Assembly (NCBI RefSeq): GCF_018127925.1
Contig: NZ_CP072348.1
Coordinates: 131,501-195,500 of the forward strand
Length of the DNA stretch: 64,000 nt
Direction: 5' to 3'
Source: Prevotella melaninogenica
GTDB lineage: Bacteria > Bacteroidota > Bacteroidia > Bacteroidales > Bacteroidaceae
The notes beneath the pieces were generated by a model. It made no database searches. It was not told where the DNA came from and worked only from the letters and a program-made list of their open reading frames with translations. Positions 1-64,000 of the stretch are shown here, in pieces. Position 1 is the first letter of the stretch; every line of letters begins with the position of its first letter. The translations under genes were made by a program, and so were the position numbers.

Positions 1-26
1 AAGTTTCATTCTACAAAATAAAATAC

Positions 27-34
27 TATCTTTG
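27..34 (+). promoter_or_regulatory. Bacteroidota -7 promoter box
   Basis: TATCTTTG matches the phylum's TAnnTTTG -7 consensus. It lies about 38 nt before the lipoprotein start at 73, so transcription would begin near position 41. Confidence 0.6.
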
Positions 35-72
35 TGAAGAATCTTTTGTGTTAACTAACCCTATAAATAGAC

Positions 73-600
73 ATGAGTATGAAATATTGGAGATCTATTA
101 ACAGTCTGGCTATATGCTGTCTATCAGTGCTGATGTTGTCATGTACGACGGAGAACGCAGTTGTTGGGAATGTTGGTATAAGTGATGTGAAATCGTCAGG
201 TTGCAAAGCCTCAGCCTCTCTGATGGAGTCTCGTCCTGATTACTATAATCATTTCATAGGGCAGCGGTCTGTGTTGCACCTCTTGCTCGGTAAAGAGAAT
301 ACTGTCACGGCACGTTTTGCAGACGTCATGGATAACTGTGCTATCGACCTGTTCCATGTAGGAGCAAGCAGCAGTGAGGGGAAGATAGTTCTCATCCTGT
401 ATCCCGATAAGGACATGATGACAAACTGCATCTGTCGCTATGATGTTGATTTCAAGATAAATAATATACCTTCTGGCAACTATCAGTTGGAGGTTTATCA
501 CACAACCGCCGATAAACAGATTAACAAAGACAACCAGATTTTTAGCGGAACTGTAAACTTAGAGAAAGGGAAGGAACTTATACTGACAATGAGCCGGTAA
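73..600 (+). CDS. hypothetical lipoprotein, 175 aa
   Basis: Unrecognised secreted protein. The N-terminus has a basic start, a hydrophobic core and a lipobox ending LMLSC (Cys near residue 24), so it is probably exported and lipid-anchored by signal peptidase II. The mature part is about 150 residues with several Cys and a C-terminal stretch (roughly residues 120-170) of alternating hydrophobic residues ending in LILTMSR, which looks like a small beta-sandwich, but I cannot assign a family. A TAnnTTTG promoter sits 38 nt upstream. Translation could equally begin at the second Met (position 79). It is monocistronic: the next ~700 bp carry repeats only. Confidence 0.7.
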   Translation: MSMKYWRSINSLAICCLSVLMLSCTTENAVVGNVGISDVKSSGCKASASLMESRPDYYNHFIGQRSVLHLLLGKENTVTARFADVMDNCAIDLFHVGASSSEGKIVLILYPDKDMMTNCICRYDVDFKINNIPSGNYQLEVYHTTADKQINKDNQIFSGTVNLEKGKELILTMSR

Positions 601-823
601 GGGATAAGTGTGGAGAGTAGGGTTGTGCTACCTGTTTATTTGAGTGCTTCTTCTATACTTTCTACAACTTTATCGTGGAATGGTTCGCTGTGATGTCAGC
701 ATGAAGTTGCTTTTAATCCAAATCGGTCATTATAGGCTAAACATATTGTGCCCTAATGACCGATTTGGGTTTAAGGTACTGAATCAATTGTTCTTTGAGG
801 ATAAGAAAATCCCTGAAAAATAT

Positions 824-916
824 TTTTCCTGTCATATCTGTCATGCAAAAGTAGTGTTTAACTTGTTGGTTGATAGCATAGTTACGTGAAATGTTAAATG
901 TGACAGCAACTAAAAA
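824..916 (+). repeat. GCTGTCA-ended MITE-like repeat, copy 1
   Basis: One of three related copies in this window (the others, inverted, lie near 20905-20993 and 55145-55235). All share doubled CTGTCA units at one end, a TTAACTTG/TAAGT core, then ATGTTAAATGTGACAGCAA at the other end. The flank after the right end (CTAAAAACAAAA) is also shared with the 55-kb copy. No ORF of its own; short reading frames over it are not believable genes. Probably a non-autonomous mobile element or a small structured repeat. Confidence 0.6.
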
Positions 917-1002
917 CAAAATTATATTCGTAATAATAGGTGTTTTCTCTTACTAACGTAAGTAGATTTTATTGCTGCCTATTTTGAGGAAACTTATAAA
1001 GT

Positions 1003-1061
1003 AAAAGACAAAAGAATAAAACGGTAAAAGAGTATTTTGCTGTTTTATTCTTTTGTCTTTT
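1003..1061. terminator. long perfect inverted repeat, probable bidirectional terminator
   Basis: Arms of 20 bp (1003-1022 and 1042-1061) are perfectly complementary around a 19-nt loop. The arms are A-rich on the left and T-rich on the right, as in a bidirectional intrinsic terminator. It lies about 400 nt past the lipoprotein stop and in front of the convergent I9-like gene. Confidence 0.55.
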
Positions 1062-1178
1062 TGTTTCCCAGTCTTAATTCGCAGTAAGAAACATAGTGGT
1101 CAATGGTAATTCATAAGTTCATAAGTAAACGAGTTTACAGGTTTACAAGTTACTTGTAGCAATAAACATAGCGTATAG

Positions 1179-1290
1179 TAGTAATCATAATTATGACGTA
1201 CTGATGAGAACTTCGTTCGAATAATTGTGAATTATGCATTGTGAATTATATCAGTAATCATAATTATGAATTGTGAATTATGAATTACGT
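1179..1290 (+). repeat. degenerate AATTATGAATTA-type direct repeats
   Basis: A 17-nt unit, AGTAATCATAATTATGA, occurs near 1179 and again near 1253, about 74 nt apart. Between and after them are several iterations of TGTGAATTATGAATTA-like text. The block lies just beyond the stop of the minus-strand gene at 1296. No gene is visible. Confidence 0.5.
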
Positions 1291-1295
1291 CTGTT

Positions 1296-1679
1296 CTATT
1301 GCACCTGCATTATGCCGTCTTTGTTGACACTCGTCACACCTTTTACTTTCTTGAAATCAGCGATAGCCTTATCAACGTCGTGTTTCTCGTCAACTTTGAC
1401 TGCTACACCACTGAACTCCTTGTATTTGTAGAGTAGGGTACAGCCCTGCTTCTTGATGGCTTTCAGTAGTGGTTTGCTGCCTGTCTTCTTGTCGAAGAAG
1501 ATGATCAGCGTGTGGCTGACAGGTGTTTTCTCTCTTTCACGCTTAGCTTTCTCTAAGCCTTCACCACCATCATCACCATTCATTATCTGCTCCTTGATAG
1601 GGCATTGTGCAGATGCTGTTGTTGACTGAATGAACAATAAGCCCATTAGCAACATACTTGCTTTAAAATATTTCTTCAT
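1296..1679 (-). CDS. secreted protein with subtilisin-propeptide (inhibitor I9)-like domain
   Basis: 127-aa protein from the MKKYF start. A clear Sec signal peptide (MKKYFKASMLLMGLLF..., cleavage after TASAQ) precedes a short acidic/basic linker and then about 75 residues (SHTLIIFF ... KDGIMQVQ) with the beta-alpha-beta pattern of peptidase-inhibitor I9/propeptide domains: an initial strand, a Lys-rich helix, YKEFSGVAVKV, a second helix, and VKGVTSVNKD at the end. I infer a periplasmic propeptide-like inhibitor or chaperone with no protease attached. The start at 1679 is preferred over 1709 because a -7 box (1707-1714, minus strand) overlaps the upstream Met. No adjacent protease gene is present. 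Confidence 0.65.
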   Translation of the reverse strand: MKKYFKASMLLMGLLFIQSTTASAQCPIKEQIMNGDDGGEGLEKAKREREKTPVSHTLIIFFDKKTGSKPLLKAIKKQGCTLLYKYKEFSGVAVKVDEKHDVDKAIADFKKVKGVTSVNKDGIMQVQ

Positions 1680-1706
1680 CTTGTTTTCTCCTTTTAATAT
1701 GAATGA

Positions 1707-1714
1707 CAAAGATA
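1707..1714 (-). promoter_or_regulatory. -7 promoter box for the I9-like gene
   Basis: On the minus strand this reads TATCTTTG, matching TAnnTTTG. It is about 28 nt before the MKKYF start and rules out the longer ORF start. Confidence 0.55.
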
Positions 1715-1913
1715 GTTATAAATAAGCAGATAACTACTAAGATTTATAATTATTTCAGTTTTCTTTCTCCTCGTTCTGCATATTACCTTTGCAAATGAAA
1801 GTATTTGGTGAGGGGATAGTTTTTTTGCACACAGAGATATGGAGTAGAAGGAGGTTGGGTTAAAGTATGTAGACCACAGAGACACTAAATGTATCAGAGC
1901 TGATTCTGTAATG

Positions 1914-1948
1914 AAAAAAGCAACCAAGCATTGCGCTCGGTTGCTTTT
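1914..1948 (-). terminator. intrinsic terminator of the acyl-CoA dehydrogenase gene
   Basis: Arms AAAAGCAACC (1916-1925) and GGTTGCTTTT (1939-1948) form a 10-bp stem. On the minus strand it is followed by six T residues, 26 nt after the stop at 1974. Confidence 0.75.
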
Positions 1949-1973
1949 ATATGAGATTAATCCTAATAAAGGA

Positions 1974-3707
1974 TTATGCTTCTTCAGTCTCTTCTTCCAC
2001 AGCCTTGAACTGCTCAAGGGCTTCTGGGTTGAAGGCTTTGATATAAGCGGTGTGACCGATAACTTCTTCCTCAGCCATGCGAACAAAGACATGAGCAGAC
2101 TTCTTGAAGAGGTCTGGTGCTTTAGAAGCATCCTCGATAAGGAGGAGAGAACCGATGATGTCGGCTGTCATGTTGTAAAGACGGCGTGCGAGGAAGTCGT
2201 GAACATCCTGGTTTTCGCTTGCGTTAACCTTCTCAACAGCCTCTTCATAGAGCTGAATAAGTTTGGCTACACAATCACGCAGACCCTTCATGCAGTCGCA
2301 AGAGAGTTCGCCCTCAAGCATTTCCTTCATGATAGAGAGGTAAGTACCGTTAGTGATGTAACGTACGGCAGCAACAACCTGTAGCTGTGTTGTACCCTCG
2401 TAGATAGAGAAGATACGTGCATCACGGTATAGACGCTGACACTTATACTCCATGATGAAACCAGAACCACCATGGATAGAGATAGAGTCGTAGGCAGTCT
2501 GGTTAGCATACTCGGAGTTGATACCCTTTGCCAATGGTGTGAAAGCATCAGCAAGGCGAGTGTACTTCTTCATCTCCTGACGCTCCTCAGGGGTGAGCTT
2601 CTGGTCACGTGCGATATCTTCCAATGCCTTGTAGATATCAACATAGCGTGCTGTCTGATACAAGAGAGAACGACCAGCATCGAGTTTCGCCTTCATACGA
2701 GAGAGCATATCATAGACAGCTGGGAAGTTGACAATCTTCTTACCGAACTGTGCACGGTCCTTTGCGTAAGCCAATCCCTCGTTATAAGCCTCTTGCTCAA
2801 GGCCGACAGACTGTGCTGCGATACCAAGGCGAGCACCATTCATCAAAGCCATTACATATTTAATAAGACCCATGCGGACGTTACCACAGAGTTCTGCCTT
2901 CGCATTCTTGTAAACAAGCTCGCAGGTAGGAGAACCATGGATACCGAGTTTATGCTCGATATGACGTACGTCAACACCGCCGTTACGCTTGTCGTAGATG
3001 AACATAGAAAGACCACGACCATCATGTGTACCCTCTTCTGAACGTGCAAGAACGAGGTGGATGTCAGAGTCGCCATTGGTAATGAAACGCTTCACACCAT
3101 TCAGACGCCAGCAGTTCTCCTTCTCATCGAAGGTAGCCTTGAGCATTACACGCTGAAGGTCGGAACCAGCATCAGGCTCGGTGAGGTCCATTGACATCAT
3201 CTCACCCTCACAGATACGAGGAATATACTTCTGACGCTGCTCCTCATTACCAAACTCATAGAGTGTGTCGATACAAGACTGCAAAGACCAGATGTTCTGG
3301 AAACCAGCATCGGCAGCAGCAATCAACTCAGACATCATTGAGAAGACAACGTTTGGAAGGTTCAGTCCACCATAGCGGCGAGGCATAGAAACGCCCCACA
3401 ATCCTGCTTGACGTGTAGCCTGGATATTCTCCAAGGTCTTGCTGGCATAGTGCATACGGTTGTCGATAAGGTGTGGACCTTCGATGTCAACAGCCTCAGA
3501 GTTAGATGCAATGATATTTGCTGTTATGTCACCAGTGATATCCAAGATGCGCTTGTAGTTCTCGATAGCATCCTCATAGTTTACTGGTGCGTCAGCGTGT
3601 GTAGAAGCATCAGCGTAGTTACGCTCTTTCAGTTCTACGATGCGTTTCATCAATGGATGCTCCAAGTGAAACGCTATTTCTGGGTGGTCAGTATAATAAT
3701 TTGCCAT
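1974..3707 (-). CDS. acyl-CoA dehydrogenase
   Basis: 577-aa flavoprotein that oxidises an acyl-CoA to the enoyl-CoA and passes electrons to the electron-transfer flavoprotein encoded just upstream. Visible family marks are MSMDLTEPDAGSD (FAD/substrate-loop signature, near residue 175), WRLNGVKRFITNGD, the ARLGIAAQSVG region, RAQFGKKI, and IYEGTTQLQ near residue 445, where the Glu is the usual catalytic base. A ~110-residue C-terminal extension after the core places it among the larger C-terminally extended acyl-CoA dehydrogenases. Substrate cannot be told from sequence. It is the last gene of an etfB-etfA-(DUF559)-dehydrogenase set on the minus strand and ends at a clear terminator. Confidence 0.9.
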   Translation of the reverse strand: MANYYTDHPEIAFHLEHPLMKRIVELKERNYADASTHADAPVNYEDAIENYKRILDITGDITANIIASNSEAVDIEGPHLIDNRMHYASKTLENIQATRQAGLWGVSMPRRYGGLNLPNVVFSMMSELIAAADAGFQNIWSLQSCIDTLYEFGNEEQRQKYIPRICEGEMMSMDLTEPDAGSDLQRVMLKATFDEKENCWRLNGVKRFITNGDSDIHLVLARSEEGTHDGRGLSMFIYDKRNGGVDVRHIEHKLGIHGSPTCELVYKNAKAELCGNVRMGLIKYVMALMNGARLGIAAQSVGLEQEAYNEGLAYAKDRAQFGKKIVNFPAVYDMLSRMKAKLDAGRSLLYQTARYVDIYKALEDIARDQKLTPEERQEMKKYTRLADAFTPLAKGINSEYANQTAYDSISIHGGSGFIMEYKCQRLYRDARIFSIYEGTTQLQVVAAVRYITNGTYLSIMKEMLEGELSCDCMKGLRDCVAKLIQLYEEAVEKVNASENQDVHDFLARRLYNMTADIIGSLLLIEDASKAPDLFKKSAHVFVRMAEEEVIGHTAYIKAFNPEALEQFKAVEEETEEA

Positions 3708-3725
3708 GATAAAAAATGTAAGAGT

Positions 3726-3768
3726 AGCCCCTCCCCCTTGCCCCTCCCCCGAAGGGAGGGGAGTAGAA
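3726..3768 (-). repeat. GC-rich palindromic repeat, copy 1
   Basis: Two runs of CCCCTCCCCC followed by GAAGGGAGGGGAGT form a hairpin-capable unit. The G-rich strand has four G-runs separated by short loops. It belongs to a family with copies near 4287, 5405, 5551 and 48639, which share the outer context CTGGCCCC ... GAGTnnAATGt. Confidence 0.7.
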
Positions 3769-3798
3769 TGTACTATTTCCTATGGTTCGGGACTCTTT

Positions 3799-4212
3799 TT
3801 ATTCGTTGTTTATAAATTCGGTTATTTGTTCTATCACATTGTCTATGTCCGTGTATATTTCTTCGTTGGTGAATCTAAGCACATTAAAGCCCATTTCGTT
3901 GAGGTATTCTGTTCTTGTTTCATCGTCTACCTCTTGTAGCGGTTGCTTATGGTAAGCTCCGTCTACTTCTATGACTAAGTTCTGTGAAAGGCATACAAAG
4001 TCTACAATAAAGTCACCTATAGGATGCTGTCTTCTGAAATGGTATTCGCCCCTTGTACCTTTTAATTCTTTCCATAGAATCTCTTCTGCCAAAGTCATCT
4101 CGTTTCGATTCTCCTTTGCAAAGTCCTTTAGAATGTGGTACCTATCAGGTGAAGCTGTCTTGTAGGTGCATTTCTTTCTATTTTCTTTAGTCATAGGTAG
4201 GTAGTTAGTCAA
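3799..4212 (-). CDS. DUF559 (Vsr-like endonuclease fold) protein
   Basis: 137-aa protein. The segment MTLAEEILWKELKG ... YHFRRQHPIGDFIVDFVC ... LVIEVDGAYH ... RTEYLNEMGFNVLRFTNEEI is the typical DUF559 domain, a PD-(D/E)xK-type fold related to very-short-patch-repair nucleases. Candidate metal ligands are the Asp in GDFIVDF and the Glu/Asp in IEVDG. An alternative start is Met7 (4194). It stands between etfA and the dehydrogenase on the same strand and is bounded on both sides by the GC-rich palindromic repeats, so it looks like an insertion into an otherwise metabolic operon. Function is unknown; nuclease activity is an inference from the fold. Confidence 0.8.
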   Translation of the reverse strand: MTNYLPMTKENRKKCTYKTASPDRYHILKDFAKENRNEMTLAEEILWKELKGTRGEYHFRRQHPIGDFIVDFVCLSQNLVIEVDGAYHKQPLQEVDDETRTEYLNEMGFNVLRFTNEEIYTDIDNVIEQITEFINNE

Positions 4213-4286
4213 TGATTATACACGCTATGCCTCTTGTGATAATGAGTATTTAGCGACAGTAGTCCTCTTATTCCCTTTTCGCATTT

Positions 4287-4315
4287 TACTCCCCTCCCTT
4301 CGGGGGAGGGGCCAG
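4287..4315 (+). repeat. GC-rich palindromic repeat, copy 2 (short form)
   Basis: ACTCCCCTCCC then TTCGGGGGAGGGGCCAG: one hairpin with a short loop, in the opposite orientation to copy 1. Together they bracket the DUF559 gene. Confidence 0.7.
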
Positions 4316-4337
4316 TTAGTTGTTCAGTCAGCTGGCT

Positions 4338-5360
4338 TTACTTACTATTCTGCTTATAATACTTTATCAACTTCGGAACAACCTCTTCGACGGTGCCATT
4401 GATGATATAGTCAGCGATGGCATTGATAGGAGCGTCTGGGTCGTTGTTGATAGAGATGACGATACCACTGTCCTGCATACCAGCAATGTGCTGAATCTGT
4501 CCAGAGATACCACAAGCGATGTAAACCTTTGGATGGACGGTAACACCGGTCTGACCAATCTGACGGTCGTGGTCTACCCAACCTGCATCAACAGCAGCAC
4601 GGCTGGCACCAACCTCTCCATGAAGCTCTTTAGCCAACTTAAAGAGTAAGTCGAAACCCTCTTTTGAACCGACACCATAGCCACCTGCGATAACGATTGA
4701 AGCCTCCTTGAGGTTATTCTGTGCAGGCTCAACATGACGGTCGATAACCTTTACGACATAGTCAACCTCTGGGATATACTTCGCCACATCTGGATAGACA
4801 ACCTCGCCCTTTGCCTCACCCTCATAGATAGCCTTCTGCATAACGCCAGAACGTACAGTAGCCATCTGTGGACGGTGGTCAGGATTGACGATGGTTGCTA
4901 CGATGTTACCACCGAAGGCAGGGCGAATCTGATAGAGCAGGTTCTCATAACGCTTACCAGCTTTCTTATCTTCGTAGTCACCAATCTCAAGTTGAGTACA
5001 ATCAGCAGTAAGACCACTTGTCAATGACGATGACACACGTGGACCGAGGTCACGACCGATAACGGTAGCACCCATCAAACAGATCTGTGGTTTCTCCTCA
5101 GTGAAGAGGTTTACAAGAATGTCTGTGTGTGGTGCTGATGTGTAAGGGAAGAGTCCCTCACTATCAAAGACAAAGAGTTTGTCTACACCGTATGGCAGGA
5201 TTTGGTCTTCTACCTTTCCTTTGATGCCACTACCAGCAGCGATGGCATGGAGTTCCACACCTAACTCATTTGCGAGCTTGCGACCCTTGGTCAACAGCTC
5301 CTGTGAAACCTCCTGTACAGTGGTTTCCTCTATTTCGCAATATACAAATACGTTGTTCAT
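4338..5360 (-). CDS. etfA: electron transfer flavoprotein, alpha subunit
   Basis: 340-aa FAD-binding subunit of ETF, which accepts electrons from acyl-CoA dehydrogenases. The N-terminal half is the ETF alpha/beta fold (MNNVFVYCEIEE ... LFVFDSEGLF). The C-terminal FAD domain holds VIAGGYGVGS, LGASRAAVDAGW-like text (EVGASRAAVDAGWV), QIGQTG, YIACGISGQIQH and ISINNDPDAPI, the classic alpha-subunit signature. Length fits the family. It follows etfB by about 265 nt, a gap filled by two inverted GC-rich repeats, which is unusual because etfBA pairs are normally tightly spaced. Confidence 0.93.
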   Translation of the reverse strand: MNNVFVYCEIEETTVQEVSQELLTKGRKLANELGVELHAIAAGSGIKGKVEDQILPYGVDKLFVFDSEGLFPYTSAPHTDILVNLFTEEKPQICLMGATVIGRDLGPRVSSSLTSGLTADCTQLEIGDYEDKKAGKRYENLLYQIRPAFGGNIVATIVNPDHRPQMATVRSGVMQKAIYEGEAKGEVVYPDVAKYIPEVDYVVKVIDRHVEPAQNNLKEASIVIAGGYGVGSKEGFDLLFKLAKELHGEVGASRAAVDAGWVDHDRQIGQTGVTVHPKVYIACGISGQIQHIAGMQDSGIVISINNDPDAPINAIADYIINGTVEEVVPKLIKYYKQNSK

Positions 5361-5404
5361 AAATAAAATCTTCGACCAAGCACTAATCCAACTAACTTGC
5401 CCCA

Positions 5405-5452
5405 GCTGGCCCCTCCCCCTTACCCCTCCCCCAGAGAGAGGGGAGTGAAATG
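5405..5452 (-). repeat. GC-rich palindromic repeat, copy 3
   Basis: GGCCCCTCCCCC, TTA, CCCCTCCCCC, then AGAGAGAGGGGAGTGAAATG. Same layout as copy 1 and inverted relative to copy 4, about 145 nt away; both sit in the etfB-etfA gap. Confidence 0.7.
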
Positions 5453-5550
5453 TGTCACTTGCTGTAGGGTAACTGGCTTATTAGAAGGTTGTTCATAAAA
5501 TTTCTTTCCCCTATAATGTCTGTAGCTAATAAAAAGCATCAGGACATTCT

Positions 5551-5592
5551 ACGCCCCTCCCTCTGGGGGAGGGGTAAGGGGGAGGGGCCAGT
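5551..5592 (+). repeat. GC-rich palindromic repeat, copy 4
   Basis: GCCCCTCCC, TCT, GGGGGAGGGG, TAA, GGGGGAGGGG, CCAG. The plus strand itself has four G-runs with 1-3-1 nt loops, a strong G-quadruplex pattern. Confidence 0.7.
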
Positions 5593-5625
5593 CGCTTGTT
5601 TTGTTGGTTAGTTGTTCTGTCGTTT

Positions 5626-6495
5626 TTAACCAATAATCTTCTCTCCTAACAGTTCTTTGATGAGTCCTTCTACATCTCCATCTGAGCCAGTGAGGGTCTT
5701 GCTCTCCTTAGCTTGGAAGACGATGTTCTGAACAGACTTCACCTTTGTTGGTGAACCACTTAAACCGCACTGCTCCTCATCACCGTTGACATCGGCAACT
5801 GACCACTGATTCAGTGTGAGGTAAGGACGCTCCTCGTAGAGATGTGCCCAAGGCTCATCACCTTTGCGTTCCATAGGACAAGTAGCATACTTGTACTTCA
5901 TCACGAGTTTGGCATTGCAAGGACGTGCTGGAGCAGCAGTACCATTCACAGTGATGAGAACTGGTAATGGAGCAACAACGGTCTCTACACCACCATCAAT
6001 ATGACGGCGGATAGTAGCCTTGCCATCCTCAATCTTTAGGATTTCCTCTGCGTATGTAACTTGATTGAGTCCTAACTTCTGTGCAACCTGTGGTCCTACC
6101 TGTGCGGTATCACCATCGATAGCCTGACGTCCACCGATGACGATGTCTACATCACCGATTTTCTGTACAGCCATCGCCAAAGCATAAGAAGTAGCGAGTG
6201 TGTCAGCACCAGCAAACTTACGGTCGGTAAGTAGCCAGCCTGTATCAGCACCACGATAGAGTCCCTGTCGGATGATTTCTCCGGCACGTGGAGGACCCAT
6301 GGTTAAGATTCCTACAGTAGAGCCTGGGTTCTGTTCCTTCAGTCTCAGAGCCTGCTCCAAAGCGTTTAGGTCTTCTGGGTTGAAGATGGCTGGCAGTGCG
6401 GCACGGTTTACCGTTCCTTCGGCTGTCATGGCATCTTTTCCCACATTTCTTGTGTCAGGTACCTGCTTAGCAAGTACTACAATTTTCAAACTCAT
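5626..6495 (-). CDS. etfB: electron transfer flavoprotein, beta subunit
   Basis: 289-aa AMP-binding subunit that pairs with EtfA. Family marks include MSLKIVVLAKQVPDT at the start, INPEDLNALEQALRLKE-like text (FNPEDLNALEQAL), ILTMGPPRAGEIIRQGLYRGAD, LATSYALA, DVDIVIGGRQAIDGDTAQVGPQ and the beta-signature region ending VETVVAPLPVLITVNG. First gene of the block, with a TAnnTTTG promoter about 45 nt upstream. The ETF probably serves the acyl-CoA dehydrogenase at the end of the cluster. Confidence 0.93.
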   Translation of the reverse strand: MSLKIVVLAKQVPDTRNVGKDAMTAEGTVNRAALPAIFNPEDLNALEQALRLKEQNPGSTVGILTMGPPRAGEIIRQGLYRGADTGWLLTDRKFAGADTLATSYALAMAVQKIGDVDIVIGGRQAIDGDTAQVGPQVAQKLGLNQVTYAEEILKIEDGKATIRRHIDGGVETVVAPLPVLITVNGTAAPARPCNAKLVMKYKYATCPMERKGDEPWAHLYEERPYLTLNQWSVADVNGDEEQCGLSGSPTKVKSVQNIVFQAKESKTLTGSDGDVEGLIKELLGEKIIG

Positions 6496-6541
6496 AAATA
6501 TAATAATGTGTTATTTAATATTCAATTGCTTTGGTTGAGGG

Positions 6542-6549
6542 CAAAAGTA
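6542..6549 (-). promoter_or_regulatory. -7 promoter box for etfB
   Basis: Minus strand TACTTTTG fits TAnnTTTG and lies 46 nt before the etfB start. Confidence 0.5.
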
Positions 6550-6875
6550 CAGTTTTTTTGCAACATAAACAAAAAAAGTTGCACAAAAACCGCTTAACTG
6601 TGTTTAGGTTTGTTAGGAGCTATCCTATGAGCTGTTTTGTTGGAGTTAGAGGAGGTGTTGTAGTTTAAGAGAGTTGTACCCTCATTTGTTTTACGGAAGT
6701 AGAATCTTAATAACTGATTTAAACTTGAATGTATATCGTAAAAATAGTGTAGGGGTTGATGGATGGCAACTTCTTTTTTACTATTTATAAAACCCTTAAT
6801 TCCAATGGAAAAGTTCTATCAGAAAACTCTTTTATAGCTTGTTCTATCTTGTTATATTTGCTCATCTCGGCATTA

Positions 6876-6966
6876 TTTTCACGTAAATAAATATTTTTTG
6901 TCGTGAAAATAAATATTTCTTTTCATGAAGGTAAATAATTATTTTCATGAAAATAATTCCATGAAG
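6876..6966. repeat. AT-rich iterated palindrome array (TTTTCATGAAAATAATT type)
   Basis: Four or five imperfect iterations of a TTTTCATGAA / AATAATTATT unit, each nearly self-complementary. A second array of the same family lies at 48262-48349. The rest of the 6550-7077 gap shows no gene. Confidence 0.6.
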
Positions 6967-7077
6967 TTGTATATATCATGATGAAGAAGGGCGTGTATAG
7001 TTATGATACAATATGTTTATAAGTACATTATTTACCTAAAATAAGAAGATAATATTGTGTGTACCTTTCTTTTTTCA

Positions 7078-7085
7078 TACCTTTG
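7078..7085 (+). promoter_or_regulatory. -7 promoter box
   Basis: TACCTTTG, matching TAnnTTTG, about 90 nt before the start codon at 7176. Confidence 0.5.
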
Positions 7086-7175
7086 CGTGGTGAGTTCTAA
7101 CCCTTTTGAAGTTTTGATACTTTTAGTTCCTTGAAGATAAAAGAATTTTGCAAATAAATAAAGTTAATATAGCAA

Positions 7176-8309
7176 ATGAATAAACGTACTATCGTTAGCA
7201 TTGTTTTTTTATGTCTTTCTGTGACTTCATTTGCGCAGAAGACGTTCGTTATTTGGGATAAAGTAAATAATATCCCAGTGAGCAGAGCAAGTGTATATAC
7301 CACCTACATGGGGAAAGTGAGGAGTACGTTTAGCGACCAACAGGGGAGAGTTGTTGTGGATTTTGCTTTTGATAATCTGATGATCTCGCATATAAACTAT
7401 CAGAAAGAAAGCGTGAAAGTATTGTCTGATACACTGTTTATGGAGCAAAGTATGCAGTTGCTTTCGGAAGTTGTCGTGAGTCCTGCAGGGGAGCCATCAT
7501 GGATTAAACCTATGTTGATGGATTTTATTAAGACGAAAGCAAAGAAGTATGGAAGTAATGGAGTTCTAAGATATGAGTTTCAGACACAGAATGTAGGCGA
7601 TACGGTGTTATATCGCTTTGTAAGTAATGGACTGGTAAGAAAGAAGGAACTCTTTGAAATCTCTCCCTTGGAGAATGTTATCACCTTTAAGGATAAGTCA
7701 GCTGGTTGTGACTATAGTAACCTTAAAAATACGCTTTACCATGACTTTGTTTCTGATATGGATGAGAAGTTTGTGAAGGAACATCGGTTCTATGTGGATA
7801 ATGAGTCTGAAAGCTTGGGTGTCAATGTGGTAAGACTCCTATTCAAGTCGAAAAAAGATTGGAAAGATTCTGGTTATTTATGTATAGATACCCTACAAAA
7901 TGTCATCCTCAGAGCAAAACGTTCTACGGGATTGGCTTATAATGTACAGCACCGTACTAATGCACTTGTGCGCTCAACAATCAATGCTATATATGGACAT
8001 CAATATAAGGATTGGCAGATTGATGTTGAGGTAGAGTATCGTTCATTGGATAACTCCTTTTACCTAAGTAGTTGTCGCTATTCTAATTATATTCAAGAAG
8101 AGTTTAAAGGAAAGAAGAAAAAAGGAGTTGAAGTTTATAATGTTACTTCTATTTATGAGGCACAACCTTGTCAGAACAATAAGATGAGTGAAGGAACAGA
8201 GTTTCTTCTATTGCCCCAACCTTTTGCAATGAAGATTATTATGAGCAAAAAGGAAAGAAGACAAGAGGAGTCATTGCAGAATGTGAAGAAAGAATATAAC
8301 GTTTATTGA
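7176..8309 (+). CDS. secreted CarboxypepD_reg-like protein, 377 aa
   Basis: A signal peptide (MNKRTIVSIVFLCLSVTSFAQ) is followed by a ~70-residue domain of the carboxypeptidase regulatory-like type (VWDKVNNIPVSRASVY ... FSDQQGRVVVDF ... SHINYQKESVKV), as found at the N-terminus of TonB-dependent receptors, and then LSEVVVSP. Unlike a receptor it has no plug or barrel: the remaining ~270 residues are hydrophilic with regular beta-rich spacing and a Lys-rich end. This matches the many Bacteroidota periplasmic or outer-membrane proteins of unknown role that carry this domain. Monocistronic, with its own promoter and a hairpin terminator about 230 nt downstream. Confidence 0.7.
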   Translation: MNKRTIVSIVFLCLSVTSFAQKTFVIWDKVNNIPVSRASVYTTYMGKVRSTFSDQQGRVVVDFAFDNLMISHINYQKESVKVLSDTLFMEQSMQLLSEVVVSPAGEPSWIKPMLMDFIKTKAKKYGSNGVLRYEFQTQNVGDTVLYRFVSNGLVRKKELFEISPLENVITFKDKSAGCDYSNLKNTLYHDFVSDMDEKFVKEHRFYVDNESESLGVNVVRLLFKSKKDWKDSGYLCIDTLQNVILRAKRSTGLAYNVQHRTNALVRSTINAIYGHQYKDWQIDVEVEYRSLDNSFYLSSCRYSNYIQEEFKGKKKKGVEVYNVTSIYEAQPCQNNKMSEGTEFLLLPQPFAMKIIMSKKERRQEESLQNVKKEYNVY

Positions 8310-8535
8310 ATCCTATGTGAGAATTTATTAAGGGCTCCATAGGGCAATAAAAGAAAGATGTAACGATTCAGGGATATGGAGTGTAAATTATAGTTGATTA
8401 TCAGTATATTAGATAAATTGATACATGCGAATTCTGGTAAAGCATGTCATTTCGAACTTCTTGGGGGGTCTTCCGTTAAACGCATAGACATTTTTTCGTA
8501 TAGCTTTAATGGTAAACCAAAGATATAGATTAAAC

Positions 8536-8570
8536 AAATAGACAACCAAGACAGTCTTGGCTGTCTATTT
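8536..8570. terminator. hairpin terminator
   Basis: AAATAGACA/TGTCTATTT outer arms and CCAAGAC/GTCTTGG inner arms make a near-continuous stem of about 16 bp with a one-base loop, ending in a T-rich run. It could work in both directions. Confidence 0.6.
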
Positions 8571-8747
8571 TATTCACTCTCCGACACTGATAACCATTTC
8601 TTTTTAAAACGTCAAAAATTTGTAGATAGGATGTTGAAAAATCATTACATAAATTCATGTAAAACACCTAAAAGAAAGCAGAAAAACACGTGTAAAAAGC
8701 GATATTGCAATCAACAGTAAATCAATTAGTTATGAAGTCGTGCAAGG

Positions 8748-8828
8748 AAAGGTGCTTAATTAGACTTCAAAAGGGCGTTAGTAAAGACCTTAAAGGGTAT
8801 CTATTGCAAGTCAATTAGGTGTCTTTTC
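8748..8828 (+). repeat. dispersed ~80-bp intergenic repeat, copy 1
   Basis: Contains AAAGGTGCTTAAT, then AAAAGGGCGTTAGTAA, then TTGCAAGTCAATTAGGTGTC in that order. An inverted copy at 63481-63574 has the same three blocks with the same spacing (GGCGTTAGTAA identical). No ORF is conserved between the copies. Confidence 0.6.
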
Positions 8829-8847
8829 AAAGCTAAAAGAGCATGTA

Positions 8848-9084
8848 TTGGTTTTGAATCACATGAAAATAGTTTACAAGTTTGGTGACACCAAGAGACG
8901 TACGATATCATGGCGAGCTAAAAGAGTCCCAACTAACTTGATGACATTTGAGGAGTGTAAGATAGATGGCGTTCCTTGTCCTGTAGTTGAAGAAATGTCA
9001 TATAAAAAGAATTGTCATAAGATAGCGAATCAAAATGGTAATCTTGCTGACTATGTTATCAATATAGTCGTTGATAGGAAGTAA
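8848..9084 (+). other. questionable short ORF, 78 aa
   Basis: A Lys/Arg-rich reading frame with no signal peptide, no recognised domain and no promoter box of its own. It begins 20 nt after the dispersed repeat, in an otherwise empty 900-nt gap (8310-9222). Codon use is unremarkable. It might be a gene remnant or chance; I lean to chance. Confidence 0.2.
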
Positions 9085-9222
9085 GCGTTAAGGACGAGAA
9101 ACATTTTTACAGGTAGAAGACACATTTGATGTGTCTGGGACTTAGGATAACTTTGCTATAAGTAGTAACTATTTGTAGCAAGGTTTTCTTGCAGGATGTA
9201 CCTATCTTTTTCTTGTTCTTGC

Positions 9223-9253
9223 TTTGTCATATCATCGGTTTATGTTATCTTTG
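9223..9253 (+). promoter_or_regulatory. dnaG promoter, near-leaderless
   Basis: TTTG (9223-9226) and TATCTTTG (9246-9253) are 19 nt apart, the full Bacteroidota -33/-7 arrangement. Only 7 nt separate the -7 box from the dnaG ATG, so the transcript would start at or next to the start codon. Confidence 0.65.
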
Positions 9254-9260
9254 TAGCATA

Positions 9261-11195
9261 ATGATAGATAGACCGACTGTAGATAGGATTATGAATGCGT
9301 CGAATATCGTTGAGGTAGTCAGCGATTTCGTTTCTTTACGCAAGACGGGAACAAGCTATAAAGGTTTGTGCCCTTTTCATGATGACCGTACACCATCGTT
9401 TTCCGTTAGTCCTGTGAAAGGTGTTTACAAATGCTTTTCGTGTGGCGCGGCGGGTAATGTGGTGAAGTTTGTCATGGAGCATGAGCAGATGACTTATCCT
9501 GAAGCCTTGAAGTGGCTTGCGAATAAGTATCATATTGAGGTGCATGAGCGAGAACTGACGAATGAGGAAAAGCAGCAGGAGAATGAACGAGAATCAATGT
9601 TCTTGGTCAATGAGTGGGCTGCAAAGTACTTTAGTGACATCTTGCACAACGATGTTGATGGTATGGCTATCGGTATGCAGTATTTCCGCAGCCGTGGTTT
9701 TAGAGATGATATCATTCGTAAGTTTCAGTTAGGCTTCTGTCTTTCAAGTCGTCATGCTTTTGCTAATGCAGCCTTAAAGGCAGGTTTTCAAAGAGATTTT
9801 CTTATAAAGACAGGTCTTTGCTTCGAGCGTGAGAATGGAGAACTTATCGACCGTTTCAATGGACGTGTGATGTTCCCATGGGTGAGTGTGAGCGGTAAGG
9901 TGACAGCCTTCGGTGGTCGTCTGCTGGATTCTCGTACGAAGGGCGTTAGTCAGAAGTACGTTAACTCTCCCGATAGTGTTATCTATCATAAAGAGAGAGA
10001 ACTCTATGGTATCTTCCAAGCAAAGAAAGCTATTGCTAAGCACGATCTCGTTTATATGGTTGAAGGATATACAGACGTGGTCTCTATGCACCAGTGTGGT
10101 ATTGAGAATGTCGTAGCTAATAGTGGTACGGCATTGTCAGTACATCAAATTCGACTTTTGCATCGCTTTACTTCTAATATCGTTTTGCTCTATGATGGCG
10201 ATGAGGCTGGCCAGCATGCTGCTCTGCGAGGAACTGATATGTTGTTGGCTGAGAGTATGAATGTGAAGGTGCTGTTACTTCCTGACGGTAAAGACCCTGA
10301 TGAGCTTGCACGTAGTTATAGTGCAGAGGATTTTAGAAAATATATTGAAGATAATCAGACAGACTTCATCGTCTTTAAGATTAACGTACTATTAAAGGGT
10401 GTTACTGATCCGATTAAGCGTTCAGAGGCAGTTGGTTCAATAGTGCAAAGCATTTCTGTTATTAAAGACCCGATACTCCGTGATACCTATATCCGAGAGT
10501 GTGCTAACCGTACAGGCGTGTCAGAGCGAACATTGATGGAACAGATGAATCGTAATATCTATTCCAATCGAGAACAACAGACACGTGAACAACAGCAACA
10601 TCGGGCTGCGGTAATGGAGGAGCAACGGGAGGATGCAATGGCTGTAGCCTCTAAACCGACAACATCGAAGGTAGAGCAAATGCTTATCCAAGCTGTCGTC
10701 AAGGATGGTGAGAAGGTTATCTTTCGTGATGTGAAAGATGAGAATAGCGGACAGACATATAACCTGACCATAGCACAATATATTGCTTATGACCTTGGAA
10801 GCGATAATCTTGGTTTCTCAAATGAACTTTATACTAAGATACTGCAGGAGGCTGTAGAGCATTGTGGTGAAGAAGGGTTCAAGGCTGAAGAGTATTTCAC
10901 ACAGCATGCAGATATCAATATCGCATCTGTAGCAGTGAGATTGAGCGTAGACCGTTTCCAACTCGCAGAGAGTCTGCAAGTGAAAGAAACGGAACAAACA
11001 TTGCGTGATCGTGTTATACATCTTGTAGCTGACTTCCGTTTAGAATATGTTTCTTCCCACTTGAAAGAACTGAATGAACGACTTCTGCAGGTGAAAGATT
11101 CGCAAGAGATGCAAGAGATTATGAGCGAGATAATGAGGACACAGAATCTTCGTAATGAATTAGCAAAGAAAACTGGTAGTAATATTCTGGTATGA
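9261..11195 (+). CDS. dnaG: DNA primase
   Basis: 644-aa primase that makes RNA primers for replication. The N-terminal CHC2 zinc finger is visible (CPFHDD ... YKCFSCG, near residues 37-65). The TOPRIM catalytic core follows, with DLVYMVEGYTDVV (Glu ligand) and IVLLYDGDEAG (DxD ligand). A C-terminal helical part of about 200 residues should bind the DnaB helicase. The MIDRPTVDRI start at 9261 is chosen over the longer frame from 9189 because the family begins here and the promoter lies just upstream. The stop overlaps the next gene by ATGA, so the TPR gene is co-transcribed. Confidence 0.95.
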   Translation: MIDRPTVDRIMNASNIVEVVSDFVSLRKTGTSYKGLCPFHDDRTPSFSVSPVKGVYKCFSCGAAGNVVKFVMEHEQMTYPEALKWLANKYHIEVHERELTNEEKQQENERESMFLVNEWAAKYFSDILHNDVDGMAIGMQYFRSRGFRDDIIRKFQLGFCLSSRHAFANAALKAGFQRDFLIKTGLCFERENGELIDRFNGRVMFPWVSVSGKVTAFGGRLLDSRTKGVSQKYVNSPDSVIYHKERELYGIFQAKKAIAKHDLVYMVEGYTDVVSMHQCGIENVVANSGTALSVHQIRLLHRFTSNIVLLYDGDEAGQHAALRGTDMLLAESMNVKVLLLPDGKDPDELARSYSAEDFRKYIEDNQTDFIVFKINVLLKGVTDPIKRSEAVGSIVQSISVIKDPILRDTYIRECANRTGVSERTLMEQMNRNIYSNREQQTREQQQHRAAVMEEQREDAMAVASKPTTSKVEQMLIQAVVKDGEKVIFRDVKDENSGQTYNLTIAQYIAYDLGSDNLGFSNELYTKILQEAVEHCGEEGFKAEEYFTQHADINIASVAVRLSVDRFQLAESLQVKETEQTLRDRVIHLVADFRLEYVSSHLKELNERLLQVKDSQEMQEIMSEIMRTQNLRNELAKKTGSNILV

Positions 11196-12871
11196 TGAAT
11201 ATGATAAGAAACTTATTCAAACCATCACTTCGTCTCTCAGACCTTGATTTAAGTGAGAATAGAAGGATAGTCTCAAAGGCACTGAAGGCACTCAACTGTA
11301 CTGGGGAATGGAGAAAAGAAGGCGATGCAGCAATTGTTCGTTATACATTTCAGAGTGGACATTTTGGTATTCGTATTATCGGTAATTGTCCACAGGTGGA
11401 ATTGTCATACCTTTTCTTTGCTGAGGCTGAGATGAAAGATATAAATATTGTGCGCCATGTGTGCAATCACTTTAATCTTAATTCTACCGGTCCACGTTTT
11501 AGTTATACTATCAATGAGGAAACAAATATCATTGATATGCATATCCTAACACCTCTTCTTTTAGATGACGATCGTGCAAAAGATATTCTTTCTTCAGCTA
11601 TGGTCGGTATGTTTTTATGGCAGAATTCTTTTATAAGAAGTCTGACTGATGTGAAGAAGGATGCAAAAAGTTCATCTACGATTGATTTGGAATGGTCTGA
11701 GAAGGAAGTTGCACGTGATTTCTTTCTCCTTCGAGAACAGGAATTAAGACATCAGAAGAAAGGTGCCGAGTGGCGTCAGAATGATAAGGAAACTGCAACT
11801 TTGAAGCAGTGGATGGATAAGGTTTTTGGTTTGGTGGATGTTGTCTTCTCTGAGTTGACGGTGGTAACAGATTCCGTAACAGTTATCAACGACCGTGAAT
11901 CTATAGCATCCTATAATCTGTCCGACACTTTGATAGCAGATGGAGCGTTTGTTCGACAGAAGGCAATGCTCGACCTTGTATTCTTTCTCCCAGCTCATCC
12001 GACAACTCGTCGTCGTATGACTTTCAGTATTCAGCAGGCTGATGGTTGTGAGGATGTGCTTTACTATCAGGTAGTTGCCACATTGTTACCATTGCCATCA
12101 GGGATTGGTAGACCCCTTCATTCGAAGGAAGTACAGGTGCAGTCGCACTCTGTCTTGTTGGCATACGACCTTCGCTCAACAAAGCAGTTGCAGGATGAGT
12201 TCGTTTATATGTGGAAGGAGGCTAAGAGTAAGGTAGCTAATGGTGAGGAGAACCAACTAACCGAAGAGCAACGATTGATTGCCAATGTGGAGAGTGTGGA
12301 TGCTGCTCGCTTTGTTTATCGTAGTCGGACTCTTTATCGTCAGAAGCGTTACTATGAGGCGATTTCTTGTTTGGAGAACGCTTACCGCCTTTTGAATTCT
12401 AATATAGATAAAAAGAGTCTGGAAGAACGGAACCTCTTTTTAGAGGTCTGCTATATGTTAGGCTTCTGCTATAATGAGTTGCAACAGTATGATAGGGCTT
12501 ATTACTACCTTACGTTTGTAACAGGAGTTAATCGCACTCTTTATGCTGAGGAGTATGTTAACTGTATGATTTATTTGGGTGATTATCGTTCGCTGATGAC
12601 CATAGACGGAATCTTGGAAGACTTACATAATTCTATTGTTGAAGATGAAGAAGGCGAAGTCGAACAATCGGTGCACCCTTTTCTACAGTTCCTTTACCGA
12701 CGAAAGGCTTATGTCTTGGTAGAGTTGCATAGGTTTGAAGAAGCGGAAGAAATGCTTCGTCAGATGATAGATGACCCTGAGTCAGGTGATTTTGCATTAG
12801 ACGAGTTGGCATATATTCAGCAGTTACGAGAGAAGGATAAGACTGGCGGAACAGACGAATCGAATAGTTAA
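11192..12871 (+). CDS. TPR-containing protein of unknown function, 559 aa
   Basis: Soluble protein with no signal peptide. The N-terminal ~330 residues are unrecognised, with acidic and aromatic patches and no clear catalytic motif. From about residue 370 there are two or three TPR-like helical hairpins (YRSRTLYRQKRYYEAISCLENAYRL; MLGFCYNELQQYDRAYYYL; FLYRRKAYVLVELHRFEEAEEML). It overlaps dnaG by 4 nt and is 17 nt before cls, so it sits in a dnaG-TPR-cls operon. The repeats suggest a scaffold or assembly role, but nothing more specific can be said. Confidence 0.75.
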   Translation: MMNMIRNLFKPSLRLSDLDLSENRRIVSKALKALNCTGEWRKEGDAAIVRYTFQSGHFGIRIIGNCPQVELSYLFFAEAEMKDINIVRHVCNHFNLNSTGPRFSYTINEETNIIDMHILTPLLLDDDRAKDILSSAMVGMFLWQNSFIRSLTDVKKDAKSSSTIDLEWSEKEVARDFFLLREQELRHQKKGAEWRQNDKETATLKQWMDKVFGLVDVVFSELTVVTDSVTVINDRESIASYNLSDTLIADGAFVRQKAMLDLVFFLPAHPTTRRRMTFSIQQADGCEDVLYYQVVATLLPLPSGIGRPLHSKEVQVQSHSVLLAYDLRSTKQLQDEFVYMWKEAKSKVANGEENQLTEEQRLIANVESVDAARFVYRSRTLYRQKRYYEAISCLENAYRLLNSNIDKKSLEERNLFLEVCYMLGFCYNELQQYDRAYYYLTFVTGVNRTLYAEEYVNCMIYLGDYRSLMTIDGILEDLHNSIVEDEEGEVEQSVHPFLQFLYRRKAYVLVELHRFEEAEEMLRQMIDDPESGDFALDELAYIQQLREKDKTGGTDESNS

Positions 12872-12888
12872 TGAAAAGGAGAATATAG

Positions 12889-14310
12889 ATGATTTATGTT
12901 CATTGGGCATTCTTAGCAGTCTACGTTGTTGTCATCATTATGGTGATGGTACGCGTATTGATGGATAACCTACAGCCAGCCAAGACAATGGCTTGGATGT
13001 TGGTGCTAACGTTTATCCCAATGTTAGGTATCATTCTTTACTTCTTCTTTGGTCAGACTACACGTAAGGAGCGTAAGATTTGGCAGTATAGTATGGACCA
13101 ACTGACCAAGCATTCTATGTTGGAGTTTGTAGAACAAAAGCGTCTTCATCTGCCTAATGAGTATCGAGAACTCATCAAGCTCTTTATGAATCAGAACTGG
13201 GTCTTACCATTTAAGAACAACGAGATAGAGATTTATACTTCAGGATACGAGTTCTTTCCTTCTTTGTTAATGGAGATTGGTAAGGCTGAACATCATATTC
13301 ATTTAGATACCTTTATTATTGCCAGTGACCCCTTGGGGCAGATTGTTGCTGATGCTTTGATTGATAAAGCACGACAAGGAGTTGAGGTACGTGTCATCTA
13401 TGATGATGTAGGTTCTTGGAAAACAAAGAATCGTTTCTTTGATCGTATGCGTGCTGAAGGAATAAAAGTATATGCCTTCATGCCTGTACGCTTCCCAATC
13501 TTTACCAGTAAGGTGAACTATCGTAATCATAGAAAGATATGTGTTATTGATGGTGAGGTAGGCTTTATCGGTGGTATGAATATTGCCAATCGTTATGTGA
13601 AAGGGATAAAGAAATTAGCTTGGCGTGACACACATGTTAAGATAACAGGTGCGGCAGTATATGGTTTGCAACGTGCCTTTCTGGTAGATTGGTTCTTTGT
13701 GAGTCGTGAGTTGATTACTGACCATGTTTATTATCCTGTCAGCAAGGTTGCTGAGAATGATAGTCTTATTCAAATTGTTACCAGTAGTCCAACAAGTCTG
13801 TGGCCTGAGATTGAACAAGGCTATGTCAGGGTACTTGCCAGTGCAAAGCGATATGTCTATATGGAAACACCTTATTTCCTTCCTACTGATCCAATCCTCT
13901 TTGCTATGCGTACAGCTGCTTTGTCGGGTGTTGATGTAAGACTGATGATACCTTATGAGACAGACACAAAGATTGTGGAATGGGCTTCACGCACTTATGT
14001 CTTAGCAACGGTGAAGGCTGGAGTAAAGGTTTATTTATATAAGGCTGGTTTTAATCATTCAAAACTTCTTGTTGCCGATGATAGTATAGCAACGATTGGT
14101 TCTACTAATGTTGACTTCCGTAGTTTCGAAAATGATTTTGAAGCAAATGCTTTCTTCTATGACAAGAAAATAGCATTGAAGGTAAAGGATATCTTCTTAA
14201 AAGACCAAGAAGAATCTGTTGCTTTGGAAGATGTACGAAACCTTACGCACCGTTCTTTCCTACAACGATTGTGGGAATCAATAGTAAGGCTCTTGAGTCC
14301 ATTATTATAA
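12889..14310 (+). CDS. cls: cardiolipin synthase (phospholipase D family)
   Basis: 473-aa membrane enzyme that joins two phosphatidylglycerols to make cardiolipin. Two N-terminal membrane helices (VHWAFLAVYVVVIIMVMV and MAWMLVLTFIPMLGIILYFFFG) lead into two PLD domains with HxKxxxxD motifs: NHRKICVIDGEVGFIGGMN (about residues 213-231) and NHSKLLVADDSIATIGSTN (about residues 385-403). Length fits the ClsA class. An AAAGGAG sequence lies 8-14 nt before the ATG, a rare Shine-Dalgarno-like site for this phylum. Last gene of the dnaG operon. Confidence 0.92.
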   Translation: MIYVHWAFLAVYVVVIIMVMVRVLMDNLQPAKTMAWMLVLTFIPMLGIILYFFFGQTTRKERKIWQYSMDQLTKHSMLEFVEQKRLHLPNEYRELIKLFMNQNWVLPFKNNEIEIYTSGYEFFPSLLMEIGKAEHHIHLDTFIIASDPLGQIVADALIDKARQGVEVRVIYDDVGSWKTKNRFFDRMRAEGIKVYAFMPVRFPIFTSKVNYRNHRKICVIDGEVGFIGGMNIANRYVKGIKKLAWRDTHVKITGAAVYGLQRAFLVDWFFVSRELITDHVYYPVSKVAENDSLIQIVTSSPTSLWPEIEQGYVRVLASAKRYVYMETPYFLPTDPILFAMRTAALSGVDVRLMIPYETDTKIVEWASRTYVLATVKAGVKVYLYKAGFNHSKLLVADDSIATIGSTNVDFRSFENDFEANAFFYDKKIALKVKDIFLKDQEESVALEDVRNLTHRSFLQRLWESIVRLLSPLL

Positions 14311-14417
14311 AGGTAAGAAACCTCTTACAAATAAATAGTTCTGCAAAGATGTTTGCTATTTAATAAGGTAATACGTAGAGCAAGGAAAGACAAATGTTTT
14401 TATTTTTTTGCTATTTT

Positions 14418-14449
14418 CTTGTTTGTTTCATATATTCTCACTACCTTTG
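14418..14449 (+). promoter_or_regulatory. surface cassette 1 promoter
   Basis: CTTG (14418-14421), 20 nt, TACCTTTG (14442-14449), then C. The same CTTG/TTTG-N20-TACCTTTGC layout precedes cassettes 2 and 3. Confidence 0.65.
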
Positions 14450-14483
14450 CGCCCAGTTAAATTAAAATTAACTCGCAATAACG

Positions 14484-14678
<195 letters not shown>

Positions 14679-14735
14679 CCTCCCCACTTTTTTCTTCTCG
14701 CATACGCGCGCGAGGCGTGCCGTGCAATCCCTGTA

Positions 14736-14774
14736 AACAAAGGACTTTTCGGAGTTTCCTTTGTTCGCTTTTTT
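14736..14774 (+). terminator. cassette 1 leader hairpin (putative attenuator)
   Basis: AACAAAGGA (14736-14744) pairs with TCCTTTGTT (14757-14765), followed by CGC and six T. It is conserved at the same place in all three cassettes, between the repeat-bearing leader and the small-protein gene, and is preceded by a GC-rich ACGCGCGCG stretch. Confidence 0.65.
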
Positions 14775-14842
14775 GTGTCCCTACGTAAACGAAATAAAAA
14801 GAAATTAAGCACGAAATAATAACTATTTTAATTGATAAAACA

Positions 14843-15046
14843 ATGGAGAAAAAGAAACAAAAGAAGAACTATTCTGCACCAAAGTGTGAAATAGTCCACG
14901 TAAGCGAAACCACTTATTTGATGGATACGTCCTTCCCCAGTCAGCACAAAAAGGCGAGCCATGCTACTGGTCCAGCTGCTGCTAAGGCAAGTCAATGGAA
15001 TGAGGATGACTTTGAAAACGAAGCCCCAACATCATGGGAAGACTAA
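14843..15046 (+). CDS. cassette 1 small conserved protein, 67 aa
   Basis: Homologous to the 68-aa proteins of cassettes 2 and 3. Shared layout: a Lys-rich start, YSAP, an E/M-I-V/I-x-V-x-ETT-x-LMD core, PxQH, a Ser/Gly/Ala-rich low-complexity linker, and an acidic end finishing in S-x-WED or SWED. There is no signal peptide or membrane segment. Short Bacteroidota proteins with a Y-x-x-P ... E-x-V start are often found beside surface-protein genes, but their role is not established. It lies 40 nt before the fimbrillin-like gene and is probably translated from the same mRNA. This copy differs most in the linker (HKKASHATGPAAAKASQ). Confidence 0.7.
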   Translation: MEKKKQKKNYSAPKCEIVHVSETTYLMDTSFPSQHKKASHATGPAAAKASQWNEDDFENEAPTSWED

Positions 15047-15086
15047 CAGGGAGTTATTAACTAAAAGAACAAAATAAAACGAATAA

Positions 15087-16694
15087 ATGATGAAGAAAAC
15101 AATGAAACAATATTCATTCACATCGCAACTAAAGTCGTTGGCTGTCGTGTTCGGCATCGCCTTGACTTTCGCATCTTGTGCTAAGGAGGATGTGGCACAG
15201 AACCCAAGCAATAAAGAGGGCGATAACGATAAGAACCTTACAACTTTCGTTGCAGGCGATGAGGCAAAGACTCGCACCTCATTGGATTATAACAGCAGCG
15301 ACTTCTCTTGGGAGGCAGGCGATTATATCTACGTTAAGGATGACGACGGCGTAATGAGAAAGAGCACGAACGCTCCAACTCAGAAGGTAGCTTCTTTTAA
15401 GTATAAAGTACCAGGCAAGTTTACAGAACACACAAGTTATAAGGTTTATTACTTGGGGAAGAATAGTAATGGCAGCCAAGTAACTATCTCTGCTAACCAG
15501 ACGCAGACCGCTCCAGACAATACGGAGCACTTCGGCACAGTAGGCGACTATGGTACAGCTACGGCAATCAAGGTAATAGGCAAGCAACAGTTTGCTTTTG
15601 AATTAGAGCATCAGCCAGCTTACCTTGTCTTCCAGCCTTACACAAGTAACACAATTCTGCAAAACTGTTACTTAACTAAGGTGGAGGTAACTTCTGACAA
15701 CGATATTGCCGAAACATATAGCATCAATACAACAACAGGTGCTTTGGACGCTTCAGCAGGTACAGGCAGCAAACAAATCGTCTTGACTACAAGCGGCAGT
15801 AGTACTAATCCCAATGGTTTCCCACTAAGTAACAGTTCAGCCAGCGTAAGTACAAACGGTGCTTATATGGTAATCAAACCAGGAACTCATACGTTAAAAG
15901 TACGTTATTGGGTAAAAGACGAAGCTACCAACGTAGAGGGTACTATTACGAAGACGCTTCCTGCTACTGCTTATGCTTCTAACACTTACTACGATATGAC
16001 AGCTAACCTTAACGTACGCGATTACGACGGCGACCATTACTACATGTGGGATGCACAGGAGCAATATTGGAAGGATTACGAATGGACAAAGCACTTGTCA
16101 GGAAACACAGGTCAGCCAACACTAAATTGGAACAGTTCTTCAAATTACGCCCAGAGCAACGCTGACCCTCGTCACTTCAACGTGAGTTACCCAGGTTCTG
16201 GCATAAGTAACCCAGCAACACACACTTCATGTAAAGACCTTCCTAACGCAAACGAGATGTCTTGGTACTGCATGTACGGTGATCCACGTTGGGACGATGA
16301 CGAGTTATGGACAACGATGGGGCATTTATATAAAGGTGGTATGTGGTTTAAGAAGAAGGCTGTGTTGCAGGCAGAGAATCATTACAACACAGAGAAATCC
16401 GCCGATAATACAACCGACTTACGTACAACATACAAGGATTATAACAACACTAACAGTAGCATCACCTCTGGTCTTCCATCAGCAGCCGATGCAAATAAAT
16501 ATTTCTACCTGCCCGTCTTGGGTTACTACGACTCTGGTCAGCTGAACTTCGTTGGCGGCTTCGGCTCCTATTGGTCGTCAAGTGCTTACCCAAGGAGCAG
16601 TGGCAGCGCGTACCGCCTGCTCTTCTACAATGGTCACGTCTACGTGGAAGGCTACGGCCGCAGCACCGGTTTCAGGGCGGAGGCGTTTCAGTAG
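15087..16694 (+). CDS. fimbrillin-like lipoprotein with variable YWSSS C-terminal domain (cassette 1)
   Basis: 535-aa predicted surface lipoprotein. A signal peptide ends in LTFASC (lipobox). Next comes a fimbrillin/Mfa-like N-terminal domain with TRTSLDY, FSWEAGDYIYVKDD and YKVYYLGK, a second beta domain containing GTHTLKVRYWVKD, then YYMWDAQEQYWK, and a C-terminal domain of about 170 residues with NANEMSWYCMYGDPRWD, YFYLPVLGYY and YWSSSAYP. That last domain resembles the FISUMP/Lcl_C type, with a C-type-lectin-like fold common in DGR target proteins. Cassettes 2 and 3 encode close paralogues. Variation among them is concentrated in the last ~55 codons. The start could be Met2. Most likely an adhesin or pilus component. 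Confidence 0.82.
   Translation: MMKKTMKQYSFTSQLKSLAVVFGIALTFASCAKEDVAQNPSNKEGDNDKNLTTFVAGDEAKTRTSLDYNSSDFSWEAGDYIYVKDDDGVMRKSTNAPTQKVASFKYKVPGKFTEHTSYKVYYLGKNSNGSQVTISANQTQTAPDNTEHFGTVGDYGTATAIKVIGKQQFAFELEHQPAYLVFQPYTSNTILQNCYLTKVEVTSDNDIAETYSINTTTGALDASAGTGSKQIVLTTSGSSTNPNGFPLSNSSASVSTNGAYMVIKPGTHTLKVRYWVKDEATNVEGTITKTLPATAYASNTYYDMTANLNVRDYDGDHYYMWDAQEQYWKDYEWTKHLSGNTGQPTLNWNSSSNYAQSNADPRHFNVSYPGSGISNPATHTSCKDLPNANEMSWYCMYGDPRWDDDELWTTMGHLYKGGMWFKKKAVLQAENHYNTEKSADNTTDLRTTYKDYNNTNSSITSGLPSAADANKYFYLPVLGYYDSGQLNFVGGFGSYWSSSAYPRSSGSAYRLLFYNGHVYVEGYGRSTGFRAEAFQ
16530..16694 (+). other. DGR-type variable repeat candidate VR1
   Basis: From the residues after GYY to the stop. Compared with VR2 and VR3, constant codons are nearly identical at the DNA level (TATTGGTCGTCAAGTGCT is invariant). 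Variable codons are mostly of the form NNC with changes at bases 1 and 2 (for example AGC/ACC/TAC, GGC/AAC/TAC, CTC/TAC/GTC), as expected if template AAC codons were mutagenised at adenines. Confidence 0.6.
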
Positions 16695-16716
16695 TTCTCG
16701 CGATTGCCCCTTTACA

Positions 16717-16742
16717 GGTGTCGCCCTCTAAAAGGCGACACC
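16717..16742 (+). terminator. hairpin just downstream of VR1
   Basis: GGTGTCGCC (16717-16725) and GGCGACACC (16734-16742) make a perfect 9-bp stem with loop CTCTAAAA, 23 nt after the stop. It has no T-tract, so it is a weak terminator. The preceding TCGCGATTGCCC text and the left arm and loop recur after VR3, where the right arm is cut to GGC. It may instead be a DGR-type recognition hairpin. Confidence 0.5.
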
Positions 16743-16825
16743 TTAAGAACCGCCGTAAAACCCCACCCCGCCCAAAGGGGAGGGAGTGCCTAACGGACAG
16801 GGATTCTGCTGAATGCGTATTCCGT

Positions 16826-16995
16826 TGCAGCGCTCACCGTATCTACGCACTGACGGATGCGTATTTAGCTACTCGTAGATACGCATTGCGCAGCTGTTAG
16901 ATGCGTATCTAACAGCAGCGCTCACCGCATTCAACAGCAGCGCTCACCGCATCTAACGGCACGTAGATACGCATTGCGCAGCAAGGGAATACGCA
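16826..16995 (+). repeat. cassette 1 private palindrome array
   Basis: Three copies of GCAGCGCTCACCGyAT, two copies of GTAGATACGCATTGCGCAGC, and related forms such as TTAGATGCGTATCTAAC are mixed in direct and inverted order over 170 bp. The motif (ATGCGTAT/ATACGCAT) is found nowhere else in the window as an array. It lies between the fimbrillin-like gene and the HU gene, as the different arrays of cassettes 2 and 3 do. Confidence 0.75.
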
Positions 16996-17166
16996 TCTGG
17001 CAAGTAGAGGATACAGAAAGGAGGAAAGAAGAGACGATGAAAGGGAGGAAATAAACCAAGAAAATAGAATGGGGCAGCATGAAGATGCATGAAGAAAGCT
17101 GCAGTGGCGTGCTGCCCTACGCTATGATGATAAGAATCTAATGTATAACTTTAAACACGAAGAATT

Positions 17167-17622
17167 ATGAAAATTCGTTTAGTACCAAAGAAAAATCCGC
17201 AAAAGCGGGAGGAAGTAAAGTTTTATGCTAACCCTGTTAACCTTGGGCATAAGTCGCTGGATGACATTGCACGTGACATTGCGGGGCGTTCGTCCTTGAC
17301 ACGTGGTGATGTGTCGAACGTGCTGTATAACTTTATCGATTGTTTGCCTCATTATCTCCGTGATGGTTTCAGCATTCAGTTGGGCGAGTTTGGCTCGATG
17401 CGTGTCACACTGTCGAGCAAAGGAGCAGAAACAGAAAAAGCTTTTAAGACTGAGACGATTAAGCCTCGTGTGGTCTTCACGCCTGGAACAGAATTGAAAC
17501 GTGAGCTTTCCGTAAACTCCTACGAATCGGTGAGAAAGACAGAAGAGGCAGGGAAAGACAAGAAGAAAAAGGAAAAGGAAAAGAAAGAAGAGGAAAATGG
17601 CCCTGTACCAGACACCGTTTAA
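17167..17622 (+). CDS. HU-family DNA-binding protein (HU-HIG type), cassette 1
   Basis: 151-aa HU/IHF-fold protein. Core motifs: FYANPVNLGHKSLDDIARDIAGRSSLTRGDVSNVL (helical dimer part), YLRDGFSIQLGEFGSMRVTLSS (beta-arm entry), then the KPRVVFTPGTELKREL end of the fold. A C-terminal tail of alternating Lys and Glu (KDKKKKEKEKKEEENG) is unstructured. It is closely similar to the cassette 2 protein and more distant from the cassette 3 one. Placed ~470 nt after the lipoprotein gene, beyond the palindrome array, so it may be a separate transcript. Role is unproven: nucleoid-type or local regulator of the cassette. Confidence 0.85.
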   Translation: MKIRLVPKKNPQKREEVKFYANPVNLGHKSLDDIARDIAGRSSLTRGDVSNVLYNFIDCLPHYLRDGFSIQLGEFGSMRVTLSSKGAETEKAFKTETIKPRVVFTPGTELKRELSVNSYESVRKTEEAGKDKKKKEKEKKEEENGPVPDTV

Positions 17623-17784
17623 CCCTCATTGAATGCGAAAGCTTTTTGGGTTAACAGAACAGATTTGAAAACAAACTCGGTTTTGAAAGATTCTGAATTA
17701 ATTTTTATTCATGTTTTTAGAAATATGCCCTTGATGTGATATCAATAGCAATACTTTTTAATTTATTAATTTAATTTTCGTTTT

Positions 17785-17827
17785 CTTGCCCCTGTCACCA
17801 CTCTTGGTGTAATGGGGCAAGTTTTTT
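17785..17827. terminator. intrinsic terminator after cassette 1
   Basis: CTTGCCCC (17785-17792) pairs with GGGGCAAG (17814-17821), with an inner CACCA/TGGTG stem, followed by six T. It lies between the convergent HU and rsmD genes. Confidence 0.75.
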
Positions 17828-17872
17828 GTTCGTTGGTATCTTAATGCTTTTCTCAAATATATTTAATCTTTG

Positions 17873-18403
17873 TTATCTAAACAACGTGAAGTTCACGCTA
17901 CCATAACTTCTATGTTCAATGAAGTGGGGATGAGCGGAGAAATCATTATTCTTACCATGTTCAAAGACAAGTAGTCCATCTTCCTTCAATAGGTCATATT
18001 GGAAGATGAGGTCTGGAATAGTCTCTAACTCTGGCAATGCGTATGGAGGGTCAGCAAAGATTAGATCGAACTTCTGATGACAACTCTTTAAGAAGCGGAA
18101 CACATCTCCTTTTATCAATATATGCTCGTCTGTGCCAAGCTTCTCCATACATTGACTGATGAAGCGAGCATGGTCACGGTCTTTCTCTACACTTATTACC
18201 TGTTGGCAACCACGCGATAAGAGTTCTAAGGATATACTACCCGTACCAGCAAAGAGGTCGAGTGCCGTTGCTTCTTCCCAATCCACGTAAGCATTGATAA
18301 CATTAAAGATATTCTCTTTAGCAAAGTCTGTTGTAGGACGTGCCTTAAAGCTACGTGGAATATCAAAATGTCTGCCTTTATATTTTCCTGTTATAATTCG
18401 CAT
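17873..18403 (-). CDS. rsmD: 16S rRNA (guanine-966-N2)-methyltransferase
   Basis: 176-aa SAM-dependent enzyme that methylates G966 of 16S rRNA. It begins with the family hallmark MRIITGKYKGR and RPTTDFAKENIFNVI. The SAM-binding loop is LDLFAGTGSISLELLSRG and the catalytic DPPY motif is FADPPYALPE (about residues 116-125). Length is normal. It is downstream of the DUF3822 gene on the same strand with a 125-nt gap carrying one arm of the GGAGTTAAG repeat. DUF3822-rsmD pairing is common in Bacteroidota. Confidence 0.93.
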   Translation of the reverse strand: MRIITGKYKGRHFDIPRSFKARPTTDFAKENIFNVINAYVDWEEATALDLFAGTGSISLELLSRGCQQVISVEKDRDHARFISQCMEKLGTDEHILIKGDVFRFLKSCHQKFDLIFADPPYALPELETIPDLIFQYDLLKEDGLLVFEHGKNNDFSAHPHFIEHRSYGSVNFTLFR

Positions 18404-18417
18404 AGTTTCTATTTTTA

Positions 18418-18475
18418 GGAGATGAAGGAGATGAAGGAGTTAAGGAGTGAAATGGAGTTAAGACATTAGTCTCTA
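18418..18475 (+). repeat. GGAGTTAAGGAGTGAAA repeat, single arm
   Basis: Contains GGAGTTAAGGAGTGAAATGG then AGTTAAGACA. It matches one arm of the 57095-57219 inverted-repeat element; a weaker match lies near 45119-45150. Confidence 0.5.
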
Positions 18476-18528
18476 TGGGAGGTGTGTGAACTTAATTCAC
18501 TCTACATTTTAGTTCCAATCTTCTTCTT

Positions 18529-19341
18529 TTATTCCAGATAGATAGTTTTCATATCGTAGGGAATATCTGTACGTTTAGCCAATTGGCTATTATTGAAGTA
18601 AACTTCCTGATTGATAACCCTACAGGACTTCAAATGTTGTTTTACTTTATCAATGAGCCAGTCTTGGTAATGTATATCACCGACAATATATAACTCATCT
18701 TTCTCTACATCCATTCCTGTTAGCTTCCATATATAAAGAAGGTAATACAAAGCATCATGCTCATTGGTTGCTTCGTATGAATTACTGAAGCGGAATCTGT
18801 TTTGTTGGAAACTGAAAACCTCCATACGCTTCTCGTGGAAATAAGCATAAAGTTTTCTACGTGGACCAGCGTAAGAACGACGATAGAGATGCGTCCATAC
18901 CGACTGCATAAGCGGTTGTATTCGAATGTCCTTGAAATGGTCGTCGATAACGAGCTTGAGGTCTTTGTTAATTGCAAAGACAGCAATCGCATTCAAGTCT
19001 GGTAGGATACTCGATAGAATCTCCTCGTTGCCTTGTCTATGGTAAGTGTGATGATAGAGTGTCTCAATATCCTGTGTGCCAAAGTCGTCAATAGGCATGA
19101 GCATCACAGGGGTATCAATCTCTGCTAACAAACGTTTGTATCCACTCTGCAACAATTCAGAAACCTTGAAGGCTTCACGCAGATTGGCAGCAACAGAGAT
19201 ACCCATATTCATCTCGTAGGGTTCATAAACGAGCATACCATTCTCCTGTGGGTCACCCACAGCAAATGCCATATTGTTCCTGCTAAATCTGATAGTAAGT
19301 CGCAGTTTTTTATCGGAGATATTATTGTCTGTTTCTGTCAT
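18529..19341 (-). CDS. DUF3822 family protein
   Basis: 270-aa cytoplasmic protein from the MTETDNN start, recognised as the Bacteroidota DUF3822 family by LRLTIRFSRNNMAFAV, the NMGISVAANLREAF segment and the C-terminal YIVGDIHYQDWL region. The fold is thought to be actin/ASKHA-like; the function is not known. Start at 19341 is chosen because a -7 box (19372-19379) lies 30 nt upstream and inside the longer frame. It leads a two-gene unit with rsmD. Confidence 0.8.
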   Translation of the reverse strand: MTETDNNISDKKLRLTIRFSRNNMAFAVGDPQENGMLVYEPYEMNMGISVAANLREAFKVSELLQSGYKRLLAEIDTPVMLMPIDDFGTQDIETLYHHTYHRQGNEEILSSILPDLNAIAVFAINKDLKLVIDDHFKDIRIQPLMQSVWTHLYRRSYAGPRRKLYAYFHEKRMEVFSFQQNRFRFSNSYEATNEHDALYYLLYIWKLTGMDVEKDELYIVGDIHYQDWLIDKVKQHLKSCRVINQEVYFNNSQLAKRTDIPYDMKTIYLE

Positions 19342-19371
19342 TACGAACGTTGTATAGCTTTTTATCACTTG

Positions 19372-19379
19372 CAAACTTA
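19372..19379 (-). promoter_or_regulatory. -7 promoter box for DUF3822-rsmD
   Basis: Minus strand TAAGTTTG matches TAnnTTTG and fixes the start at 19341. Confidence 0.55.
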
Positions 19380-19487
19380 CGCATTTTTTTCCGATTTCAT
19401 TGGTTATCTGCTTGATAAATATCATCGAATGGTATTCTTTAAAGTATTAAAAAAGGGAAAATTAGCGTTTGATACTTAAAAAAGATA

Positions 19488-19495
19488 TAACTTTG
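19488..19495 (+). promoter_or_regulatory. -7 promoter box for lrgAB
   Basis: TAACTTTG, followed by C, about 73 nt before lrgA. Confidence 0.5.
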
Positions 19496-19568
19496 CACTC
19501 GCTTATTAAATGCTATAACTATTCAAACAATCATGTTTGATGGTGGTGTTGAATAATAACTTTTTTAC

Positions 19569-20072
19569 ATGGCAAGACAGTTCTTTGTTATCTTCGGATG
19601 CTTAGCATTGGGAGAGTTTATTGTTTGGGCTACAGGAATAAAACTGCCGTCCAGTATCATTGGTATGCTTCTTCTTACACTTTTTCTAAAGTTAGGATGG
19701 GTGAAGTTAGCTTGGGTGGAGCGATTGTCACAGCTTCTGATAGCAAATCTCGGCTTCTTCTTTGTACCGCCTGGGGTGGCTCTTATTCTCTATCTTGATC
19801 TTATTAAGGCTCAATGGTTCCCTATTGTTACTGCAACAGTAGTCAGTACTCTTCTTGTTCTTGTTGTTACAGGACAGATGCATCAACTTGTCATAAAGTT
19901 TGAACGTCGGTTGATGGCTATGGACTTACTTCATCATCGTGCCCATGCGCAGAAGATGAAGAAGATGCTGGAGGAAACCGAAGAGGTTGAAGCCATGGAA
20001 GAAGCTGAAAGGATAGAACTTGACAAAGCTTTACTCGGACAGGATAAGATAACTAAAACGGAGGAAAAATAA
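19569..20072 (+). CDS. lrgA: CidA/LrgA family holin-like protein
   Basis: 167-aa inner-membrane protein with about four membrane helices (FFVIFGCLALGEFIVWATGI; IIGMLLLTLFLKLGWV; LLIANLGFFFVPPGVALILY; WFPIVTATVVSTLLVLVVTG). FVPPGV is the family signature. A charged cytoplasmic tail of about 60 residues, rich in Met, Lys and Glu, is longer than in Gram-positive LrgA. The family has been linked to control of murein hydrolase release and to pyruvate or small-metabolite transport; which applies here is unknown. Its stop overlaps the lrgB start by 1 nt. Confidence 0.85.
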   Translation: MARQFFVIFGCLALGEFIVWATGIKLPSSIIGMLLLTLFLKLGWVKLAWVERLSQLLIANLGFFFVPPGVALILYLDLIKAQWFPIVTATVVSTLLVLVVTGQMHQLVIKFERRLMAMDLLHHRAHAQKMKKMLEETEEVEAMEEAERIELDKALLGQDKITKTEEK

Positions 20073-20821
20073 TGAATTCGTGGGATGAAACAATCGGTCA
20101 GACTATTGACCTTATACAGGATGGTAAAGATATCTTTTCCAATCAGTATGTTATTTTGGCATTGACTTTTGCTGCCTTCTTTTACATCAAACGTCTACAG
20201 CAGCGTACTGGTTGGATGTTACTCAACCCTATCTTGATAGCCATCGTACTTATTATTGTCTATCTCAAGATAACTGGTGTTTCTTTTGCAGTCTATAAGC
20301 AAGGTGCCCAATTGATTGACTTCTGGCTTAAACCTGCAGTTGTAGCCTTAGGCGTACCACTTTATTTACAGCTTGATGCCATAAAGCGTCTGTGGTTACC
20401 AATCGTTCTGTCACAGTTTGTTGGCTGTTTGGTGGGTATTGTGAGTGTTGTTTTCGTAGCACAGCTTTGTGGCGCACCTGATATTATTGTCCTCTCAATG
20501 GCAAGTAAATCAGTAACAACACCTATTGCAATGGAGGTGACACAGAGCCTTGGAGGTATTCCTTCTCTTACTGCTGCCGTGGTGGTTGTCACTGGTATTA
20601 TTGGTGCTTTGGTAGGCTTTAAAATGTTGTCCTATGGTCATGTAAATAGTCCTATCGCACAAGGTCTCTCTATGGGTGCCGCCTCTCATGCCGTTGGTGC
20701 ATCCACAGCGATGGCGTATAGCAGTAAGTATGGTGCTTTTGCGAGTTTAGGTATTACGCTAAATGGTATCTTCACAGCCCTGCTTACTCCAACGGTACTC
20801 CGCTTGATGGGGATTATTTAG
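20072..20821 (+). CDS. lrgB: LrgB/CidB family membrane protein
   Basis: 249-aa polytopic protein, partner of LrgA. Signature segments: YILALTFAAFFYIKRLQ-like start, FLKPAVVALGVPLYLQ-like text (WLKPAVVALGVPLYLQLD), SMASKSVTTPIAMEVTQSLGGIPSLTA, and GAASHAVGASTAMAYSSKYGAFASLGITLNG. About seven to eight helices. Translationally coupled with lrgA. A GCTGTCA-ended repeat follows about 85 nt after the stop. Confidence 0.92.
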   Translation: MNSWDETIGQTIDLIQDGKDIFSNQYVILALTFAAFFYIKRLQQRTGWMLLNPILIAIVLIIVYLKITGVSFAVYKQGAQLIDFWLKPAVVALGVPLYLQLDAIKRLWLPIVLSQFVGCLVGIVSVVFVAQLCGAPDIIVLSMASKSVTTPIAMEVTQSLGGIPSLTAAVVVVTGIIGALVGFKMLSYGHVNSPIAQGLSMGAASHAVGASTAMAYSSKYGAFASLGITLNGIFTALLTPTVLRLMGII

Positions 20822-20904
20822 GGCGTCTTTGTGTAATAGCGTGATAAAGTCTACTATGGTAAGAAGGAATTTATACCCATTATTACACGTGTAGTTTTAA
20901 TTTC

Positions 20905-20993
20905 ATTTTGCTGTCACATTTAACATTTCATGTAATCCTACTGTTACTTAGCAAGTTAACTAATGAATTAGGGTGACAGTAGTGACAGCAAAA
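20905..20993 (-). repeat. GCTGTCA-ended MITE-like repeat, copy 2
   Basis: Inverted relative to the copy at 824. Ends GCTGTCACATTTAACATTTC and GTGACAGTAGTGACAGC. The remaining gap to 21350 is AT-rich with no gene that I can see. Confidence 0.65.
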
Positions 20994-21427
20994 TCTCAAC
21001 TTTTATCTCTGTAACATCAAGTGTGTGAGTATTTACTTATTGTTTAGGATCTTATAATAATTCTCTATTTGTTAAATGACTATTCAGTTATAAGGCGTGT
21101 AATCAATTGTTGATTATCAATAAGTTACATGTATAAAGTCTGCAAATTCTAATGAAGAATGTTATTTCGATCCTTTCTATTACAATATCACGTTTATAAG
21201 TTCTTGATATTCAACGCTCATTATTTTTGAACACTTTATTAAAGATGTTTGTTAAATAGATTTAAGAACTTCCTGAGAATTTTCTATAATAAGAATAAAA
21301 TAATAGCTTTGCAAAAGCAGATAGTCACATATTAATGTGCCTAATGTTATATCATGAATAAGAACAGTTTAATTTTAAAAATCTATTATGAAAGCAAACA
21401 ACTTGGACATTATACATCTTATCCTAT

Positions 21428-21772
21428 TTGGTCTATAGGAATATAGAAAGGTTCTTTATTGGATATGTGATAGATCCTGAAAGTCTTCTTTATAAATGTT
21501 GGGCTGATGTCGGGATAAAAAACCGATCTATTGGTACGTTAGAAACTGGATTAAATAATTTTGATATTATGTCTGAATTTATCCAAGGGAGCGATAATTT
21601 TTCTGATTCTAAATGTCTTAATTGTAGATACCTACCAGTTTGTGATGGCGGATGTAATCTCTACCGAGTGAATTATAAAAGTAACAAGAAGCCTTATGAT
21701 ATTTGTCAGTATGATGATGAAGGTATGATAAACTTCTTGGAAGAGTATACTGTAAAGAAACAAATGTTATGA
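21428..21772 (+). pseudogene. 5'-truncated radical SAM/SPASM maturase remnant
   Basis: 114 residues that match only the C-terminal SPASM domain of radical SAM peptide maturases: GYVIDPESLLYKCWADVG, IGTLETG, then CLNCRYLPVCDGGCNLYR and a final Cys before YDDEGMINFLEEY, giving the auxiliary Fe-S cluster cysteine pattern. The CxxxCxxC radical SAM core is absent. A stop lies just upstream in this frame (near 21389), and a 30-codon ORF at 21354-21446 in another frame may be the old N-terminus after an internal deletion and frameshift. Its last codons overlap (ATGA) the following outer-membrane barrel gene, so it was once the first gene of an operon. Confidence 0.7.
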
Positions 21773-24033
21773 AAAAAAATATTGCATTAATTATCATTTA
21801 CTTATTGGTATGTGTACAGTTACATGCTCAACTAATAAAAGGTAAGGTTGTTGACGAGCATAATGTTCCAATGCCATTAGTGAATGTTGCGTTATTGTCT
21901 GAGGGTGATTCTACTCTGATAAAGGGTGTGGTAACAGATAAAGATGGTGTTTTTAATATAGAAAGCCATAATCATAGTAACCTACTTAGATTCTCTTTCA
22001 TTGGATACCAAAACTTTTATAAGACTTGTACAGAAACTGATGTTGGTTTTATTAAAATGAAAGAAATTAGCACAGAGTTGAGTGGGGTTACCGTGAAAGC
22101 GAAACGACCCACAATAAAGATGAGCTTAGATAAGGTTACTGTGGATATCTCAAACTCTTATTTGCAGCATTTGGGGAAGGTAACCGACATACTTAAACGA
22201 ATTCCTGGTCTTACTTCTAATTTCCAACTGTTAGAAGGGGGCTCACCAACATTTGTACTCAATGGTAAGGTTACGACAGTACAAGAGCTTGCAGCCATAC
22301 CATCTTCAGAGATAAAGAGGATTATCGTAGATTCCAGTCCAAGTGCAGAATATAGTGCAAGTAATAAGGGAGTAGTCTACATTACGACTAAAACTTTATT
22401 AGGTAATACTCTTTCCAGTGAACTATCTAATGCCTCTGTTTTTGCTCGACATTACATGGATATGGTGGACCTTACCATTAATGAGAGGTACAAGAAAGTT
22501 AGTAATCTTTTAACTGTGGGATACTCTTATATCAAATCTACGCAGATTGACAATACAACAGAAACAGTGTATCTCCCTCAACAGACCATCGAAAGTGCAA
22601 AAGAGAGACGTACACATAGTAAAGGAAATATCTTTAACTGCTTTTATTCAATGGATTGGGACATAAATAAACGCCATTCTATGGGTATTCAGTATACGGG
22701 CAATGTGAGCCGTACTAATGAGCATGAACCGACACTGCAGACAATGAATGGCAATGAGATGGCATTCTTCCAGTGGAAAGATGGGAATAACTATATGCAT
22801 AGTACAAGCGTAAATTACAATAATAAAATCGATGCCACACGCAATCTATCTTTCGTGGCAGATTATACTTTCCAACATTCTCATGATACTGGGTTGGCAG
22901 ACATTAATCCTGTGGTGAAAACAAATAGTGAAGGTCGATATCATATCGCTGGGGCTCGCCTTTCATATCGTACTCAAAGAAAGTGGGCAGACCTATCAAT
23001 GGGAGTCTTTGGATTAACCATGAGTAGTACTGGAGCGTATTTATATAACACAGATGCAGAAGACTACAAGACAAATGAATCTCTAATTGGTGCATATTTT
23101 TCGCTTTCTAAACGATTCAAGGACTTTTATCTACAAGGAGGATTGCGAATGGAAACTAACTCTCGGAAGTTAGAAACGAATACTTCAGGGATGTTTACAG
23201 ATTCTACGGAGTGGCATTTCTTCCCAAACCTTGTAATGAAAAAGAATTTAACGAAGAACTCTTCAATTGGATTGTCTATAGGACAGACTATTGCACGACC
23301 ATCTTTTAATGACTTGAATCCAGGTCTCTACTACTATGATGCAATCTCGTATTCGGCTGGTAACCCACAGTTGAAACCCAGTATTACCACAAATCTGAAG
23401 GTAAGTTATCAGTATAATAATTTCCATACGTCCGTAGTTTATAATAAAAACAAGAATAAAATAATTCAATTACCAATATGGACAGATGTCTCAATTGATA
23501 ATAAGAATATTAAATGGATACCTATAAATTTTGATAAGTCATCCACTATTGTTGCAACAGCTATCTATCATTACTCTTTAGGACCAATTCAAGGAGACAT
23601 AACTGGTTCGTTTACCAAGCCTTTTGTCAAGGCTAACTATTTGGGTAATGAATATTCCTGTGGTAAGCCATCATGGTATTTCTCTGTTGATGGACAATGG
23701 GCATTAAGTAGTTATTCTATGTTTGCTTTTGATGGATCTTATGATAGTGGAGGAAATAGTACGCTTTTCAATCACGAGAAGTCATGGACTATGAATCTGA
23801 CTTATATGCATCGTTTGTTCAAAGATAAGTTTACATTACTCGTTGCCTTTAATGATGTTTTCCACACAGACCATGGTAATAACTGGACAATGAAATACAA
23901 TAATATAAAAACATCCATGCATACTAATGGTGACACACGCTCACTGATAGTGAAACTGAGTTATAACCTCGGTAAGTTACAGTTGGATAAAAATAAGCAG
24001 ACCGCATCAAAAGAATTGTTGGATCGATTATAA
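21769..24033 (+). CDS. outer membrane beta-barrel family protein (TonB-receptor-like)
   Basis: 754-aa outer-membrane protein. A signal peptide (MKKNIALIIIYLLVCVQLHAQ) precedes a CarboxypepD_reg-like domain (IKGKVVDEHNVPMPLVNVALL ... LLRFSFIGYQNF), a plug-like part (DILKRIPGLTSNFQLLEGGSPTFVLNGK ... EIKRIIVDSSPSAEYSAS), then a long barrel with alternating aromatic strands. This is the Omp_b-brl_3 type barrel, shorter than classical TonB receptors and without a clear TonB box. Overlap with the SPASM remnant suggests that it once served export or uptake of the maturase's peptide product. The gene itself looks intact. No terminator is obvious until 24288. Confidence 0.85.
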   Translation: MKKNIALIIIYLLVCVQLHAQLIKGKVVDEHNVPMPLVNVALLSEGDSTLIKGVVTDKDGVFNIESHNHSNLLRFSFIGYQNFYKTCTETDVGFIKMKEISTELSGVTVKAKRPTIKMSLDKVTVDISNSYLQHLGKVTDILKRIPGLTSNFQLLEGGSPTFVLNGKVTTVQELAAIPSSEIKRIIVDSSPSAEYSASNKGVVYITTKTLLGNTLSSELSNASVFARHYMDMVDLTINERYKKVSNLLTVGYSYIKSTQIDNTTETVYLPQQTIESAKERRTHSKGNIFNCFYSMDWDINKRHSMGIQYTGNVSRTNEHEPTLQTMNGNEMAFFQWKDGNNYMHSTSVNYNNKIDATRNLSFVADYTFQHSHDTGLADINPVVKTNSEGRYHIAGARLSYRTQRKWADLSMGVFGLTMSSTGAYLYNTDAEDYKTNESLIGAYFSLSKRFKDFYLQGGLRMETNSRKLETNTSGMFTDSTEWHFFPNLVMKKNLTKNSSIGLSIGQTIARPSFNDLNPGLYYYDAISYSAGNPQLKPSITTNLKVSYQYNNFHTSVVYNKNKNKIIQLPIWTDVSIDNKNIKWIPINFDKSSTIVATAIYHYSLGPIQGDITGSFTKPFVKANYLGNEYSCGKPSWYFSVDGQWALSSYSMFAFDGSYDSGGNSTLFNHEKSWTMNLTYMHRLFKDKFTLLVAFNDVFHTDHGNNWTMKYNNIKTSMHTNGDTRSLIVKLSYNLGKLQLDKNKQTASKELLDRL

Positions 24034-24327
24034 TTTTTAAGAAATGGTCTTCAGAAGATTGATTTTAACTTTATGACAATCAGTAAGGTGCAAAGTGGGA
24101 AACATGAAGTTCAGTTGACTAAGAAGGCTAACCAATCATTACCAAAGGATATATCTTTCGAATTTATTGCCCTGATGGGATTTCATCTATTGTAATCTCT
24201 TTTAAATAGCAAGAATTCTAATGTCTAAGTTTTGGCTATGTTGATAAGGTCAGAGATAAATTCTCTCGAACACCAATAGTAAAGAAGAACAGCCATATCA
24301 AAGCACTCCGGTTTCGATATGGCTGTT
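24034..24327 (+). other. intergenic stretch with gene-fragment-like ORF and hairpin
   Basis: A 40-codon ORF (24073-24195, starting MTISKVQSG) has normal codon use but no recognisable domain; it may be a fragment. The segment ends at a terminator hairpin (24288-24327) that abuts the IS left end. Confidence 0.3.
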
Positions 24328-24329
24328 TT
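24288..24329 (+). terminator. terminator hairpin beside the IS
   Basis: AACAGCCATATC (24288-24299) pairs with GATATGGCTGTT (24316-24327) and runs into TTTT. The left arm text (ACAGCCATATCAAA) recurs inside the IS at about 24462, so the hairpin may be element-related. Confidence 0.6.
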
Positions 24330-26439
24330 AACCCAAGTTTAACCGGCAAAATTATTTTTCATAAATTTTCGGGATGTTTTGTGTAGTATCAATTTGATAA
24401 ATGATTGATAATCAAGTATAGGGTATTGTAACGAGGAGTAAAATCTGATTTGTAGGACACAGCCATATCAAAATTATTTTGTTACTTTGCACTCATGCAC
24501 GCAAATGTACAGACACGATTCAACCCTGCCACAGGGGACATGGCTCCTTATTATCGCATCAAGGAGTCATATCGTGACGTGCAGGGTCATGTACATTCGC
24601 TAATTCTGTTGAACATCGGGTTCGAACCTTCACTTACTGCTGTACAGGTTCGAAAAATTGTATACGCTCTTAGCGAACGCTTCAAAACCAGAAGTACACC
24701 CTCGCTTTTTAAAAAACATCTTGACGGTCTTACTCCTATTGAACAGGCAAAGGCTGACGAATGGTGGAGCCGTATGGAGAAAGAAGGTGGAATCGATCGG
24801 TTTAATAAGGAAGAGCAGAGGTCGCTGAGAAAATATGAGAACTACATTGACCTTGAGACGGCAAACTATACTGACGCAAGGAATGTTGGTGCAGAGTGGC
24901 TCTGCAAGCAGACAATAGACAAGCTGCAATTAGAGGGTTTTCTGCGCAAAAATGGGTGGACGGAAAATGCGATACACACGGCTTTGTCAGCATTGATTGT
25001 TCGCACGGTATATGCAGTTTCTGAACGTTCATCTTATTATTATTTGCGCGATAACTCGGCTGCCGCTGAACTTTATAGTGGAGTTCCTGGCTGGACACCA
25101 GGAATCAATTCTCTGTATAAAATCACTGACAAGTTATATGAACTAAAGGAACAGTTAGAGCGTCATCTGTGCAGCATTACTGACGCTCTCTTTAATATAG
25201 ACAACAAGTTGATGCTCTTCGACTTAACCAACTTCTATTTCGAGGGTAGCAAGCGTAACAGCGATAAAGCCAAGTTCGGTCGATCAAAAGAAAAGCGCTC
25301 TGACTGTAAGCTACTTGTACTTGCATTATGTATCAATAAAGAAGGTTTTATACGTTATTCTTCAATCTTGGAGGGTAATACAGCAGATCCCAAGTCTCTA
25401 CCCAATATGATTGATACGTTAGCAAAGAGGAATCCCTCACGAACCAAGGATACGCTCGTTGTCATGGATGCAGGTGTTGCCACGGAAGAGAACTTGGAGC
25501 TAATAAAGAAAAAGGGTTACAATTATCTCTGCGTATCCCGTACGAAAATGAAAGACTATACGCTCAGTGATGATAACAAGAGCGTTACGGTTATGGATGC
25601 CCGTCGGCAGAAGATAACGCTGAAAGAGATTAAGACAGAAGATGATAAGGATTATTATCTCGAAATAACATCTCCTTCGAAAGCTATGACAGAGTCGTCC
25701 ATGAACAGAGTCTGGAGAGAGCGTTTTGAGATGGAACTGCAGAGGATAAACGAAGGAATCTCCAAGAAAGGTGGAACAAAAACCTATGCAAAGGTTGTTG
25801 AACGTACAGGACGTGCCATACAGAAGTACCCTTCTATAGCGAAGTTCTACCAGATAAGCTACATAAAAAATGAGAAGAAACCTAAGGAGATGCTACGTGT
25901 AGACTGGGAGATAAAAGACCTCTCGGCAATGGAATCTGGGCATGGAGTCTATTTCCTCCGTAGCAATGTCAGGACACTTTCTGAGCGTGTAACATGGGAA
26001 TACTACAATCTCATTCGTGAGATAGAATGTACGAACAGACAACTAAAGAATGATCTCAACCTCCGTCCAATCTATCATCAGAAAGATGAGCGAAGCGATG
26101 CACACCTCTTCTTCGGTTTATTAGCCTACTGGGTGGTAAACACTATCCGTTGTCAATTAAAACGAGAAGGAGAATCCTGTTACTGGACCGAGATAGTACG
26201 ACGTATGAGTACCCAAAAGCTCGTCACCACAAAAGGGAAGAATCCATTAGGTGAAACCATCGAGATGCGCCAATGTAGTAGTCCTTCAAAGCAAGCAAAA
26301 CAGATATACGATAAGTTGAACTTAAAACACTCACCATTCAAAAAGAATAAAATTTGTAGGACACAGAGCCCATAAGAAAAACGAGAAAAGTACAGTGACA
26401 GTAACAATTAGGCGAAAGTGGGTGTTAAACTTGGGTTAA
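24328..26439 (+). mobile_element. IS1634-like insertion sequence, about 2.1 kb
   Basis: Imperfect terminal inverted repeats TTAACCCAAGTTTAAC (24328-24343) and GTTAAACTTGGGTTAA (26424-26439) enclose one long transposase gene. Short subterminal repeats TTTGTAGGACACAG occur near 24450 and 26350, just outside and inside the ORF ends. I could not identify a target-site duplication with confidence. It lies between the outer-membrane barrel gene and the M16 protease operon and interrupts no visible gene. Confidence 0.8.
24495..26375 (+). CDS. IS1634-family (IS4-like DDE) transposase
   Basis: 626-aa intact transposase. It starts MHANVQTRFNPATGDMAPYY and keeps the features of the long IS1634 group: a C-terminal-half catalytic domain with MLFDLTNFYFEG (first Asp), EGNTADPKSLPNMIDTL, LVVMDAGVATEENLELI (second Asp), and a late YYNLIREIECTNRQLKNDLNLRPIYHQKDERSDAHLFF segment supplying the Glu (YREK-like region). 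No frameshift is seen, so the element may be active. A TACTTTG-like box lies about 10 nt before the ATG. Confidence 0.85.
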   Translation: MHANVQTRFNPATGDMAPYYRIKESYRDVQGHVHSLILLNIGFEPSLTAVQVRKIVYALSERFKTRSTPSLFKKHLDGLTPIEQAKADEWWSRMEKEGGIDRFNKEEQRSLRKYENYIDLETANYTDARNVGAEWLCKQTIDKLQLEGFLRKNGWTENAIHTALSALIVRTVYAVSERSSYYYLRDNSAAAELYSGVPGWTPGINSLYKITDKLYELKEQLERHLCSITDALFNIDNKLMLFDLTNFYFEGSKRNSDKAKFGRSKEKRSDCKLLVLALCINKEGFIRYSSILEGNTADPKSLPNMIDTLAKRNPSRTKDTLVVMDAGVATEENLELIKKKGYNYLCVSRTKMKDYTLSDDNKSVTVMDARRQKITLKEIKTEDDKDYYLEITSPSKAMTESSMNRVWRERFEMELQRINEGISKKGGTKTYAKVVERTGRAIQKYPSIAKFYQISYIKNEKKPKEMLRVDWEIKDLSAMESGHGVYFLRSNVRTLSERVTWEYYNLIREIECTNRQLKNDLNLRPIYHQKDERSDAHLFFGLLAYWVVNTIRCQLKREGESCYWTEIVRRMSTQKLVTTKGKNPLGETIEMRQCSSPSKQAKQIYDKLNLKHSPFKKNKICRTQSP

Positions 26440-26476
26440 GTAGGGTTACTTTTTGCAATCTATAATATAGAACGGC

Positions 26477-29299
26477 TTAGATTCCCTTTTCAGACTGCAT
26501 CGTCACTTCAATACGGCGGTTACTCTTGATAAGGTTGCGGGCAATACGCTGGATGTCAGCAGCTGTGATATTGCGCACGATTGTCTTGTAGTCTTTGTCA
26601 AAGTCAACTCCGTGGCGCAGCTGGTTGTATATCACGTAGAGCCAGTAGTCGTTGGTAACAGAAGACTGGTCGTACTGCTTCAGGAGGTATTCCTTCACCT
26701 TTTGCAGACTTACTGCCTCTGGACCCTTATTCGCAATGTGCTCAATCTGCTTTGTGATGATCGGCATTACCATGTTATACTTGTCTGGGTCGGTATCAAA
26801 GGCAATCTTCAACATGGCGTGAGGATTGCTTGACTTACTTAGACTCTGCTGCAGCTTCACACCATATACTCCACCTTTCTCCTCACGGACAGAGTCGGTA
26901 TAGGCGATAGACAATACACGCTTAAAGACGTCGAGTTCTAAATCAGACTTCGCTGTATAAGGTTCGTCCCATGTGTAGAAGATGGTTACACGTGCCAATG
27001 GCGTCTTCATCTTTTTTTCAAAGCGGTGAGTCTCGTTGCAGTTGCGCACGTCAGGATAAGTCTTCGCAAAGGTTTCCTTTTTGCCTGTTGATGGTAGAGA
27101 AGCAATGTACTGCTCTAAGAGAGGGCGCAACTGAGCGATGTCAATGTTACCCATGATAATCATCTTGAAGTTGGAAGCATTGCTGAAACGCTCCTTGTAA
27201 ATCTCAAGAACACGGTCATAGCTCACCTTGTCAAGTGATGCAGCCTTGAGTGGTTGTACACGTGGCGAGTTATCGTAAACGATAGCTGCGATAGAGTCGT
27301 TGTAGCTAACGTTAGGACTTACCTCACGGTTGGTGAGGAAAGAACGCATACGGTTAACTTCTGACTGGAACACCTGATCATCACGACGGAGATTGGTAAA
27401 ATACAAGTAAGTAAGTTCAAACAGTGTGCGGATGTCTTTGATAGATGAATTACCGCTGATAGACTGTGTTTCATTGCCTACACCAGCGTTGATACGAACA
27501 GTCTTGCCAGCTAAGAACTTATTGAGTTCTGTTGCACTGAAACGGCCAACACCACCTTCTTTTACAGCTGCTGAGATAAACTGTGTGTTAATCAAGTCCT
27601 TGGCTGGATAGAGGGAAGAACCACCTTCTGCAAAGAAGTTCAGTGTCACAGCATCCTTCTGATAGTCGGTCTTCTTGAAGTAAACTTTCACACCATTGCT
27701 CAGGGTGATTTCCGTTGTTCCGTGCAAGCCTGCTTTCTCACTCTTGATACGTCCCTTCTTCGGTAACGTCTCTATAAGTTTATCGTCCAACTTCTTCTCG
27801 ACATACTTAGGATAGGTCTTTGCCTGTGCATCGAGAACCATTTGCTCAAACTGCGCATCTGAGGGAACATTTACTCCAGCTTTGTCTGGTGCATATACAA
27901 CAAGCACCTGATTCTTATTCGTGATGGCTTCACGCATAGCCTCATTGACCTCGTCGAGTGTCACCTCATTAAAGAACTGGTCATCGAGTTGCTTGTCGTA
28001 AGCCTCGGTGGTGATGGGTTCATTATCGAGGAAATTCTGCTTTGCACGACGTACATAGTATGAATTGCGACGGTCGTTACGTTCATTGTATTGGCGGTCA
28101 ATCACCTTCTGGCGGAAAGCTTTGGCACGAGCAAGTTCTGACGGAGTAAAACCATGCTGACGGATTTGCTCAATCGTACCCACTGCTGCATCAAACGAAC
28201 CCTTTACATCTTCCTGACGAGCACCAAAAGAGAGGACAAAGGCATCTTTTGTACGACTAATCAAGAATTGTCCCATACGTGCAGAAGCACTCAAACAAGG
28301 CTTTGGATTCTTGTCCTGCATCTCGTTAAGGCGTTCGCCAATCATATAAGAGACTAAGTCGTCAACATATCCGTCTCGCTGATATTTTACCGAAGACTTC
28401 TCTGAATCGGGTGTAGCCTCACGCTTCATATAAAGTGTAACGAGCATGATAGGTTGTTCTGAATCCTTCAATGAGGCTACAATCATCTTGTCGTTGTCAT
28501 TCACTGGGAAGTAATCACGATGAGCAGCATTTTCAGGCATAGGAATAGCAGAGAAGACAGACTGAATCTTCTTCTCCATCTGGTCTACATCAATATCACC
28601 CACAACGATGATTGCTTGTAGGTCTGGGCGATACCATTTGTGGTAATAGTCGCGAAGTGCCTTGTAAGGGAAGTTGTCTACAATCTCCATCTTACCGATT
28701 GGCAGACAGTCTTCATACTTCGTACCACGATAGACGATTGGCAATGCCTCTTCCATCAGACGCTGTGAAGCCATACCAGCACGACGAGTACGCCACTCCT
28801 CATGAATGACACCACGCTCTTTGTCTATCTCCTTGTCCTCAAGGTCCAAGTAGTGACTCCAGTCGTGGAGGATAAGTAGGGTAGAGTCGATAGTTGCCTC
28901 ATGCTTTACTGGTACGGAACTAACATTATAAACCGTTTCGTCAACGGAGGTGTAAGCGTTGAGGTTGGTACCGAACTTGATACCATGTGCCTCACACCAG
29001 TGAACGATACTTGGTGAAGAAGGGGTATTCTTGAAGTTCTTACTTCCATTGAAAGCCATGTGCTCAAGGAAGTGAGCCAATCCTCTTTGGTTAGGTTCTT
29101 CGAGAATACTTCCCACACGCTGTGCAATGTAGAAGTCGGCTATTCCTTTCTCCTTAGCATTGTGGCGTATGTAATAGGTCATACCATTCTTCAACTTACC
29201 TATGCGGAAGCTGTTGTCGGTACTGACATTCTGCGCCATAGCACCTGTCACGAGGAGCAGGAGTACAAGCGCATTGATGATTCTTTTGTTCATTAACAT
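26477..29299 (-). CDS. M16 family zinc metalloprotease (pitrilysin/insulinase-like)
   Basis: 940-aa periplasmic protease. A signal peptide (ends GAMAQ) is followed by the inverted zinc motif HFLEH (about residues 76-80; His, Glu, His) in RGLAHFLEHMAFNGS, and the usual four M16 homologous domains. The second half is the non-catalytic pair (HGTTEITLSNGVKVYFKKTDYQKDAV ...). The length of about 930 residues fits two-domain-pair M16 enzymes that act as clams on peptides. It is downstream of, and on the same strand as, a TonB-receptor operon, about 200 nt beyond the DUF6850 gene, so it may process what that receptor imports. Start may be Met3. Confidence 0.9.
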   Translation of the reverse strand: MLMNKRIINALVLLLLVTGAMAQNVSTDNSFRIGKLKNGMTYYIRHNAKEKGIADFYIAQRVGSILEEPNQRGLAHFLEHMAFNGSKNFKNTPSSPSIVHWCEAHGIKFGTNLNAYTSVDETVYNVSSVPVKHEATIDSTLLILHDWSHYLDLEDKEIDKERGVIHEEWRTRRAGMASQRLMEEALPIVYRGTKYEDCLPIGKMEIVDNFPYKALRDYYHKWYRPDLQAIIVVGDIDVDQMEKKIQSVFSAIPMPENAAHRDYFPVNDNDKMIVASLKDSEQPIMLVTLYMKREATPDSEKSSVKYQRDGYVDDLVSYMIGERLNEMQDKNPKPCLSASARMGQFLISRTKDAFVLSFGARQEDVKGSFDAAVGTIEQIRQHGFTPSELARAKAFRQKVIDRQYNERNDRRNSYYVRRAKQNFLDNEPITTEAYDKQLDDQFFNEVTLDEVNEAMREAITNKNQVLVVYAPDKAGVNVPSDAQFEQMVLDAQAKTYPKYVEKKLDDKLIETLPKKGRIKSEKAGLHGTTEITLSNGVKVYFKKTDYQKDAVTLNFFAEGGSSLYPAKDLINTQFISAAVKEGGVGRFSATELNKFLAGKTVRINAGVGNETQSISGNSSIKDIRTLFELTYLYFTNLRRDDQVFQSEVNRMRSFLTNREVSPNVSYNDSIAAIVYDNSPRVQPLKAASLDKVSYDRVLEIYKERFSNASNFKMIIMGNIDIAQLRPLLEQYIASLPSTGKKETFAKTYPDVRNCNETHRFEKKMKTPLARVTIFYTWDEPYTAKSDLELDVFKRVLSIAYTDSVREEKGGVYGVKLQQSLSKSSNPHAMLKIAFDTDPDKYNMVMPIITKQIEHIANKGPEAVSLQKVKEYLLKQYDQSSVTNDYWLYVIYNQLRHGVDFDKDYKTIVRNITAADIQRIARNLIKSNRRIEVTMQSEKGI

Positions 29300-29500
29300 A
29301 ATATGTGAGTGATTCCTTTTATAATTCTTTTATGTCTGTCTGATTTTTATTCTTTATAGGATAATGTCTTTCTATTGATGAGTTGCCTTCGTCTTAATAG
29401 CATATCGTACTCTATTAAGTGCTCCGCACGTGTGGTGCGGAGGCCCAACACTACTTGTGCAAGCGCTTAACACCATTCGTGCTGACCAATAGTAAGACTG

Positions 29501-31117
29501 TTAGAAGGTGCAACCAATGGTCAGTCTGCCCGTTGAATAGTTCCTACCTATGAGATAAGCGTTGCCGTCGTTGGTGTGACGATGGGTGAAGTCGAAGGCA
29601 GTGTAGGTCTTCAGCTTGGTTCCTGGAAGGACAAAGGCATATTTAAGTCCGAGCTGGAGGGAGTATTGTGGGTCTGTAAGATACTTATACTCACGATACA
29701 TCAGTACGTCTATCGTAGGAAAACCGTTCTGCTTGTCAGATGGTTTAGCTAATGTTCCATCCTCGAAAGCATCGCCCTTTCCCTTCTTATAGGCAAAGCC
29801 TGCTTGTAGTGAAAGTACTCCCTTTCGGAAAAGGAGGTTACGTGTAAGACTTGTATAAGCCTCTGTAGTGTGGATGTCTTGACGTCGGAAGTAAGGGTAG
29901 CTGTAGCCTGTCTGCTTGCGATGAGCGAAGTTAGTGCCCGCTTCTATCGTCCAAAGAGGTAACTCGTTTGTCACTCCATAATAGCCTGTATAGCCAAGAT
30001 GCACATCGTTCCACGCCTTATTGGCACTCTTTACCGGGTCAAGATACTGATAGAAATATGCCCCTTGTTTGTTTTTGTTAGAACGATAAGCATTCATCTC
30101 GTTGACAAGATTCTCGCTTGAGAAACTAAAGTCAAGATGATGTATCTGCTTTTCGAGTTTCAGAGAGAGGCGTGTCTGGTAGTCATAAATATGGCTATGA
30201 TGATTGGTGTGAACAATCGTATAGGGTGACTTCCTACCATAATAACCCTTGCGATAAGCCATGTCCAAGTGGTTAAACCATGAGAGATGTGGTAGGATTT
30301 CCCAGCCAAGTTGTAAACCTAAACCATGATATTCATTGAGCATAGGTTGTTCCCTATTGCTATCAGTAAAGCCCGAACTACTGAAGGGTTCAGTCTTACC
30401 AATCCACGGACCATAGTTGATATAAGACGTAAACTCTTGTGCATTTGAAGCGTAGGTACTAAAGATTACGCTCTCTGTGTTCCGTCGGTAAGTATAGTCA
30501 AGACCAAGACTAAAAGGCTGTAATGGTATATAGACACCTGTGGTGAGGGCTAAATCCATCAGCTTTGTCTTATGTCTTAAATCCTTATACTTAGCAACGT
30601 TTGCCGCAGTGAAGTCCACCTTTGTACCAATGGCAAGTCCTTTATATATCTCCCAAGACAATGCCCCCATAAGATTATAGGTGTCACGATGCTTTGTGCC
30701 AGCATTATTTAGCGAGTCTTCGACAATATCGAACGGTAGACGTTGGGTTTGTATGAACGCCGAACCAGTCATATTACGCCCAGAGAAGTTGTCATAACGC
30801 ATACTTCCCGACAAGACAATCTTGTCTGTTAGTCGATAGAATGAAGACACGTTAGCACCCGCCTGCACGGTACGTGGCGACGCATCATAGTTGACAAAGC
30901 CTCCCTTGCCATACTGCACATACACTTCAGCCAAGGAAATGTTCTTTGTCTTGAATCGTGCTAAGGCCGCTGCATTGTCATTCCTCAGCCATGCATCGCT
31001 ATTGGCAACGAAGCTAAAATCACGATGGAGCAGACTATCCTTAGCCTGCTCCTGTGCGTTGAGGCTGGCAGAGAGGGTTACTCCTGCCAGTATAAGTGTC
31101 ATGAACCTATATCTCAT
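29501..31117 (-). CDS. DUF6850-type outer membrane protein
   Basis: 538-aa protein with a signal peptide (MRYRFMTLILAGVTLSASLNAQ) and a body made almost wholly of alternating beta strands with aromatic girdles (for example LPHLSWFNHLDMAYRKGYYG and the C-terminal strand STGRLTIGCTF), so an outer-membrane barrel of about 20 strands. I recognise it as the DUF6850 family that travels with DUF4876 proteins and TonB receptors in Bacteroidota. Function is unknown. It lies 30 nt after the DUF4876 gene and is surely co-transcribed. Confidence 0.8.
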   Translation of the reverse strand: MRYRFMTLILAGVTLSASLNAQEQAKDSLLHRDFSFVANSDAWLRNDNAAALARFKTKNISLAEVYVQYGKGGFVNYDASPRTVQAGANVSSFYRLTDKIVLSGSMRYDNFSGRNMTGSAFIQTQRLPFDIVEDSLNNAGTKHRDTYNLMGALSWEIYKGLAIGTKVDFTAANVAKYKDLRHKTKLMDLALTTGVYIPLQPFSLGLDYTYRRNTESVIFSTYASNAQEFTSYINYGPWIGKTEPFSSSGFTDSNREQPMLNEYHGLGLQLGWEILPHLSWFNHLDMAYRKGYYGRKSPYTIVHTNHHSHIYDYQTRLSLKLEKQIHHLDFSFSSENLVNEMNAYRSNKNKQGAYFYQYLDPVKSANKAWNDVHLGYTGYYGVTNELPLWTIEAGTNFAHRKQTGYSYPYFRRQDIHTTEAYTSLTRNLLFRKGVLSLQAGFAYKKGKGDAFEDGTLAKPSDKQNGFPTIDVLMYREYKYLTDPQYSLQLGLKYAFVLPGTKLKTYTAFDFTHRHTNDGNAYLIGRNYSTGRLTIGCTF

Positions 31118-31147
31118 CTTACAGGTTATGTTCTTTTATCATCTGTT

Positions 31148-32266
31148 TTACTTGTCTCTCAGTGAGAACTGACTGCGCTCGTGGAAGTCAGCAGTAGAGT
31201 TGTTTGTGTCCATGTAGACAATCTTTGCTCCCTTCTTCATAGATGCTTCAGCGTCGATATGACTTGGGTCTGCGCCATACTGATAGTTATAAACCAACTT
31301 ATCGGCATTGCCTTCAATCTTCTTTGTAGCTACAGCATCCACGTTACGATATACACTATGACCAAGTTTGATAGTCTGTTTTACATAACCAGCATCTACG
31401 TCAGAGCCGAAACGCTTCTTACTCTCGCTCTCTTTAATTTCCTGATAAACCTCAACACCATCGATAATCCAGTCTGTAGGAACTTTCAAAACAGCATAAA
31501 CTTTTGTCTTTGGCTTGTCTGGTGCATATGTGATATTGCTTGCATCGTTTGCGAAAGCAGCAGGTGTTGTGTTCTTTGTCTGGAAGATGAAGAAAGCTGG
31601 AGATGTCTGACTAAGTGGCCAAGCATTAGCTTGTCCAAATTTTACTGCCTTTAGGTATTGGCTGGCTGGGATAACATCAGCCGGTGTTGGATAATAGGAT
31701 GTCATGTTGAAACCAGACTCTGGATCATACATTGTATAGTAGTCCTTGTTGGCATAGTTAACGCTCTTTGAATAGGTCTTGGTGTTATCTATTGCTCCCA
31801 TACAGTTAATAACAACCTGTGAGTAAGGTTCAATCACCAATGAATTCTGGAAGTACCATATACCACAAGCTGCTGGAACCCATCCCTGTGATACATAAGA
31901 TGGCTCTGTCGCACTTGCACTATACCATGCATTTGCAGCATGTGCATTGTATGGATCTAACATACCAATAGCCAAGTTGCTGATTACCGCTGTCTTACCA
32001 CCATTGTTGTAGAGGATAAAACCCTTGTCAGATTGGAAGAACTTCTTGGGGTCTTTATCGTCTGGTACACCTGTTGTGTACAGTTCCTTGATGATAACTT
32101 GGTCAGCATTCTGATCAGGCAATTGGAAAGTAACGTTCTTTACATCTGATGCTTTGATAACTTGTACGGTACCATCGTTATGTGTCACAACCATATCCCA
32201 TACTTGTGCATTGATGTTGCCAATGAAAGCGAACATGGCAACAAGGAGAAGTAATATTTTCTTCAT
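31148..32266 (-). CDS. DUF4876-type secreted protein
   Basis: 372-aa exported protein. A signal peptide (ends GNINAQ) is followed by VWDMVVTHNDGTVQVIKASDVKNVTFQLP, a segment often seen at the N-terminus of Bacteroidota secreted proteins. The DUF4876-like body holds IIKELYTTGVPDDKDPKKFFQSDKGFILYNNGGKTAVISNLAIGMLDPYNAH, a Tyr/Trp-rich beta domain and a C-terminal KKRFGSDVDAGYVKQTIKLGHSVYRN. Probable outer-surface partner of the TonB receptor. It sits third from last in the operon; spacing to both neighbours is about 30 nt. Confidence 0.78.
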   Translation of the reverse strand: MKKILLLLVAMFAFIGNINAQVWDMVVTHNDGTVQVIKASDVKNVTFQLPDQNADQVIIKELYTTGVPDDKDPKKFFQSDKGFILYNNGGKTAVISNLAIGMLDPYNAHAANAWYSASATEPSYVSQGWVPAACGIWYFQNSLVIEPYSQVVINCMGAIDNTKTYSKSVNYANKDYYTMYDPESGFNMTSYYPTPADVIPASQYLKAVKFGQANAWPLSQTSPAFFIFQTKNTTPAAFANDASNITYAPDKPKTKVYAVLKVPTDWIIDGVEVYQEIKESESKKRFGSDVDAGYVKQTIKLGHSVYRNVDAVATKKIEGNADKLVYNYQYGADPSHIDAEASMKKGAKIVYMDTNNSTADFHERSQFSLRDK

Positions 32267-32296
32267 ATCTTTTCTATTTAATTTCTAATGTTATTC

Positions 32297-32812
32297 TTAC
32301 TTATTCATAAACTTAAAACTCTTAGTTGGTGTGCGGAGGATGTAGACACCCTTTGGCAATGATGACAGGTCAAGGGCAACTCGTCCTTCACCATCTGCTG
32401 TTACAGAACTGATTTGTGTACCATTAAGATTGTAAATAGCCACTCTTGCACCTGCTTTCAATCCACTTACTTCTGCATTACTGAATGAGAATTGAGGTGT
32501 ATTAGACCCATTTTTTTGGTCATTCGAAGGCACACTACTAATGCTTGTCGGCACCTTCTTCTCAATAAAATGGTAATCCTGCACGCCTGTCAGTGCTGTT
32601 GTGAGTTTCTGATCCTTACAAGTAATAACAAGGTTGTTTGCCTCTATGGTTATAACAGGAAATGACTCCAAAGCAAACTCGGTCTTTGTTCCATTCGTTT
32701 CGGTCAAGACAAGGCAGGTTATCATCTTCTCTTGTACTGTCTGTGCAAAGCCACTAAGGGGAATGAACGACAGTGTCAAAGCGATAAGCCCTATAAAACT
32801 TATTTTCTTCAT
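32297..32812 (-). CDS. secreted protein with T9SS type A-like C-terminal domain
   Basis: 171-aa exported protein. After the signal peptide (MKKISFIGLIALTLSFIPLSGFAQ) comes a short N-terminal beta segment (TNGTKTEFALESFPVITIEANNLVITCKD), then a Ser/Asn linker and a C-terminal domain (ARVAIYNLNGTQISSV ... LPKGVYILRTPTKSFKFMNK) of the type A sorting-signal kind. Such domains direct cargo through the type IX secretion system, so this small protein is probably surface-attached. The start at MKKIS (32812) is preferred to the MF extension. Part of the TonB operon. Confidence 0.75.
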   Translation of the reverse strand: MKKISFIGLIALTLSFIPLSGFAQTVQEKMITCLVLTETNGTKTEFALESFPVITIEANNLVITCKDQKLTTALTGVQDYHFIEKKVPTSISSVPSNDQKNGSNTPQFSFSNAEVSGLKAGARVAIYNLNGTQISSVTADGEGRVALDLSSLPKGVYILRTPTKSFKFMNK

Positions 32813-32850
32813 AAACATTGTTTTTAATTTATACTATCTTTATTTCTCTT

Positions 32851-33231
32851 TTAATTCACGATACGTTTCTTCGACATTACTAATGGTAAGGTTACCACGT
32901 GAGGAGAGTCTACTGCAACGACTACCTGCGACTTGGCACCATTGAAGAAGTAGCGATAGTCTGTGGTCTCCTTTCTTGCAGAGCTGCTGACCTTATACAA
33001 ACCGGATGGAATGCTGAAGTGAGCCACTCCTTGTGTATCTGTGCTATCAACAAAGGTACTTGCCACCGCATCTTGTAACTCAACGCGCAGTCCTTCATAC
33101 GACCCGTCATAAGTGCTTGGGAACTCTAACTTCACATCAAAGTTGATAACCTCAATCCCTTCTTCATAATCAGCACACGAGACCAACAGCGTTATCACGC
33201 ATACTGCAAGTAAACAAAATATCTTTCTCAT
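32851..33231 (-). CDS. small lipoprotein with Ig-like/Cna-B-like domain
   Basis: 126-aa lipoprotein. The lipobox is VITLLVSC near residue 19. The mature part holds one beta-sandwich domain (FDVKLEFPSTYDGSYEGLRVELQDAVA ... TQGVAHFSIPSGLYKVSSSARKE), close in pattern to carboxypeptidase-regulatory or prealbumin-like domains, and ends VSKKRIVN-like (MSKKRIVN). Its start codon overlaps the stop of the TonB-dependent receptor gene, so translation is coupled. Likely an outer-membrane accessory lipoprotein for the receptor. Confidence 0.75.
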   Translation of the reverse strand: MRKIFCLLAVCVITLLVSCADYEEGIEVINFDVKLEFPSTYDGSYEGLRVELQDAVASTFVDSTDTQGVAHFSIPSGLYKVSSSARKETTDYRYFFNGAKSQVVVAVDSPHVVTLPLVMSKKRIVN

Positions 33232-36185
33232 TATATCTTTAATCTTAATGAAAGTCCATAATAGAAGCTCGGAACATACCCACTACCAAAGAGACTTGTT
33301 TCAAGTCCTGTCTGGGAAGAGTGTATCTGAGCAAGTGTGTTAAAGAAGTTATTGGCATAAAAAGATATAGATACGTGCTTACCAATTTCCTTTGTTACAC
33401 TCAAGTTAGCCGACCAGAACGCACTCAACTTATTCGGATTCAATGTGTAAGGATAGTTTGTTCGCACAACCAACTGTGCTAAGTCGTTGTATAACCCTCT
33501 GTCATTCGTTGCTGCCCAACGTAACTTCTCTGCAAAAGGAACCAGTGTCTCTGGTGCATCCCATGTGCTGTAATATTCTGGATAGACGATGACTGTTTGA
33601 TTCTTTTTCTTACCATTATATGCCTCACCAAAGTATTCATTCCCACTATTCACGACATATCCTCGACTGCTGGTAGCTCTACTGTAAGTATAGAGTGAGC
33701 TTTCCATGCGCAAAGCAATGATGAGTCGAATCTTTGGTATATGTGTCGTCAATGTGACATTCATATCCACCTGCCCACTAACAGAGCCATTTGAAGGTGA
33801 AGCATTGGCAGTATAGTTGGTTGAAGTAGCTGCGCCACCACGATAATAACCAATATACTGATAGAGCTTTCCGTCTGACTGACGTGTGTTCAGACCTACA
33901 GGAATATCTGCAAAGAGGGTTTCGTCCTGTGCCTTATAATGATAATACTTACCATCAACACGTACCTGTGTGCGGAGCGACTTAATCTGTTTGAAATCTA
34001 CAATCCATTCTAAACCATAGCGACTCAATGGGTCAGCATTCACATATTTTGTATTGGTAACGTAGGTGTTGCGCTCGTCATAACCGAGTACAACTGGTTT
34101 TTTTACACCGCTGGCATCACTTACTGTCACAACACCTGTTTGTGGATCAATCGAGAAGAGACGATTTGGAGCATCAATACCACTTGCTTGCAGTCTTGCA
34201 GGTGAGGTGTATTTATAGGTGAAAGGTGAGTAAACATTCGTTGCCATGTAAGGATTGAAAATCTTACTATGGAAGAATGACAAGTTGACATCTGCTATCT
34301 TCGTTCTCATCTCCACACCTAAATCCCACTGGTTGGCGTGTTGCCACTTCAAAGCAGCATTGTATCGTGCCTTTGAAGGGTAGGTGTAATAAGCGTAATA
34401 CGAGCGGTTGTTTGCATCACTTGTAGACGAGAATGCTAACATATCACGATAAGATGGAGAAGGGTAGAGTACTTGGAAACTTGGAAGTTTCACGCTCTTG
34501 CCCCATCCTGAATGTAAGCTAAGACTATTAACCCAACTTTCTTGGTCAAAGCGAAGCACGTAACGCATATTCAGTCGTGGTGAAAGACTACCCACTGTAC
34601 CGTATTCTGAGCCTGGAATGGAGGTAATATCTTCACGTACACCTGCTGTCAATTCAATGTTCTGTTTATCATTGATAGCCATTGATAGCTTGTCTTCGGC
34701 ATAGAGTGCCATATTGTTTAAAGCGGGAAGGGCATCAAAACGATATTCACGCCATGTTGGTGCATAGCGCATATTCTCGTAGTATGTTCCCTTTCCTTTG
34801 TTCTTACTGCTGGTCCACTCTGCACCAACAAGTAGGCGATTGCGGAACTTTCCAAATGATTTATTCCAATTGCCCTTTAGCTTCAAACTATAGGTGAATG
34901 GCTTTGAGTCGCCGAAGCCACGTAGATACCAATAACCCGTAGGACCAAGGATTATGTTGGCAGAAGGGTTCTTGTCGTAGTCTTCAGCAATGTTATATCC
35001 CTCCGTCAAGGTGTGGATATAAGGTTGTGTAGAACTACTACTCTCGTTGCTATAACTTTCTGAGCGTTTGTCAGCGTAGGTGAAGGCTGCTGTAAAATTA
35101 AGGTTGGTTATCCATGACTTGTTCAGCAACCAATCAAGGCGCACATTAGCTCCCACATTATTATCCTTAACCTTATAATAACTGTCTAAGTTGCGGTCTG
35201 GGTCTGCCTTTGAGTCATAACCTCCCACGCCTCCATTCAGACCGATGTCTAAGGTTAGAGGCTGTGTCTTTTTCATAAAGACATTCATATAATGTAGTGA
35301 CAGCACATTGCGCTGATAAGCTGTATAAGGTGAAGCTGCATCCGAGAAAGAGCGTGCATGTTCAAGGGAGAAATTGATAAGTCCAGCATTCTTGCCCAAG
35401 TCTAATCCTTTGTGAAGGGCTATTTGGCGGGTGTGCTGATTGATACTTCCTTCTAAGATAAAAGGTGAACTACCTCTGCGTGTCTTTACCTTTACTACAC
35501 CGTTGGTGAGATCGCCGTATTCAACAGAGGCAATACCGGGTACAACTTCCACGCTTTCAATGTTAGAAGCACTTACGCCACGCGTACTTACACCAGCCGT
35601 TTCGCCCATCGTAGCATTGTTGTTAAGTCGAATGCCATCCACTTCTATGGCTGTTCCAAACGATGCATTACCTCGCTCTGATGAACCGCTACGCAAAGTA
35701 AGCTTGCTATCGTTCATCAAAGAGGGGTTCACACTCTTACCGCCCGGCAGGAGTTGGGCAATATCGCCCAAAGTCATTATCTGTTGATTGTCTAATGTCT
35801 TACGGTCAATGGTGTAAGAGGTTGTTATCTCATCTTTCTTTCGATGCGCAACAACTTGTACTTCATCAAGTTGAAGGTTGTCTTCGGCAAGGCGCACGTT
35901 GAGCGTGGCACCATCAGCATTAATGATGACAACTATTGTTTGTTCTGCATAACCAAGACAAGAAATCACCGCTGTACACTTTCCTTTCGGTACGTTTTTT
36001 ATCGTGAAACAACCTTTTTCGTCCGTAAAAGCGTATAAGCGATTTTCCTTCAATGTGACTGTTGCGTAGGCGATAGGCTTACGATCATCTTTGCCAACAA
36101 CACAACCTGTCAGTGTCTGGGCTATACCATTGATACTTAGTCCGCAAAATACAATAGACGCTATCATCCTATTCGTGAAACTCAT
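33231..36185 (-). CDS. TonB-dependent outer membrane receptor
   Basis: 984-aa receptor. Signal peptide (ends NGIAQ), CarboxypepD_reg-like domain (LTGCVVGKDDRKPIAYATVTLK ... CLGYAEQTIVV), plug domain with TLGDIAQLLPGGKS, AIEVDGIRLNNNATMG and IESVEVVPGIASVEYGDLTNGVVKVKTRRG, then a long barrel ending in a Phe/Tyr-rich strand (SFYYGLSLRLKI). It is not a SusC type, and no SusD partner is present. Companions are a lipoprotein, a T9SS-sorted protein, DUF4876, DUF6850 and an M16 protease. That suggests uptake of a peptide or protein-bound nutrient such as iron or haem, but the substrate is inferred only. Its promoter is nearly on top of the ATG. Confidence 0.92.
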   Translation of the reverse strand: MSFTNRMIASIVFCGLSINGIAQTLTGCVVGKDDRKPIAYATVTLKENRLYAFTDEKGCFTIKNVPKGKCTAVISCLGYAEQTIVVIINADGATLNVRLAEDNLQLDEVQVVAHRKKDEITTSYTIDRKTLDNQQIMTLGDIAQLLPGGKSVNPSLMNDSKLTLRSGSSERGNASFGTAIEVDGIRLNNNATMGETAGVSTRGVSASNIESVEVVPGIASVEYGDLTNGVVKVKTRRGSSPFILEGSINQHTRQIALHKGLDLGKNAGLINFSLEHARSFSDAASPYTAYQRNVLSLHYMNVFMKKTQPLTLDIGLNGGVGGYDSKADPDRNLDSYYKVKDNNVGANVRLDWLLNKSWITNLNFTAAFTYADKRSESYSNESSSSTQPYIHTLTEGYNIAEDYDKNPSANIILGPTGYWYLRGFGDSKPFTYSLKLKGNWNKSFGKFRNRLLVGAEWTSSKNKGKGTYYENMRYAPTWREYRFDALPALNNMALYAEDKLSMAINDKQNIELTAGVREDITSIPGSEYGTVGSLSPRLNMRYVLRFDQESWVNSLSLHSGWGKSVKLPSFQVLYPSPSYRDMLAFSSTSDANNRSYYAYYTYPSKARYNAALKWQHANQWDLGVEMRTKIADVNLSFFHSKIFNPYMATNVYSPFTYKYTSPARLQASGIDAPNRLFSIDPQTGVVTVSDASGVKKPVVLGYDERNTYVTNTKYVNADPLSRYGLEWIVDFKQIKSLRTQVRVDGKYYHYKAQDETLFADIPVGLNTRQSDGKLYQYIGYYRGGAATSTNYTANASPSNGSVSGQVDMNVTLTTHIPKIRLIIALRMESSLYTYSRATSSRGYVVNSGNEYFGEAYNGKKKNQTVIVYPEYYSTWDAPETLVPFAEKLRWAATNDRGLYNDLAQLVVRTNYPYTLNPNKLSAFWSANLSVTKEIGKHVSISFYANNFFNTLAQIHSSQTGLETSLFGSGYVPSFYYGLSLRLKI

Positions 36186-36190
36186 CAGTG

Positions 36191-36198
36191 CAAAATTA
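36191..36198 (-). promoter_or_regulatory. -7 promoter box, near-leaderless TonB operon
   Basis: Minus strand TAATTTTG ends 5 nt before the receptor's ATG, so the mRNA should begin at or beside the start codon. Confidence 0.5.
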
Positions 36199-36292
36199 TA
36201 ATAAGATAAAGAACCCTACAATACTTAAAAGTTGGTATTTATAAGCTTTTCTCTATTAATTTTATAGGATTTCTATATTTCTTTCGCATTTC

Positions 36293-36324
36293 CTTGCCAG
36301 TTCTAAAAAGATGTTTTACCTTTG
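36293..36324 (+). promoter_or_regulatory. surface cassette 2 promoter
   Basis: CTTG (36293-36296), 20 nt, TACCTTTG (36317-36324), then CGGCCGTGAAACAATTAG, which is shared with cassette 3 in near-identical form. Confidence 0.65.
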
Positions 36325-36344
36325 CGGCCGTGAAACAATTAGCA

Positions 36345-36488
<144 letters not shown>

Positions 36489-36543
36489 TCATACTTTTTT
36501 TCTTCCATCCTACGCGCGCGCGAAGCGTGGTGTAACGCTTGTA

Positions 36544-36582
36544 AACAAAGGACTTCATGGAGTTTCCTTTGTTCGCTTTTTT
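36544..36582 (+). terminator. cassette 2 leader hairpin (putative attenuator)
   Basis: AACAAAGGA (36544-36552) and TCCTTTGTT (36565-36573), then CGC and six T (36577-36582). Stem arms are identical to cassettes 1 and 3; only the loop differs. Confidence 0.65.
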
Positions 36583-36599
36583 GTGCCCGTTTGCGAGCT

Positions 36600-36856
36600 A
36601 TCAAGAAAGCAAAATAAGAACGTTTTAAGCACTTATTTTACCACAATAATTCATTGTAATTCTCTGATTAATTTTGTTTTCACTCATCGATGTTTCAGGC
36701 AGGCAGCAGTACGATGCTGTCTGCCTGTAGGGGGAAGAAGGCAAACGGTCAGCGGATTAAGATAAGAAGTTATCAGGATGTATATATATAAAGGTGGCGT
36801 AATGAAGCCACATCTAGAGAACAGTAACAACTATTTTTAATCAAATCAAAAAAGCA
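36600..36856 (+). other. cassette 2-specific leader insertion with strong hairpin
   Basis: About 200 nt not present in cassettes 1 or 3 at this place. It contains a hairpin, CAGGCAG-G-CAGCA (36696-36708) against TGCTG-T-CTGCCTG (36715-36727), with no T-tract. The conserved AACAACTATTTTT leader text resumes near 36826. Confidence 0.5.
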
Positions 36857-37063
36857 ATGAGAAAGAAACAAGAAAAGAAGGATTATTCTGCCCCATGTTG
36901 CATGATAATCCAAGTAAGCGAAACCACTTATTTGATGGATACGTCTTACCCCGGTCAGCACAACCCAGCCCAGTCAGGCGGCACCTCTGGTGATGCCAAG
37001 CAGGCTCCAAGTTGGATGACAGAAAGCGAAGAAACGACGGAGCATTCTTCATGGGAAGATTAA
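36857..37063 (+). CDS. cassette 2 small conserved protein, 68 aa
   Basis: Paralogue of the proteins at 14843 and 51064. MRKKQEKKDYSAP, then MIIQVSETTYLMDTSYPGQHNP, then the Gln/Ser/Gly linker (AQSGGTSGDAKQ) and an acidic tail ending SSWED. The linker is almost identical to the cassette 3 protein, the YLMDTS core is closer to cassette 1. No export signal. It is 54 nt before the lipoprotein gene. Confidence 0.7.
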   Translation: MRKKQEKKDYSAPCCMIIQVSETTYLMDTSYPGQHNPAQSGGTSGDAKQAPSWMTESEETTEHSSWED

Positions 37064-37117
37064 CAGAGAGTTATTAACCAAGTAAAGAAAACAAAATCGA
37101 AAAAGAAGAAACAGACA

Positions 37118-38659
37118 ATGAAAAAGAAATTATTCAAGACCCGCCTGTTATCATTCGCAGCTTTCTGCGGGCTCACATTCGCGTTTGCATCCTGTGCTAA
37201 TGAAGACGTAGCGCAGAAGCCAAACAACACTGATAATGATAAGAATCTGACAACCTTCACAGCGGGTGACCCTTCAACGCGCACCTCAATGGAGAGCGAT
37301 GGCAAGTTCTTTTGGGAAGCAGGCGACAGGATTTGGGTAAAGGACGATGATGGTACATGGCAACAAAGCAGCAACGCTCCAACAGCAAAGGCCGCCAGCT
37401 TTAAGTTTAAAGTGCCTGGTAAGTTTACACAAAGCACCAGCTATAAGGTTTATTACCCAGGTCAGAGTGGTAATCAGGATCAAGTAACCATCGCTGCTAG
37501 CCAGAGCCAGGCAGCGCCAAATACAACTGCTCACTTTGGCACATCAGGCGATTGCGGAATGGCTGATGCATCAAAGCAGTCAAACGGCTCGTTTGCTTTT
37601 ACTCTTGACCACAAAGCTGCTTACTTGCTTCTTTTGCCACGTACCAGCAACACTATTTTGCATGATTGTTACTTAACTAAGGTAGAGGTAAACTCTGATA
37701 ATGATATTACCGATATTTACACCCTCGATCCAGTGACAGGCAAACTCACAGGCACAGGTACAGGCAAGCAGATTGTTCTCACTACAAAGGGTAGCGGAAC
37801 ATACGTTAACGGTTTCCCTTTAACTAACAACTCCACAAGCGCTGCTACCAACGGTTCTTACGTTGTTATAAAGCCAGGTACCCATACACTCAAGATACGT
37901 TATTGGGTGAAGGACGTTGCAACAAACGTAGAGGGAACTATAACTAAGACATTAGCATCAGCAACCTACGACCAGAACAAGTATTATAACATCACTGCTA
38001 ACCTTAACGTAAAGGACTACGACGGAACAAAGTACTACATGTGGGATGCTCAGCAGAATTATTGGGCAGGTCATGAATGGAATAGCGCAAATCCATGGCA
38101 GCCAGTGTTGAACAGTAACAGTAACAGCAACTACCCCCAGAGCAACACTGACTCTCGTTGGTACAACGAGGGCGGTGTTTCAGGTCGCTTCGATGCTACT
38201 GAGAGTTGTGCTGCTCTTCCCAACGCTAACGAGATGTCTTGGTACGTAATGTACGGCGATCCTCGTTGGGATACAGATGAATTATGGACAACTATGGGTC
38301 ATTTATATAAAGGTGGTATGTGGTTTAAGAAGAAGTCCGTTCTACTGGCAGAGGGTAATTACGACACCGAGACATCTGCCGACGGTACAACCGACATGCG
38401 TACAACATACAAGGCCTACACCAACAGCAGCAGTAGTATCCTCCCTTCCGCCGCCGATGCAGGTAATTACTTCTACCTGCCCGCCTCGGGTAAGTACTTC
38501 TATGGTGTTCTGGGCTACTTTGGCACCGGCTACTATTGGTCGTCAAGTGCTGAGCCATGGACCAGCAACAACGCGTACCTCCTGTACTTCAGCGGTAGTA
38601 GCGTCAACGTGGACAACTACGGCCGCAACAACGGGTTAAGGGTCGGCGGGTTCGAGTAG
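37118..38659 (+). CDS. fimbrillin-like lipoprotein with variable YWSSS C-terminal domain (cassette 2)
   Basis: 513-aa paralogue of the 15087 and 51030 proteins. Lipobox TFAFASC near residue 26, then TRTSMESDGKFFWEAGDRIWVKDDDG and the same order of beta domains. The conserved C-terminal block NANEMSWYVMYGDPRWDTDELWTTMGHLYKGGMWFKKK leads to YFYLPASGKY and YWSSSAEPW. It is one codon shorter than the others just before YWSSS. The last ~55 codons differ from cassette 3 at 17 codons after YWSSSA without any synonymous change. Probably surface-exposed adhesin; fimbrial assembly is inferred from the N-terminal similarity only. Confidence 0.82.
   Translation: MKKKLFKTRLLSFAAFCGLTFAFASCANEDVAQKPNNTDNDKNLTTFTAGDPSTRTSMESDGKFFWEAGDRIWVKDDDGTWQQSSNAPTAKAASFKFKVPGKFTQSTSYKVYYPGQSGNQDQVTIAASQSQAAPNTTAHFGTSGDCGMADASKQSNGSFAFTLDHKAAYLLLLPRTSNTILHDCYLTKVEVNSDNDITDIYTLDPVTGKLTGTGTGKQIVLTTKGSGTYVNGFPLTNNSTSAATNGSYVVIKPGTHTLKIRYWVKDVATNVEGTITKTLASATYDQNKYYNITANLNVKDYDGTKYYMWDAQQNYWAGHEWNSANPWQPVLNSNSNSNYPQSNTDSRWYNEGGVSGRFDATESCAALPNANEMSWYVMYGDPRWDTDELWTTMGHLYKGGMWFKKKSVLLAEGNYDTETSADGTTDMRTTYKAYTNSSSSILPSAADAGNYFYLPASGKYFYGVLGYFGTGYYWSSSAEPWTSNNAYLLYFSGSSVNVDNYGRNNGLRVGGFE
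38492..38659 (+). other. DGR-type variable repeat candidate VR2
   Basis: Aligned with VR3 from TATTGGTCGTCAAGTGCT to the stop: 17 codons differ, all altering the amino acid, and 12 of these keep the third base, most often C. Remaining codons, including GCGTAC, TACGGCCGC and GGGTTCGAGTAG, are identical. Confidence 0.62.
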
Positions 38660-38662
38660 TAA

Positions 38663-38700
38663 AGTCCCACCCCGACCCTCCCCAAAAGGGGAGGGAGCCT
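38663..38700 (+). repeat. CCCTCCCC hairpin after VR2
   Basis: CCCTCCCC, AAAA loop, GGGGAGGG, an 8-bp perfect stem beginning about 17 nt after the stop. Similar GC-rich hairpins follow cassette 1 (16767-16792) and the aminopeptidase (61768-61797), so this may be a generic repeat and not VR-specific. Confidence 0.55.
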
Positions 38701-38732
38701 AATGGGATAAAGAGAGGATGAGAGATAAGAGA

Positions 38733-38844
38733 AAATCTAACGGGTTGCAAGAAAATTTCTAACCTGTTAGAAATTTACGGGGAACGTGTTAGCGAGAAAT
38801 TTCTAACGGGTTAGAAATTTTCTTCCGACCCGTTAGAAATTCTA
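38733..38844 (+). repeat. cassette 2 private palindrome array
   Basis: Four or five iterations of a self-complementary AAATTTCTAACGGGTTAGAAATTT-like unit (written in pieces: AAATTTCTAAC, spacer G-rich, TTAGAAATTT). The motif is not arrayed elsewhere in the window. Confidence 0.7.
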
Positions 38845-38868
38845 CTCTGACCTACTATAGATTTTAAG

Positions 38869-38909
38869 CCTCCGCATCGTGCGGATTTTCAAAGCTTTGC
38901 GGAGGTTTT
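38869..38909 (+). terminator. intrinsic terminator
   Basis: CCTCCGCA (38869-38876) pairs with TGCGGAGG (38898-38905), followed by TTTT. It ends the cassette 2 lipoprotein transcript before the HU gene. Confidence 0.65.
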
Positions 38910-39043
38910 AAAATCTTTTGAATACTGAATAAACACACTTTGATTGAGCTAATCAAACTGGGTAAAAAAAACGAAACTAATGAAAAACGTGTTGCTGCAA
39001 AGTGCAGCACAAGTAAGTAATAACTAATAAAATTTTAAACACA

Positions 39044-39478
39044 ATGAAAATCAAATTGATTGAAAGAAGAAAGCCAGGTACAAAGACTGGACCAGGTAAG
39101 TTTTATGCAAGTCCTGTGAACGTGGGGAAGAAGAACCTGCGGGATATTGCGCACGACATTGCGGGGCGTTCTTCGCTTACACGTGGTGATATCGAAAACG
39201 TGCTGGCGAATTTTATGGACTGTCTGCCTCATTATCTCCGCGATGGCTTTAGCGTGCAGTTAGGAGAGTTTGGCACGATGCGCCTGACACTTTCAAGCGA
39301 GGGAGCTGCAACGGAAAAGGCTTTTAAGACCGAGAAGATTAAGCCGCGTGTAACGTTTACGCCGGGTGTGGAACTGAAAGCTGCGCTGCGCGAGAACTCG
39401 TATGAGACAGTGAAAGAGGAAAAATCGGGCTCTAAGGAAAAAGGGGGCGGAAAGAGTCCCGGCCCTTCGCCAGAGTAG
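39044..39478 (+). CDS. HU-family DNA-binding protein (HU-HIG type), cassette 2
   Basis: 144-aa paralogue of the cassette 1 HU protein. Nearly identical core: FYASPVNVGKKNLRDIAHDIAGRSSLTRGDIENVLANFMDCLPHYLRDGF ... LGEFGTMRLTLSS ... KPRVTFTPGVELK. The C-terminal tail is glycine- and serine-rich (GSKEKGGGKSPGPSPE), not Lys/Glu-rich. A terminator separates it from the lipoprotein gene, so it should have its own promoter in 38910-39043; none matches the consensus well. It is followed directly by a MITE whose internal hairpin would end transcription. Confidence 0.85.
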   Translation: MKIKLIERRKPGTKTGPGKFYASPVNVGKKNLRDIAHDIAGRSSLTRGDIENVLANFMDCLPHYLRDGFSVQLGEFGTMRLTLSSEGAATEKAFKTEKIKPRVTFTPGVELKAALRENSYETVKEEKSGSKEKGGGKSPGPSPE

Positions 39479-39523
39479 TCTCCGCCAACTCTCCCGAAAA
39501 AGGGGAAAGCCTTATCTTCAAGA

Positions 39524-39691
39524 GGGTTGTCAAAATGCAAATTAATAAGTTGACAACTTTTAAACTGTAAGTAGTTTTTCCCTAAAAGCAAAGAAAAGAC
39601 CATTTCTTTACTCACAAACGAGTACAGAAATGGTCTTTTTTAATGAATTGTTTTAAACTTTAAGCTTATCAAAATGTTATTTGCATTTTCC
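39524..39691 (-). repeat. 176-bp-type MITE with internal terminator, copy A
   Basis: Inverted relative to the copies at 48374 and 51661. Ends GGGTTGTCAAAATGCAAA and TTTGCATTTTCC; the internal ACCATTTCT ... AGAAATGGT hairpin (about 39598-39638) has T-runs on both sides. Confidence 0.75.
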
Positions 39692-39739
39692 TTCTCTTTT
39701 GTTATTCTTTTCTTACATTGTTACTTTGTTTTCTATCTT

Positions 39740-42034
39740 TTAGAGTACTTCCAGAACTTCCTGCATATCCTTGATATTCTTCATGCTCTCAACAATGAAT
39801 TTAACATCCTTTCGGTCGTGAACTTGTAGTTCAATTGTTCCTTCAAAGATGCCATTGTCGCTGGAGATTGTTATCTTACGGATATTAACACCCAACTGGT
39901 CGGAGAGAACATCAGAGATGTCGTGCAGCATACCACTACGGTCAATACCACGAATCTCAATCGTTGCATCGAAGAACAAACGACGGTGCATATCCCATTT
40001 GGCATCCAAGATTCTACCACCATAGCTTGCTTTTAGCTTTGCAGCTACTGGACAGGCACGCTTATGAATCTCGATATGGTTTTTATTGTCAATATATCCG
40101 AGGATATCATCACCTGGGATAGCATGACAGCAATGTGGGAAGAGATAGCGATGTATGTTTTCTTCGTTGATGAAGATAGGCTTCTTTCTGTTGAGTTCTT
40201 TGGTTACAACGATTAAGCCTTCTGTACCTTCTATGTCCTTAGCCTCTACAGACTCAGTAGTCTTCTTGTCATTCGACTTTAAGAAAGGTACATAACGGCG
40301 CCAGCCACCTGAGGTAACACTCTTCTCAGACTTTGACTTTCCACGAAGCTCGTTCAAGTCAGTATCACCAAGGATAACGGTCTTGTCGCCGACAGCAAGG
40401 AAAAGGCTGTCATGCTTACGAAGGTCGTGCAGTTCACAAAGTTTATCCAATGTGGCTGTTGTCATCTCAAGGTCGTGAGCCTTCAGCCAAGCTGAAAGCT
40501 GTTCTTCACCTGCCTTTTGCAACTCACGGCTCTCACGTCGCAAGATAGCTTGTATCTTTGCTTTTGCCTTAGCGGTAGAAACAAAGTTAATCCATGAAGG
40601 ATTGACGTGTTGCGACATAGAGGTCAGAATCTCTACCTGATCGCCACTTTGGAGTTTGTGGCTCAAAGGAACAAGCTTATGATTGACCTTTGCACCGATA
40701 CAATGGCTACCGAGGAAGGTATGGATTTGAAATGCAAAGTCGAGTGCCGTACAACCTGCAGGCATCGTCTTAATCTCTCCCTTTGGTGTAAAGACGAAGA
40801 TTTCAGAGGCAAAGAGGTTGAGTTTGATAGCATCGAGGAAGTCCATAGCATCTGGCTGTGGGTCGTCGAGAATCTCTTTTATCGTACTGAGCCACTCGTT
40901 CAATTCGCCCTCATCCTCAGTAATCTCACCACCATCCTTATATTTCCAATGTGCTGCAAAGCCTTGTTCAGCTAATTCGTTCATGTGCTCAGAACGTATC
41001 TGAACCTCAATCCAACGGCCCTTAGCAGACATGAGAGTTACGTGCAATGCCTGATAACCATTAGCCTTAGGATGGTTCACCCAGTCGCGCAGACGATCGG
41101 GATGACTCTTATAAATCTGACTGATAGCCACATAAATTTGGAAACAGTTGTTGATTTCCTCATCTGGTGACTTCGGTTTATAGATGATACGTACGGCAAG
41201 GATATCGTATATTTCTTCAAAGGTGACGTGTTTGTTCTGCATCTTATTCCAAATAGAATAAGGACTCTTTACACGTGCTTTAAGTTCATATTCAAAGCCC
41301 ATCTTGTCAAGTTCGGCACGGATAGGTGCTGTGAACTGTTCAAAGAGGGTGTCACGCTGCGCCTGTGTTGAAGCAAGTTTCTTCTCAATAGAGGCGTATG
41401 CATCAGGATGTTCGTAGCGGAAGCTAAGGTCTTCCAACTCAGTCTTAATCTTATTCAGTCCCAATCGGTTTGCAAGTGGTGCATAGATGTAGAGTGTTTC
41501 ACCTGCAATCTTATATTGTTTGCTGGCAGGCTGAGAAGCAAGAGTGCGCATGTTATGCAGACGATCGCATATCTTGATAAGGATAACACGAATGTCATCG
41601 CTCATAGTGAGCAAAAGCTTCTTGAAATTCTCAGCTTGTGCTGAAGCCTGTTCGCCAAAGATACCACCAGAAATCTTGGTTAATCCGTCAACGATTTGTG
41701 CAATCTTAGGACCGAAGATATTTTCCATATCTTCCACTGTATAGTCGGTATCTTCTACGACATCATGTAAGAGGGCTGCACAGATACTTGTTGCTCCGAG
41801 TCCCATCTCTTCACAAGCAATCTGGGCAACGGCAATAGGGTGCATGATATAAGGTTCGCCCGAGAGTCGGCGCACACCCTTATGCGCTTGTCGTGCAAAG
41901 TTGAAAGCCTTGGTAATGATATCAACCTTCTTTCGATGACGTGAAGCAAGATAGGTATCAATGAGATGCTGAAATGCATCATCTACCATCTTCTCATAGT
42001 CAATCTCCTTAACTTCAATATTGTCCTTGTCCAT
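39740..42034 (-). CDS. relA: bifunctional (p)ppGpp synthetase/hydrolase (RSH)
   Basis: 764-aa stringent-response enzyme. Domains in order: HD hydrolase (YIMHPIAVAQIACEEMG ... ALLHDVVEDTDYT, with the HD pair intact, near residues 60-96), RelA/SpoT synthetase (YSIWNKMQNKHVTFEEIYDILAVRII ... NGYQALHVTL ... VEIQIRSEHMNE-like text), TGS (IFVFTPKGEIKTMPAGCTALDFAFQIH), a conserved Cys/zinc-finger region (FPHCCHAIPGDDILGY) and a C-terminal ACT domain (GIDRSGMLHDISDVLS). Both catalytic domains look complete. Last gene of the parA-parB cluster. Confidence 0.92.
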   Translation of the reverse strand: MDKDNIEVKEIDYEKMVDDAFQHLIDTYLASRHRKKVDIITKAFNFARQAHKGVRRLSGEPYIMHPIAVAQIACEEMGLGATSICAALLHDVVEDTDYTVEDMENIFGPKIAQIVDGLTKISGGIFGEQASAQAENFKKLLLTMSDDIRVILIKICDRLHNMRTLASQPASKQYKIAGETLYIYAPLANRLGLNKIKTELEDLSFRYEHPDAYASIEKKLASTQAQRDTLFEQFTAPIRAELDKMGFEYELKARVKSPYSIWNKMQNKHVTFEEIYDILAVRIIYKPKSPDEEINNCFQIYVAISQIYKSHPDRLRDWVNHPKANGYQALHVTLMSAKGRWIEVQIRSEHMNELAEQGFAAHWKYKDGGEITEDEGELNEWLSTIKEILDDPQPDAMDFLDAIKLNLFASEIFVFTPKGEIKTMPAGCTALDFAFQIHTFLGSHCIGAKVNHKLVPLSHKLQSGDQVEILTSMSQHVNPSWINFVSTAKAKAKIQAILRRESRELQKAGEEQLSAWLKAHDLEMTTATLDKLCELHDLRKHDSLFLAVGDKTVILGDTDLNELRGKSKSEKSVTSGGWRRYVPFLKSNDKKTTESVEAKDIEGTEGLIVVTKELNRKKPIFINEENIHRYLFPHCCHAIPGDDILGYIDNKNHIEIHKRACPVAAKLKASYGGRILDAKWDMHRRLFFDATIEIRGIDRSGMLHDISDVLSDQLGVNIRKITISSDNGIFEGTIELQVHDRKDVKFIVESMKNIKDMQEVLEVL

Positions 42035-42074
42035 TGTGCATCCTCCCTTTATATAATAAGGTAAAAGAATCTTG

Positions 42075-43211
42075 TTAGTATGGCATGGTTCCTTGGCTTG
42101 TATTAGTAGCCGCGATAGTCATGCTTGGTTCTTCGTTTGGTGTTTCGTTTTGGTAAATTAGATCTTTGTAACCTTTGAACTTCTCAATCATTTCAGAAGG
42201 TAGGCGTAGCTTAGCAACACCATTGGTAGCAAAAGCCTTGATAAAACCCTGTCGATACTGTGGGTTAAGTACTTTTAAATCGTCCACATTCATACCTAAT
42301 ACGTTGGCAATCTTGGCAAGTGTAACGTCCTTCTCTATAATAATCGTGTCGCAGCAGTTAGGCAGACCTGTTGACAGAGGTGTGATGTTGTAATCAGCAT
42401 AGTAGTTCATCACATAATTTGCTGCGATGAAAGCGGGAACATAGCCGCGTGTCTCCTTCGGTAAATGCTGATAGACAGCCCAGAAGTCAGCACCACCACC
42501 AGCCTTTGTGATAGCACTGCTAACACGTCCCGGTCCACAGTTATAGGCAGCAAGTGCCAATGTCCAGTCGCCAAATCGTTTGTAAAGATCGCTCAGCATA
42601 CGTGCTGCAGCGTAGGAAGACTTCTCTGGGTCGCGGCGTTCATCAATATAACTGTCAATCTGAAGGTCATATTGTTTACCTGTTGAAGCCATGAATTGCC
42701 ATAGTCCTGCTGCTCCCACACGTGAGGTAGCATTAGGGTTTAAGCCTGACTCTATCACAGGAAGATACTTCAGCTCTAATGGTAAACCATAGAAACGTAG
42801 TGCTTCTTCAAAGATAGGGTTGTAATAACGTGCACGTCCCAAGAGGTAAGAAGTTGATTGGCGTCCTGCCTTTGTGTAGCGATCGATATATTTCTTAACT
42901 TCCTCATTACAGGTCATTGTCATCACATTCGATAGATTACGCATCTTACGATCGATGACTTCCATACCGTTTTCTGGCTCTGTTGTGTTCGTAGAGGGTG
43001 TGTTTTCGAACCCTGTTTGTATGCCACTATTATAGAACTTATCATCTACATAGTCTACATCAACATATCCTGCCATCGTTTCTGATGCATCAGGAATCAT
43101 CACATTCACAACTTTACCACGACTATCAACGACAGTTTGCTGTTGTGCATAGATTCCGCAGGTTGCTCCCATTGTAATAAGGAAGGAAACAATATATCTT
43201 TTTCTACTCAT
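42075..43211 (-). CDS. lytic transglycosylase (MltD-like, SLT plus LysM-like end)
   Basis: 378-aa periplasmic murein hydrolase. Signal peptide (ends CGIYAQ), a linker, then the SLT domain: LKYLPVIESGLNPNATSRVGAAGLWQFM (Glu of the VIESG motif is the catalytic acid, near residue 160), DERRDPEKSSYAAARML, and LALAAYNCGPGRVSSAI. After ETRGYVPAFIAANYVM there is one LysM-like segment (DVTLAKIANVLGMNVDDLKVLNPQY), shorter than the multiple LysMs of E. coli MltD. 40 nt from RSH and DUF5683, so co-transcribed. Confidence 0.9.
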   Translation of the reverse strand: MSRKRYIVSFLITMGATCGIYAQQQTVVDSRGKVVNVMIPDASETMAGYVDVDYVDDKFYNSGIQTGFENTPSTNTTEPENGMEVIDRKMRNLSNVMTMTCNEEVKKYIDRYTKAGRQSTSYLLGRARYYNPIFEEALRFYGLPLELKYLPVIESGLNPNATSRVGAAGLWQFMASTGKQYDLQIDSYIDERRDPEKSSYAAARMLSDLYKRFGDWTLALAAYNCGPGRVSSAITKAGGGADFWAVYQHLPKETRGYVPAFIAANYVMNYYADYNITPLSTGLPNCCDTIIIEKDVTLAKIANVLGMNVDDLKVLNPQYRQGFIKAFATNGVAKLRLPSEMIEKFKGYKDLIYQNETPNEEPSMTIAATNTSQGTMPY

Positions 43212-43251
43212 TATTTCTTAGTTAGTTAGCGCAAATACAGTGCGCTACTGC

Positions 43252-44034
43252 TTAGAATGTCAGACTACATCCAATACCTATTGCCGATGAACGGAAAGGG
43301 TTGTTAGGTGTAGCGATACTCTTATTTGATATGACCGTTGGTGCAATATGCAGTGAGAGGTCATCTGATATGTCAAAGTCGGATAAGGAAGCGTCTACGT
43401 AAGCATCAATAACTGATAAGGCATAAACCGCAATAGTTGTAAAGATACTTAGGTCACGCCAGCGACGATAGCGGTCTTTGCGTTGTTTGAAGATGTTCTT
43501 ATAACGCTCTTCATTGGCAGGGGTAATCGTAGCTCCGAGATGTAGGAAGTTATTATAACTCTGCGTTGTTGGGTCATTGTCCATAATGTCCATATAAGCC
43601 TGCGCATAATCATGGTACATCTGGTTGTTCCATGTCATGGCATAGATACAGCCTACAAAGCCTCCATAGAAGATTGGTAGTTTCCAGTACTTACGGTTGT
43701 AGACCTGTCCAGCACCGGGGATGACGAGTGCAAGCCACAAAGCACGCTTAGGATTAGGGCGCCACTTAGACCAGTCGCGTCCCTGTTTCTTTACCATGCT
43801 GACACTATCCTTTCGCAGAACAGAAGTGAGTTTTCCCTCATCATCTGGTGTGAGGATTGCCTTCTCTTCTATATATTTATCCTGCGAACTCGGTATCTCA
43901 ACGACCGTAGAGTCGCCTGGATACATAACCTTTAACGTGTCATGGGGCAGATCTTGTGCCTGCATGACCGTAACACTGGTGAGCATTCCGGCTATCAACA
44001 GTCCTTTGAGGATTCTATTTTTCATCTTCATCAC
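43252..44034 (-). CDS. DUF5683 family protein
   Basis: 260-aa membrane protein. N-terminal signal/anchor, a charged stretch, then WRPNPKRALWLALVIPGAGQVYNRKYWKLPIFYGGFVGCIYAMTWNN, the hallmark of DUF5683, with about three more membrane segments (RWRDLSIFTTIAVYALSVIDAYVDASL). Role is unknown; it is regularly found between parB and the transglycosylase in Bacteroidota. Start is either of the first two Met residues. Confidence 0.85.
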   Translation of the reverse strand: MMKMKNRILKGLLIAGMLTSVTVMQAQDLPHDTLKVMYPGDSTVVEIPSSQDKYIEEKAILTPDDEGKLTSVLRKDSVSMVKKQGRDWSKWRPNPKRALWLALVIPGAGQVYNRKYWKLPIFYGGFVGCIYAMTWNNQMYHDYAQAYMDIMDNDPTTQSYNNFLHLGATITPANEERYKNIFKQRKDRYRRWRDLSIFTTIAVYALSVIDAYVDASLSDFDISDDLSLHIAPTVISNKSIATPNNPFRSSAIGIGCSLTF

Positions 44035-44201
44035 TACCCTTTGTCTTGCTTAAGTTACTGGTTTGAAGGTTTTTTACTTATCCTTTGCTTTGTAGTCAGC
44101 CACTTGTTGAGGCTTCCTAATGCTTGAGAATCGTCTTTCTAAACCAGAATACTTGCTTATCTTATACTTACTAATACCTTAATCTTTCCGTATGGGAAGT
44201 A

Positions 44202-45107
44202 TTACTTCATCTTATCCATCACTTCCATGATGTGAAGTAATTCCTCTTCTGATGCAAACGGAATACTAATCTTACCCTTTCCATCAGCGTTACAACTCAT
44301 CTGTACCTTCGTATCGAAGAATGATGAGAGTCGCTGCTTGAGGATATTAAACTCCTCTGGAAGGCGAGTGCGAGCAGAAATCTTCTTCTTTGCACTCTGG
44401 ATATCTTCTCCGTTATTGAGTTGCTGACACAGTTCTTCAACCTTGCGAACACTATATCCGTTCTTTAAAATCTCACGATAGAGTTTCAATTGCAGTGAAG
44501 GACTATCCAAAGAAAGCAATGCACGAGCATGTCCCATGTCTATTTCTTTCTTTTGCAGACCCATCTGTACCAATGCAGGAAGCTTCAATAAACGAAGGTA
44601 GTTAGCAATAGCAGCACGGCTCTTACCCACACGCTCTGCTACACGCTCCTGTGTCATTCCGCTCTTTTCAAGCAGATGTTCGTAAGCCAAAGCAATCTCA
44701 ATCGCATTCAAGTCCTCACGCTGGATGTTCTCAACCAGCGCCAACTCCATTACATTCTCGTCCTTAATCGTACGGATATAGGCTGGAACAGCTTTCAAGC
44801 CTGCCAACTGACTGGCACGCCAACGGCGCTCACCAGCAATAATTTGGAAGCGATTCTCATCTATCTGGCGCAGTGTAATCGGCTGAACGAGTCCTAACTC
44901 ACGAATACTATTCGCCAACTCTTCCAACGCAACAGGGTCGAATTCTCGACGAGGTTGGTTTGGATTCGCTTCAATCTGTTCTAAGGCAACCTCGTTGATA
45001 GTAGAACTTCCTTGTGTACTGACAGCTTCAGTAGATATTAAGGCATCCAGACCACGGCCGAGGGCATTGGTCTTTGCGTTTCGATTATATTTCTTTTGTA
45101 CAGCCAT
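44202..45107 (-). CDS. parB: chromosome partitioning protein ParB
   Basis: 301-aa from the MAVQKKYN start. Contains ALGRGLDALI at the N-terminus (ParA-interacting), the ParB/Spo0J CTPase core (INEVALEQIEANPNQPRREFDPVALEELANSIRELGLVQPITLRQ; GERRWRASQLAGL), the helix-turn-helix region (GMTQERVAERVGKSRAAIANYLRLLKLP) and a C-terminal dimerisation end. The start at 45107 matches the family; the extra 27 codons upstream are GGAGTTAAG-repeat DNA. No parS site was searched for exhaustively. Confidence 0.93.
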   Translation of the reverse strand: MAVQKKYNRNAKTNALGRGLDALISTEAVSTQGSSTINEVALEQIEANPNQPRREFDPVALEELANSIRELGLVQPITLRQIDENRFQIIAGERRWRASQLAGLKAVPAYIRTIKDENVMELALVENIQREDLNAIEIALAYEHLLEKSGMTQERVAERVGKSRAAIANYLRLLKLPALVQMGLQKKEIDMGHARALLSLDSPSLQLKLYREILKNGYSVRKVEELCQQLNNGEDIQSAKKKISARTRLPEEFNILKQRLSSFFDTKVQMSCNADGKGKISIPFASEEELLHIMEVMDKMK

Positions 45108-45316
45108 AGTCTTTGTTTGGGAGTTAATGGAGTTAAGGAGTTTGGTGGAGTTAGCGGTTGTTTTGCCCGATGCTACGATGCTTTTCATTTCCAGTTCTTT
45201 GTCTCTTTATTATCTACAGCTAATCAATCTGTGATAGAAACATTAGTTTTACGACCTGAAAACGATACATCTGTGTGTCTCAAAGCATACCTTTACACTC
45301 CGTATCTTTCCCTTCT

Positions 45317-46084
45317 TTATTTCTTATTCTTTTCAATGATTTCCTTTGCAAGGCTAAGATGATTCTTTGCACCTGTAGAGTCAGCATCATAGAGGATAAC
45401 TGGTAAACCATGACTCGGACTCTCAGAGAGTTTCACGTTACGCTGGATAACAGCCTTGAAAACTAACTCTTGGAAGTGGCGCTTCACCTCATCGTAAATC
45501 TGACGGGCAAGACGCAGACGACTGTCGTACATCGTCAGCAGGAAGCCCTCTATCTCCAACTTTGGATTTAGCTTACTCTTGATAATCTTAATGGTGTTCA
45601 ACAACTTGCTGATACCTTCCAATGCAAAGTATTCACACTGCACAGGAATGATAACAGAGTCTGCTGCTGTCAATGCATTGACAGTAATCAAACCGAGTGA
45701 CGGACTACAGTCTATCAGGATGTAATCGTAATCGTCACGGATTGGAGTAAGTAAACTGCTCATAACCTTCTCACGACCATTAAGCTTCAACATCTCAATT
45801 TCAGCTCCAACAAGGTCGATATGGCTTGGAACAATGTCCAATCCTTCTATGTCAGTTGTGTAGATAGCGTCTTTTATGTCGGCATGGTCAATGATACATT
45901 CGTAAAGCGAACAATCCACCTCTTTGATATCCACGCCCAAACCGCTGGAGGCATTCGCCTGCGGATCGGCATCAATCACCAGTACAGACTTCTCAAGCGT
46001 TGCTAAAGAAGCCGCCAAGTTAATGGTGGTAGTCGTCTTTCCGACGCCGCCTTTTTGGTTGGCAAGTGCGATAATCTTTCCCAT
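45317..46084 (-). CDS. parA: chromosome partitioning ATPase ParA/Soj
   Basis: 255-aa MinD/ParA ATPase. Deviant Walker A KGGVGKTTTTINLAA (about residues 10-24), Walker B-like DYILIDCSPSLG, and the VPVQCEYFALEGI-type switch region (IIPVQCEYFALEGISKLL). Works with ParB to segregate the chromosome origin. The 210-nt gap to parB is unremarkable. A -7 box (46118-46125, minus strand TATCTTTG) lies 34 nt upstream and is back to back with the surE promoter. Confidence 0.95.
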   Translation of the reverse strand: MGKIIALANQKGGVGKTTTTINLAASLATLEKSVLVIDADPQANASSGLGVDIKEVDCSLYECIIDHADIKDAIYTTDIEGLDIVPSHIDLVGAEIEMLKLNGREKVMSSLLTPIRDDYDYILIDCSPSLGLITVNALTAADSVIIPVQCEYFALEGISKLLNTIKIIKSKLNPKLEIEGFLLTMYDSRLRLARQIYDEVKRHFQELVFKAVIQRNVKLSESPSHGLPVILYDADSTGAKNHLSLAKEIIEKNKK

Positions 46085-46117
46085 TTTTCTATTTAATCCT
46101 ATACATTTATTAGGCTA

Positions 46118-46125
46118 CAAAGATA
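46118..46125 (-). promoter_or_regulatory. -7 promoter box for the parA operon
   Basis: Minus strand TATCTTTG, 34 nt before parA. Divergent from the surE -7 box (TACTTTTG, 46169-46176). Confidence 0.55.
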
Positions 46126-46168
46126 CATATTTTATATGAGATTGCAGGGCTTTATAAACCTTTTTTCG

Positions 46169-46176
46169 TACTTTTG
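46169..46176 (+). promoter_or_regulatory. -7 promoter box for surE-lpxB
   Basis: TACTTTTG then C, 22 nt before the surE ATG at 46199; this supports the downstream start. Confidence 0.5.
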
Positions 46177-46198
46177 CACAGAAATCAAAGTGAAATTT

Positions 46199-46972
46199 AT
46201 GAATTCTAAGAAACCACTCATACTTATATCTAACGATGATGGATACCACTCTAATGGTATTCGTACGCTCGTTTCATTTCTTTCTGATTTTGCAGAAATT
46301 GTTGTCTGTGCCCCTGAAGCAGGACGTTCGGGTTTCTCATGTGCTTTTTCGGTGGTTGACTATCTGCTGTTGAAGAAACGGAATAATATCCCTAACTGTG
46401 AAGTTTGGTCATGTTCGGGTACGCCTGTAGACTGTGTGAAACTGGCGTTAGACCGTATTCTTGTTGACCGAAAGCCTGACCTTATCTTGGGAGGTATCAA
46501 TCATGGAGATAATTCATCAGTCAATAATCATTACAGCGGGACGATGGGTATTGCCTATGAGGGGTGTATGAAATATATCCCTTCTATTGCCTTTTCAAGT
46601 TGTGATTACGACCCTAATGCCGACCTATCTTACCTACGTGATTACGTAAGACTTATTGTCAAGAAAGTTCTTGCTGATGGTCTGTCAAAAGGTGTCTGCC
46701 TAAATGTGAACTTCCCTAAGGTTGAGAAGTTTGCAGGGCTGAAAGTTTGCCGTATGGGGTGGGGGAGTTGGACAAGAGAGGTTGAGGCTTGTAAGCATCC
46801 TCGTGGCTTCGATTACTATTGGATGACAGGGCATTATCGTAACGATGAGCCTGATGCAACCGATAATGATCAGTGGGCATTGGCGCATGGATATGTAACT
46901 GTTACGCCATCGAAGATTGACGTGACGGATTATGAAGTGCTCGATAAGATGAAATCGTGGGAATCTCTTTAA
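46199..46972 (+). CDS. surE: 5'/3'-nucleotidase SurE
   Basis: 257-aa phosphatase that hydrolyses nucleoside monophosphates. Starts MNSKKPLILISNDDGYHSNGI, which carries the metal-binding DD pair; further marks are VVCAPEAGRSGFSCAFS, CSGTPVDCVKLALD and LGGINHGDNSSVNNHYSGTMGIAYEG. The frame extends 21 codons upstream, but the promoter box at 46169 lies inside that extension. 12 nt before lpxB, so an operon. Confidence 0.93.
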   Translation: MNSKKPLILISNDDGYHSNGIRTLVSFLSDFAEIVVCAPEAGRSGFSCAFSVVDYLLLKKRNNIPNCEVWSCSGTPVDCVKLALDRILVDRKPDLILGGINHGDNSSVNNHYSGTMGIAYEGCMKYIPSIAFSSCDYDPNADLSYLRDYVRLIVKKVLADGLSKGVCLNVNFPKVEKFAGLKVCRMGWGSWTREVEACKHPRGFDYYWMTGHYRNDEPDATDNDQWALAHGYVTVTPSKIDVTDYEVLDKMKSWESL

Positions 46973-46984
46973 TTCTTTGATATT

Positions 46985-48184
46985 ATGAAGTATTACCTGA
47001 TAGTTGGTGAAGCATCTGGCGACTTACATGCCTCACGCCTTATGCAGTCGTTGATGCAGTATGATCCAGAGGCTGAGTTTCGCTTCTTTGGTGGTGACCT
47101 GATGGCGAAAGTGGGGGGTACACGTGTGAAGCATTATCGTGAACTTGCCTATATGGGGTTCGTTCCTGTATTGCTGCATCTGCCCACTATCTTCAAGAAT
47201 ATGAAGATGTGCAAGGAAGACATCATGCGGTGGAAGCCTGATGCGGTCATCCTTGTCGACTATCCAGGGTTTAATCTTAGTATTGCAAAGTTTGTAAAGA
47301 AGAATACCAATATTCCTGTCTATTACTATATCTCCCCAAAGATATGGGCATGGAAGGAGTGGCGTATCAAAGCTATCAAGCGTGATGTAAAAGAAATGTT
47401 CTCTATTCTTCCGTTTGAAGTTCCTTTCTATGAGAAGAAACATAATTACAAAATACATTACGTTGGTAATCCGACTGCCGAGGAGGTTGATAATTTCCGT
47501 CATGTCTATTCGGAGTCGAAATATGAGTTCTGTCAGCGTAATGGCTTGTCTTCTAAGCCAATTATAGCTCTTCTTGCTGGTAGTCGTAAGCAGGAGATAA
47601 AGGATAATTTGCCTTCAATGTTGGAGGCTGCACGTCATTTTGAGGATTATCAGATGGTGGTTGCAGCAGCACCATCTATCACTGAAAGTTACTATAGAAA
47701 GTTTTTAAATGACAGCGAGGCAAAGATGGTGAAGACACAAACTTATGAACTTCTGAGTCATGCTACAGTAGCACTCGTTACCAGTGGTACAGCAACGCTT
47801 GAGACAGCTTTGCTGAATGTTCCACAGGTTGTCTGCTACGAAACGCCAGTTCCAAAGTTGATTCGCTTTTCTTTTAAACATATTATTAAGGTGCGTTTTA
47901 TCTCGCTTGTCAATCTTATTGCCGACAAGGAGATTGTGCAAGAACTTCTTGCTGATCGTTTCTCAATTCGCAATATTGCCAACGAGTTGTATCGGATCCT
48001 TCCTGGTCAACCTTCGCGTGAACGTATGTTAGCTGATTATCAACTTGTTCGTGAACGATTAGGTAACGAGGTAGCACCTGATAATGCGGCAAGAATTATG
48101 GTCGAAAAGCTAACAGGTAGACAGGTTTATGAGTTGTCAAGTGAACCTGAAAACGAGTATGTTAGTGAGCAAACTTATGAATAA
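46985..48184 (+). CDS. lpxB: lipid-A-disaccharide synthase
   Basis: 399-aa GT19 glycosyltransferase that condenses UDP-2,3-diacylglucosamine and lipid X in lipid A synthesis. Family marks: YYLIVGEASGDLHASRLM at the N-terminus, FFGGDLMAKVGG, LVDYPGFNLSIAKF, YYISPKIWAWKEWRIKAIKR, FILPFE-like FSILPFEVPFY, YVGNPTAEE, IALLAGSRKQEI and TSGTATLETALLNVPQVVCY. Full length. The combination surE-lpxB is common in Bacteroidota. An AT-rich palindrome array follows the stop. Confidence 0.95.
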   Translation: MKYYLIVGEASGDLHASRLMQSLMQYDPEAEFRFFGGDLMAKVGGTRVKHYRELAYMGFVPVLLHLPTIFKNMKMCKEDIMRWKPDAVILVDYPGFNLSIAKFVKKNTNIPVYYYISPKIWAWKEWRIKAIKRDVKEMFSILPFEVPFYEKKHNYKIHYVGNPTAEEVDNFRHVYSESKYEFCQRNGLSSKPIIALLAGSRKQEIKDNLPSMLEAARHFEDYQMVVAAAPSITESYYRKFLNDSEAKMVKTQTYELLSHATVALVTSGTATLETALLNVPQVVCYETPVPKLIRFSFKHIIKVRFISLVNLIADKEIVQELLADRFSIRNIANELYRILPGQPSRERMLADYQLVRERLGNEVAPDNAARIMVEKLTGRQVYELSSEPENEYVSEQTYE

Positions 48185-48261
48185 ATAGATTGCTCGAAAC
48201 CATGTGTTATTTATTAAGTAATACATTACTTTTAGTAAAACAAGTCTATCTGTCTCGAATT

Positions 48262-48349
48262 CTTTTCACGAATAAAAATATTTCTTTTCATGAAGAAAAA
48301 TATTTATTATCGTGTAAATAATTATTTCTTTTCATGAAAATAATTTGTT
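48262..48349. repeat. AT-rich iterated palindrome array (TTTTCATGAAAATAATT type), copy 2
   Basis: Same family as 6876-6966: TTTTCACGAATAAAAATATT, TTTCTTTTCATGAAG, ATTATCGTGTAAATAATT and TTTTCATGAAAATAATT follow one another. Confidence 0.6.
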
Positions 48350-48373
48350 ATGAATAGATAAATAAGAAAGAGA

Positions 48374-48549
48374 GGATGTATCAAAATGCAAATACCATTT
48401 TGATAATCTTATAGTTTGAAACAATTCATTAAAAATGACCATTTCTGTACTCGTTTGTGAGTAAAGAAATGGTCTTTTCTTTGCCTTTAAAAGAATCCTA
48501 CTTATAGATAGAAAGTGTCAAGTTATTAATTCGCATTTTAACACACCCT
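48374..48549 (+). repeat. 176-bp-type MITE with internal terminator, copy B
   Basis: Left end GATGTATCAAAATGCAAA, right end CGCATTTTAACACACCC. The internal GACCATTTCT ... AGAAATGGTC hairpin (about 48437-48476) ends in a T-run. Same orientation as the copy at 51661; the two flank cassette 3. Confidence 0.8.
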
Positions 48550-48638
48550 CTACTTGCATATAGCTCCTGCTACCAGCTTCCCTCTCTTTCATCACCAACT
48601 AAACCATTTAGTTTCCATCCTCCTCTAGCAAACTGTGC

Positions 48639-48682
48639 ATTTCACTCCCCTCCCTATGGGGGAGGGGCCGGGGGAGGGGCCA
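48639..48682 (+). repeat. GC-rich palindromic repeat, copy 5
   Basis: TTTCACTCCCCTCCC, TAT, GGGGGAGGGG, CC, GGGGGAGGGG, CCAG. Same family as the etf-region repeats, at the 3' end of the cassette 3 HU gene. Confidence 0.7.
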
Positions 48683-48702
48683 GTTGTTGTTGCTGTTGTT
48701 TT

Positions 48703-49173
48703 TTACCCTGCCACTGGTCCACCCTCTTGTTTATTCTCCTTTTCTTTCGGCTCGGGGGCGGGGGTGAGGCTTTTTTTCTCCTTCCACTCTTCCCAATAAA
48801 TATTATCCGAAACCAGCGAACGAGTGGCAACTTTGTTACTCTGCGTGCGCGAAGTCTCGGGAATGAAGCGTACACGAATGCCCTTTATCTGCTTTGCCGT
48901 GACTTCTTCTGGTTTTGCGATACCTTTATCGGCGTTAATGGTGTAGTAAAACGTGCCCACGCCCTCCAACTTCACCGTGCGACCCTCCGCCATGAAGGAT
49001 GCCATCACACCACCTAAGTCCTTCAGTACAGCATACGTGTCACCACGACTCACGGTTGAAATCAATGCCAATCGGTCAGCCACTTGATCTGTTGTTACGG
49101 GCTTCCCCACGGTTATTGCTTCTGGATACCATAGCCCTGTTAGCTTCTTCTTTACTTTCTTAAAAAATGCCAT
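48703..49173 (-). CDS. HU-family DNA-binding protein, cassette 3
   Basis: 156-aa HU/IHF-fold protein, but of a different branch from those of cassettes 1 and 2. It starts FFKKVKKKLTGLWYPEAITVG, then VTTDQVADRLALISTVSRGDTYAVLKDLGGVMASFMAEGRTVKLEGVGTFYYTINA and KGIRVRFIPET, followed by a charged Pro/Glu tail ending EGGPVAG. This resembles the common Bacteroidota HU proteins of ~120-160 aa. It occupies the same slot: downstream of the lipoprotein and a palindrome array, same strand. So position is conserved while the subfamily is not. Confidence 0.82.
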   Translation of the reverse strand: MAFFKKVKKKLTGLWYPEAITVGKPVTTDQVADRLALISTVSRGDTYAVLKDLGGVMASFMAEGRTVKLEGVGTFYYTINADKGIAKPEEVTAKQIKGIRVRFIPETSRTQSNKVATRSLVSDNIYWEEWKEKKSLTPAPEPKEKENKQEGGPVAG

Positions 49174-49249
49174 AATATTAATGTTTTAAAGTTGATAAAT
49201 ATGATTTGTAAATTGTTTTCTTATTCGAGTCACCCTCGGTATGGGACTG

Positions 49250-49324
49250 AGGGTACCTAAGTATCATACTTAGGGTACCTGAGTATCATACTTAGACCCC
49301 CTAAGTATCATACTTTGGTACCCT
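49250..49324 (-). repeat. cassette 3 private palindrome array
   Basis: Three iterations of GGGTACCTAAGTATCATACT or close variants (CTAAGTATCATACTTAG is the palindromic core), between the lipoprotein and HU genes. No other copies in the window. Confidence 0.75.
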
Positions 49325-49405
49325 ATTTATAAGCCCTTGATTATCAATCACTTACAAAGGGTCTATTTTCACCCCTTTTTGTCATGTTTTTTCGCATTAA
49401 TTCAT

Positions 49406-49446
49406 GCCTTTTAGAGGGCGACACCTATAAAGGGCAATCGCGAGGA
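49406..49446 (-). other. VR3 downstream element (conserved with VR1)
   Basis: After the stop, TCGCGATTGCCC, TTTATAGGTGTCGCCCTCTA and AAAGGC match the cassette 1 flank nearly base for base, but the right hairpin arm is cut after GGC. Absent after VR2. Confidence 0.6.
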
Positions 49447-49611
49447 CTACTCGAACCCGTCGACCCTGTACCCGTACCAGCGGCCGTAGAAGTTCATGTT
49501 GACTTCGTTACTGTTGAAGACCAGGCCGTACGCGCTGTAGCTGTACCATGGGCTAGCACTTGACGACCAATAGTAGCCTTGGTCGCCAACATTGTCCAGC
49601 TGATTAGAGTG
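49447..49611 (-). other. DGR-type variable repeat candidate VR3
   Basis: Compared with VR1, constant positions are shared (GGTTACTAC, CAGCTG, GTTGGC, TATTGGTCGTCAAGTGCT) and variable codons differ mainly at bases 1 and 2 (GAC/CAC, GGT/AAT, AAC/GAC, GGC/GAC, TCC/TAC). Confidence 0.62.
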
Positions 49612-51030
49612 GTAGTAACCCAAGGCGGGCAGGTAAAAGTATTTGCCTGCGTCAGCAGCGGAAGGAAGGGTCAGAGATACAGACCAGGTTTGGTTGTTGT
49701 TTGATGTACGCCAATCTGTGCCGTCGTAGGCTGTGTTGCTGTTGTAATGACCTTCTGTCTGTAATACAGACTTCTTCTTAAACCACATACCACCTTTATA
49801 TAAATGACCCATAGTTGTCCATAACTCATCTGTATCCCAACGAGGATCGCCATAGGCAGCGTACCATGTCATCTCGTTTACGTTGAGAAGATCTTTACAT
49901 GATGCGTGAGTGGCGTCGAAGCGACCTGAACCACCGCCTTCGTTGTAGTAACGAGAGTCAGTGTTGCTCTGGGGGTAGTTGCTGGAAGTCGTTGCGCCTG
50001 GAAGCCAACTATTGAGAGTTGGCTGGCCTACGCCTGCTGACAAGTTTTTTGTCCATTCGTAACCCTTCCAGTATTGTTCCTGAGCGTCCCACATATAGTA
50101 ATGGTCACCATCGTAGTTCTTTACGTCAAGGTTAGCAGTGATATTATAATACTTGTTTTGGTCGTAGGTTGCTGATGCCAATGTCTTGGTTATAGTTCCC
50201 TCTGTACCTGTTGCAATGTCTTTCACCCAATAACGTATCTTTAGTGTGTGAGTTCCTGGCTTTACCACAACGTATGTACCATTGGTAGCTGCACTTGTAG
50301 CGTTATTAGTTAAGGGGAAACCGTTAGCGTATGTTCCGCTACCAACTGTTGAAACAACAATTTTCTTACCACTACCTGTACCCGTTAGTTTACCTGTAGT
50401 TGGGTCAAGCGTGTAAGTACTAGTAATGTCGTTATCTGAATTTACTTCTACTTTTGTCAAATAGCAGTCATGTAAGATTGTATTGCTGGTACGTGGCAAG
50501 AAGAGAAGGTAAGCCGCCTTGTGGTCGAGTGTGAAAGCAAATCCATTCTTTGTATTTGACCATGCTGCATCTGCCATACCACAATCGCCTGATGCACCAA
50601 AGTGAACGGTGGTATTTGGCATTGCCTGGCTCTGATTTGCAGCGATTGTAACTTGATTCTGATTGCCATTCTGACCTGGGTAATAAACCTTATAGGTGCT
50701 AGTCTTTGTAAACTTGCCAGGTACTTCGAACTTAAAGGTGGCTGTCTTTTCTGTTGGAGCATTACGACTTTGCTGCCATATACCGTTATCATCCTTTACC
50801 CAAATCTTGTCGCCTGCTTCCCAATAGAAAGCACCATTGCTTTCCATGGATGTGCGAGTTGCTGGGTCGCCCGTTGAGAAGATGGTAAAGTTCTTATTGT
50901 TATCTGTGCCATTAGGGTTCTGCGCTATGTCCTCATTAGCACAAGAAGCAAAAGCTAATCCTATACTGAACACAAGTGCCAAAGACTTTAGTCGTGATGC
51001 GAATGAATGTTGTTTCATTGTTTTCTTCAT
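49447..51030 (-). CDS. fimbrillin-like lipoprotein with variable YWSSS C-terminal domain (cassette 3)
   Basis: 527-aa paralogue of the 15087 and 37118 proteins. Lipobox LAFASC (about residue 30), then TRTSMESNGAFYWEAGDKIWVKDDNG, YKVYYPGQNGNQNQVTIAANQSQ (shared with cassette 2), GTHTLKIRYWVKDIA, YYMWDAQEQYWKGYEWTKNLS (shared with cassette 1), and a C-terminal domain from NVNEMTWYAAYGDPRWD to YWSSSASPW and the end GYRVDGFE. The mosaic of cassette 1-like and cassette 2-like stretches suggests recombination between copies. Likely surface adhesin. Confidence 0.82.
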   Translation of the reverse strand: MKKTMKQHSFASRLKSLALVFSIGLAFASCANEDIAQNPNGTDNNKNFTIFSTGDPATRTSMESNGAFYWEAGDKIWVKDDNGIWQQSRNAPTEKTATFKFEVPGKFTKTSTYKVYYPGQNGNQNQVTIAANQSQAMPNTTVHFGASGDCGMADAAWSNTKNGFAFTLDHKAAYLLFLPRTSNTILHDCYLTKVEVNSDNDITSTYTLDPTTGKLTGTGSGKKIVVSTVGSGTYANGFPLTNNATSAATNGTYVVVKPGTHTLKIRYWVKDIATGTEGTITKTLASATYDQNKYYNITANLDVKNYDGDHYYMWDAQEQYWKGYEWTKNLSAGVGQPTLNSWLPGATTSSNYPQSNTDSRYYNEGGGSGRFDATHASCKDLLNVNEMTWYAAYGDPRWDTDELWTTMGHLYKGGMWFKKKSVLQTEGHYNSNTAYDGTDWRTSNNNQTWSVSLTLPSAADAGKYFYLPALGYYHSNQLDNVGDQGYYWSSSASPWYSYSAYGLVFNSNEVNMNFYGRWYGYRVDGFE

Positions 51031-51063
51031 TGTTACTTTGTTTTTTTAGTTTATTACTCTCTA

Positions 51064-51270
51064 TTAGTCTTCCCACATTGAATGTTCTCCCTCACCTTCA
51101 CCTTCGGACATCCAATTAGGAGCCTTCTTGGCATCTCCCGATGTTCCACCTGATTGTGCTGGATTATGCTGACCTGGCATAGACGCATCCATCAAATTAG
51201 TGGTTTCGTTTACTTGAATTATCATGCACTCTGGTGCAGAATAACTCTTCTTTACTTGCTTTTTTCTCAT
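51064..51270 (-). CDS. cassette 3 small conserved protein, 68 aa
   Basis: MRKKQVKKSYSAP start, MIIQVNETTNLMDASMPGQHNP core, AQSGGTSGDAKKAPNW linker and acidic GEGEGEHSMWED end. The frame runs upstream from 51270 through MPFCELDFKQNKN (Met at 51339) and on, without a stop, across the leader hairpin to the dinucleotide tract. So slippage by one unit would fuse the leader to this protein. I annotate the 51270 start by homology to cassettes 1 and 2. 33 nt separate it from the lipoprotein gene. Confidence 0.7.
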   Translation of the reverse strand: MRKKQVKKSYSAPECMIIQVNETTNLMDASMPGQHNPAQSGGTSGDAKKAPNWMSEGEGEGEHSMWED

Positions 51271-51339
51271 TACTTCATTGATTAAAATAGTTGTTATTTC
51301 GTTCTTATTTTGCTTAAAATCGAGTTCACAAAAGGGCAT

Positions 51340-51378
51340 AAAAAAGCGAACAAAGGAAACTCTTGAAAGTCCTTTGTT
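51340..51378 (-). terminator. cassette 3 leader hairpin (putative attenuator)
   Basis: On the minus strand AACAAAGGA (51378-51370) pairs with TCCTTTGTT (51357-51349), followed by CGC and six T (51345-51340). Stem arms are identical to the other two cassettes. Confidence 0.65.
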
Positions 51379-51440
51379 TACAGGGGTTACGGCACGCTTC
51401 GCGCGCGCGTATGCGAGAAGAAAAAATGTGTTATTAGACG

Positions 51441-51560
51441 CTAGGTGCGCATAGTGTGTGTGTGTGTTAGCAATTTATTTGGATTGACCAAAGATAAAGT
51501 GCAAAAAGATGCAAAGAATTCGATAATTCTTTGCAGTACTTCGTTCACTTGATATGTCAT
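51441..51560 (-). CDS. cassette 3 leader ORF ending in an (AC)n tract
   Basis: 39 codons from the ATG at 51560 (in-frame GTG at 51575). The start VKQLAMTY and FFAxF pattern match the cassette 2 leader. Thr-His repeats come from (AC)7, then MRT and stop at 51441. One of the other frames stops at TAA near 51435. The third is open to the end of the small-protein gene. Loss of one AC unit or gain of two would enter it. Confidence 0.55.
   Translation of the reverse strand: MTYQVNEVLQRIIEFFASFCTLSLVNPNKLLTHTHTMRT
51454..51467 (-). repeat. (AC)7 simple sequence repeat
   Basis: Fourteen bases of AC on the minus strand, at the same place as the longer tracts of cassettes 1 and 2. Shorter, so probably less slippage-prone now. 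Confidence 0.9.
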
Positions 51561-51580
51561 TGCTAATTGTTTCACGGCGG

Positions 51581-51612
51581 CAAAGGTAAGGCTTTCTTTT
51601 AATTCAGCCAAA
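51581..51612 (-). promoter_or_regulatory. surface cassette 3 promoter
   Basis: Minus strand TTTG (51612-51609), 20 nt, TACCTTTG (51588-51581): a full match to the Bacteroidota consensus. Confidence 0.7.
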
Positions 51613-51660
51613 TAATCTTGATAGAAATCTTTGTTTCGTCTTAAATTACTATGAAAAAGT

Positions 51661-51836
51661 GGGTGTGTCAAAATGCAAAAACCATTTTGATAATCTTACG
51701 GTTTGAAACAATTCATTAAAAAATACCATTTCTGTACTCGATTTTGAGTAAAGAAATGGTCTTTTCTTTGCCTTTAGAAGAAGCCTACTTATAAATTGAA
51801 GGTTGTCAAGTTATTAATTTGCATTTTGACACACCC
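51661..51836 (+). repeat. 176-bp MITE with internal terminator, copy C
   Basis: Best-preserved copy. Ends GGGTGTGTCAAAATGCAAA and TTTGCATTTTGACACACCC are inverted repeats. The internal ACCATTTCTGTACTC ... GAGTAAAGAAATGGT hairpin with T-run can end alaS transcription (minus strand) and anything arriving from the left. Confidence 0.85.
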
Positions 51837-51859
51837 TTTCTTTTTTGTATTTAATAGCT

Positions 51860-54526
51860 TTATAAGCTAATTAATTCAATCACTTTATCCACAGCTGATC
51901 TGATACCATCTGCATTCTTACCACCAGCCTGAGCGTAGTGTGGCTGACCGCCACCGCCACCTTGGATGAGTTTAGCAGCCTCGCGAATAATCTTACCAGC
52001 GTTCAGGTCATGATCTTTCACCATGTCATCACTGAGCATGATTGATAAGAGAGGACGATTCTCGTATACAGAGCCGAGTACGCAAACAAGTTTCTCTGGC
52101 AATGCTTCACGTACCTTGAAGACGATGTCCTTGGCAGAAGCTGGGTCGATTGGCAACACAGCCTTTACGACATGCACGCCATTTACGGTCTCAGCATGCT
52201 CAACCATATTCTTTGCAGCACGGCTAACAGCTTGGGCACGGAAGCTCTCAAGCTCCTTCTTAATACTGTCGTTCTCTTCAACAAACTTTGTAAGAACTGC
52301 TTTGAGGTCCTTAGCATTGTTGAACATTGATTTTAAATCACGCAAAGTATCTTCAAGAGCGTAGATGGCATTCTCGCATGTTTCACCTGTCATAGCCTCG
52401 ATACGGCGTACACCTGCTGCTACACTGCTCTCGCCAACAATCTTAAAGAAGCCGATGCGACCTGTTGATGTGGCATGAATACCACCACAGAACTCACAGC
52501 TTGGACCGAAGCGAACAACGCGAACCTTGTCGCCATACTTCTCTCCGAAGAGGGCTACTGCACCCATCTTCTTTGCTTCCTCCATTGGGGTATCACGATG
52601 CTCGTCCATAGGATAATCCTTACGAATCATCTCATTAACGAGTCTCTCTACCTTACGAAGTTCCTCATCGGTAATCTTTTGGAAGTGAGAAACGTCAAAG
52701 CGGAGGGTGTCAGGACTTACGTATGAACCCTTCTGCTCAGCATGCTCGCCGAGAACCTGCTTCAAAGCATAGTCGAGAAGGTGGGTTGCGGTGTGGTTGG
52801 CAGCTGAAGCGTCACGCTTCTCAGTGTCAATACAAGCCATGAAGTCTGCCTCAAGGTTCTTTGGCAATTCCTTAACAATGTGTACACTCTGGTTGTTTTC
52901 ACGCTTGGTATCGATGACATTAATAGTCTCGTCCTCGCTAACAAGTACACCTTGGTCACCTACCTGACCACCCATCTCTCCATAGAAAGGAGTATAATCG
53001 AGAACAAGCTCATAGAAACTGTTCTTCTTCTGAGTCACCTTGCGGTAACGGAGGATGTGGCACTCATATTCTGTATAGTCGTAACCAACAAACTCCTGTT
53101 CGCCTTCACGCAGTACTTCCCAGTCACCATTCTCTACAGCGGCTGCATTGCGAGCACGTGCCTTCTGCTGTTCCATCTCCTCATTGAACTGCTTCTCGTC
53201 AACGGTATATCCGTTCTCTGCGCAGATAAGTTCGGTGAGGTCGAGTGGGAAACCGTAGGTGTCGAAGAGGCGGAAAGCCTCCTTACCATCGAGTTGAGTC
53301 TGACCATGTGCCTTCAGCTCGTCCATTGCACCGTTAAGGAGCATGATACCCTTTTCCAATGTGCGAAGGAATGAGTCTTCCTCTTCCTTCATTACGCGAC
53401 CAATCAACTCACGCTGTGCGGTGAGTTCTGGATATGCAGTACCCATCTCACGTACCAACACGTTGAGCAACTTATACATGAAAGCTTCCTTCTGATCAAG
53501 GAAGGTATAAGCGTAACGAACGGCACGGCGAAGGATTCGACGAATAACGTACCCTGCTTTTGCATTGCTTGGCAACTGACCATCAGCAATAGAGAAAGCA
53601 ACAGCACGAAGGTGGTCGGCTACAACACGCATAGCGATGTCTACCTTCTGCTCGTCATTGACGCCTTCACCATTATCACCCTCTGGGAAGGTGTGGTTAT
53701 ACTTCTTGCCTGAAATCTTCTCAATCTCTGCAATAACTGGTGCAAAGATATCTGTATCGTAGTTAGAGTTCTTGCCCTGCATGAGACGAACGAGACGTTC
53801 AAAGCCCATACCAGTATCGATAACATGCATCTTCAATGGGTCAAGACTGCCGTCTGCCTTACGATTAAACTGCATGAACACGATGTTCCAAATCTCAATA
53901 ACCTGTGGGTGATCCTTGTTTACAAGTTCCTCACCAGGCACCTTTGCCTTCTCTTCCTCTGAACGGAAGTCAATATGAATCTCTGAACAAGGACCACAAG
54001 GACCTGTGTCACCCATCTCCCAGAAGTTATCGTGCTTGTTTCCGTTGACGATATGATTCTTTGGGAAATGCTTCTCCCAGTAGCTTGCTGCCTCATCATC
54101 ACGTGATATTCCCTCTGCCTTATCACCCTCAAAGACGGTTACATAGAGGTCTTTTGGGTCAAGGTGGAGTACGTCTACAAGGTATTCGTATGCGTAATCA
54201 ATTGCTCCTTCTTTAAAATAGTCACCAAAGCTCCAGTTACCTAACATCTCAAACATCGTGTGGTGGCTGAGAGCTGCATCACGACCAACCTCTTCCAAGT
54301 CATTGTGTTTACCACTAACACGCAGACATTTCTGTGAGTCAGTGCGGCGGCGAGGCTCTGGATCCTTTGTTCCGAGGATAATATCTTTCCACTGGTTCAT
54401 ACCAGCATTAGTGAACATCAGCGTAGGGTCGTCCTTGATAACCATAGGGGCAGACGGTACGATAACGTGTCCCTTCGACTCAAAGAATTTCAAGTAAGAG
54501 TCGCGGATTTCGTTTGCTGTCATCAT
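51860..54526 (-). CDS. alaS: alanyl-tRNA synthetase
   Basis: 888-aa class II synthetase that charges tRNA-Ala. Motifs: N-terminal [71 protein letters not shown] and [14 protein letters not shown] in the aminoacylation domain. The editing domain has [16 protein letters not shown] and [20 protein letters not shown] with its zinc ligands. The C-Ala/DHH end is [19 protein letters not shown]. Full length. Start MMTANE or MTANE. A -7 box lies about 44 nt upstream. Confidence 0.97.
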
Positions 54527-54569
54527 CTTTATTTTATTTTTAATTCAATTTTTCTACCTAAAAGTGTTG

Positions 54570-54577
54570 CAAAGATA
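54570..54577 (-). promoter_or_regulatory. -7 promoter box for alaS
   Basis: Minus strand TATCTTTG, followed by C, 43 nt before the alaS start. Confidence 0.55.
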
Positions 54578-54704
54578 CTGACTTTTGAGTATTTTTGCAA
54601 ACAATTAGGCTGCTGAATACGTAAAAACTTCTTTTAGAGGTAGACATAGTCTTCCTATTCAGACCTAAGATTGTGTAAATAATTGATATAAAAGTTACTA
54701 AGAC

Positions 54705-55043
54705 ATGGCAGAGAATCCGCGCAAACTGTATTATTCTATCAAGGAAGTGGCACAGCAGATTAACGTTACGGAGAGTCTGTTGCGATACTGGGAAACTGAG
54801 TTTCCACACCTTCGTCCTAAGACGACGGGTAATCGTGTACGCCAATATACGGAGAAAGACATTGAACAGATCAAGGTTATTTACAACCTTGTCAAGGTGC
54901 GTGGCTTTAAGATTGCTGCAGCTCGCAAGATGTTGCAGGAGAATAGAAGTGGTGCTGACAAGAGCCAAAAGGTTATGGAAACCCTCTTCTCTGTGCGCGA
55001 CCAGCTGAAAGAACTTAAGAAGCAGTTAGATGGTTTAGTATAG
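54705..55043 (+). CDS. MerR-family transcriptional regulator
   Basis: 112-aa DNA-binding protein. The winged-helix MerR domain is clear: YYSIKEVAQQINVTESLLRYWETEFPHLRPKTTGNRVRQYTEKDIEQIKVIYNLVKVRGFKIAAARKML. A short C-terminal coiled coil (SVRDQLKELKKQLDGLV) would dimerise it. There is no effector domain or Cys cluster, so it is not a metal sensor. Small MerR proteins like this are common beside alaS in Bacteroidota; targets are unknown. Confidence 0.88.
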   Translation: MAENPRKLYYSIKEVAQQINVTESLLRYWETEFPHLRPKTTGNRVRQYTEKDIEQIKVIYNLVKVRGFKIAAARKMLQENRSGADKSQKVMETLFSVRDQLKELKKQLDGLV

Positions 55044-55144
55044 ACGGCATATCAAGGGGAGATGCCTTCGGAGATAGGTCACACCAATTAGCAGTCATAG
55101 AGAGGACTTTTGTATTCTTATTCCCCCTATTTTATTTTTGTTTT

Positions 55145-55235
55145 TAGTTGCTGTCATTTTTAACATTTGTGATAAAGAGTTTATAATAAGTCACTTATAG
55201 TTCGGTTTGTTGTGAAAGGAGTGACAGCAACTTTT
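55145..55235 (-). repeat. GCTGTCA-ended MITE-like repeat, copy 3
   Basis: Ends TTGCTGTCATTTTTAACATT and GGAGTGACAGCAACTT; inverted relative to 824-916, with which it shares the flank TTTTGTTTTTAG. The remainder of the 55240-55644 gap shows no gene. Confidence 0.65.
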
Positions 55236-55644
55236 AAACCGCCTCCATACAGTTCCCTACTTTATCTTACGTTTCGAGCATGAACTGTTATTCGTCCTCA
55301 GCCTGCCTTATATCACAAACGGATATACTATCCAGTACGAAGGATATTTACTCTGGGATTCGGTCCACAGCTAATAAGATAGCTGAAAAAGATTAGAGAC
55401 GTCTACCGTCTGTGTTTATTTTCAGCTTTAATCACCTTCAAGCCACTGCTTCATGTCTTTGTTTTCCTTTGTGTTACAGTCCAACTCAAACCGTGCCAAC
55501 AGCAAACACGAGGTGTGCTACTGGTAAACACCAAAGAAGAGCATCTGCCAACAGACTATTCTATTAATTCCTTATACTGTTCCAAACTCCTTTTACACCA
55601 GAATTACCCCTTGTAATAAGCAGAAATTACAATTTCCTCCATAA

Positions 55645-56226
55645 TTATAATGCCATAAATTTAAACTTATCTACATAATAAGGCATTTCTTTCTGTGCCC
55701 TATTCATCAGTGACGTCGCTCTTAAGTTCGGATAAAGATATAAAGTGTTTAACAACCATGCTTCAAAGATGAAACTTGTGGTCATTTCAACACTCCTCTC
55801 ATAGCCAGAGACCATTATTGCACCTGTCAGTTTCTTGAACTGCTTAATCTCACTATCATTCATCTTTAAAGTTCTGCAACTTCCAAAATGAACAAACTTT
55901 CCTCTAAAGATTCCTTCATTTTCGTTAGCGAAATCCATCAAACTGCATATCGAGTACTTACCCTTATTATCTGCCCCGGCAAAGGTAATAATACCCTTTT
56001 CGCCATGAAAGCATAAATACACAATAGAAAAATCCTTATATGAAGCCTGCTTTAAATGACTTATATAGTATTTAAAATCTGATGGAGTTGCAACTTGTCT
56101 AAAAGAAAAGTCTATACCACAGGAGTTACTTAAAAACTCTAACATAGGCTTTGCCTGAGAATCATATTTCAAATCATATACACTCTGTTCCCACTCCGTT
56201 TCTAAACAAAAAACTTTATTTACCAT
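55645..56226 (-). CDS. small CHAT/caspase-like protein, 193 aa
   Basis: Cytoplasmic protein without signal peptide. The pattern YKDFSIVYLCFHGEKGIITFAG ... GKFVHFGSCRTLKMND ... LTGAIMVSGYERSVEMTTSFIFEAWLL is that of the caspase/CHAT fold: a core strand ending in His-Gly (about residues 93-94), a second strand ending in G-S-C (Cys about residue 136), then a short strand, G-Y, and a helix. So the His/Cys dyad looks intact. I recognise it as related to an uncharacterised DUF6642-like group, but that assignment is tentative. It stands alone between the MerR gene and cutC, with AT-rich surroundings and no effector partner next to it. Confidence 0.6.
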   Translation of the reverse strand: MVNKVFCLETEWEQSVYDLKYDSQAKPMLEFLSNSCGIDFSFRQVATPSDFKYYISHLKQASYKDFSIVYLCFHGEKGIITFAGADNKGKYSICSLMDFANENEGIFRGKFVHFGSCRTLKMNDSEIKQFKKLTGAIMVSGYERSVEMTTSFIFEAWLLNTLYLYPNLRATSLMNRAQKEMPYYVDKFKFMAL

Positions 56227-56310
56227 ACCTGTTTATTTCGATTGACGAATCTACTATATTTATTTTGTGTCTTCTGCAATATAAGAGATCTGCTACTTAA
56301 TGGCATTACC

Positions 56311-57072
56311 TTACGCCATCATTCTCATCAAAGTATCGATGGTATTCCTCACTCTGCGCTCTGTTGTCAACATAATTGTGTCTTCATCAGCACCCTCAGC
56401 ACCCATATAAACAGAAGGGTTAGAGTAGGTCATGCGACTTGCTTGTGGCTCACGGGCAGAGAAGTGGAAAGCAGGTACGGCTGTTTTTTGGCGTATGCGA
56501 GCAATGTTCTTTTCGTTCACACCACATCCAGCCATGATTTTTATACGACCATTTGCCAACTGGTTTAATCGCTGGAGTAGGGGAATACCCTCCTCGGCAG
56601 TGGGTTGCTGTCCTGAAGTCAGTACTCTATCAAAACCAAGAGAGATGAGCTGTTTCAAGGCTTTCTCTGGTTCACGGCAGCGATCAAAAGCACGATGGAA
56701 GGTAACACTCATTCCTTTTGCGTGAGACATCAGATATTCATTGGATTTCATGTCAATGTCTCCTTCAGCCGTCAGGCAGCCAAAAACAACGCCATCTACC
56801 CCCAAGTCACGACAGAGGTCAATGTCCATTGCCATACGCTGAAGTTCCTGTTCGGTATAAAGGAAGTCGCCACCACGGTTGCGAATAATGACATGTAGGC
56901 GAGTATCAGTCAATACTTCTCTCGCCATTTTTATTTCACCATAAGATGGTGTGGTGCCACCTTCGGGAATACCCATGCAGAGTTCTACACGATTAGCTCC
57001 ACCTTTCTGTGCTTCTATGCAGCTTTCAACGCTATTAGCACATATCTCTATCTCAAAATCAGTTCGGTTCAT
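56311..57072 (-). CDS. cutC: copper homeostasis protein CutC
   Basis: 253-aa TIM-barrel protein. Family marks are FEIEICANSVESCIEAQKGGANRVELCMGIPEGGTTPSYGEI, VIIRNRGGDFLYTEQEL, DGVVFGCLTAEGDID, VTFHRAFDRCREPEKAL, RVLTSGQQPTAEEGI, and IMAGCGVNEKNI. CutC has been linked to copper handling, but its biochemical role is still debated. Downstream of a repeat element that separates it from the transglutaminase gene. Confidence 0.92.
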   Translation of the reverse strand: MNRTDFEIEICANSVESCIEAQKGGANRVELCMGIPEGGTTPSYGEIKMAREVLTDTRLHVIIRNRGGDFLYTEQELQRMAMDIDLCRDLGVDGVVFGCLTAEGDIDMKSNEYLMSHAKGMSVTFHRAFDRCREPEKALKQLISLGFDRVLTSGQQPTAEEGIPLLQRLNQLANGRIKIMAGCGVNEKNIARIRQKTAVPAFHFSAREPQASRMTYSNPSVYMGAEGADEDTIMLTTERRVRNTIDTLMRMMA

Positions 57073-57094
57073 GTTGGATTGTTTGAGGAGTTAA

Positions 57095-57219
57095 AGGAGT
57101 TAAGGAGTGAAAGGGAGTTAAGACAACACTATCTGTTAGTGTGATATATGACCGTTTATTGTCTGATATATTACAGCTATAAAAGTATTGTCTTAACTCC
57201 CTTTCACTCCTTAACTCCT
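57095..57219. repeat. 125-bp element with 32-bp perfect inverted arms
   Basis: Left arm 57095-57126 and right arm 57188-57219 are exact reverse complements (begin AGGAGTTAAGGAGTGAAAG). They enclose 61 nt with no ORF. The arm sequence occurs singly at about 18430 and, degenerate, at about 45119. Confidence 0.85.
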
Positions 57220-57231
57220 ACTTTTCCTTGA

Positions 57232-59829
57232 TTAAAGTTTACTACTTGTTTTAACGAGCTGCTCACCCAATCCGATTGTATATCCTTGAGAAAGGAAGAC
57301 AATACGATTGAAGGTATCAGCGATAATGAATATTGGTAGCTGTTCAGTATTGCGGAGTTTCATCTCTTTCACTATCTCTTGCTGGATGGTTCCATCCTTA
57401 TCAATACCGAAGATAGTCTTCGCAGGGAGGTTAGGGAACTCACCCTTCTGTGCTTGGAACTTCTTAGCTTCCGCCTCGTTCTTGAAGAGTAAGACGAATG
57501 GACGACCCCATTTATCGAGTTTATCCTTCATCTTTTCAATATCATGGAGTGCGTGGTTAGTTGGCTCCTGACCAATACCCAATACGCCGAGGACATAATA
57601 TCCGCGTCCAGTCTGACTTAGGATAGAAACGTTCTGACCGTCTTTATCAAACAAGTCTTCGCTATTGAAGCTACCAATCACCTTCACACCTTCGCTTTCT
57701 TGGCGTACATCGAGTGGGAGAGTGGTCGTTTCGCCTGGTTTAATCTGGAAGAAACGGCTGTGTGCAAGTACACTACCATCTGCCATACGCTGACCAGTCA
57801 CGAGGATGTAGGTACCCTCATCGAGTGTAGCACCATTCTTAAAGGTGTTCGACCAAGTAGCACCGCCACCCATATCTACCTGTCCTTCGTCAAAGTTCAT
57901 CAGCCATGTCTGTCCATAAACAATCTTACTAATGCTGAAATGGCTATAATACTTAGGATCATCGAGGAAGCCGTCAGGAGTGAATGTCAGTACTAATTTA
58001 CCAGTCTTAGCAGTTTGCTGAGCTGCTGCATCAAAGTCAACATCCACCCATTTGCCATCTTGTTTATACTGAATCTTCCATGCCACAGGGTCCATACGAG
58101 CCTCAATACCAAGACTGCGAGCTACATCCACGAAGAAGATATCACGGCTACGACTATCGGTAATACGGCTCTCCCATACGCTTCTTGGGGTCTGTGGAAT
58201 TCTCATCGCACGAGTATCAGGATTCATGCGGATATTCTTTCTAATCCATTCAACCAACAAAGCAGGATTCTTACGGAAACTTGCAGTCTCCTTTGCAAAG
58301 GCTTTCTCAAAGAATTGCTTGAACGGTGTGAGAATCATTTCACTCTCAACACGTGGAGAGAGCTGGCTACTCTTTGCCTTCATGTTATCCTCTAAGATAT
58401 ACATTGGCATGTCACGAAGGTCCTTGTCGCTCAAAGTACTGAGCAACTTTAGTGCACGTTCCTGCTGATTAGCATACTTCTCAACAAATGCCTGAATAGT
58501 CTTCCAATTTCCACGTGCCTTTATAATATAAGGGGTGGCTGCTGGATAGCGATAATCCTTCATTGACTCTGCTGTTGGGAAGGTGGCAATGTAAGCATGA
58601 CGGATAGAATCCTCATAGGTCAAACGACGCGTATTCTCATCCCGCTGTGCCTTGGTAACGGCAGGTAATGTAGTGTTAGAAGCAGGTGGAACGATGTCGA
58701 GATCAGCCTCCTTAGGCATATTTTGCTCGTTATAATCCAGTTTGATGGTGATTGACTTATCCTTTCCAAAGGTAGCTTTAGCAAAGCCAAACTGTCCATC
58801 CTTTGATGCCCAGACAATCATATCACCCTTACCAGCAGAGAGAAAGGTCGTTCCATCAGTACCAGTGTACTTAGACACAGCTGTATAGAACTCGGCATAA
58901 TTATAAATCTTGAAGTCTACCTTTGCGTTGTCAATAGGCTTACCATCCTTGTCAACAATCTTAAAATCAATCTTAGACGTACTGCCATAGTTGTCGATGA
59001 GATTAATCTCGGTGAAGTTATTGGTACGTAGCATCACCTCCTCTGGACCCTCATAATCACCGAAAGCACGTGTGTGCATGAGCATTGCACGTGATGCAGG
59101 TTCGTTAAACCAAGCAAGGTTGAGTACTGGTTCTGGTTCACAAGCACCTAAGAAATACCATTTACCATCCGCCCAAGCTTCTACCCAAGCATGATTGTCG
59201 TCCGTATGTGCCCAGCGAGGAGTATATACCTGACGAGCTGGAATACCGATAGAACGAAGTGCAGCTACCGTAAAGGTGCTCTCTTCTCCACAACGTCCAC
59301 GGCCAGTGCGGATAGACTGTAAAGGTGAAGATGTACGAGCATCTGAAGGCTCGTAGGTAACACGCTCATGGCACCAGTGGTTTACCTCAAGGATAGCCTC
59401 CTTCATGGGAAGCCCTTTTACACGCTCACTAAGTTCACGATAGAAGATAGCACGCGAACTGTCGAGCGGTTCGTTGTTCACACGCATAGGCAGAACGAAA
59501 TGTCTGAAAAGTAATTCTGGAACATCCTTTCCCCATGCCATCGACTTTCTTGTGCGTAAGGCGGTGCGTATATTTTTAAGATGATACGTTGTAGGATAGT
59601 CCGTCGCATCGGCGATAGGCATATAAGCATACAAGAAGCGTAAGGCTTCCTCCTCCTCAGGAGATACCCGAAGTTCCTTTGTATTATAGAACTTCTTTCC
59701 AATAACCTTCATCTTGGCTTGGAATGCATTTTCTACTTTCTGTCTGAAATTAGGGTCTGTTATAAAGTGCTGTGCATAACTTGAAAGGCTGACAGCAGCA
59801 AGAAACAGACTCAATAAGATTTTCTTCAT
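57232..59829 (-). CDS. secreted transglutaminase-domain protein
   Basis: 865-aa exported protein from MKKILLSL (signal peptide ends LSSYAQ). A helical N-terminal region leads to a transglutaminase-like cysteine-protease fold: GRGRCGEESTFTVAALRSIGIPARQVYTPRWAHTDDNHAWVEAWADGKW, with Cys (about residue 195), His and Asp of the triad. C-terminal to it are several beta-sandwich or Ig-like domains (SKIDFKIVDKDGKPIDNAKVDF...), a second helical region and a late thioredoxin-like stretch (GQEPTNHALHDIEKMKDKLDKWGRPFVLLFKN). Likely a periplasmic peptidase or cross-linker. The start is moved 10 codons in, to the signal peptide. Confidence 0.82.
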   Translation of the reverse strand: MKKILLSLFLAAVSLSSYAQHFITDPNFRQKVENAFQAKMKVIGKKFYNTKELRVSPEEEEALRFLYAYMPIADATDYPTTYHLKNIRTALRTRKSMAWGKDVPELLFRHFVLPMRVNNEPLDSSRAIFYRELSERVKGLPMKEAILEVNHWCHERVTYEPSDARTSSPLQSIRTGRGRCGEESTFTVAALRSIGIPARQVYTPRWAHTDDNHAWVEAWADGKWYFLGACEPEPVLNLAWFNEPASRAMLMHTRAFGDYEGPEEVMLRTNNFTEINLIDNYGSTSKIDFKIVDKDGKPIDNAKVDFKIYNYAEFYTAVSKYTGTDGTTFLSAGKGDMIVWASKDGQFGFAKATFGKDKSITIKLDYNEQNMPKEADLDIVPPASNTTLPAVTKAQRDENTRRLTYEDSIRHAYIATFPTAESMKDYRYPAATPYIIKARGNWKTIQAFVEKYANQQERALKLLSTLSDKDLRDMPMYILEDNMKAKSSQLSPRVESEMILTPFKQFFEKAFAKETASFRKNPALLVEWIRKNIRMNPDTRAMRIPQTPRSVWESRITDSRSRDIFFVDVARSLGIEARMDPVAWKIQYKQDGKWVDVDFDAAAQQTAKTGKLVLTFTPDGFLDDPKYYSHFSISKIVYGQTWLMNFDEGQVDMGGGATWSNTFKNGATLDEGTYILVTGQRMADGSVLAHSRFFQIKPGETTTLPLDVRQESEGVKVIGSFNSEDLFDKDGQNVSILSQTGRGYYVLGVLGIGQEPTNHALHDIEKMKDKLDKWGRPFVLLFKNEAEAKKFQAQKGEFPNLPAKTIFGIDKDGTIQQEIVKEMKLRNTEQLPIFIIADTFNRIVFLSQGYTIGLGEQLVKTSSKL

Positions 59830-60093
59830 AGATTTGTTTTTAGTTAATGCGACTTTCATCAGCCGCTAATTTGTGTATGCAATATTCGTAAAAAAAAACA
59901 ATATACGCAAATGTTTTATATAGAAAATGCCTGAAAGCTTGGTCAAAGTGATAGAATAAGGATTTCCTTCCAGTGTACCATATTTTATTCAAGAAGAAGT
60001 AATCAAAATAAAAGTACAGAACGAAAGGGATAGAGCAAGGGACCGTAGCCTACTATTAAAGTATCTTCAATCTTGCCATTTACCTCATTTTAT

Positions 60094-60205
60094 TTTCCTA
60101 CGGTCAGAAGAAAATTTTCCTTTGTGAAAAAAATCTTTCCGACCGTAGGCGCATAAATTTCTCACCGTAGAGAAATTTTCTTCTAACCGTAGGAAAAATT
60201 TAGTA
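60094..60205. repeat. iterated CTACGGTnnGAAGAAAATTTTC palindrome array
   Basis: Repeated CCTACGGTCAGAAG, GACCGTAGG, CACCGTAGAGAAATTTTC and AACCGTAGGAAAAATTT, direct and inverted. Same style as the private arrays in the surface cassettes but with its own motif. The rest of 59830-60300 shows no gene. Confidence 0.65.
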
Positions 60206-60303
60206 GCTTTCTTCCCCCACTAAATTTCTTTCTTTGTAGACCATTTTATCAGTGTTAATGTTGTTTTTCACGCTTTATTACATCAACAATGGGAAATAAA
60301 TAG

Positions 60304-60311
60304 TATCTTTG
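60304..60311 (+). promoter_or_regulatory. -7 promoter box for the C1 peptidase gene
   Basis: TATCTTTG, 50 nt before the start codon at 60362. Confidence 0.55.
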
Positions 60312-60361
60312 TAGAAAATAAGTTTTTAATAACCCTTTACCTTAATATTATTAAGAAAACA

Positions 60362-61765
60362 ATGAGAAAGAAAATGTTTATAGCCTGTGGCTTGCTAAGT
60401 TGTGTGCTTACACTTCAGGCACAGACGAAAGATGGTGGTATTGATGCACAGATGTTGCAGCAGATTCAGAAGTCTGGATTGACTAAGTCTGACCGTGCTT
60501 TATCGAATGCAATCGCCACAAATTCTATTGATGACCTTGCTCGTAACTTCCGTAACTCAGGACCTGTAGATACCTATTTCAGTGTGGAGACACCGAAGCA
60601 GAATATTCAGGACCAGAAAAGTTCTGGTCGTTGCTGGCTCTTTACAGGACTGAATGTGCTGCGTGCTAACTTTGCTCGCCGCCATAAGGATACATTGAGA
60701 GTAGAGTATTCTCATGTTTACCTCTCTTTCTATGACCAGTTAGAGAAGGCAAACTTGATGTTGCAGGGTGTGATAGACAATGCTGGTAAGTCATTAGACG
60801 ACCCACGTGTGCAGTTCTTCTTTAAGAATCCTATCAGTGATGGCGGTACGTTCTGCGGTGTATCTGACTTGGTTGAGAAGTATGGTGTTGTACCAATGGA
60901 AGCCATGCAAGAAACCTATTCAGCTGAAAACACCTCTCGTATGGCAAGGATTGTGTCATCAAAACTACGTGAGTATGGTCTGGAACTGCGTATGATGGTA
61001 GCTGACAAGAAGTCAAAGGCAACTATCAAGGCACGCAAGACAGAGATGTTGGGTAATATCTATCATATACTCTCACTTTCTTTGGGTGAGCCAGTGAAGA
61101 CCTTTACCTTTGCTTTCAAGGATAAGAACGGTAAGCAGATTGGTAAGGCTAAGACCTATACACCACAGGGATTCTATAAGGAGACAGTAGGAGGTCCACT
61201 CAATGGAACCTTTATTATGGCAATGAACGACCCTCGTCGTCCTTACTATAAGACTTACGAGATAGAGTATGACCGTCATACCTACGATGGTCATAACTGG
61301 AAGTATGTGAACCTTCCAATGGAAGATATTGCGAAGATGGCTATAGCTTCGCTGAAAGACTCAACAAAGATGTACACCAGTTATGATGTTGGTAAGCAGC
61401 TCGACCGCAAGCGTGGTTATCTTGACTTGGATAACTATGACTATGGAACACTTTTTGGAACAAGCTTCCCAATGAACAAGGCAGAGCGTATAGCAACCTT
61501 CGATAGTGGTTCAACCCATGCGATGACGCTTACTGCAGTAGACTTAGATGAGAATGGTCAGCCAAAGAAATGGAAGGTAGAGAACTCTTGGAGTGCCTCT
61601 TATGGTCAGAATGGTTACTTGATTATGAGTAATCCTTGGTTCAATGAATACACCTTCCGTCTGGTTGTTGATAATAAGTACGTACCAGAGAATATCATGA
61701 AGGCTGCTCAGCAGAAACCAATAATGGTTGTTCCTGAGGACCCATTGTTCCAAGAGGATATGTAA
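60362..61765 (+). CDS. C1-family aminopeptidase (bleomycin hydrolase-like)
   Basis: 467-aa papain-fold peptidase, unusual in having a signal peptide (MRKKMFIACGLLSCVLTLQAQ), so periplasmic or outer-surface. Active-site motifs: NIQDQKSSGRCWLFTGLN (oxyanion Gln and catalytic Cys, near residue 89), STHAMTLTAVD (His) and VENSWSASYGQNGYL (Asn). The bleomycin hydrolase family forms hexamers and trims N-terminal residues. Own promoter; a hairpin terminator follows at 61817. Confidence 0.9.
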   Translation: MRKKMFIACGLLSCVLTLQAQTKDGGIDAQMLQQIQKSGLTKSDRALSNAIATNSIDDLARNFRNSGPVDTYFSVETPKQNIQDQKSSGRCWLFTGLNVLRANFARRHKDTLRVEYSHVYLSFYDQLEKANLMLQGVIDNAGKSLDDPRVQFFFKNPISDGGTFCGVSDLVEKYGVVPMEAMQETYSAENTSRMARIVSSKLREYGLELRMMVADKKSKATIKARKTEMLGNIYHILSLSLGEPVKTFTFAFKDKNGKQIGKAKTYTPQGFYKETVGGPLNGTFIMAMNDPRRPYYKTYEIEYDRHTYDGHNWKYVNLPMEDIAKMAIASLKDSTKMYTSYDVGKQLDRKRGYLDLDNYDYGTLFGTSFPMNKAERIATFDSGSTHAMTLTAVDLDENGQPKKWKVENSWSASYGQNGYLIMSNPWFNEYTFRLVVDNKYVPENIMKAAQQKPIMVVPEDPLFQEDM

Positions 61766-61767
61766 AG

Positions 61768-61797
61768 ACCTCCCCCGACCCCTCCAAAGGAGGGGAG
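61768..61797 (+). repeat. short GC-rich palindrome
   Basis: ACCTCCCCCGACCCCTCC, AAA, GGAGGGGAG: a divergent relative of the GC-rich repeat family, directly after the peptidase stop. Confidence 0.5.
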
Positions 61798-61816
61798 AAA
61801 AGATAGGATTAGAGAG

Positions 61817-61850
61817 AAATGAGGATGTGTTAATAGGCACATTCTCATTT
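61817..61850 (+). terminator. intrinsic terminator
   Basis: AAATGAGGATGTG and CACATTCTCATTT pair with one mismatch, followed by TTCTTTTATT. Confidence 0.6.
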
Positions 61851-61890
61851 TCTTTTATTACCTTAAGCTCCGAAAATCATGAAAAATACT

Positions 61891-61898
61891 TATCTTTG
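61891..61898 (+). promoter_or_regulatory. -7 promoter box for the phosphatase gene
   Basis: TATCTTTG, about 80 nt before the start at 61980; the longer ORF start at 61908 would leave almost no leader. Confidence 0.5.
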
Positions 61899-61979
61899 TA
61901 GGATCGGATGAAATCACCCTGTGCATTCATGGTGTTTTGGTTTCGTCCTTATAAGAATATAAAACAAATTTATTACGAT

Positions 61980-63266
61980 ATGAGAAAACAAATTACTCTA
62001 CTATGTATGATGGCTTTCCTGTCTTCGGCACATGTGACAGCACAGTCTTTCAGAAAAGATATTGATGCGAGGCCAGAACTATCTGCAAGTAATGGGGTAG
62101 CCTATCCTACGCCTTCAGGAAAACTTACGACACCCCCTGCTGGCTATGTCCCAGTCTATATCTCTCACTATGGACGGCATGGCTCACGTTATCTTTTATC
62201 ACGGCAAGACTATACTCGACCGCTGCAGGTACTTGAGCGAGCTGATTCCGCTGGTGTCCTCAGTGAGAAAGGTAGGGAAACAATGGGTAAGATACGTCGT
62301 ATGTATGCTGAGTCATACAAGCGTTGGGGCGAGTTGACACCATTGGGTGCTGAGCAGCATAAGCAGATTGCACGACGAATGTTTAAACGTTTCCCATCTG
62401 TTTTTCGTGATTCTGTGTGGGTGGATGCCAAGTCAACGGTGGTTATCCGTTGTATTCTCTCCATGGAGAATGCCTTGCAGGAACTCTTGCGACAGAATCC
62501 TCATTTGCGAATTCGCCATGATGCGAGTGAACATGATATGTATTACATGAACTTTTCAGACAAGAAACTTGCTCAACAAAAGGAGAGTGAGGAGGTTAAA
62601 GAAACTATGAAGGATTGGGAGAAACGCAATATGAATTATCAGCCATTGATGTCCCGCCTTTTTAAAAATGCTGATTATGTTGACAAGAATGTCAATGCAG
62701 AGCAGCTGACAACCGACCTCTTTAGCCTTGCTGGTTTTGTGCAGAACTCGGAGATACGTCATTCGTTATCGTTATATGATATTTTTACGCCTGATGAACG
62801 TTATCGTCTTTGGCAGCGAACCAATGTTTGGTGGTATCTACACTTTGCAGGTGCACCTCAGAGTGGTGCTAAACAGCCTTTCTCTCAGCGTAATCTCTTG
62901 CGTAATATTATCACTGAAGCAGATTCTTGTCTTGCGCTTCCACATCCAGGAGCTACACTTCGTTTCGGACATGAAACAATGGTTATGCCGTTGGCTTGCC
63001 TACTTGTTTTGAATGGTAGTTACGTACAAGTGTTTCAGGTTGATAGTCTTGAAGCAAAGGGTTGGATAGGTTCACGCATCTTCCCAATGGCAGCTAATAT
63101 TCAGCTTGTGTTCTATAAGAACCCAAAAGCAGACGTTCTTGTAAAGGCACTGCTCAATGAGGAAGAAGCGACGCTACCATTGCCTCCGACCTCTAAACCT
63201 TATTACTATAAGTGGAGTGATTTCAGACGTTTCTTCTTGAATCTGATTAATAATTATCGTGATTAG
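61980..63266 (+). CDS. histidine-type acid phosphatase
   Basis: 428-aa exported protein (signal peptide MRKQITLLCMMAFLSSAHVTAQ) of histidine phosphatase branch 2. YISHYGRHGSRYL holds the catalytic RHGxR motif (about residues 60-66), ELTPLGAEQHKQIARRMFKRFP is the conserved helix, and FGHETMVMPL supplies the proton-donor region as His-Glu in place of the common His-Asp. Related proteins include phytases and multiple-inositol-polyphosphate phosphatases; the substrate here is not determined. The start at MRKQ is chosen for the signal peptide. Confidence 0.83.
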   Translation: MRKQITLLCMMAFLSSAHVTAQSFRKDIDARPELSASNGVAYPTPSGKLTTPPAGYVPVYISHYGRHGSRYLLSRQDYTRPLQVLERADSAGVLSEKGRETMGKIRRMYAESYKRWGELTPLGAEQHKQIARRMFKRFPSVFRDSVWVDAKSTVVIRCILSMENALQELLRQNPHLRIRHDASEHDMYYMNFSDKKLAQQKESEEVKETMKDWEKRNMNYQPLMSRLFKNADYVDKNVNAEQLTTDLFSLAGFVQNSEIRHSLSLYDIFTPDERYRLWQRTNVWWYLHFAGAPQSGAKQPFSQRNLLRNIITEADSCLALPHPGATLRFGHETMVMPLACLLVLNGSYVQVFQVDSLEAKGWIGSRIFPMAANIQLVFYKNPKADVLVKALLNEEEATLPLPPTSKPYYYKWSDFRRFFLNLINNYRD

Positions 63267-63333
63267 TGACCTATTAGTTAGGATTCTTCCGAATTATGAA
63301 GTGATAGTTTAAACCTATTATATAATAAAGCAT

Positions 63334-63379
63334 ACAGCGAGGCTCTAAGTTTCTTGCTATAAACTTAGAGTCTCGCTGT
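63334..63379. terminator. strong hairpin terminator
   Basis: ACAGCGAG-G-CTCTAAGTTT (63334-63352) pairs with AAACTTAGAG-T-CTCGCTGT (63361-63379), 18 of 19 positions. It lies between the convergent phosphatase and SusD-like genes. Confidence 0.7.
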
Positions 63380-63480
63380 GTGATATTTCTTAAGATTCTA
63401 TGCGCAAGATGCAAACCTTATCACTCCAAACTCCTTTAGGTTTGTCTGTTTTTTTTCACATATCGATTTTTTAAAGACCA

Positions 63481-63574
63481 TCAAATGGTTTGCAATTAAC
63501 GTCCAATTGGCTTGCAAAAGGTGCCCTTTTGAGGTCTTACTAACGCCCTTTTGGAACCTTATTAAGCACCTTTT
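63481..63574 (-). repeat. dispersed ~80-bp intergenic repeat, copy 2
   Basis: Inverted copy of 8748-8828. On the minus strand it reads AAAGGTGCTTAATAAGG, CAAAAGGGCGTTAGTAA, then TTGCAAGCCAATTGGACGTT. No gene from 63380 to 63740. Confidence 0.6.
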
Positions 63575-63740
63575 AAAACCTCTTTTTACAACTACTTGAT
63601 AACAAGTAACTTACGAAGGCGATAAAATAACCCGCTTTTAAGGCATTTCCTTACCTTTTTCTCGAACGTTTTGTCAATATATTTCTTAGCCTTGCAGCGT
63701 TAAACCTCACACAGAAGCATGGAGCTGACGGAGGTTTTAT

Positions 63741-64000
63741 TTAGCGTTTATACCCTTTATTCTGTTTCAGCTTTTCGTTGAGGTCTAATGCACGTGATGG
63801 GATAGGGAAGACGATTGTATGACGGTCGGCTTCTGTTTCGGGTGCAGTACGAAGGTCGTAGGACTGATGGAAACGATTGAAGCGGATGAGATCATTACGA
63901 CGCCAACCCTCCCACATTAGTTCCATCAGGCGTTCAGCAAGAATGTTATCTAATGTAGCAGTTCTATTTCCCATGCCACTACGGCTGCGAACGAGGTTCA
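63741..64000 (-). CDS. RagB/SusD family nutrient-uptake lipoprotein, C-terminal part
   Basis: Partial gene, cut by the window edge. The frame is open to position 64000 and reads NLVRSRSGMGN ... LAERLMELMWEGWRRNDLIRFNRF ... IVFPIPSRALDLNEKLKQNKGYKR. The VRxRxG-like motif, RxxELxxEGxRxxDLxR pattern and the C-terminal IPxxxxxxNxxLxQNxGY are diagnostic of SusD proteins, which pair with a SusC TonB receptor to capture glycans or peptides. The SusC gene should lie beyond the right end. Confidence 0.9.
   Translation of the reverse strand, partial: NLVRSRSGMGNRTATLDNILAERLMELMWEGWRRNDLIRFNRFHQSYDLRTAPETEADRHTIVFPIPSRALDLNEKLKQNKGYKR

What the first reader, a model, noticed from the sequence alone, without database searches (positions are those of the whole stretch)
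16530..49611. C-termini of the three lipoproteins look like DGR variable repeats acting in trans
After the invariant TATTGGTCGTCAAGTGCT, cassettes 2 and 3 differ at 17 of about 35 codons with no synonymous difference; 12 of these keep the third base. Most variable codons are NNC (AGC/ACC/TAC, GGC/AAC/TAC, CGC/CTC/GGC, CTC/TAC/GTC, TAC/AGC/AAC), as if template AAC codons were randomised at adenines. The domain is YWSSS/FISUMP-like, a C-type-lectin-like fold typical of DGR targets. No reverse transcriptase or template repeat is in the window, so a remote DGR must be assumed. Against it: some adenines (GCGTAC, TACGGC) are invariant, and positive selection plus recombination could mimic part of the pattern.
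Basis: partly seen in the sequence, partly recalled or inferred. Interest (0 to 1): 0.93.

Follow-up and report, generated by a model that had tools for sequence, protein, structure and literature searches.

The report
Retroelement-scrambled surface proteins without their retroelement
The three surface proteins belong to a family of about 37 look-alike genes in this Prevotella-type genome whose tail ends carry the clear mark of a DNA-scrambling retroelement, yet the scrambling machine and its template were not found in the genome, and every copy sits behind a short DNA repeat that may switch it on and off.

Summary
The genome holds 37 such genes on both contigs. Twenty-two codons vary, mostly as NNC: third base C in 634 of 812, about 330 expected. 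Nineteen of 20 Asn codons in the template repeat (TR) of a complete diversity-generating retroelement (DGR) in a congener fall on these codons. In 16 'fresh' copies synonymous difference is 0.41 in the body and 0.11 in the variable repeat (VR), while codon positions 1 and 2 differ in about two thirds of pairs. Against a syntenic P. jejuni ortholog the VR shows 21 nonsynonymous and 2 synonymous changes, the rest of the gene 35 and 51. So these are DGR-type VRs.

'In trans from this genome' is not supported: the RTs found are a retron-type RT and Drt3a/Drt3b, and no TR was found. Same-scaffold VRs occur in six other species, again without a TR found. Best reading: leftover targets of a lost or mobile DGR, as in Treponema denticola but more numerous. 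All 37 copies also carry an upstream dinucleotide repeat and a downstream HU-HIG gene.

The parts
14606..14623 (+). cassette 1: palindrome TTTGGTAGTTCCAAA running into TAATTTTG (promoter-like -7 box; consensus recalled)
14631..14660 (+). cassette 1: (CT)15 microsatellite
   Evidence: 37 of 37 copies in the genome have one
14735..14774 (+). cassette 1: conserved hairpin followed by T-run (terminator/attenuator-like)
   Evidence: 37 of 37 copies (up to 4 errors allowed)
14843..15046 (+). cassette 1: small upstream peptide gene (MEKKKQKKNYSAP..SWED)
15087..16694 (+). cassette 1: lipoprotein, 535 aa
16503..16694 (+). cassette 1: variable repeat (NNC 0.95, fresh)
16716..16743 (+). cassette 1: 10-bp stem, 8-nt loop inverted repeat just after the stop codon
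17167..17622 (+). cassette 1: HU-HIG DNA-binding protein gene
36438..36469 (+). cassette 2: (AC)16 microsatellite
36543..36582 (+). cassette 2: conserved hairpin followed by T-run
36857..37063 (+). cassette 2: small upstream peptide gene
37118..38659 (+). cassette 2: lipoprotein, 513 aa; N-terminal half modelled like Bacteroidales fimbrillins
38471..38659 (+). cassette 2: variable repeat (NNC 0.90, fresh)
38676..38695 (+). cassette 2: GC-rich 8-bp stem, 4-nt loop (CCCTCCCC-AAAA-GGGGAGGG) 16 nt after the stop
39044..39478 (+). cassette 2: HU-HIG gene
51475..51492 (-). cassette 3: promoter-like palindrome TTTGGTCAATCCAAATAA
51454..51467 (-). cassette 3: (AC)7 microsatellite
51340..51379 (-). cassette 3: conserved hairpin followed by T-run
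51064..51270 (-). cassette 3: small upstream peptide gene (start codon chosen by likeness to the other two)
49447..51030 (-). cassette 3: lipoprotein, 527 aa
49447..49638 (-). cassette 3: variable repeat (NNC 0.82, intermediate)
48703..49173 (-). cassette 3: HU-HIG gene

Best explanation
The C-termini are variable repeats (VRs) of a diversity-generating retroelement: a template repeat (TR) rich in AAC codons was copied by an error-prone RT that randomises adenines, and the cDNA replaced the last ~190 bp of each target (inferred from pattern). The targets are a family of at least 37 cassettes (usually a small peptide, a lipoprotein, an HU-HIG protein) spread over both contigs (shown). The lipoprotein body looks like a type V pilus (fimbrillin) subunit with the variable domain at its end (predicted fold of the body only). 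The DGR core (RT and TR) was not found in this genome at the sensitivity of the searches, so most VRs are probably leftovers in different stages of decay. VRs on the same scaffold, also without a matching TR found, occur in six other Prevotella-group species, so the core was probably lost repeatedly or moves between hosts (inferred). Each cassette has a dinucleotide repeat in its upstream region, next to a promoter-like box where I could see it, so expression is probably phase-variable (inferred).
For: 37 copies, all VRs distinct. Third base C at variable codons 634 of 812 against about 330 expected from the genes' own codon usage for the same residues. 19 of 20 Asn codons of the G005 TR align to variable columns, against 3 of 40 other columns (Fisher 1.4e-11). 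Fresh copies (16, chosen only by NNC at variable columns): synonymous difference 0.114 at conserved VR columns, 0.41 in the whole body, 0.32 in the 75 columns and 0.44 in the 13 columns just upstream; lowest of 67 body windows 0.27. Intermediate copies (8): 0.18 v 0.44. Eroded copies (13): 0.47 v 0.47. None of 500 random 16-gene subsets is as low. Positions 1/2/3 at variable codons differ in 0.67/0.59/0.08 of fresh pairs (the third figure is partly circular). NNC retention and scaffold-codon retention correlate across copies, rho 0.81. Identity at variable sites stays near chance (about 0.125) almost regardless of body identity. Syntenic P. jejuni ortholog: VR 21 nonsynonymous/2 synonymous, body 35/51. 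DGRs of complete anatomy with Avd-like genes exist in the genus; the G005 RT's best PDB hit is 8ub7, recalled as the BPP-1 DGR RT. Scaffold divergence between species (0.07-0.14) is like that within this genome (0.11), while bodies differ at 0.37-0.45. Precedent: 8 T. denticola isolates with no RT or TR but 2-6 target genes (PMC4891356, passages).
Against: No TR for this scaffold was found anywhere: TRs of P. jejuni and G005 mismatch fresh VRs at 0.38 and 0.27 of non-adenine sites, against 1/135 and 0/116 for their own VRs. About 22% of third bases at variable codons are not C, and 13 of 37 copies show no homogenisation at all. Some VRs carry whole-codon insertions or deletions, which adenine mutagenesis does not explain. 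Several A-containing codons (TAC at columns 9 and 51) hardly vary. The orthologous VR has re-randomised near or since the split from P. jejuni although neither genome holds a cognate TR that I could find, so a mere ancient loss is too simple. Pairwise sharing among VRs is slightly more uneven than in shuffles (3 of 100 shuffles reach the variance, 8 of 100 the maximum). The C-type-lectin fold was not shown.
Confidence: 0.68

Rival explanations
1. VRs were diversified by a DGR in other strains or species and reached this genome by homologous recombination or gene transfer; no DGR ever needed to act here.
For: Similar scaffold DNA in seven species with bodies far more diverged; no RT or TR found here; homogenised tract with a sharp 5' edge.
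Against: All 37 VRs are distinct and no shared runs beyond chance were found among them (longest run 4, shuffled mean 4.17); an import tract would be expected to cross the FYLP edge in some copies, yet in the fresh set divergence drops right at the TR-homologous edge.
Confidence: 0.2
2. A cognate DGR is present in the living strain but missed: on an unassembled plasmid or prophage, or with an RT too divergent for RVT_1 and the DGR profile.
For: VR randomisation near or after the split from P. jejuni suggests recent activity.
Against: Two contigs, 99.96% complete; RVT_1 and a DGR-RT profile find no candidate; VR and TR DNA searches return only family genes (one search scored 40 of 43 first-look candidates); plasmid, phage and viral collections gave no VR or TR match.
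Confidence: 0.08
3. No retroelement: strong diversifying selection on surface loops plus recombination among paralogues.
For: Surface lipoproteins; excess of nonsynonymous change; old copies keep variability without NNC.
Against: Selection does not homogenise synonymous sites of scaffold codons to about a quarter of the body's divergence, does not keep C at 78% of third positions across amino acids where C is not preferred, and does not predict that variable sites coincide with AAC codons of a TR in another species. Gene conversion would homogenise the variable sites too.
Confidence: 0.03
4. One of the resident RTs (retron-type RT or Drt3a/Drt3b) does the mutagenesis.
For: They are the only RTs found in the genome.
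Against: They match retron and Drt3 families closely, and no TR was found; P. veroralis (G026) has a fresh-type VR and no RVT_1 match at all.
Confidence: 0.01

Closest known systems
Leftover DGR target genes of Treponema denticola (Nimkulrat et al. 2016, PMC4891356; passages read)
   Same: Dispersed targets whose VRs show adenine-type variation; 8 isolates have 2-6 targets but neither RT nor TR; the authors propose gains and losses of the core.
   Different: At most 7 regular targets per genome there, 37 here; different protein family; the T. denticola TR is known from sister isolates, while no TR for this scaffold was found; no microsatellite-linked promoters mentioned in the passages read.
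DGR-diversified tip pilins of Bacteroides type V pili (bioRxiv 10.1101/2024.11.15.621889, cited in PMC12632263; only the review's passage was seen)
   Same: Bacteroidales surface lipoproteins of pilin kind with a DGR-diversified part.
   Different: Here a large dispersed array with no DGR core found; whether these proteins are tip pilins is not shown.
Remote VRs in cyanobacteria (PMC7517822) and Thiohalocapsa PB-PSB1 (PMC10907252); passages read
   Same: Targets far from the core, 3'-terminal VRs, dispersal of paralogues.
   Different: In those genomes an RT and TR remain; here none was found.
Complete DGRs found here in the same genus: G005 (L139), P. vespertina (L140), P. jejuni (L302)
   Same: Same order of target, accessory gene, Avd-like gene, TR, RT; G005's target belongs to the same lipoprotein family and its TR aligns codon for codon with the variable sites.
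   Different: The TRs of G005 and P. jejuni are not the template of the VRs in this window (27% and 38% mismatch at non-adenine sites); the P. vespertina TR reads like P. jejuni's and was not measured.

Membership tests
Diversity-generating retroelement (complete system) | DGR-clade reverse transcriptase in the genome | tested here: not met
   RVT_1: three hits, retron-type and Drt3a/Drt3b; DGR-RT profile A1: best E 0.0028, on the Drt3a gene
Diversity-generating retroelement (complete system) | Template repeat | tested here: not met
   VR search of the own genome: 38 matches, all in family genes (40 of 43 candidates scored); G005 TR search: 7 matches, all in family genes; motif search: 32 sites, 30 in family genes, 2 in unrelated genes. 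Richest stretch in 36 own-genome loci has 10 AAC codons per 50, against 17-19 in three real TR loci
Diversity-generating retroelement (complete system) | Avd or other accessory protein | not tested
DGR variable repeat (target site) | VR at the 3' end of the target gene | tested here: met
   In the 37 genes, selected by this tail motif, the variable tract runs from FYLP to near the stop codon
DGR variable repeat (target site) | Variation confined to template adenines, scaffold copied faithfully | tested here: inconclusive
   No cognate TR to compare. Indirect: 22 mostly NNC codons, scaffold homogenised in 16 of 37 copies (8 intermediate, 13 eroded), 19 of 20 TR Asn codons on variable sites
DGR variable repeat (target site) | GC-rich hairpin shortly 3' of VR (7-10 bp stem, 4-nt GRNA loop; PMC3240598, passages) | tested here: inconclusive
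   A GC-rich hairpin (stem 7 or more, loop 3-8) within 80 nt of the stop in 15 of 37 copies; 54 of 4000 random windows; 12 of 1850 shuffles; but 7 of 40 window ORFs of 150 aa or more, this count including the cassettes. Only 2 of the 15 have a GRNA loop (GAAA)
DGR variable protein | C-type-lectin fold of the variable domain | tested here: inconclusive
   AlphaFold model of the domain unusable (mean pLDDT 39); no PDB sequence hit; only a sub-threshold Lcl_C hit in the G005 homologue
Type V pilus subunit (FimA/Mfa-like fimbrillin) | Fimbrillin fold of the body | tested here: met
   Foldseek: 4h40, 3t2l, 3ufi, 4k4k at E about 1e-7 (probability 1.00), Mfa2 5nfi 1.9e-4, FimA 4q98 5.8e-3. Limits: TM-score by target only about 0.3-0.5, rmsd mostly 7-10; weaker hits to Gram-positive pilins too; model mean pLDDT 57, better part about residues 63-300
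Type V pilus subunit (FimA/Mfa-like fimbrillin) | Assembly into a pilus | not testable with these tools
   Needs experiment
Microsatellite phase variation | Repeat in the promoter or leader region of every copy | tested here: met
   (AC)7-38 or (CT)9-27 within 1.1 kb upstream in 37 of 37 copies; the window's only three dinucleotide repeats of 6 or more units are these
Microsatellite phase variation | Repeat length varies within a strain and changes expression | not testable with these tools
   Only between species: cassette 1 (CT)15, its P. jejuni ortholog (CT)12

The most novel reading that the evidence does not exclude
A wandering retroelement writes on a standing library: several Prevotella-group species keep a set of phase-variable pilus-like adhesin cassettes as recipients, while the DGR that rewrites their tips is a mobile element that visits, re-randomises many copies from one shared template, and is lost again. 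Writer and written would then evolve as separate genetic entities, with the hosts keeping only the recipient sites.
Probability: 0.35. Interest if true: 0.87.

Novelty: new variant of a known kind. Interest (0 to 1): 0.7.

Why it matters
Two diversity systems appear to be stacked on one family: on/off switching by microsatellites (37 candidate switches) and retroelement-type hypervariation of the tail end. It gives an unusually large set of natural VRs (37 in one genome, fresh to decayed) for measuring how DGR diversity ages without its source. A similar scaffold in seven species with no template found raises a directly testable question: do DGRs come and go while their targets persist, or do bacteria trade ready-made variable domains?

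Tried and rejected
Rejected: a DGR in this genome; P. jejuni's or G005's TR as the template; shuffling of VRs between paralogues (no shared runs beyond chance); a phage or plasmid source in the held collections (no match; one search found two DGR-type RTs on viral contigs whose Asn-rich TR-like stretches, seen, are of other types). Led nowhere: Pfam, NCBIfam and PHROGs for the lipoprotein (weak sub-threshold hits or none); Rfam on the window (none); AlphaFold of the C-terminal domain (pLDDT 39); PDB sequence search with the domain alignment (none). The downstream hairpin looked like the BPP-1 target hairpin, but its background after other stop codons is too high to lean on. Literature: the listings show, by title and abstract, no paper on this Prevotella family; the library holds no bioRxiv preprints, and the Bacteroides DGR preprint could not be read. 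PMC8144416 and PMC6642488 were also seen in passages.

Caveats on counts: 'fresh' was defined by NNC at variable columns and tested on conserved columns, but the third-base figures for variable codons are partly circular. The other-species VRs were chosen by NNC and scaffold match both at least 0.8 (11 of the 12 that pass; L305 was left out because it was not in the table), which favours low scaffold divergence; by NNC alone two further VRs (G003 L282, scaffold 0.79; G005, 0.48) would have entered. One search used 45 of 52 other-genome tails; 7 were dropped for missing motif or too few aligned columns. One search scored only the two best candidates per genome, and P. vespertina (G003) was not searched in full for a second TR. 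One search kept 88 genes that met length and motif filters; fragments, especially in G232, were dropped. Six further genomes with protein-level relatives (G010, G012, G016, G017, G027, G029) were not followed up.
Full report
Observation. A search of the window's own genome (3.36 Mb, 2 contigs, 99.96% complete) with the VR of cassette 2 gives 38 DNA matches on both contigs (40 of 43 first-look candidates scored), and the motif TAYTGGTCGTC occurs 32 times, 2 of them in unrelated genes. After fetching the places and reading the frames, 37 intact genes carry the FYLP...YWSS-type tail; two more divergent homologues turn up by protein search. All 37 tails are distinct.

Anatomy. All 37 copies have an HU-HIG-type open frame on the same strand within 1.8 kb downstream (37 of 37; Pfam PF18291 in the window). 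A small peptide gene ending in an acidic tail lies upstream in 27 of 37 by a strict pattern. All 37 have a dinucleotide repeat, (AC)7-38 or (CT)9-27, and downstream of it a conserved hairpin followed by a T-run. The window's only three dinucleotide repeats of six or more units are those of the three cassettes. In 8 of the 38 leaders printed the stretch before the main repeat is shown (the others were cut at a nearer (CG)5): there it follows a palindrome TTTGG..CCAAA and a TAATTTTG-like box, which resembles the Bacteroidetes -7 element (recalled); cassette 3 has it too. The conserved hairpin is also found upstream of homologues in other species: P. jejuni 4 of 4, G232 14 of 16, G003 7 of 10, G146 4 of 8, G026 3 of 5, G170 1 of 3, G070 1 of 3, G005 0 of 1 with only 273 nt held; most, though not all, of these upstream stretches also hold a dinucleotide repeat. 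I infer phase-variable expression; this is not shown.

Protein. The AlphaFold model of cassette 2 is useful only for about residues 63-300 (mean pLDDT 57 overall). It matches Bacteroidales fimbrillin-type adhesins: 4h40, 3t2l, 3ufi, 4k4k near E = 1e-7, Mfa2 5nfi at 1.9e-4, with modest TM-scores.

Signature of templated mutagenesis. Twenty-two codons vary strongly (entropy above 2.5 bits). Their first two bases take all four letters; their third base is C in 634 of 812 cases, against about 330 expected from the same genes' codon usage for the same residues. Identity at such codons stays near the chance level of 0.125 (bin means 0.10-0.15) for bodies 35% to 85% identical, and above that is 0.11 in five pairs within this genome and 0.19 in nine between-species pairs. 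Sorting copies by how many variable codons keep C, and then looking only at conserved columns, gives a gradient: in the 16 freshest copies synonymous difference is 0.114 inside the VR, 0.41 in the body, 0.32 in the last 75 columns and 0.44 in the last 13 columns before the VR; in 8 intermediate copies 0.18 v 0.44; in the 13 oldest 0.47 inside and 0.47 outside. The drop begins at the FYLP codons, where TR-VR homology also begins in the G005 DGR. None of 500 random sets of 16 copies is as homogeneous. Retention of C and retention of scaffold codons correlate across the 37 copies (rho 0.81). A scaffold that is made uniform while 22 codons in register become near-random is what copying from one AAC-rich template by an adenine-mutating RT gives. 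Selection or ordinary gene conversion does not do both.

A DGR template in the genus. G005, an unnamed congener, has the complete anatomy on one strand: a target lipoprotein of this family, an accessory gene, an Avd-like gene (NF033474 E 1.3e-10, bAvd 1.3e-9, both below their curated cut-offs; the P. vespertina counterpart passes the bAvd cut-off), a TR and an RT whose best PDB match is 8ub7, recalled as the BPP-1 RT. Its VR differs from its TR at 22 of 52 adenine sites and 0 of 116 other sites. Nineteen of its 20 Asn codons align with variable columns of the 37 VRs here, and only 3 of 40 other columns are variable.

Where is the machine? The own genome has three RVT_1 matches: a retron-type RT and a Drt3a/Drt3b pair. 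A profile of the G005 and P. vespertina RTs gives nothing better than E = 0.0028, on the Drt3a gene. The G005 TR used as a query finds seven places, all in family genes. Of nine genomes that carry the family and were tested with that profile, three have a DGR RT (P. vespertina G003, G005, P. jejuni G323) and six show none: this one, P. veroralis G026, G070, G146, G170, and P. enoeca G232, which has only a partial match of 48 positions at E = 3.9e-4. G003, G026 and G232 are named by matching contig lengths to titled records; G323 because locus L161 lies in it; G170 has the two chromosome lengths that I recall for P. melaninogenica ATCC 25845. The TRs of P. vespertina and P. jejuni serve another target type (YYWSAVP). 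The P. jejuni TR mismatches fresh VRs here at 38% of non-adenine sites, the G005 TR at 27%. A VR search of P. jejuni, P. veroralis, G146, G170 and P. enoeca gave 20 matches: 17 lie in open frames of at least 515 codons, three in broken frames of the draft P. enoeca genome, and none is Asn-rich like a TR (at most 8 AAC codons per 50 in these loci, against 17-19 in the three DGR loci). So no template for this scaffold was found. No VR or TR match came from phage, plasmid or viral collections.

Timing. The window's cassette 1 and its syntenic P. jejuni ortholog (91.7% DNA identity over 3.9 kb, 81.7% over a further 3.1 kb upstream) differ in the body by 35 nonsynonymous and 51 synonymous codons, but in the VR by 21 and 2, with differences at codon positions 1/2/3 of 15/11/4. 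Randomisation therefore continued near or after the split, although a cognate template was found in neither genome. Twelve of 45 usable VRs from other genomes pass the fresh criteria, spread over six species. Scaffold divergence between species (0.07-0.14) is like that within this genome (0.11), while bodies differ at 0.37-0.45 and the 75 columns upstream of the VR at 0.24-0.36 (selection caveat under Tried and rejected). A shared, moving source fits: either a mobile DGR or traded VR segments.

Comparison with what is known. Eight T. denticola isolates that lack RT and TR keep 2-6 target genes which the authors call likely leftovers of lost DGRs (PMC4891356, passages). Remote targets are known in cyanobacteria and Thiohalocapsa (PMC7517822, PMC10907252, passages). 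A review states that DGRs diversify tip pilins of Bacteroides type V pili (PMC12632263, passage). The kind is therefore known. What is new at the depth of my searches is the number of orphan targets, the similar scaffold without a found template over seven species, and the coupling of every copy in this genome to a microsatellite and an HU-HIG gene.

Verdict. The 'in trans from a remote locus' part fails for this genome. My estimate that the variation is of DGR origin is about 0.95; that the core was lost or is mobile and acted in this lineage, about 0.68; that VRs were imported instead, about 0.2.

Noticed in passing
window 14631-14660, 36438-36469, 51454-51467: Dinucleotide microsatellites upstream of each cassette, present in all 37 copies of the genome; likely phase-variation switches.
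   Followed up: partly
window 14735-14774, 36543-36582, 51340-51379 (-): A nearly invariant hairpin plus T-run between the microsatellite and the small peptide gene, found in all 37 copies, like a leader attenuator; no Rfam match.
   Followed up: partly
window 17167-17622, 39044-39478, 48703-49173: HU-HIG-type DNA-binding gene downstream of every one of the 37 cassettes; role unknown.
   Followed up: partly
window 39528-39689, 48355-48516, 51642-51803: Three copies of a roughly 162-nt repeat (87-88% identical, the first inverted relative to the other two) near cassettes 2 and 3.
   Followed up: no
L001 970-2295 (-); L002 1246-2436; L003 997-2916: The genome's RTs: a retron-type RT and an adjacent Drt3a/Drt3b defence pair.
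   Followed up: partly
L139 5845-6417, L140 7434-7931, L299 3611-4105 (all -): A 164-190 aa accessory gene in the same place in three Prevotella DGRs, without any Pfam match in the two copies scanned.
   Followed up: no
L140 4394-4906 (-): An HU-like gene also sits downstream of the P. vespertina DGR reverse transcriptase; identified by eye from its sequence, not scanned.
   Followed up: no
G232 contigs C47, C53, C60, C64, C79, C83, C87: Several P. enoeca contigs begin about 290-400 nt upstream of a family match, as if assembly breaks at the repeated leader.
   Followed up: no
L211, L306, L309 (G232): Three P. enoeca VRs lie in broken reading frames; decay or draft-assembly error.
   Followed up: no
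L300, L301 (viral contigs): DGR-type reverse transcriptases with TR-like Asn-rich stretches of other types on two viral contigs.
   Followed up: no
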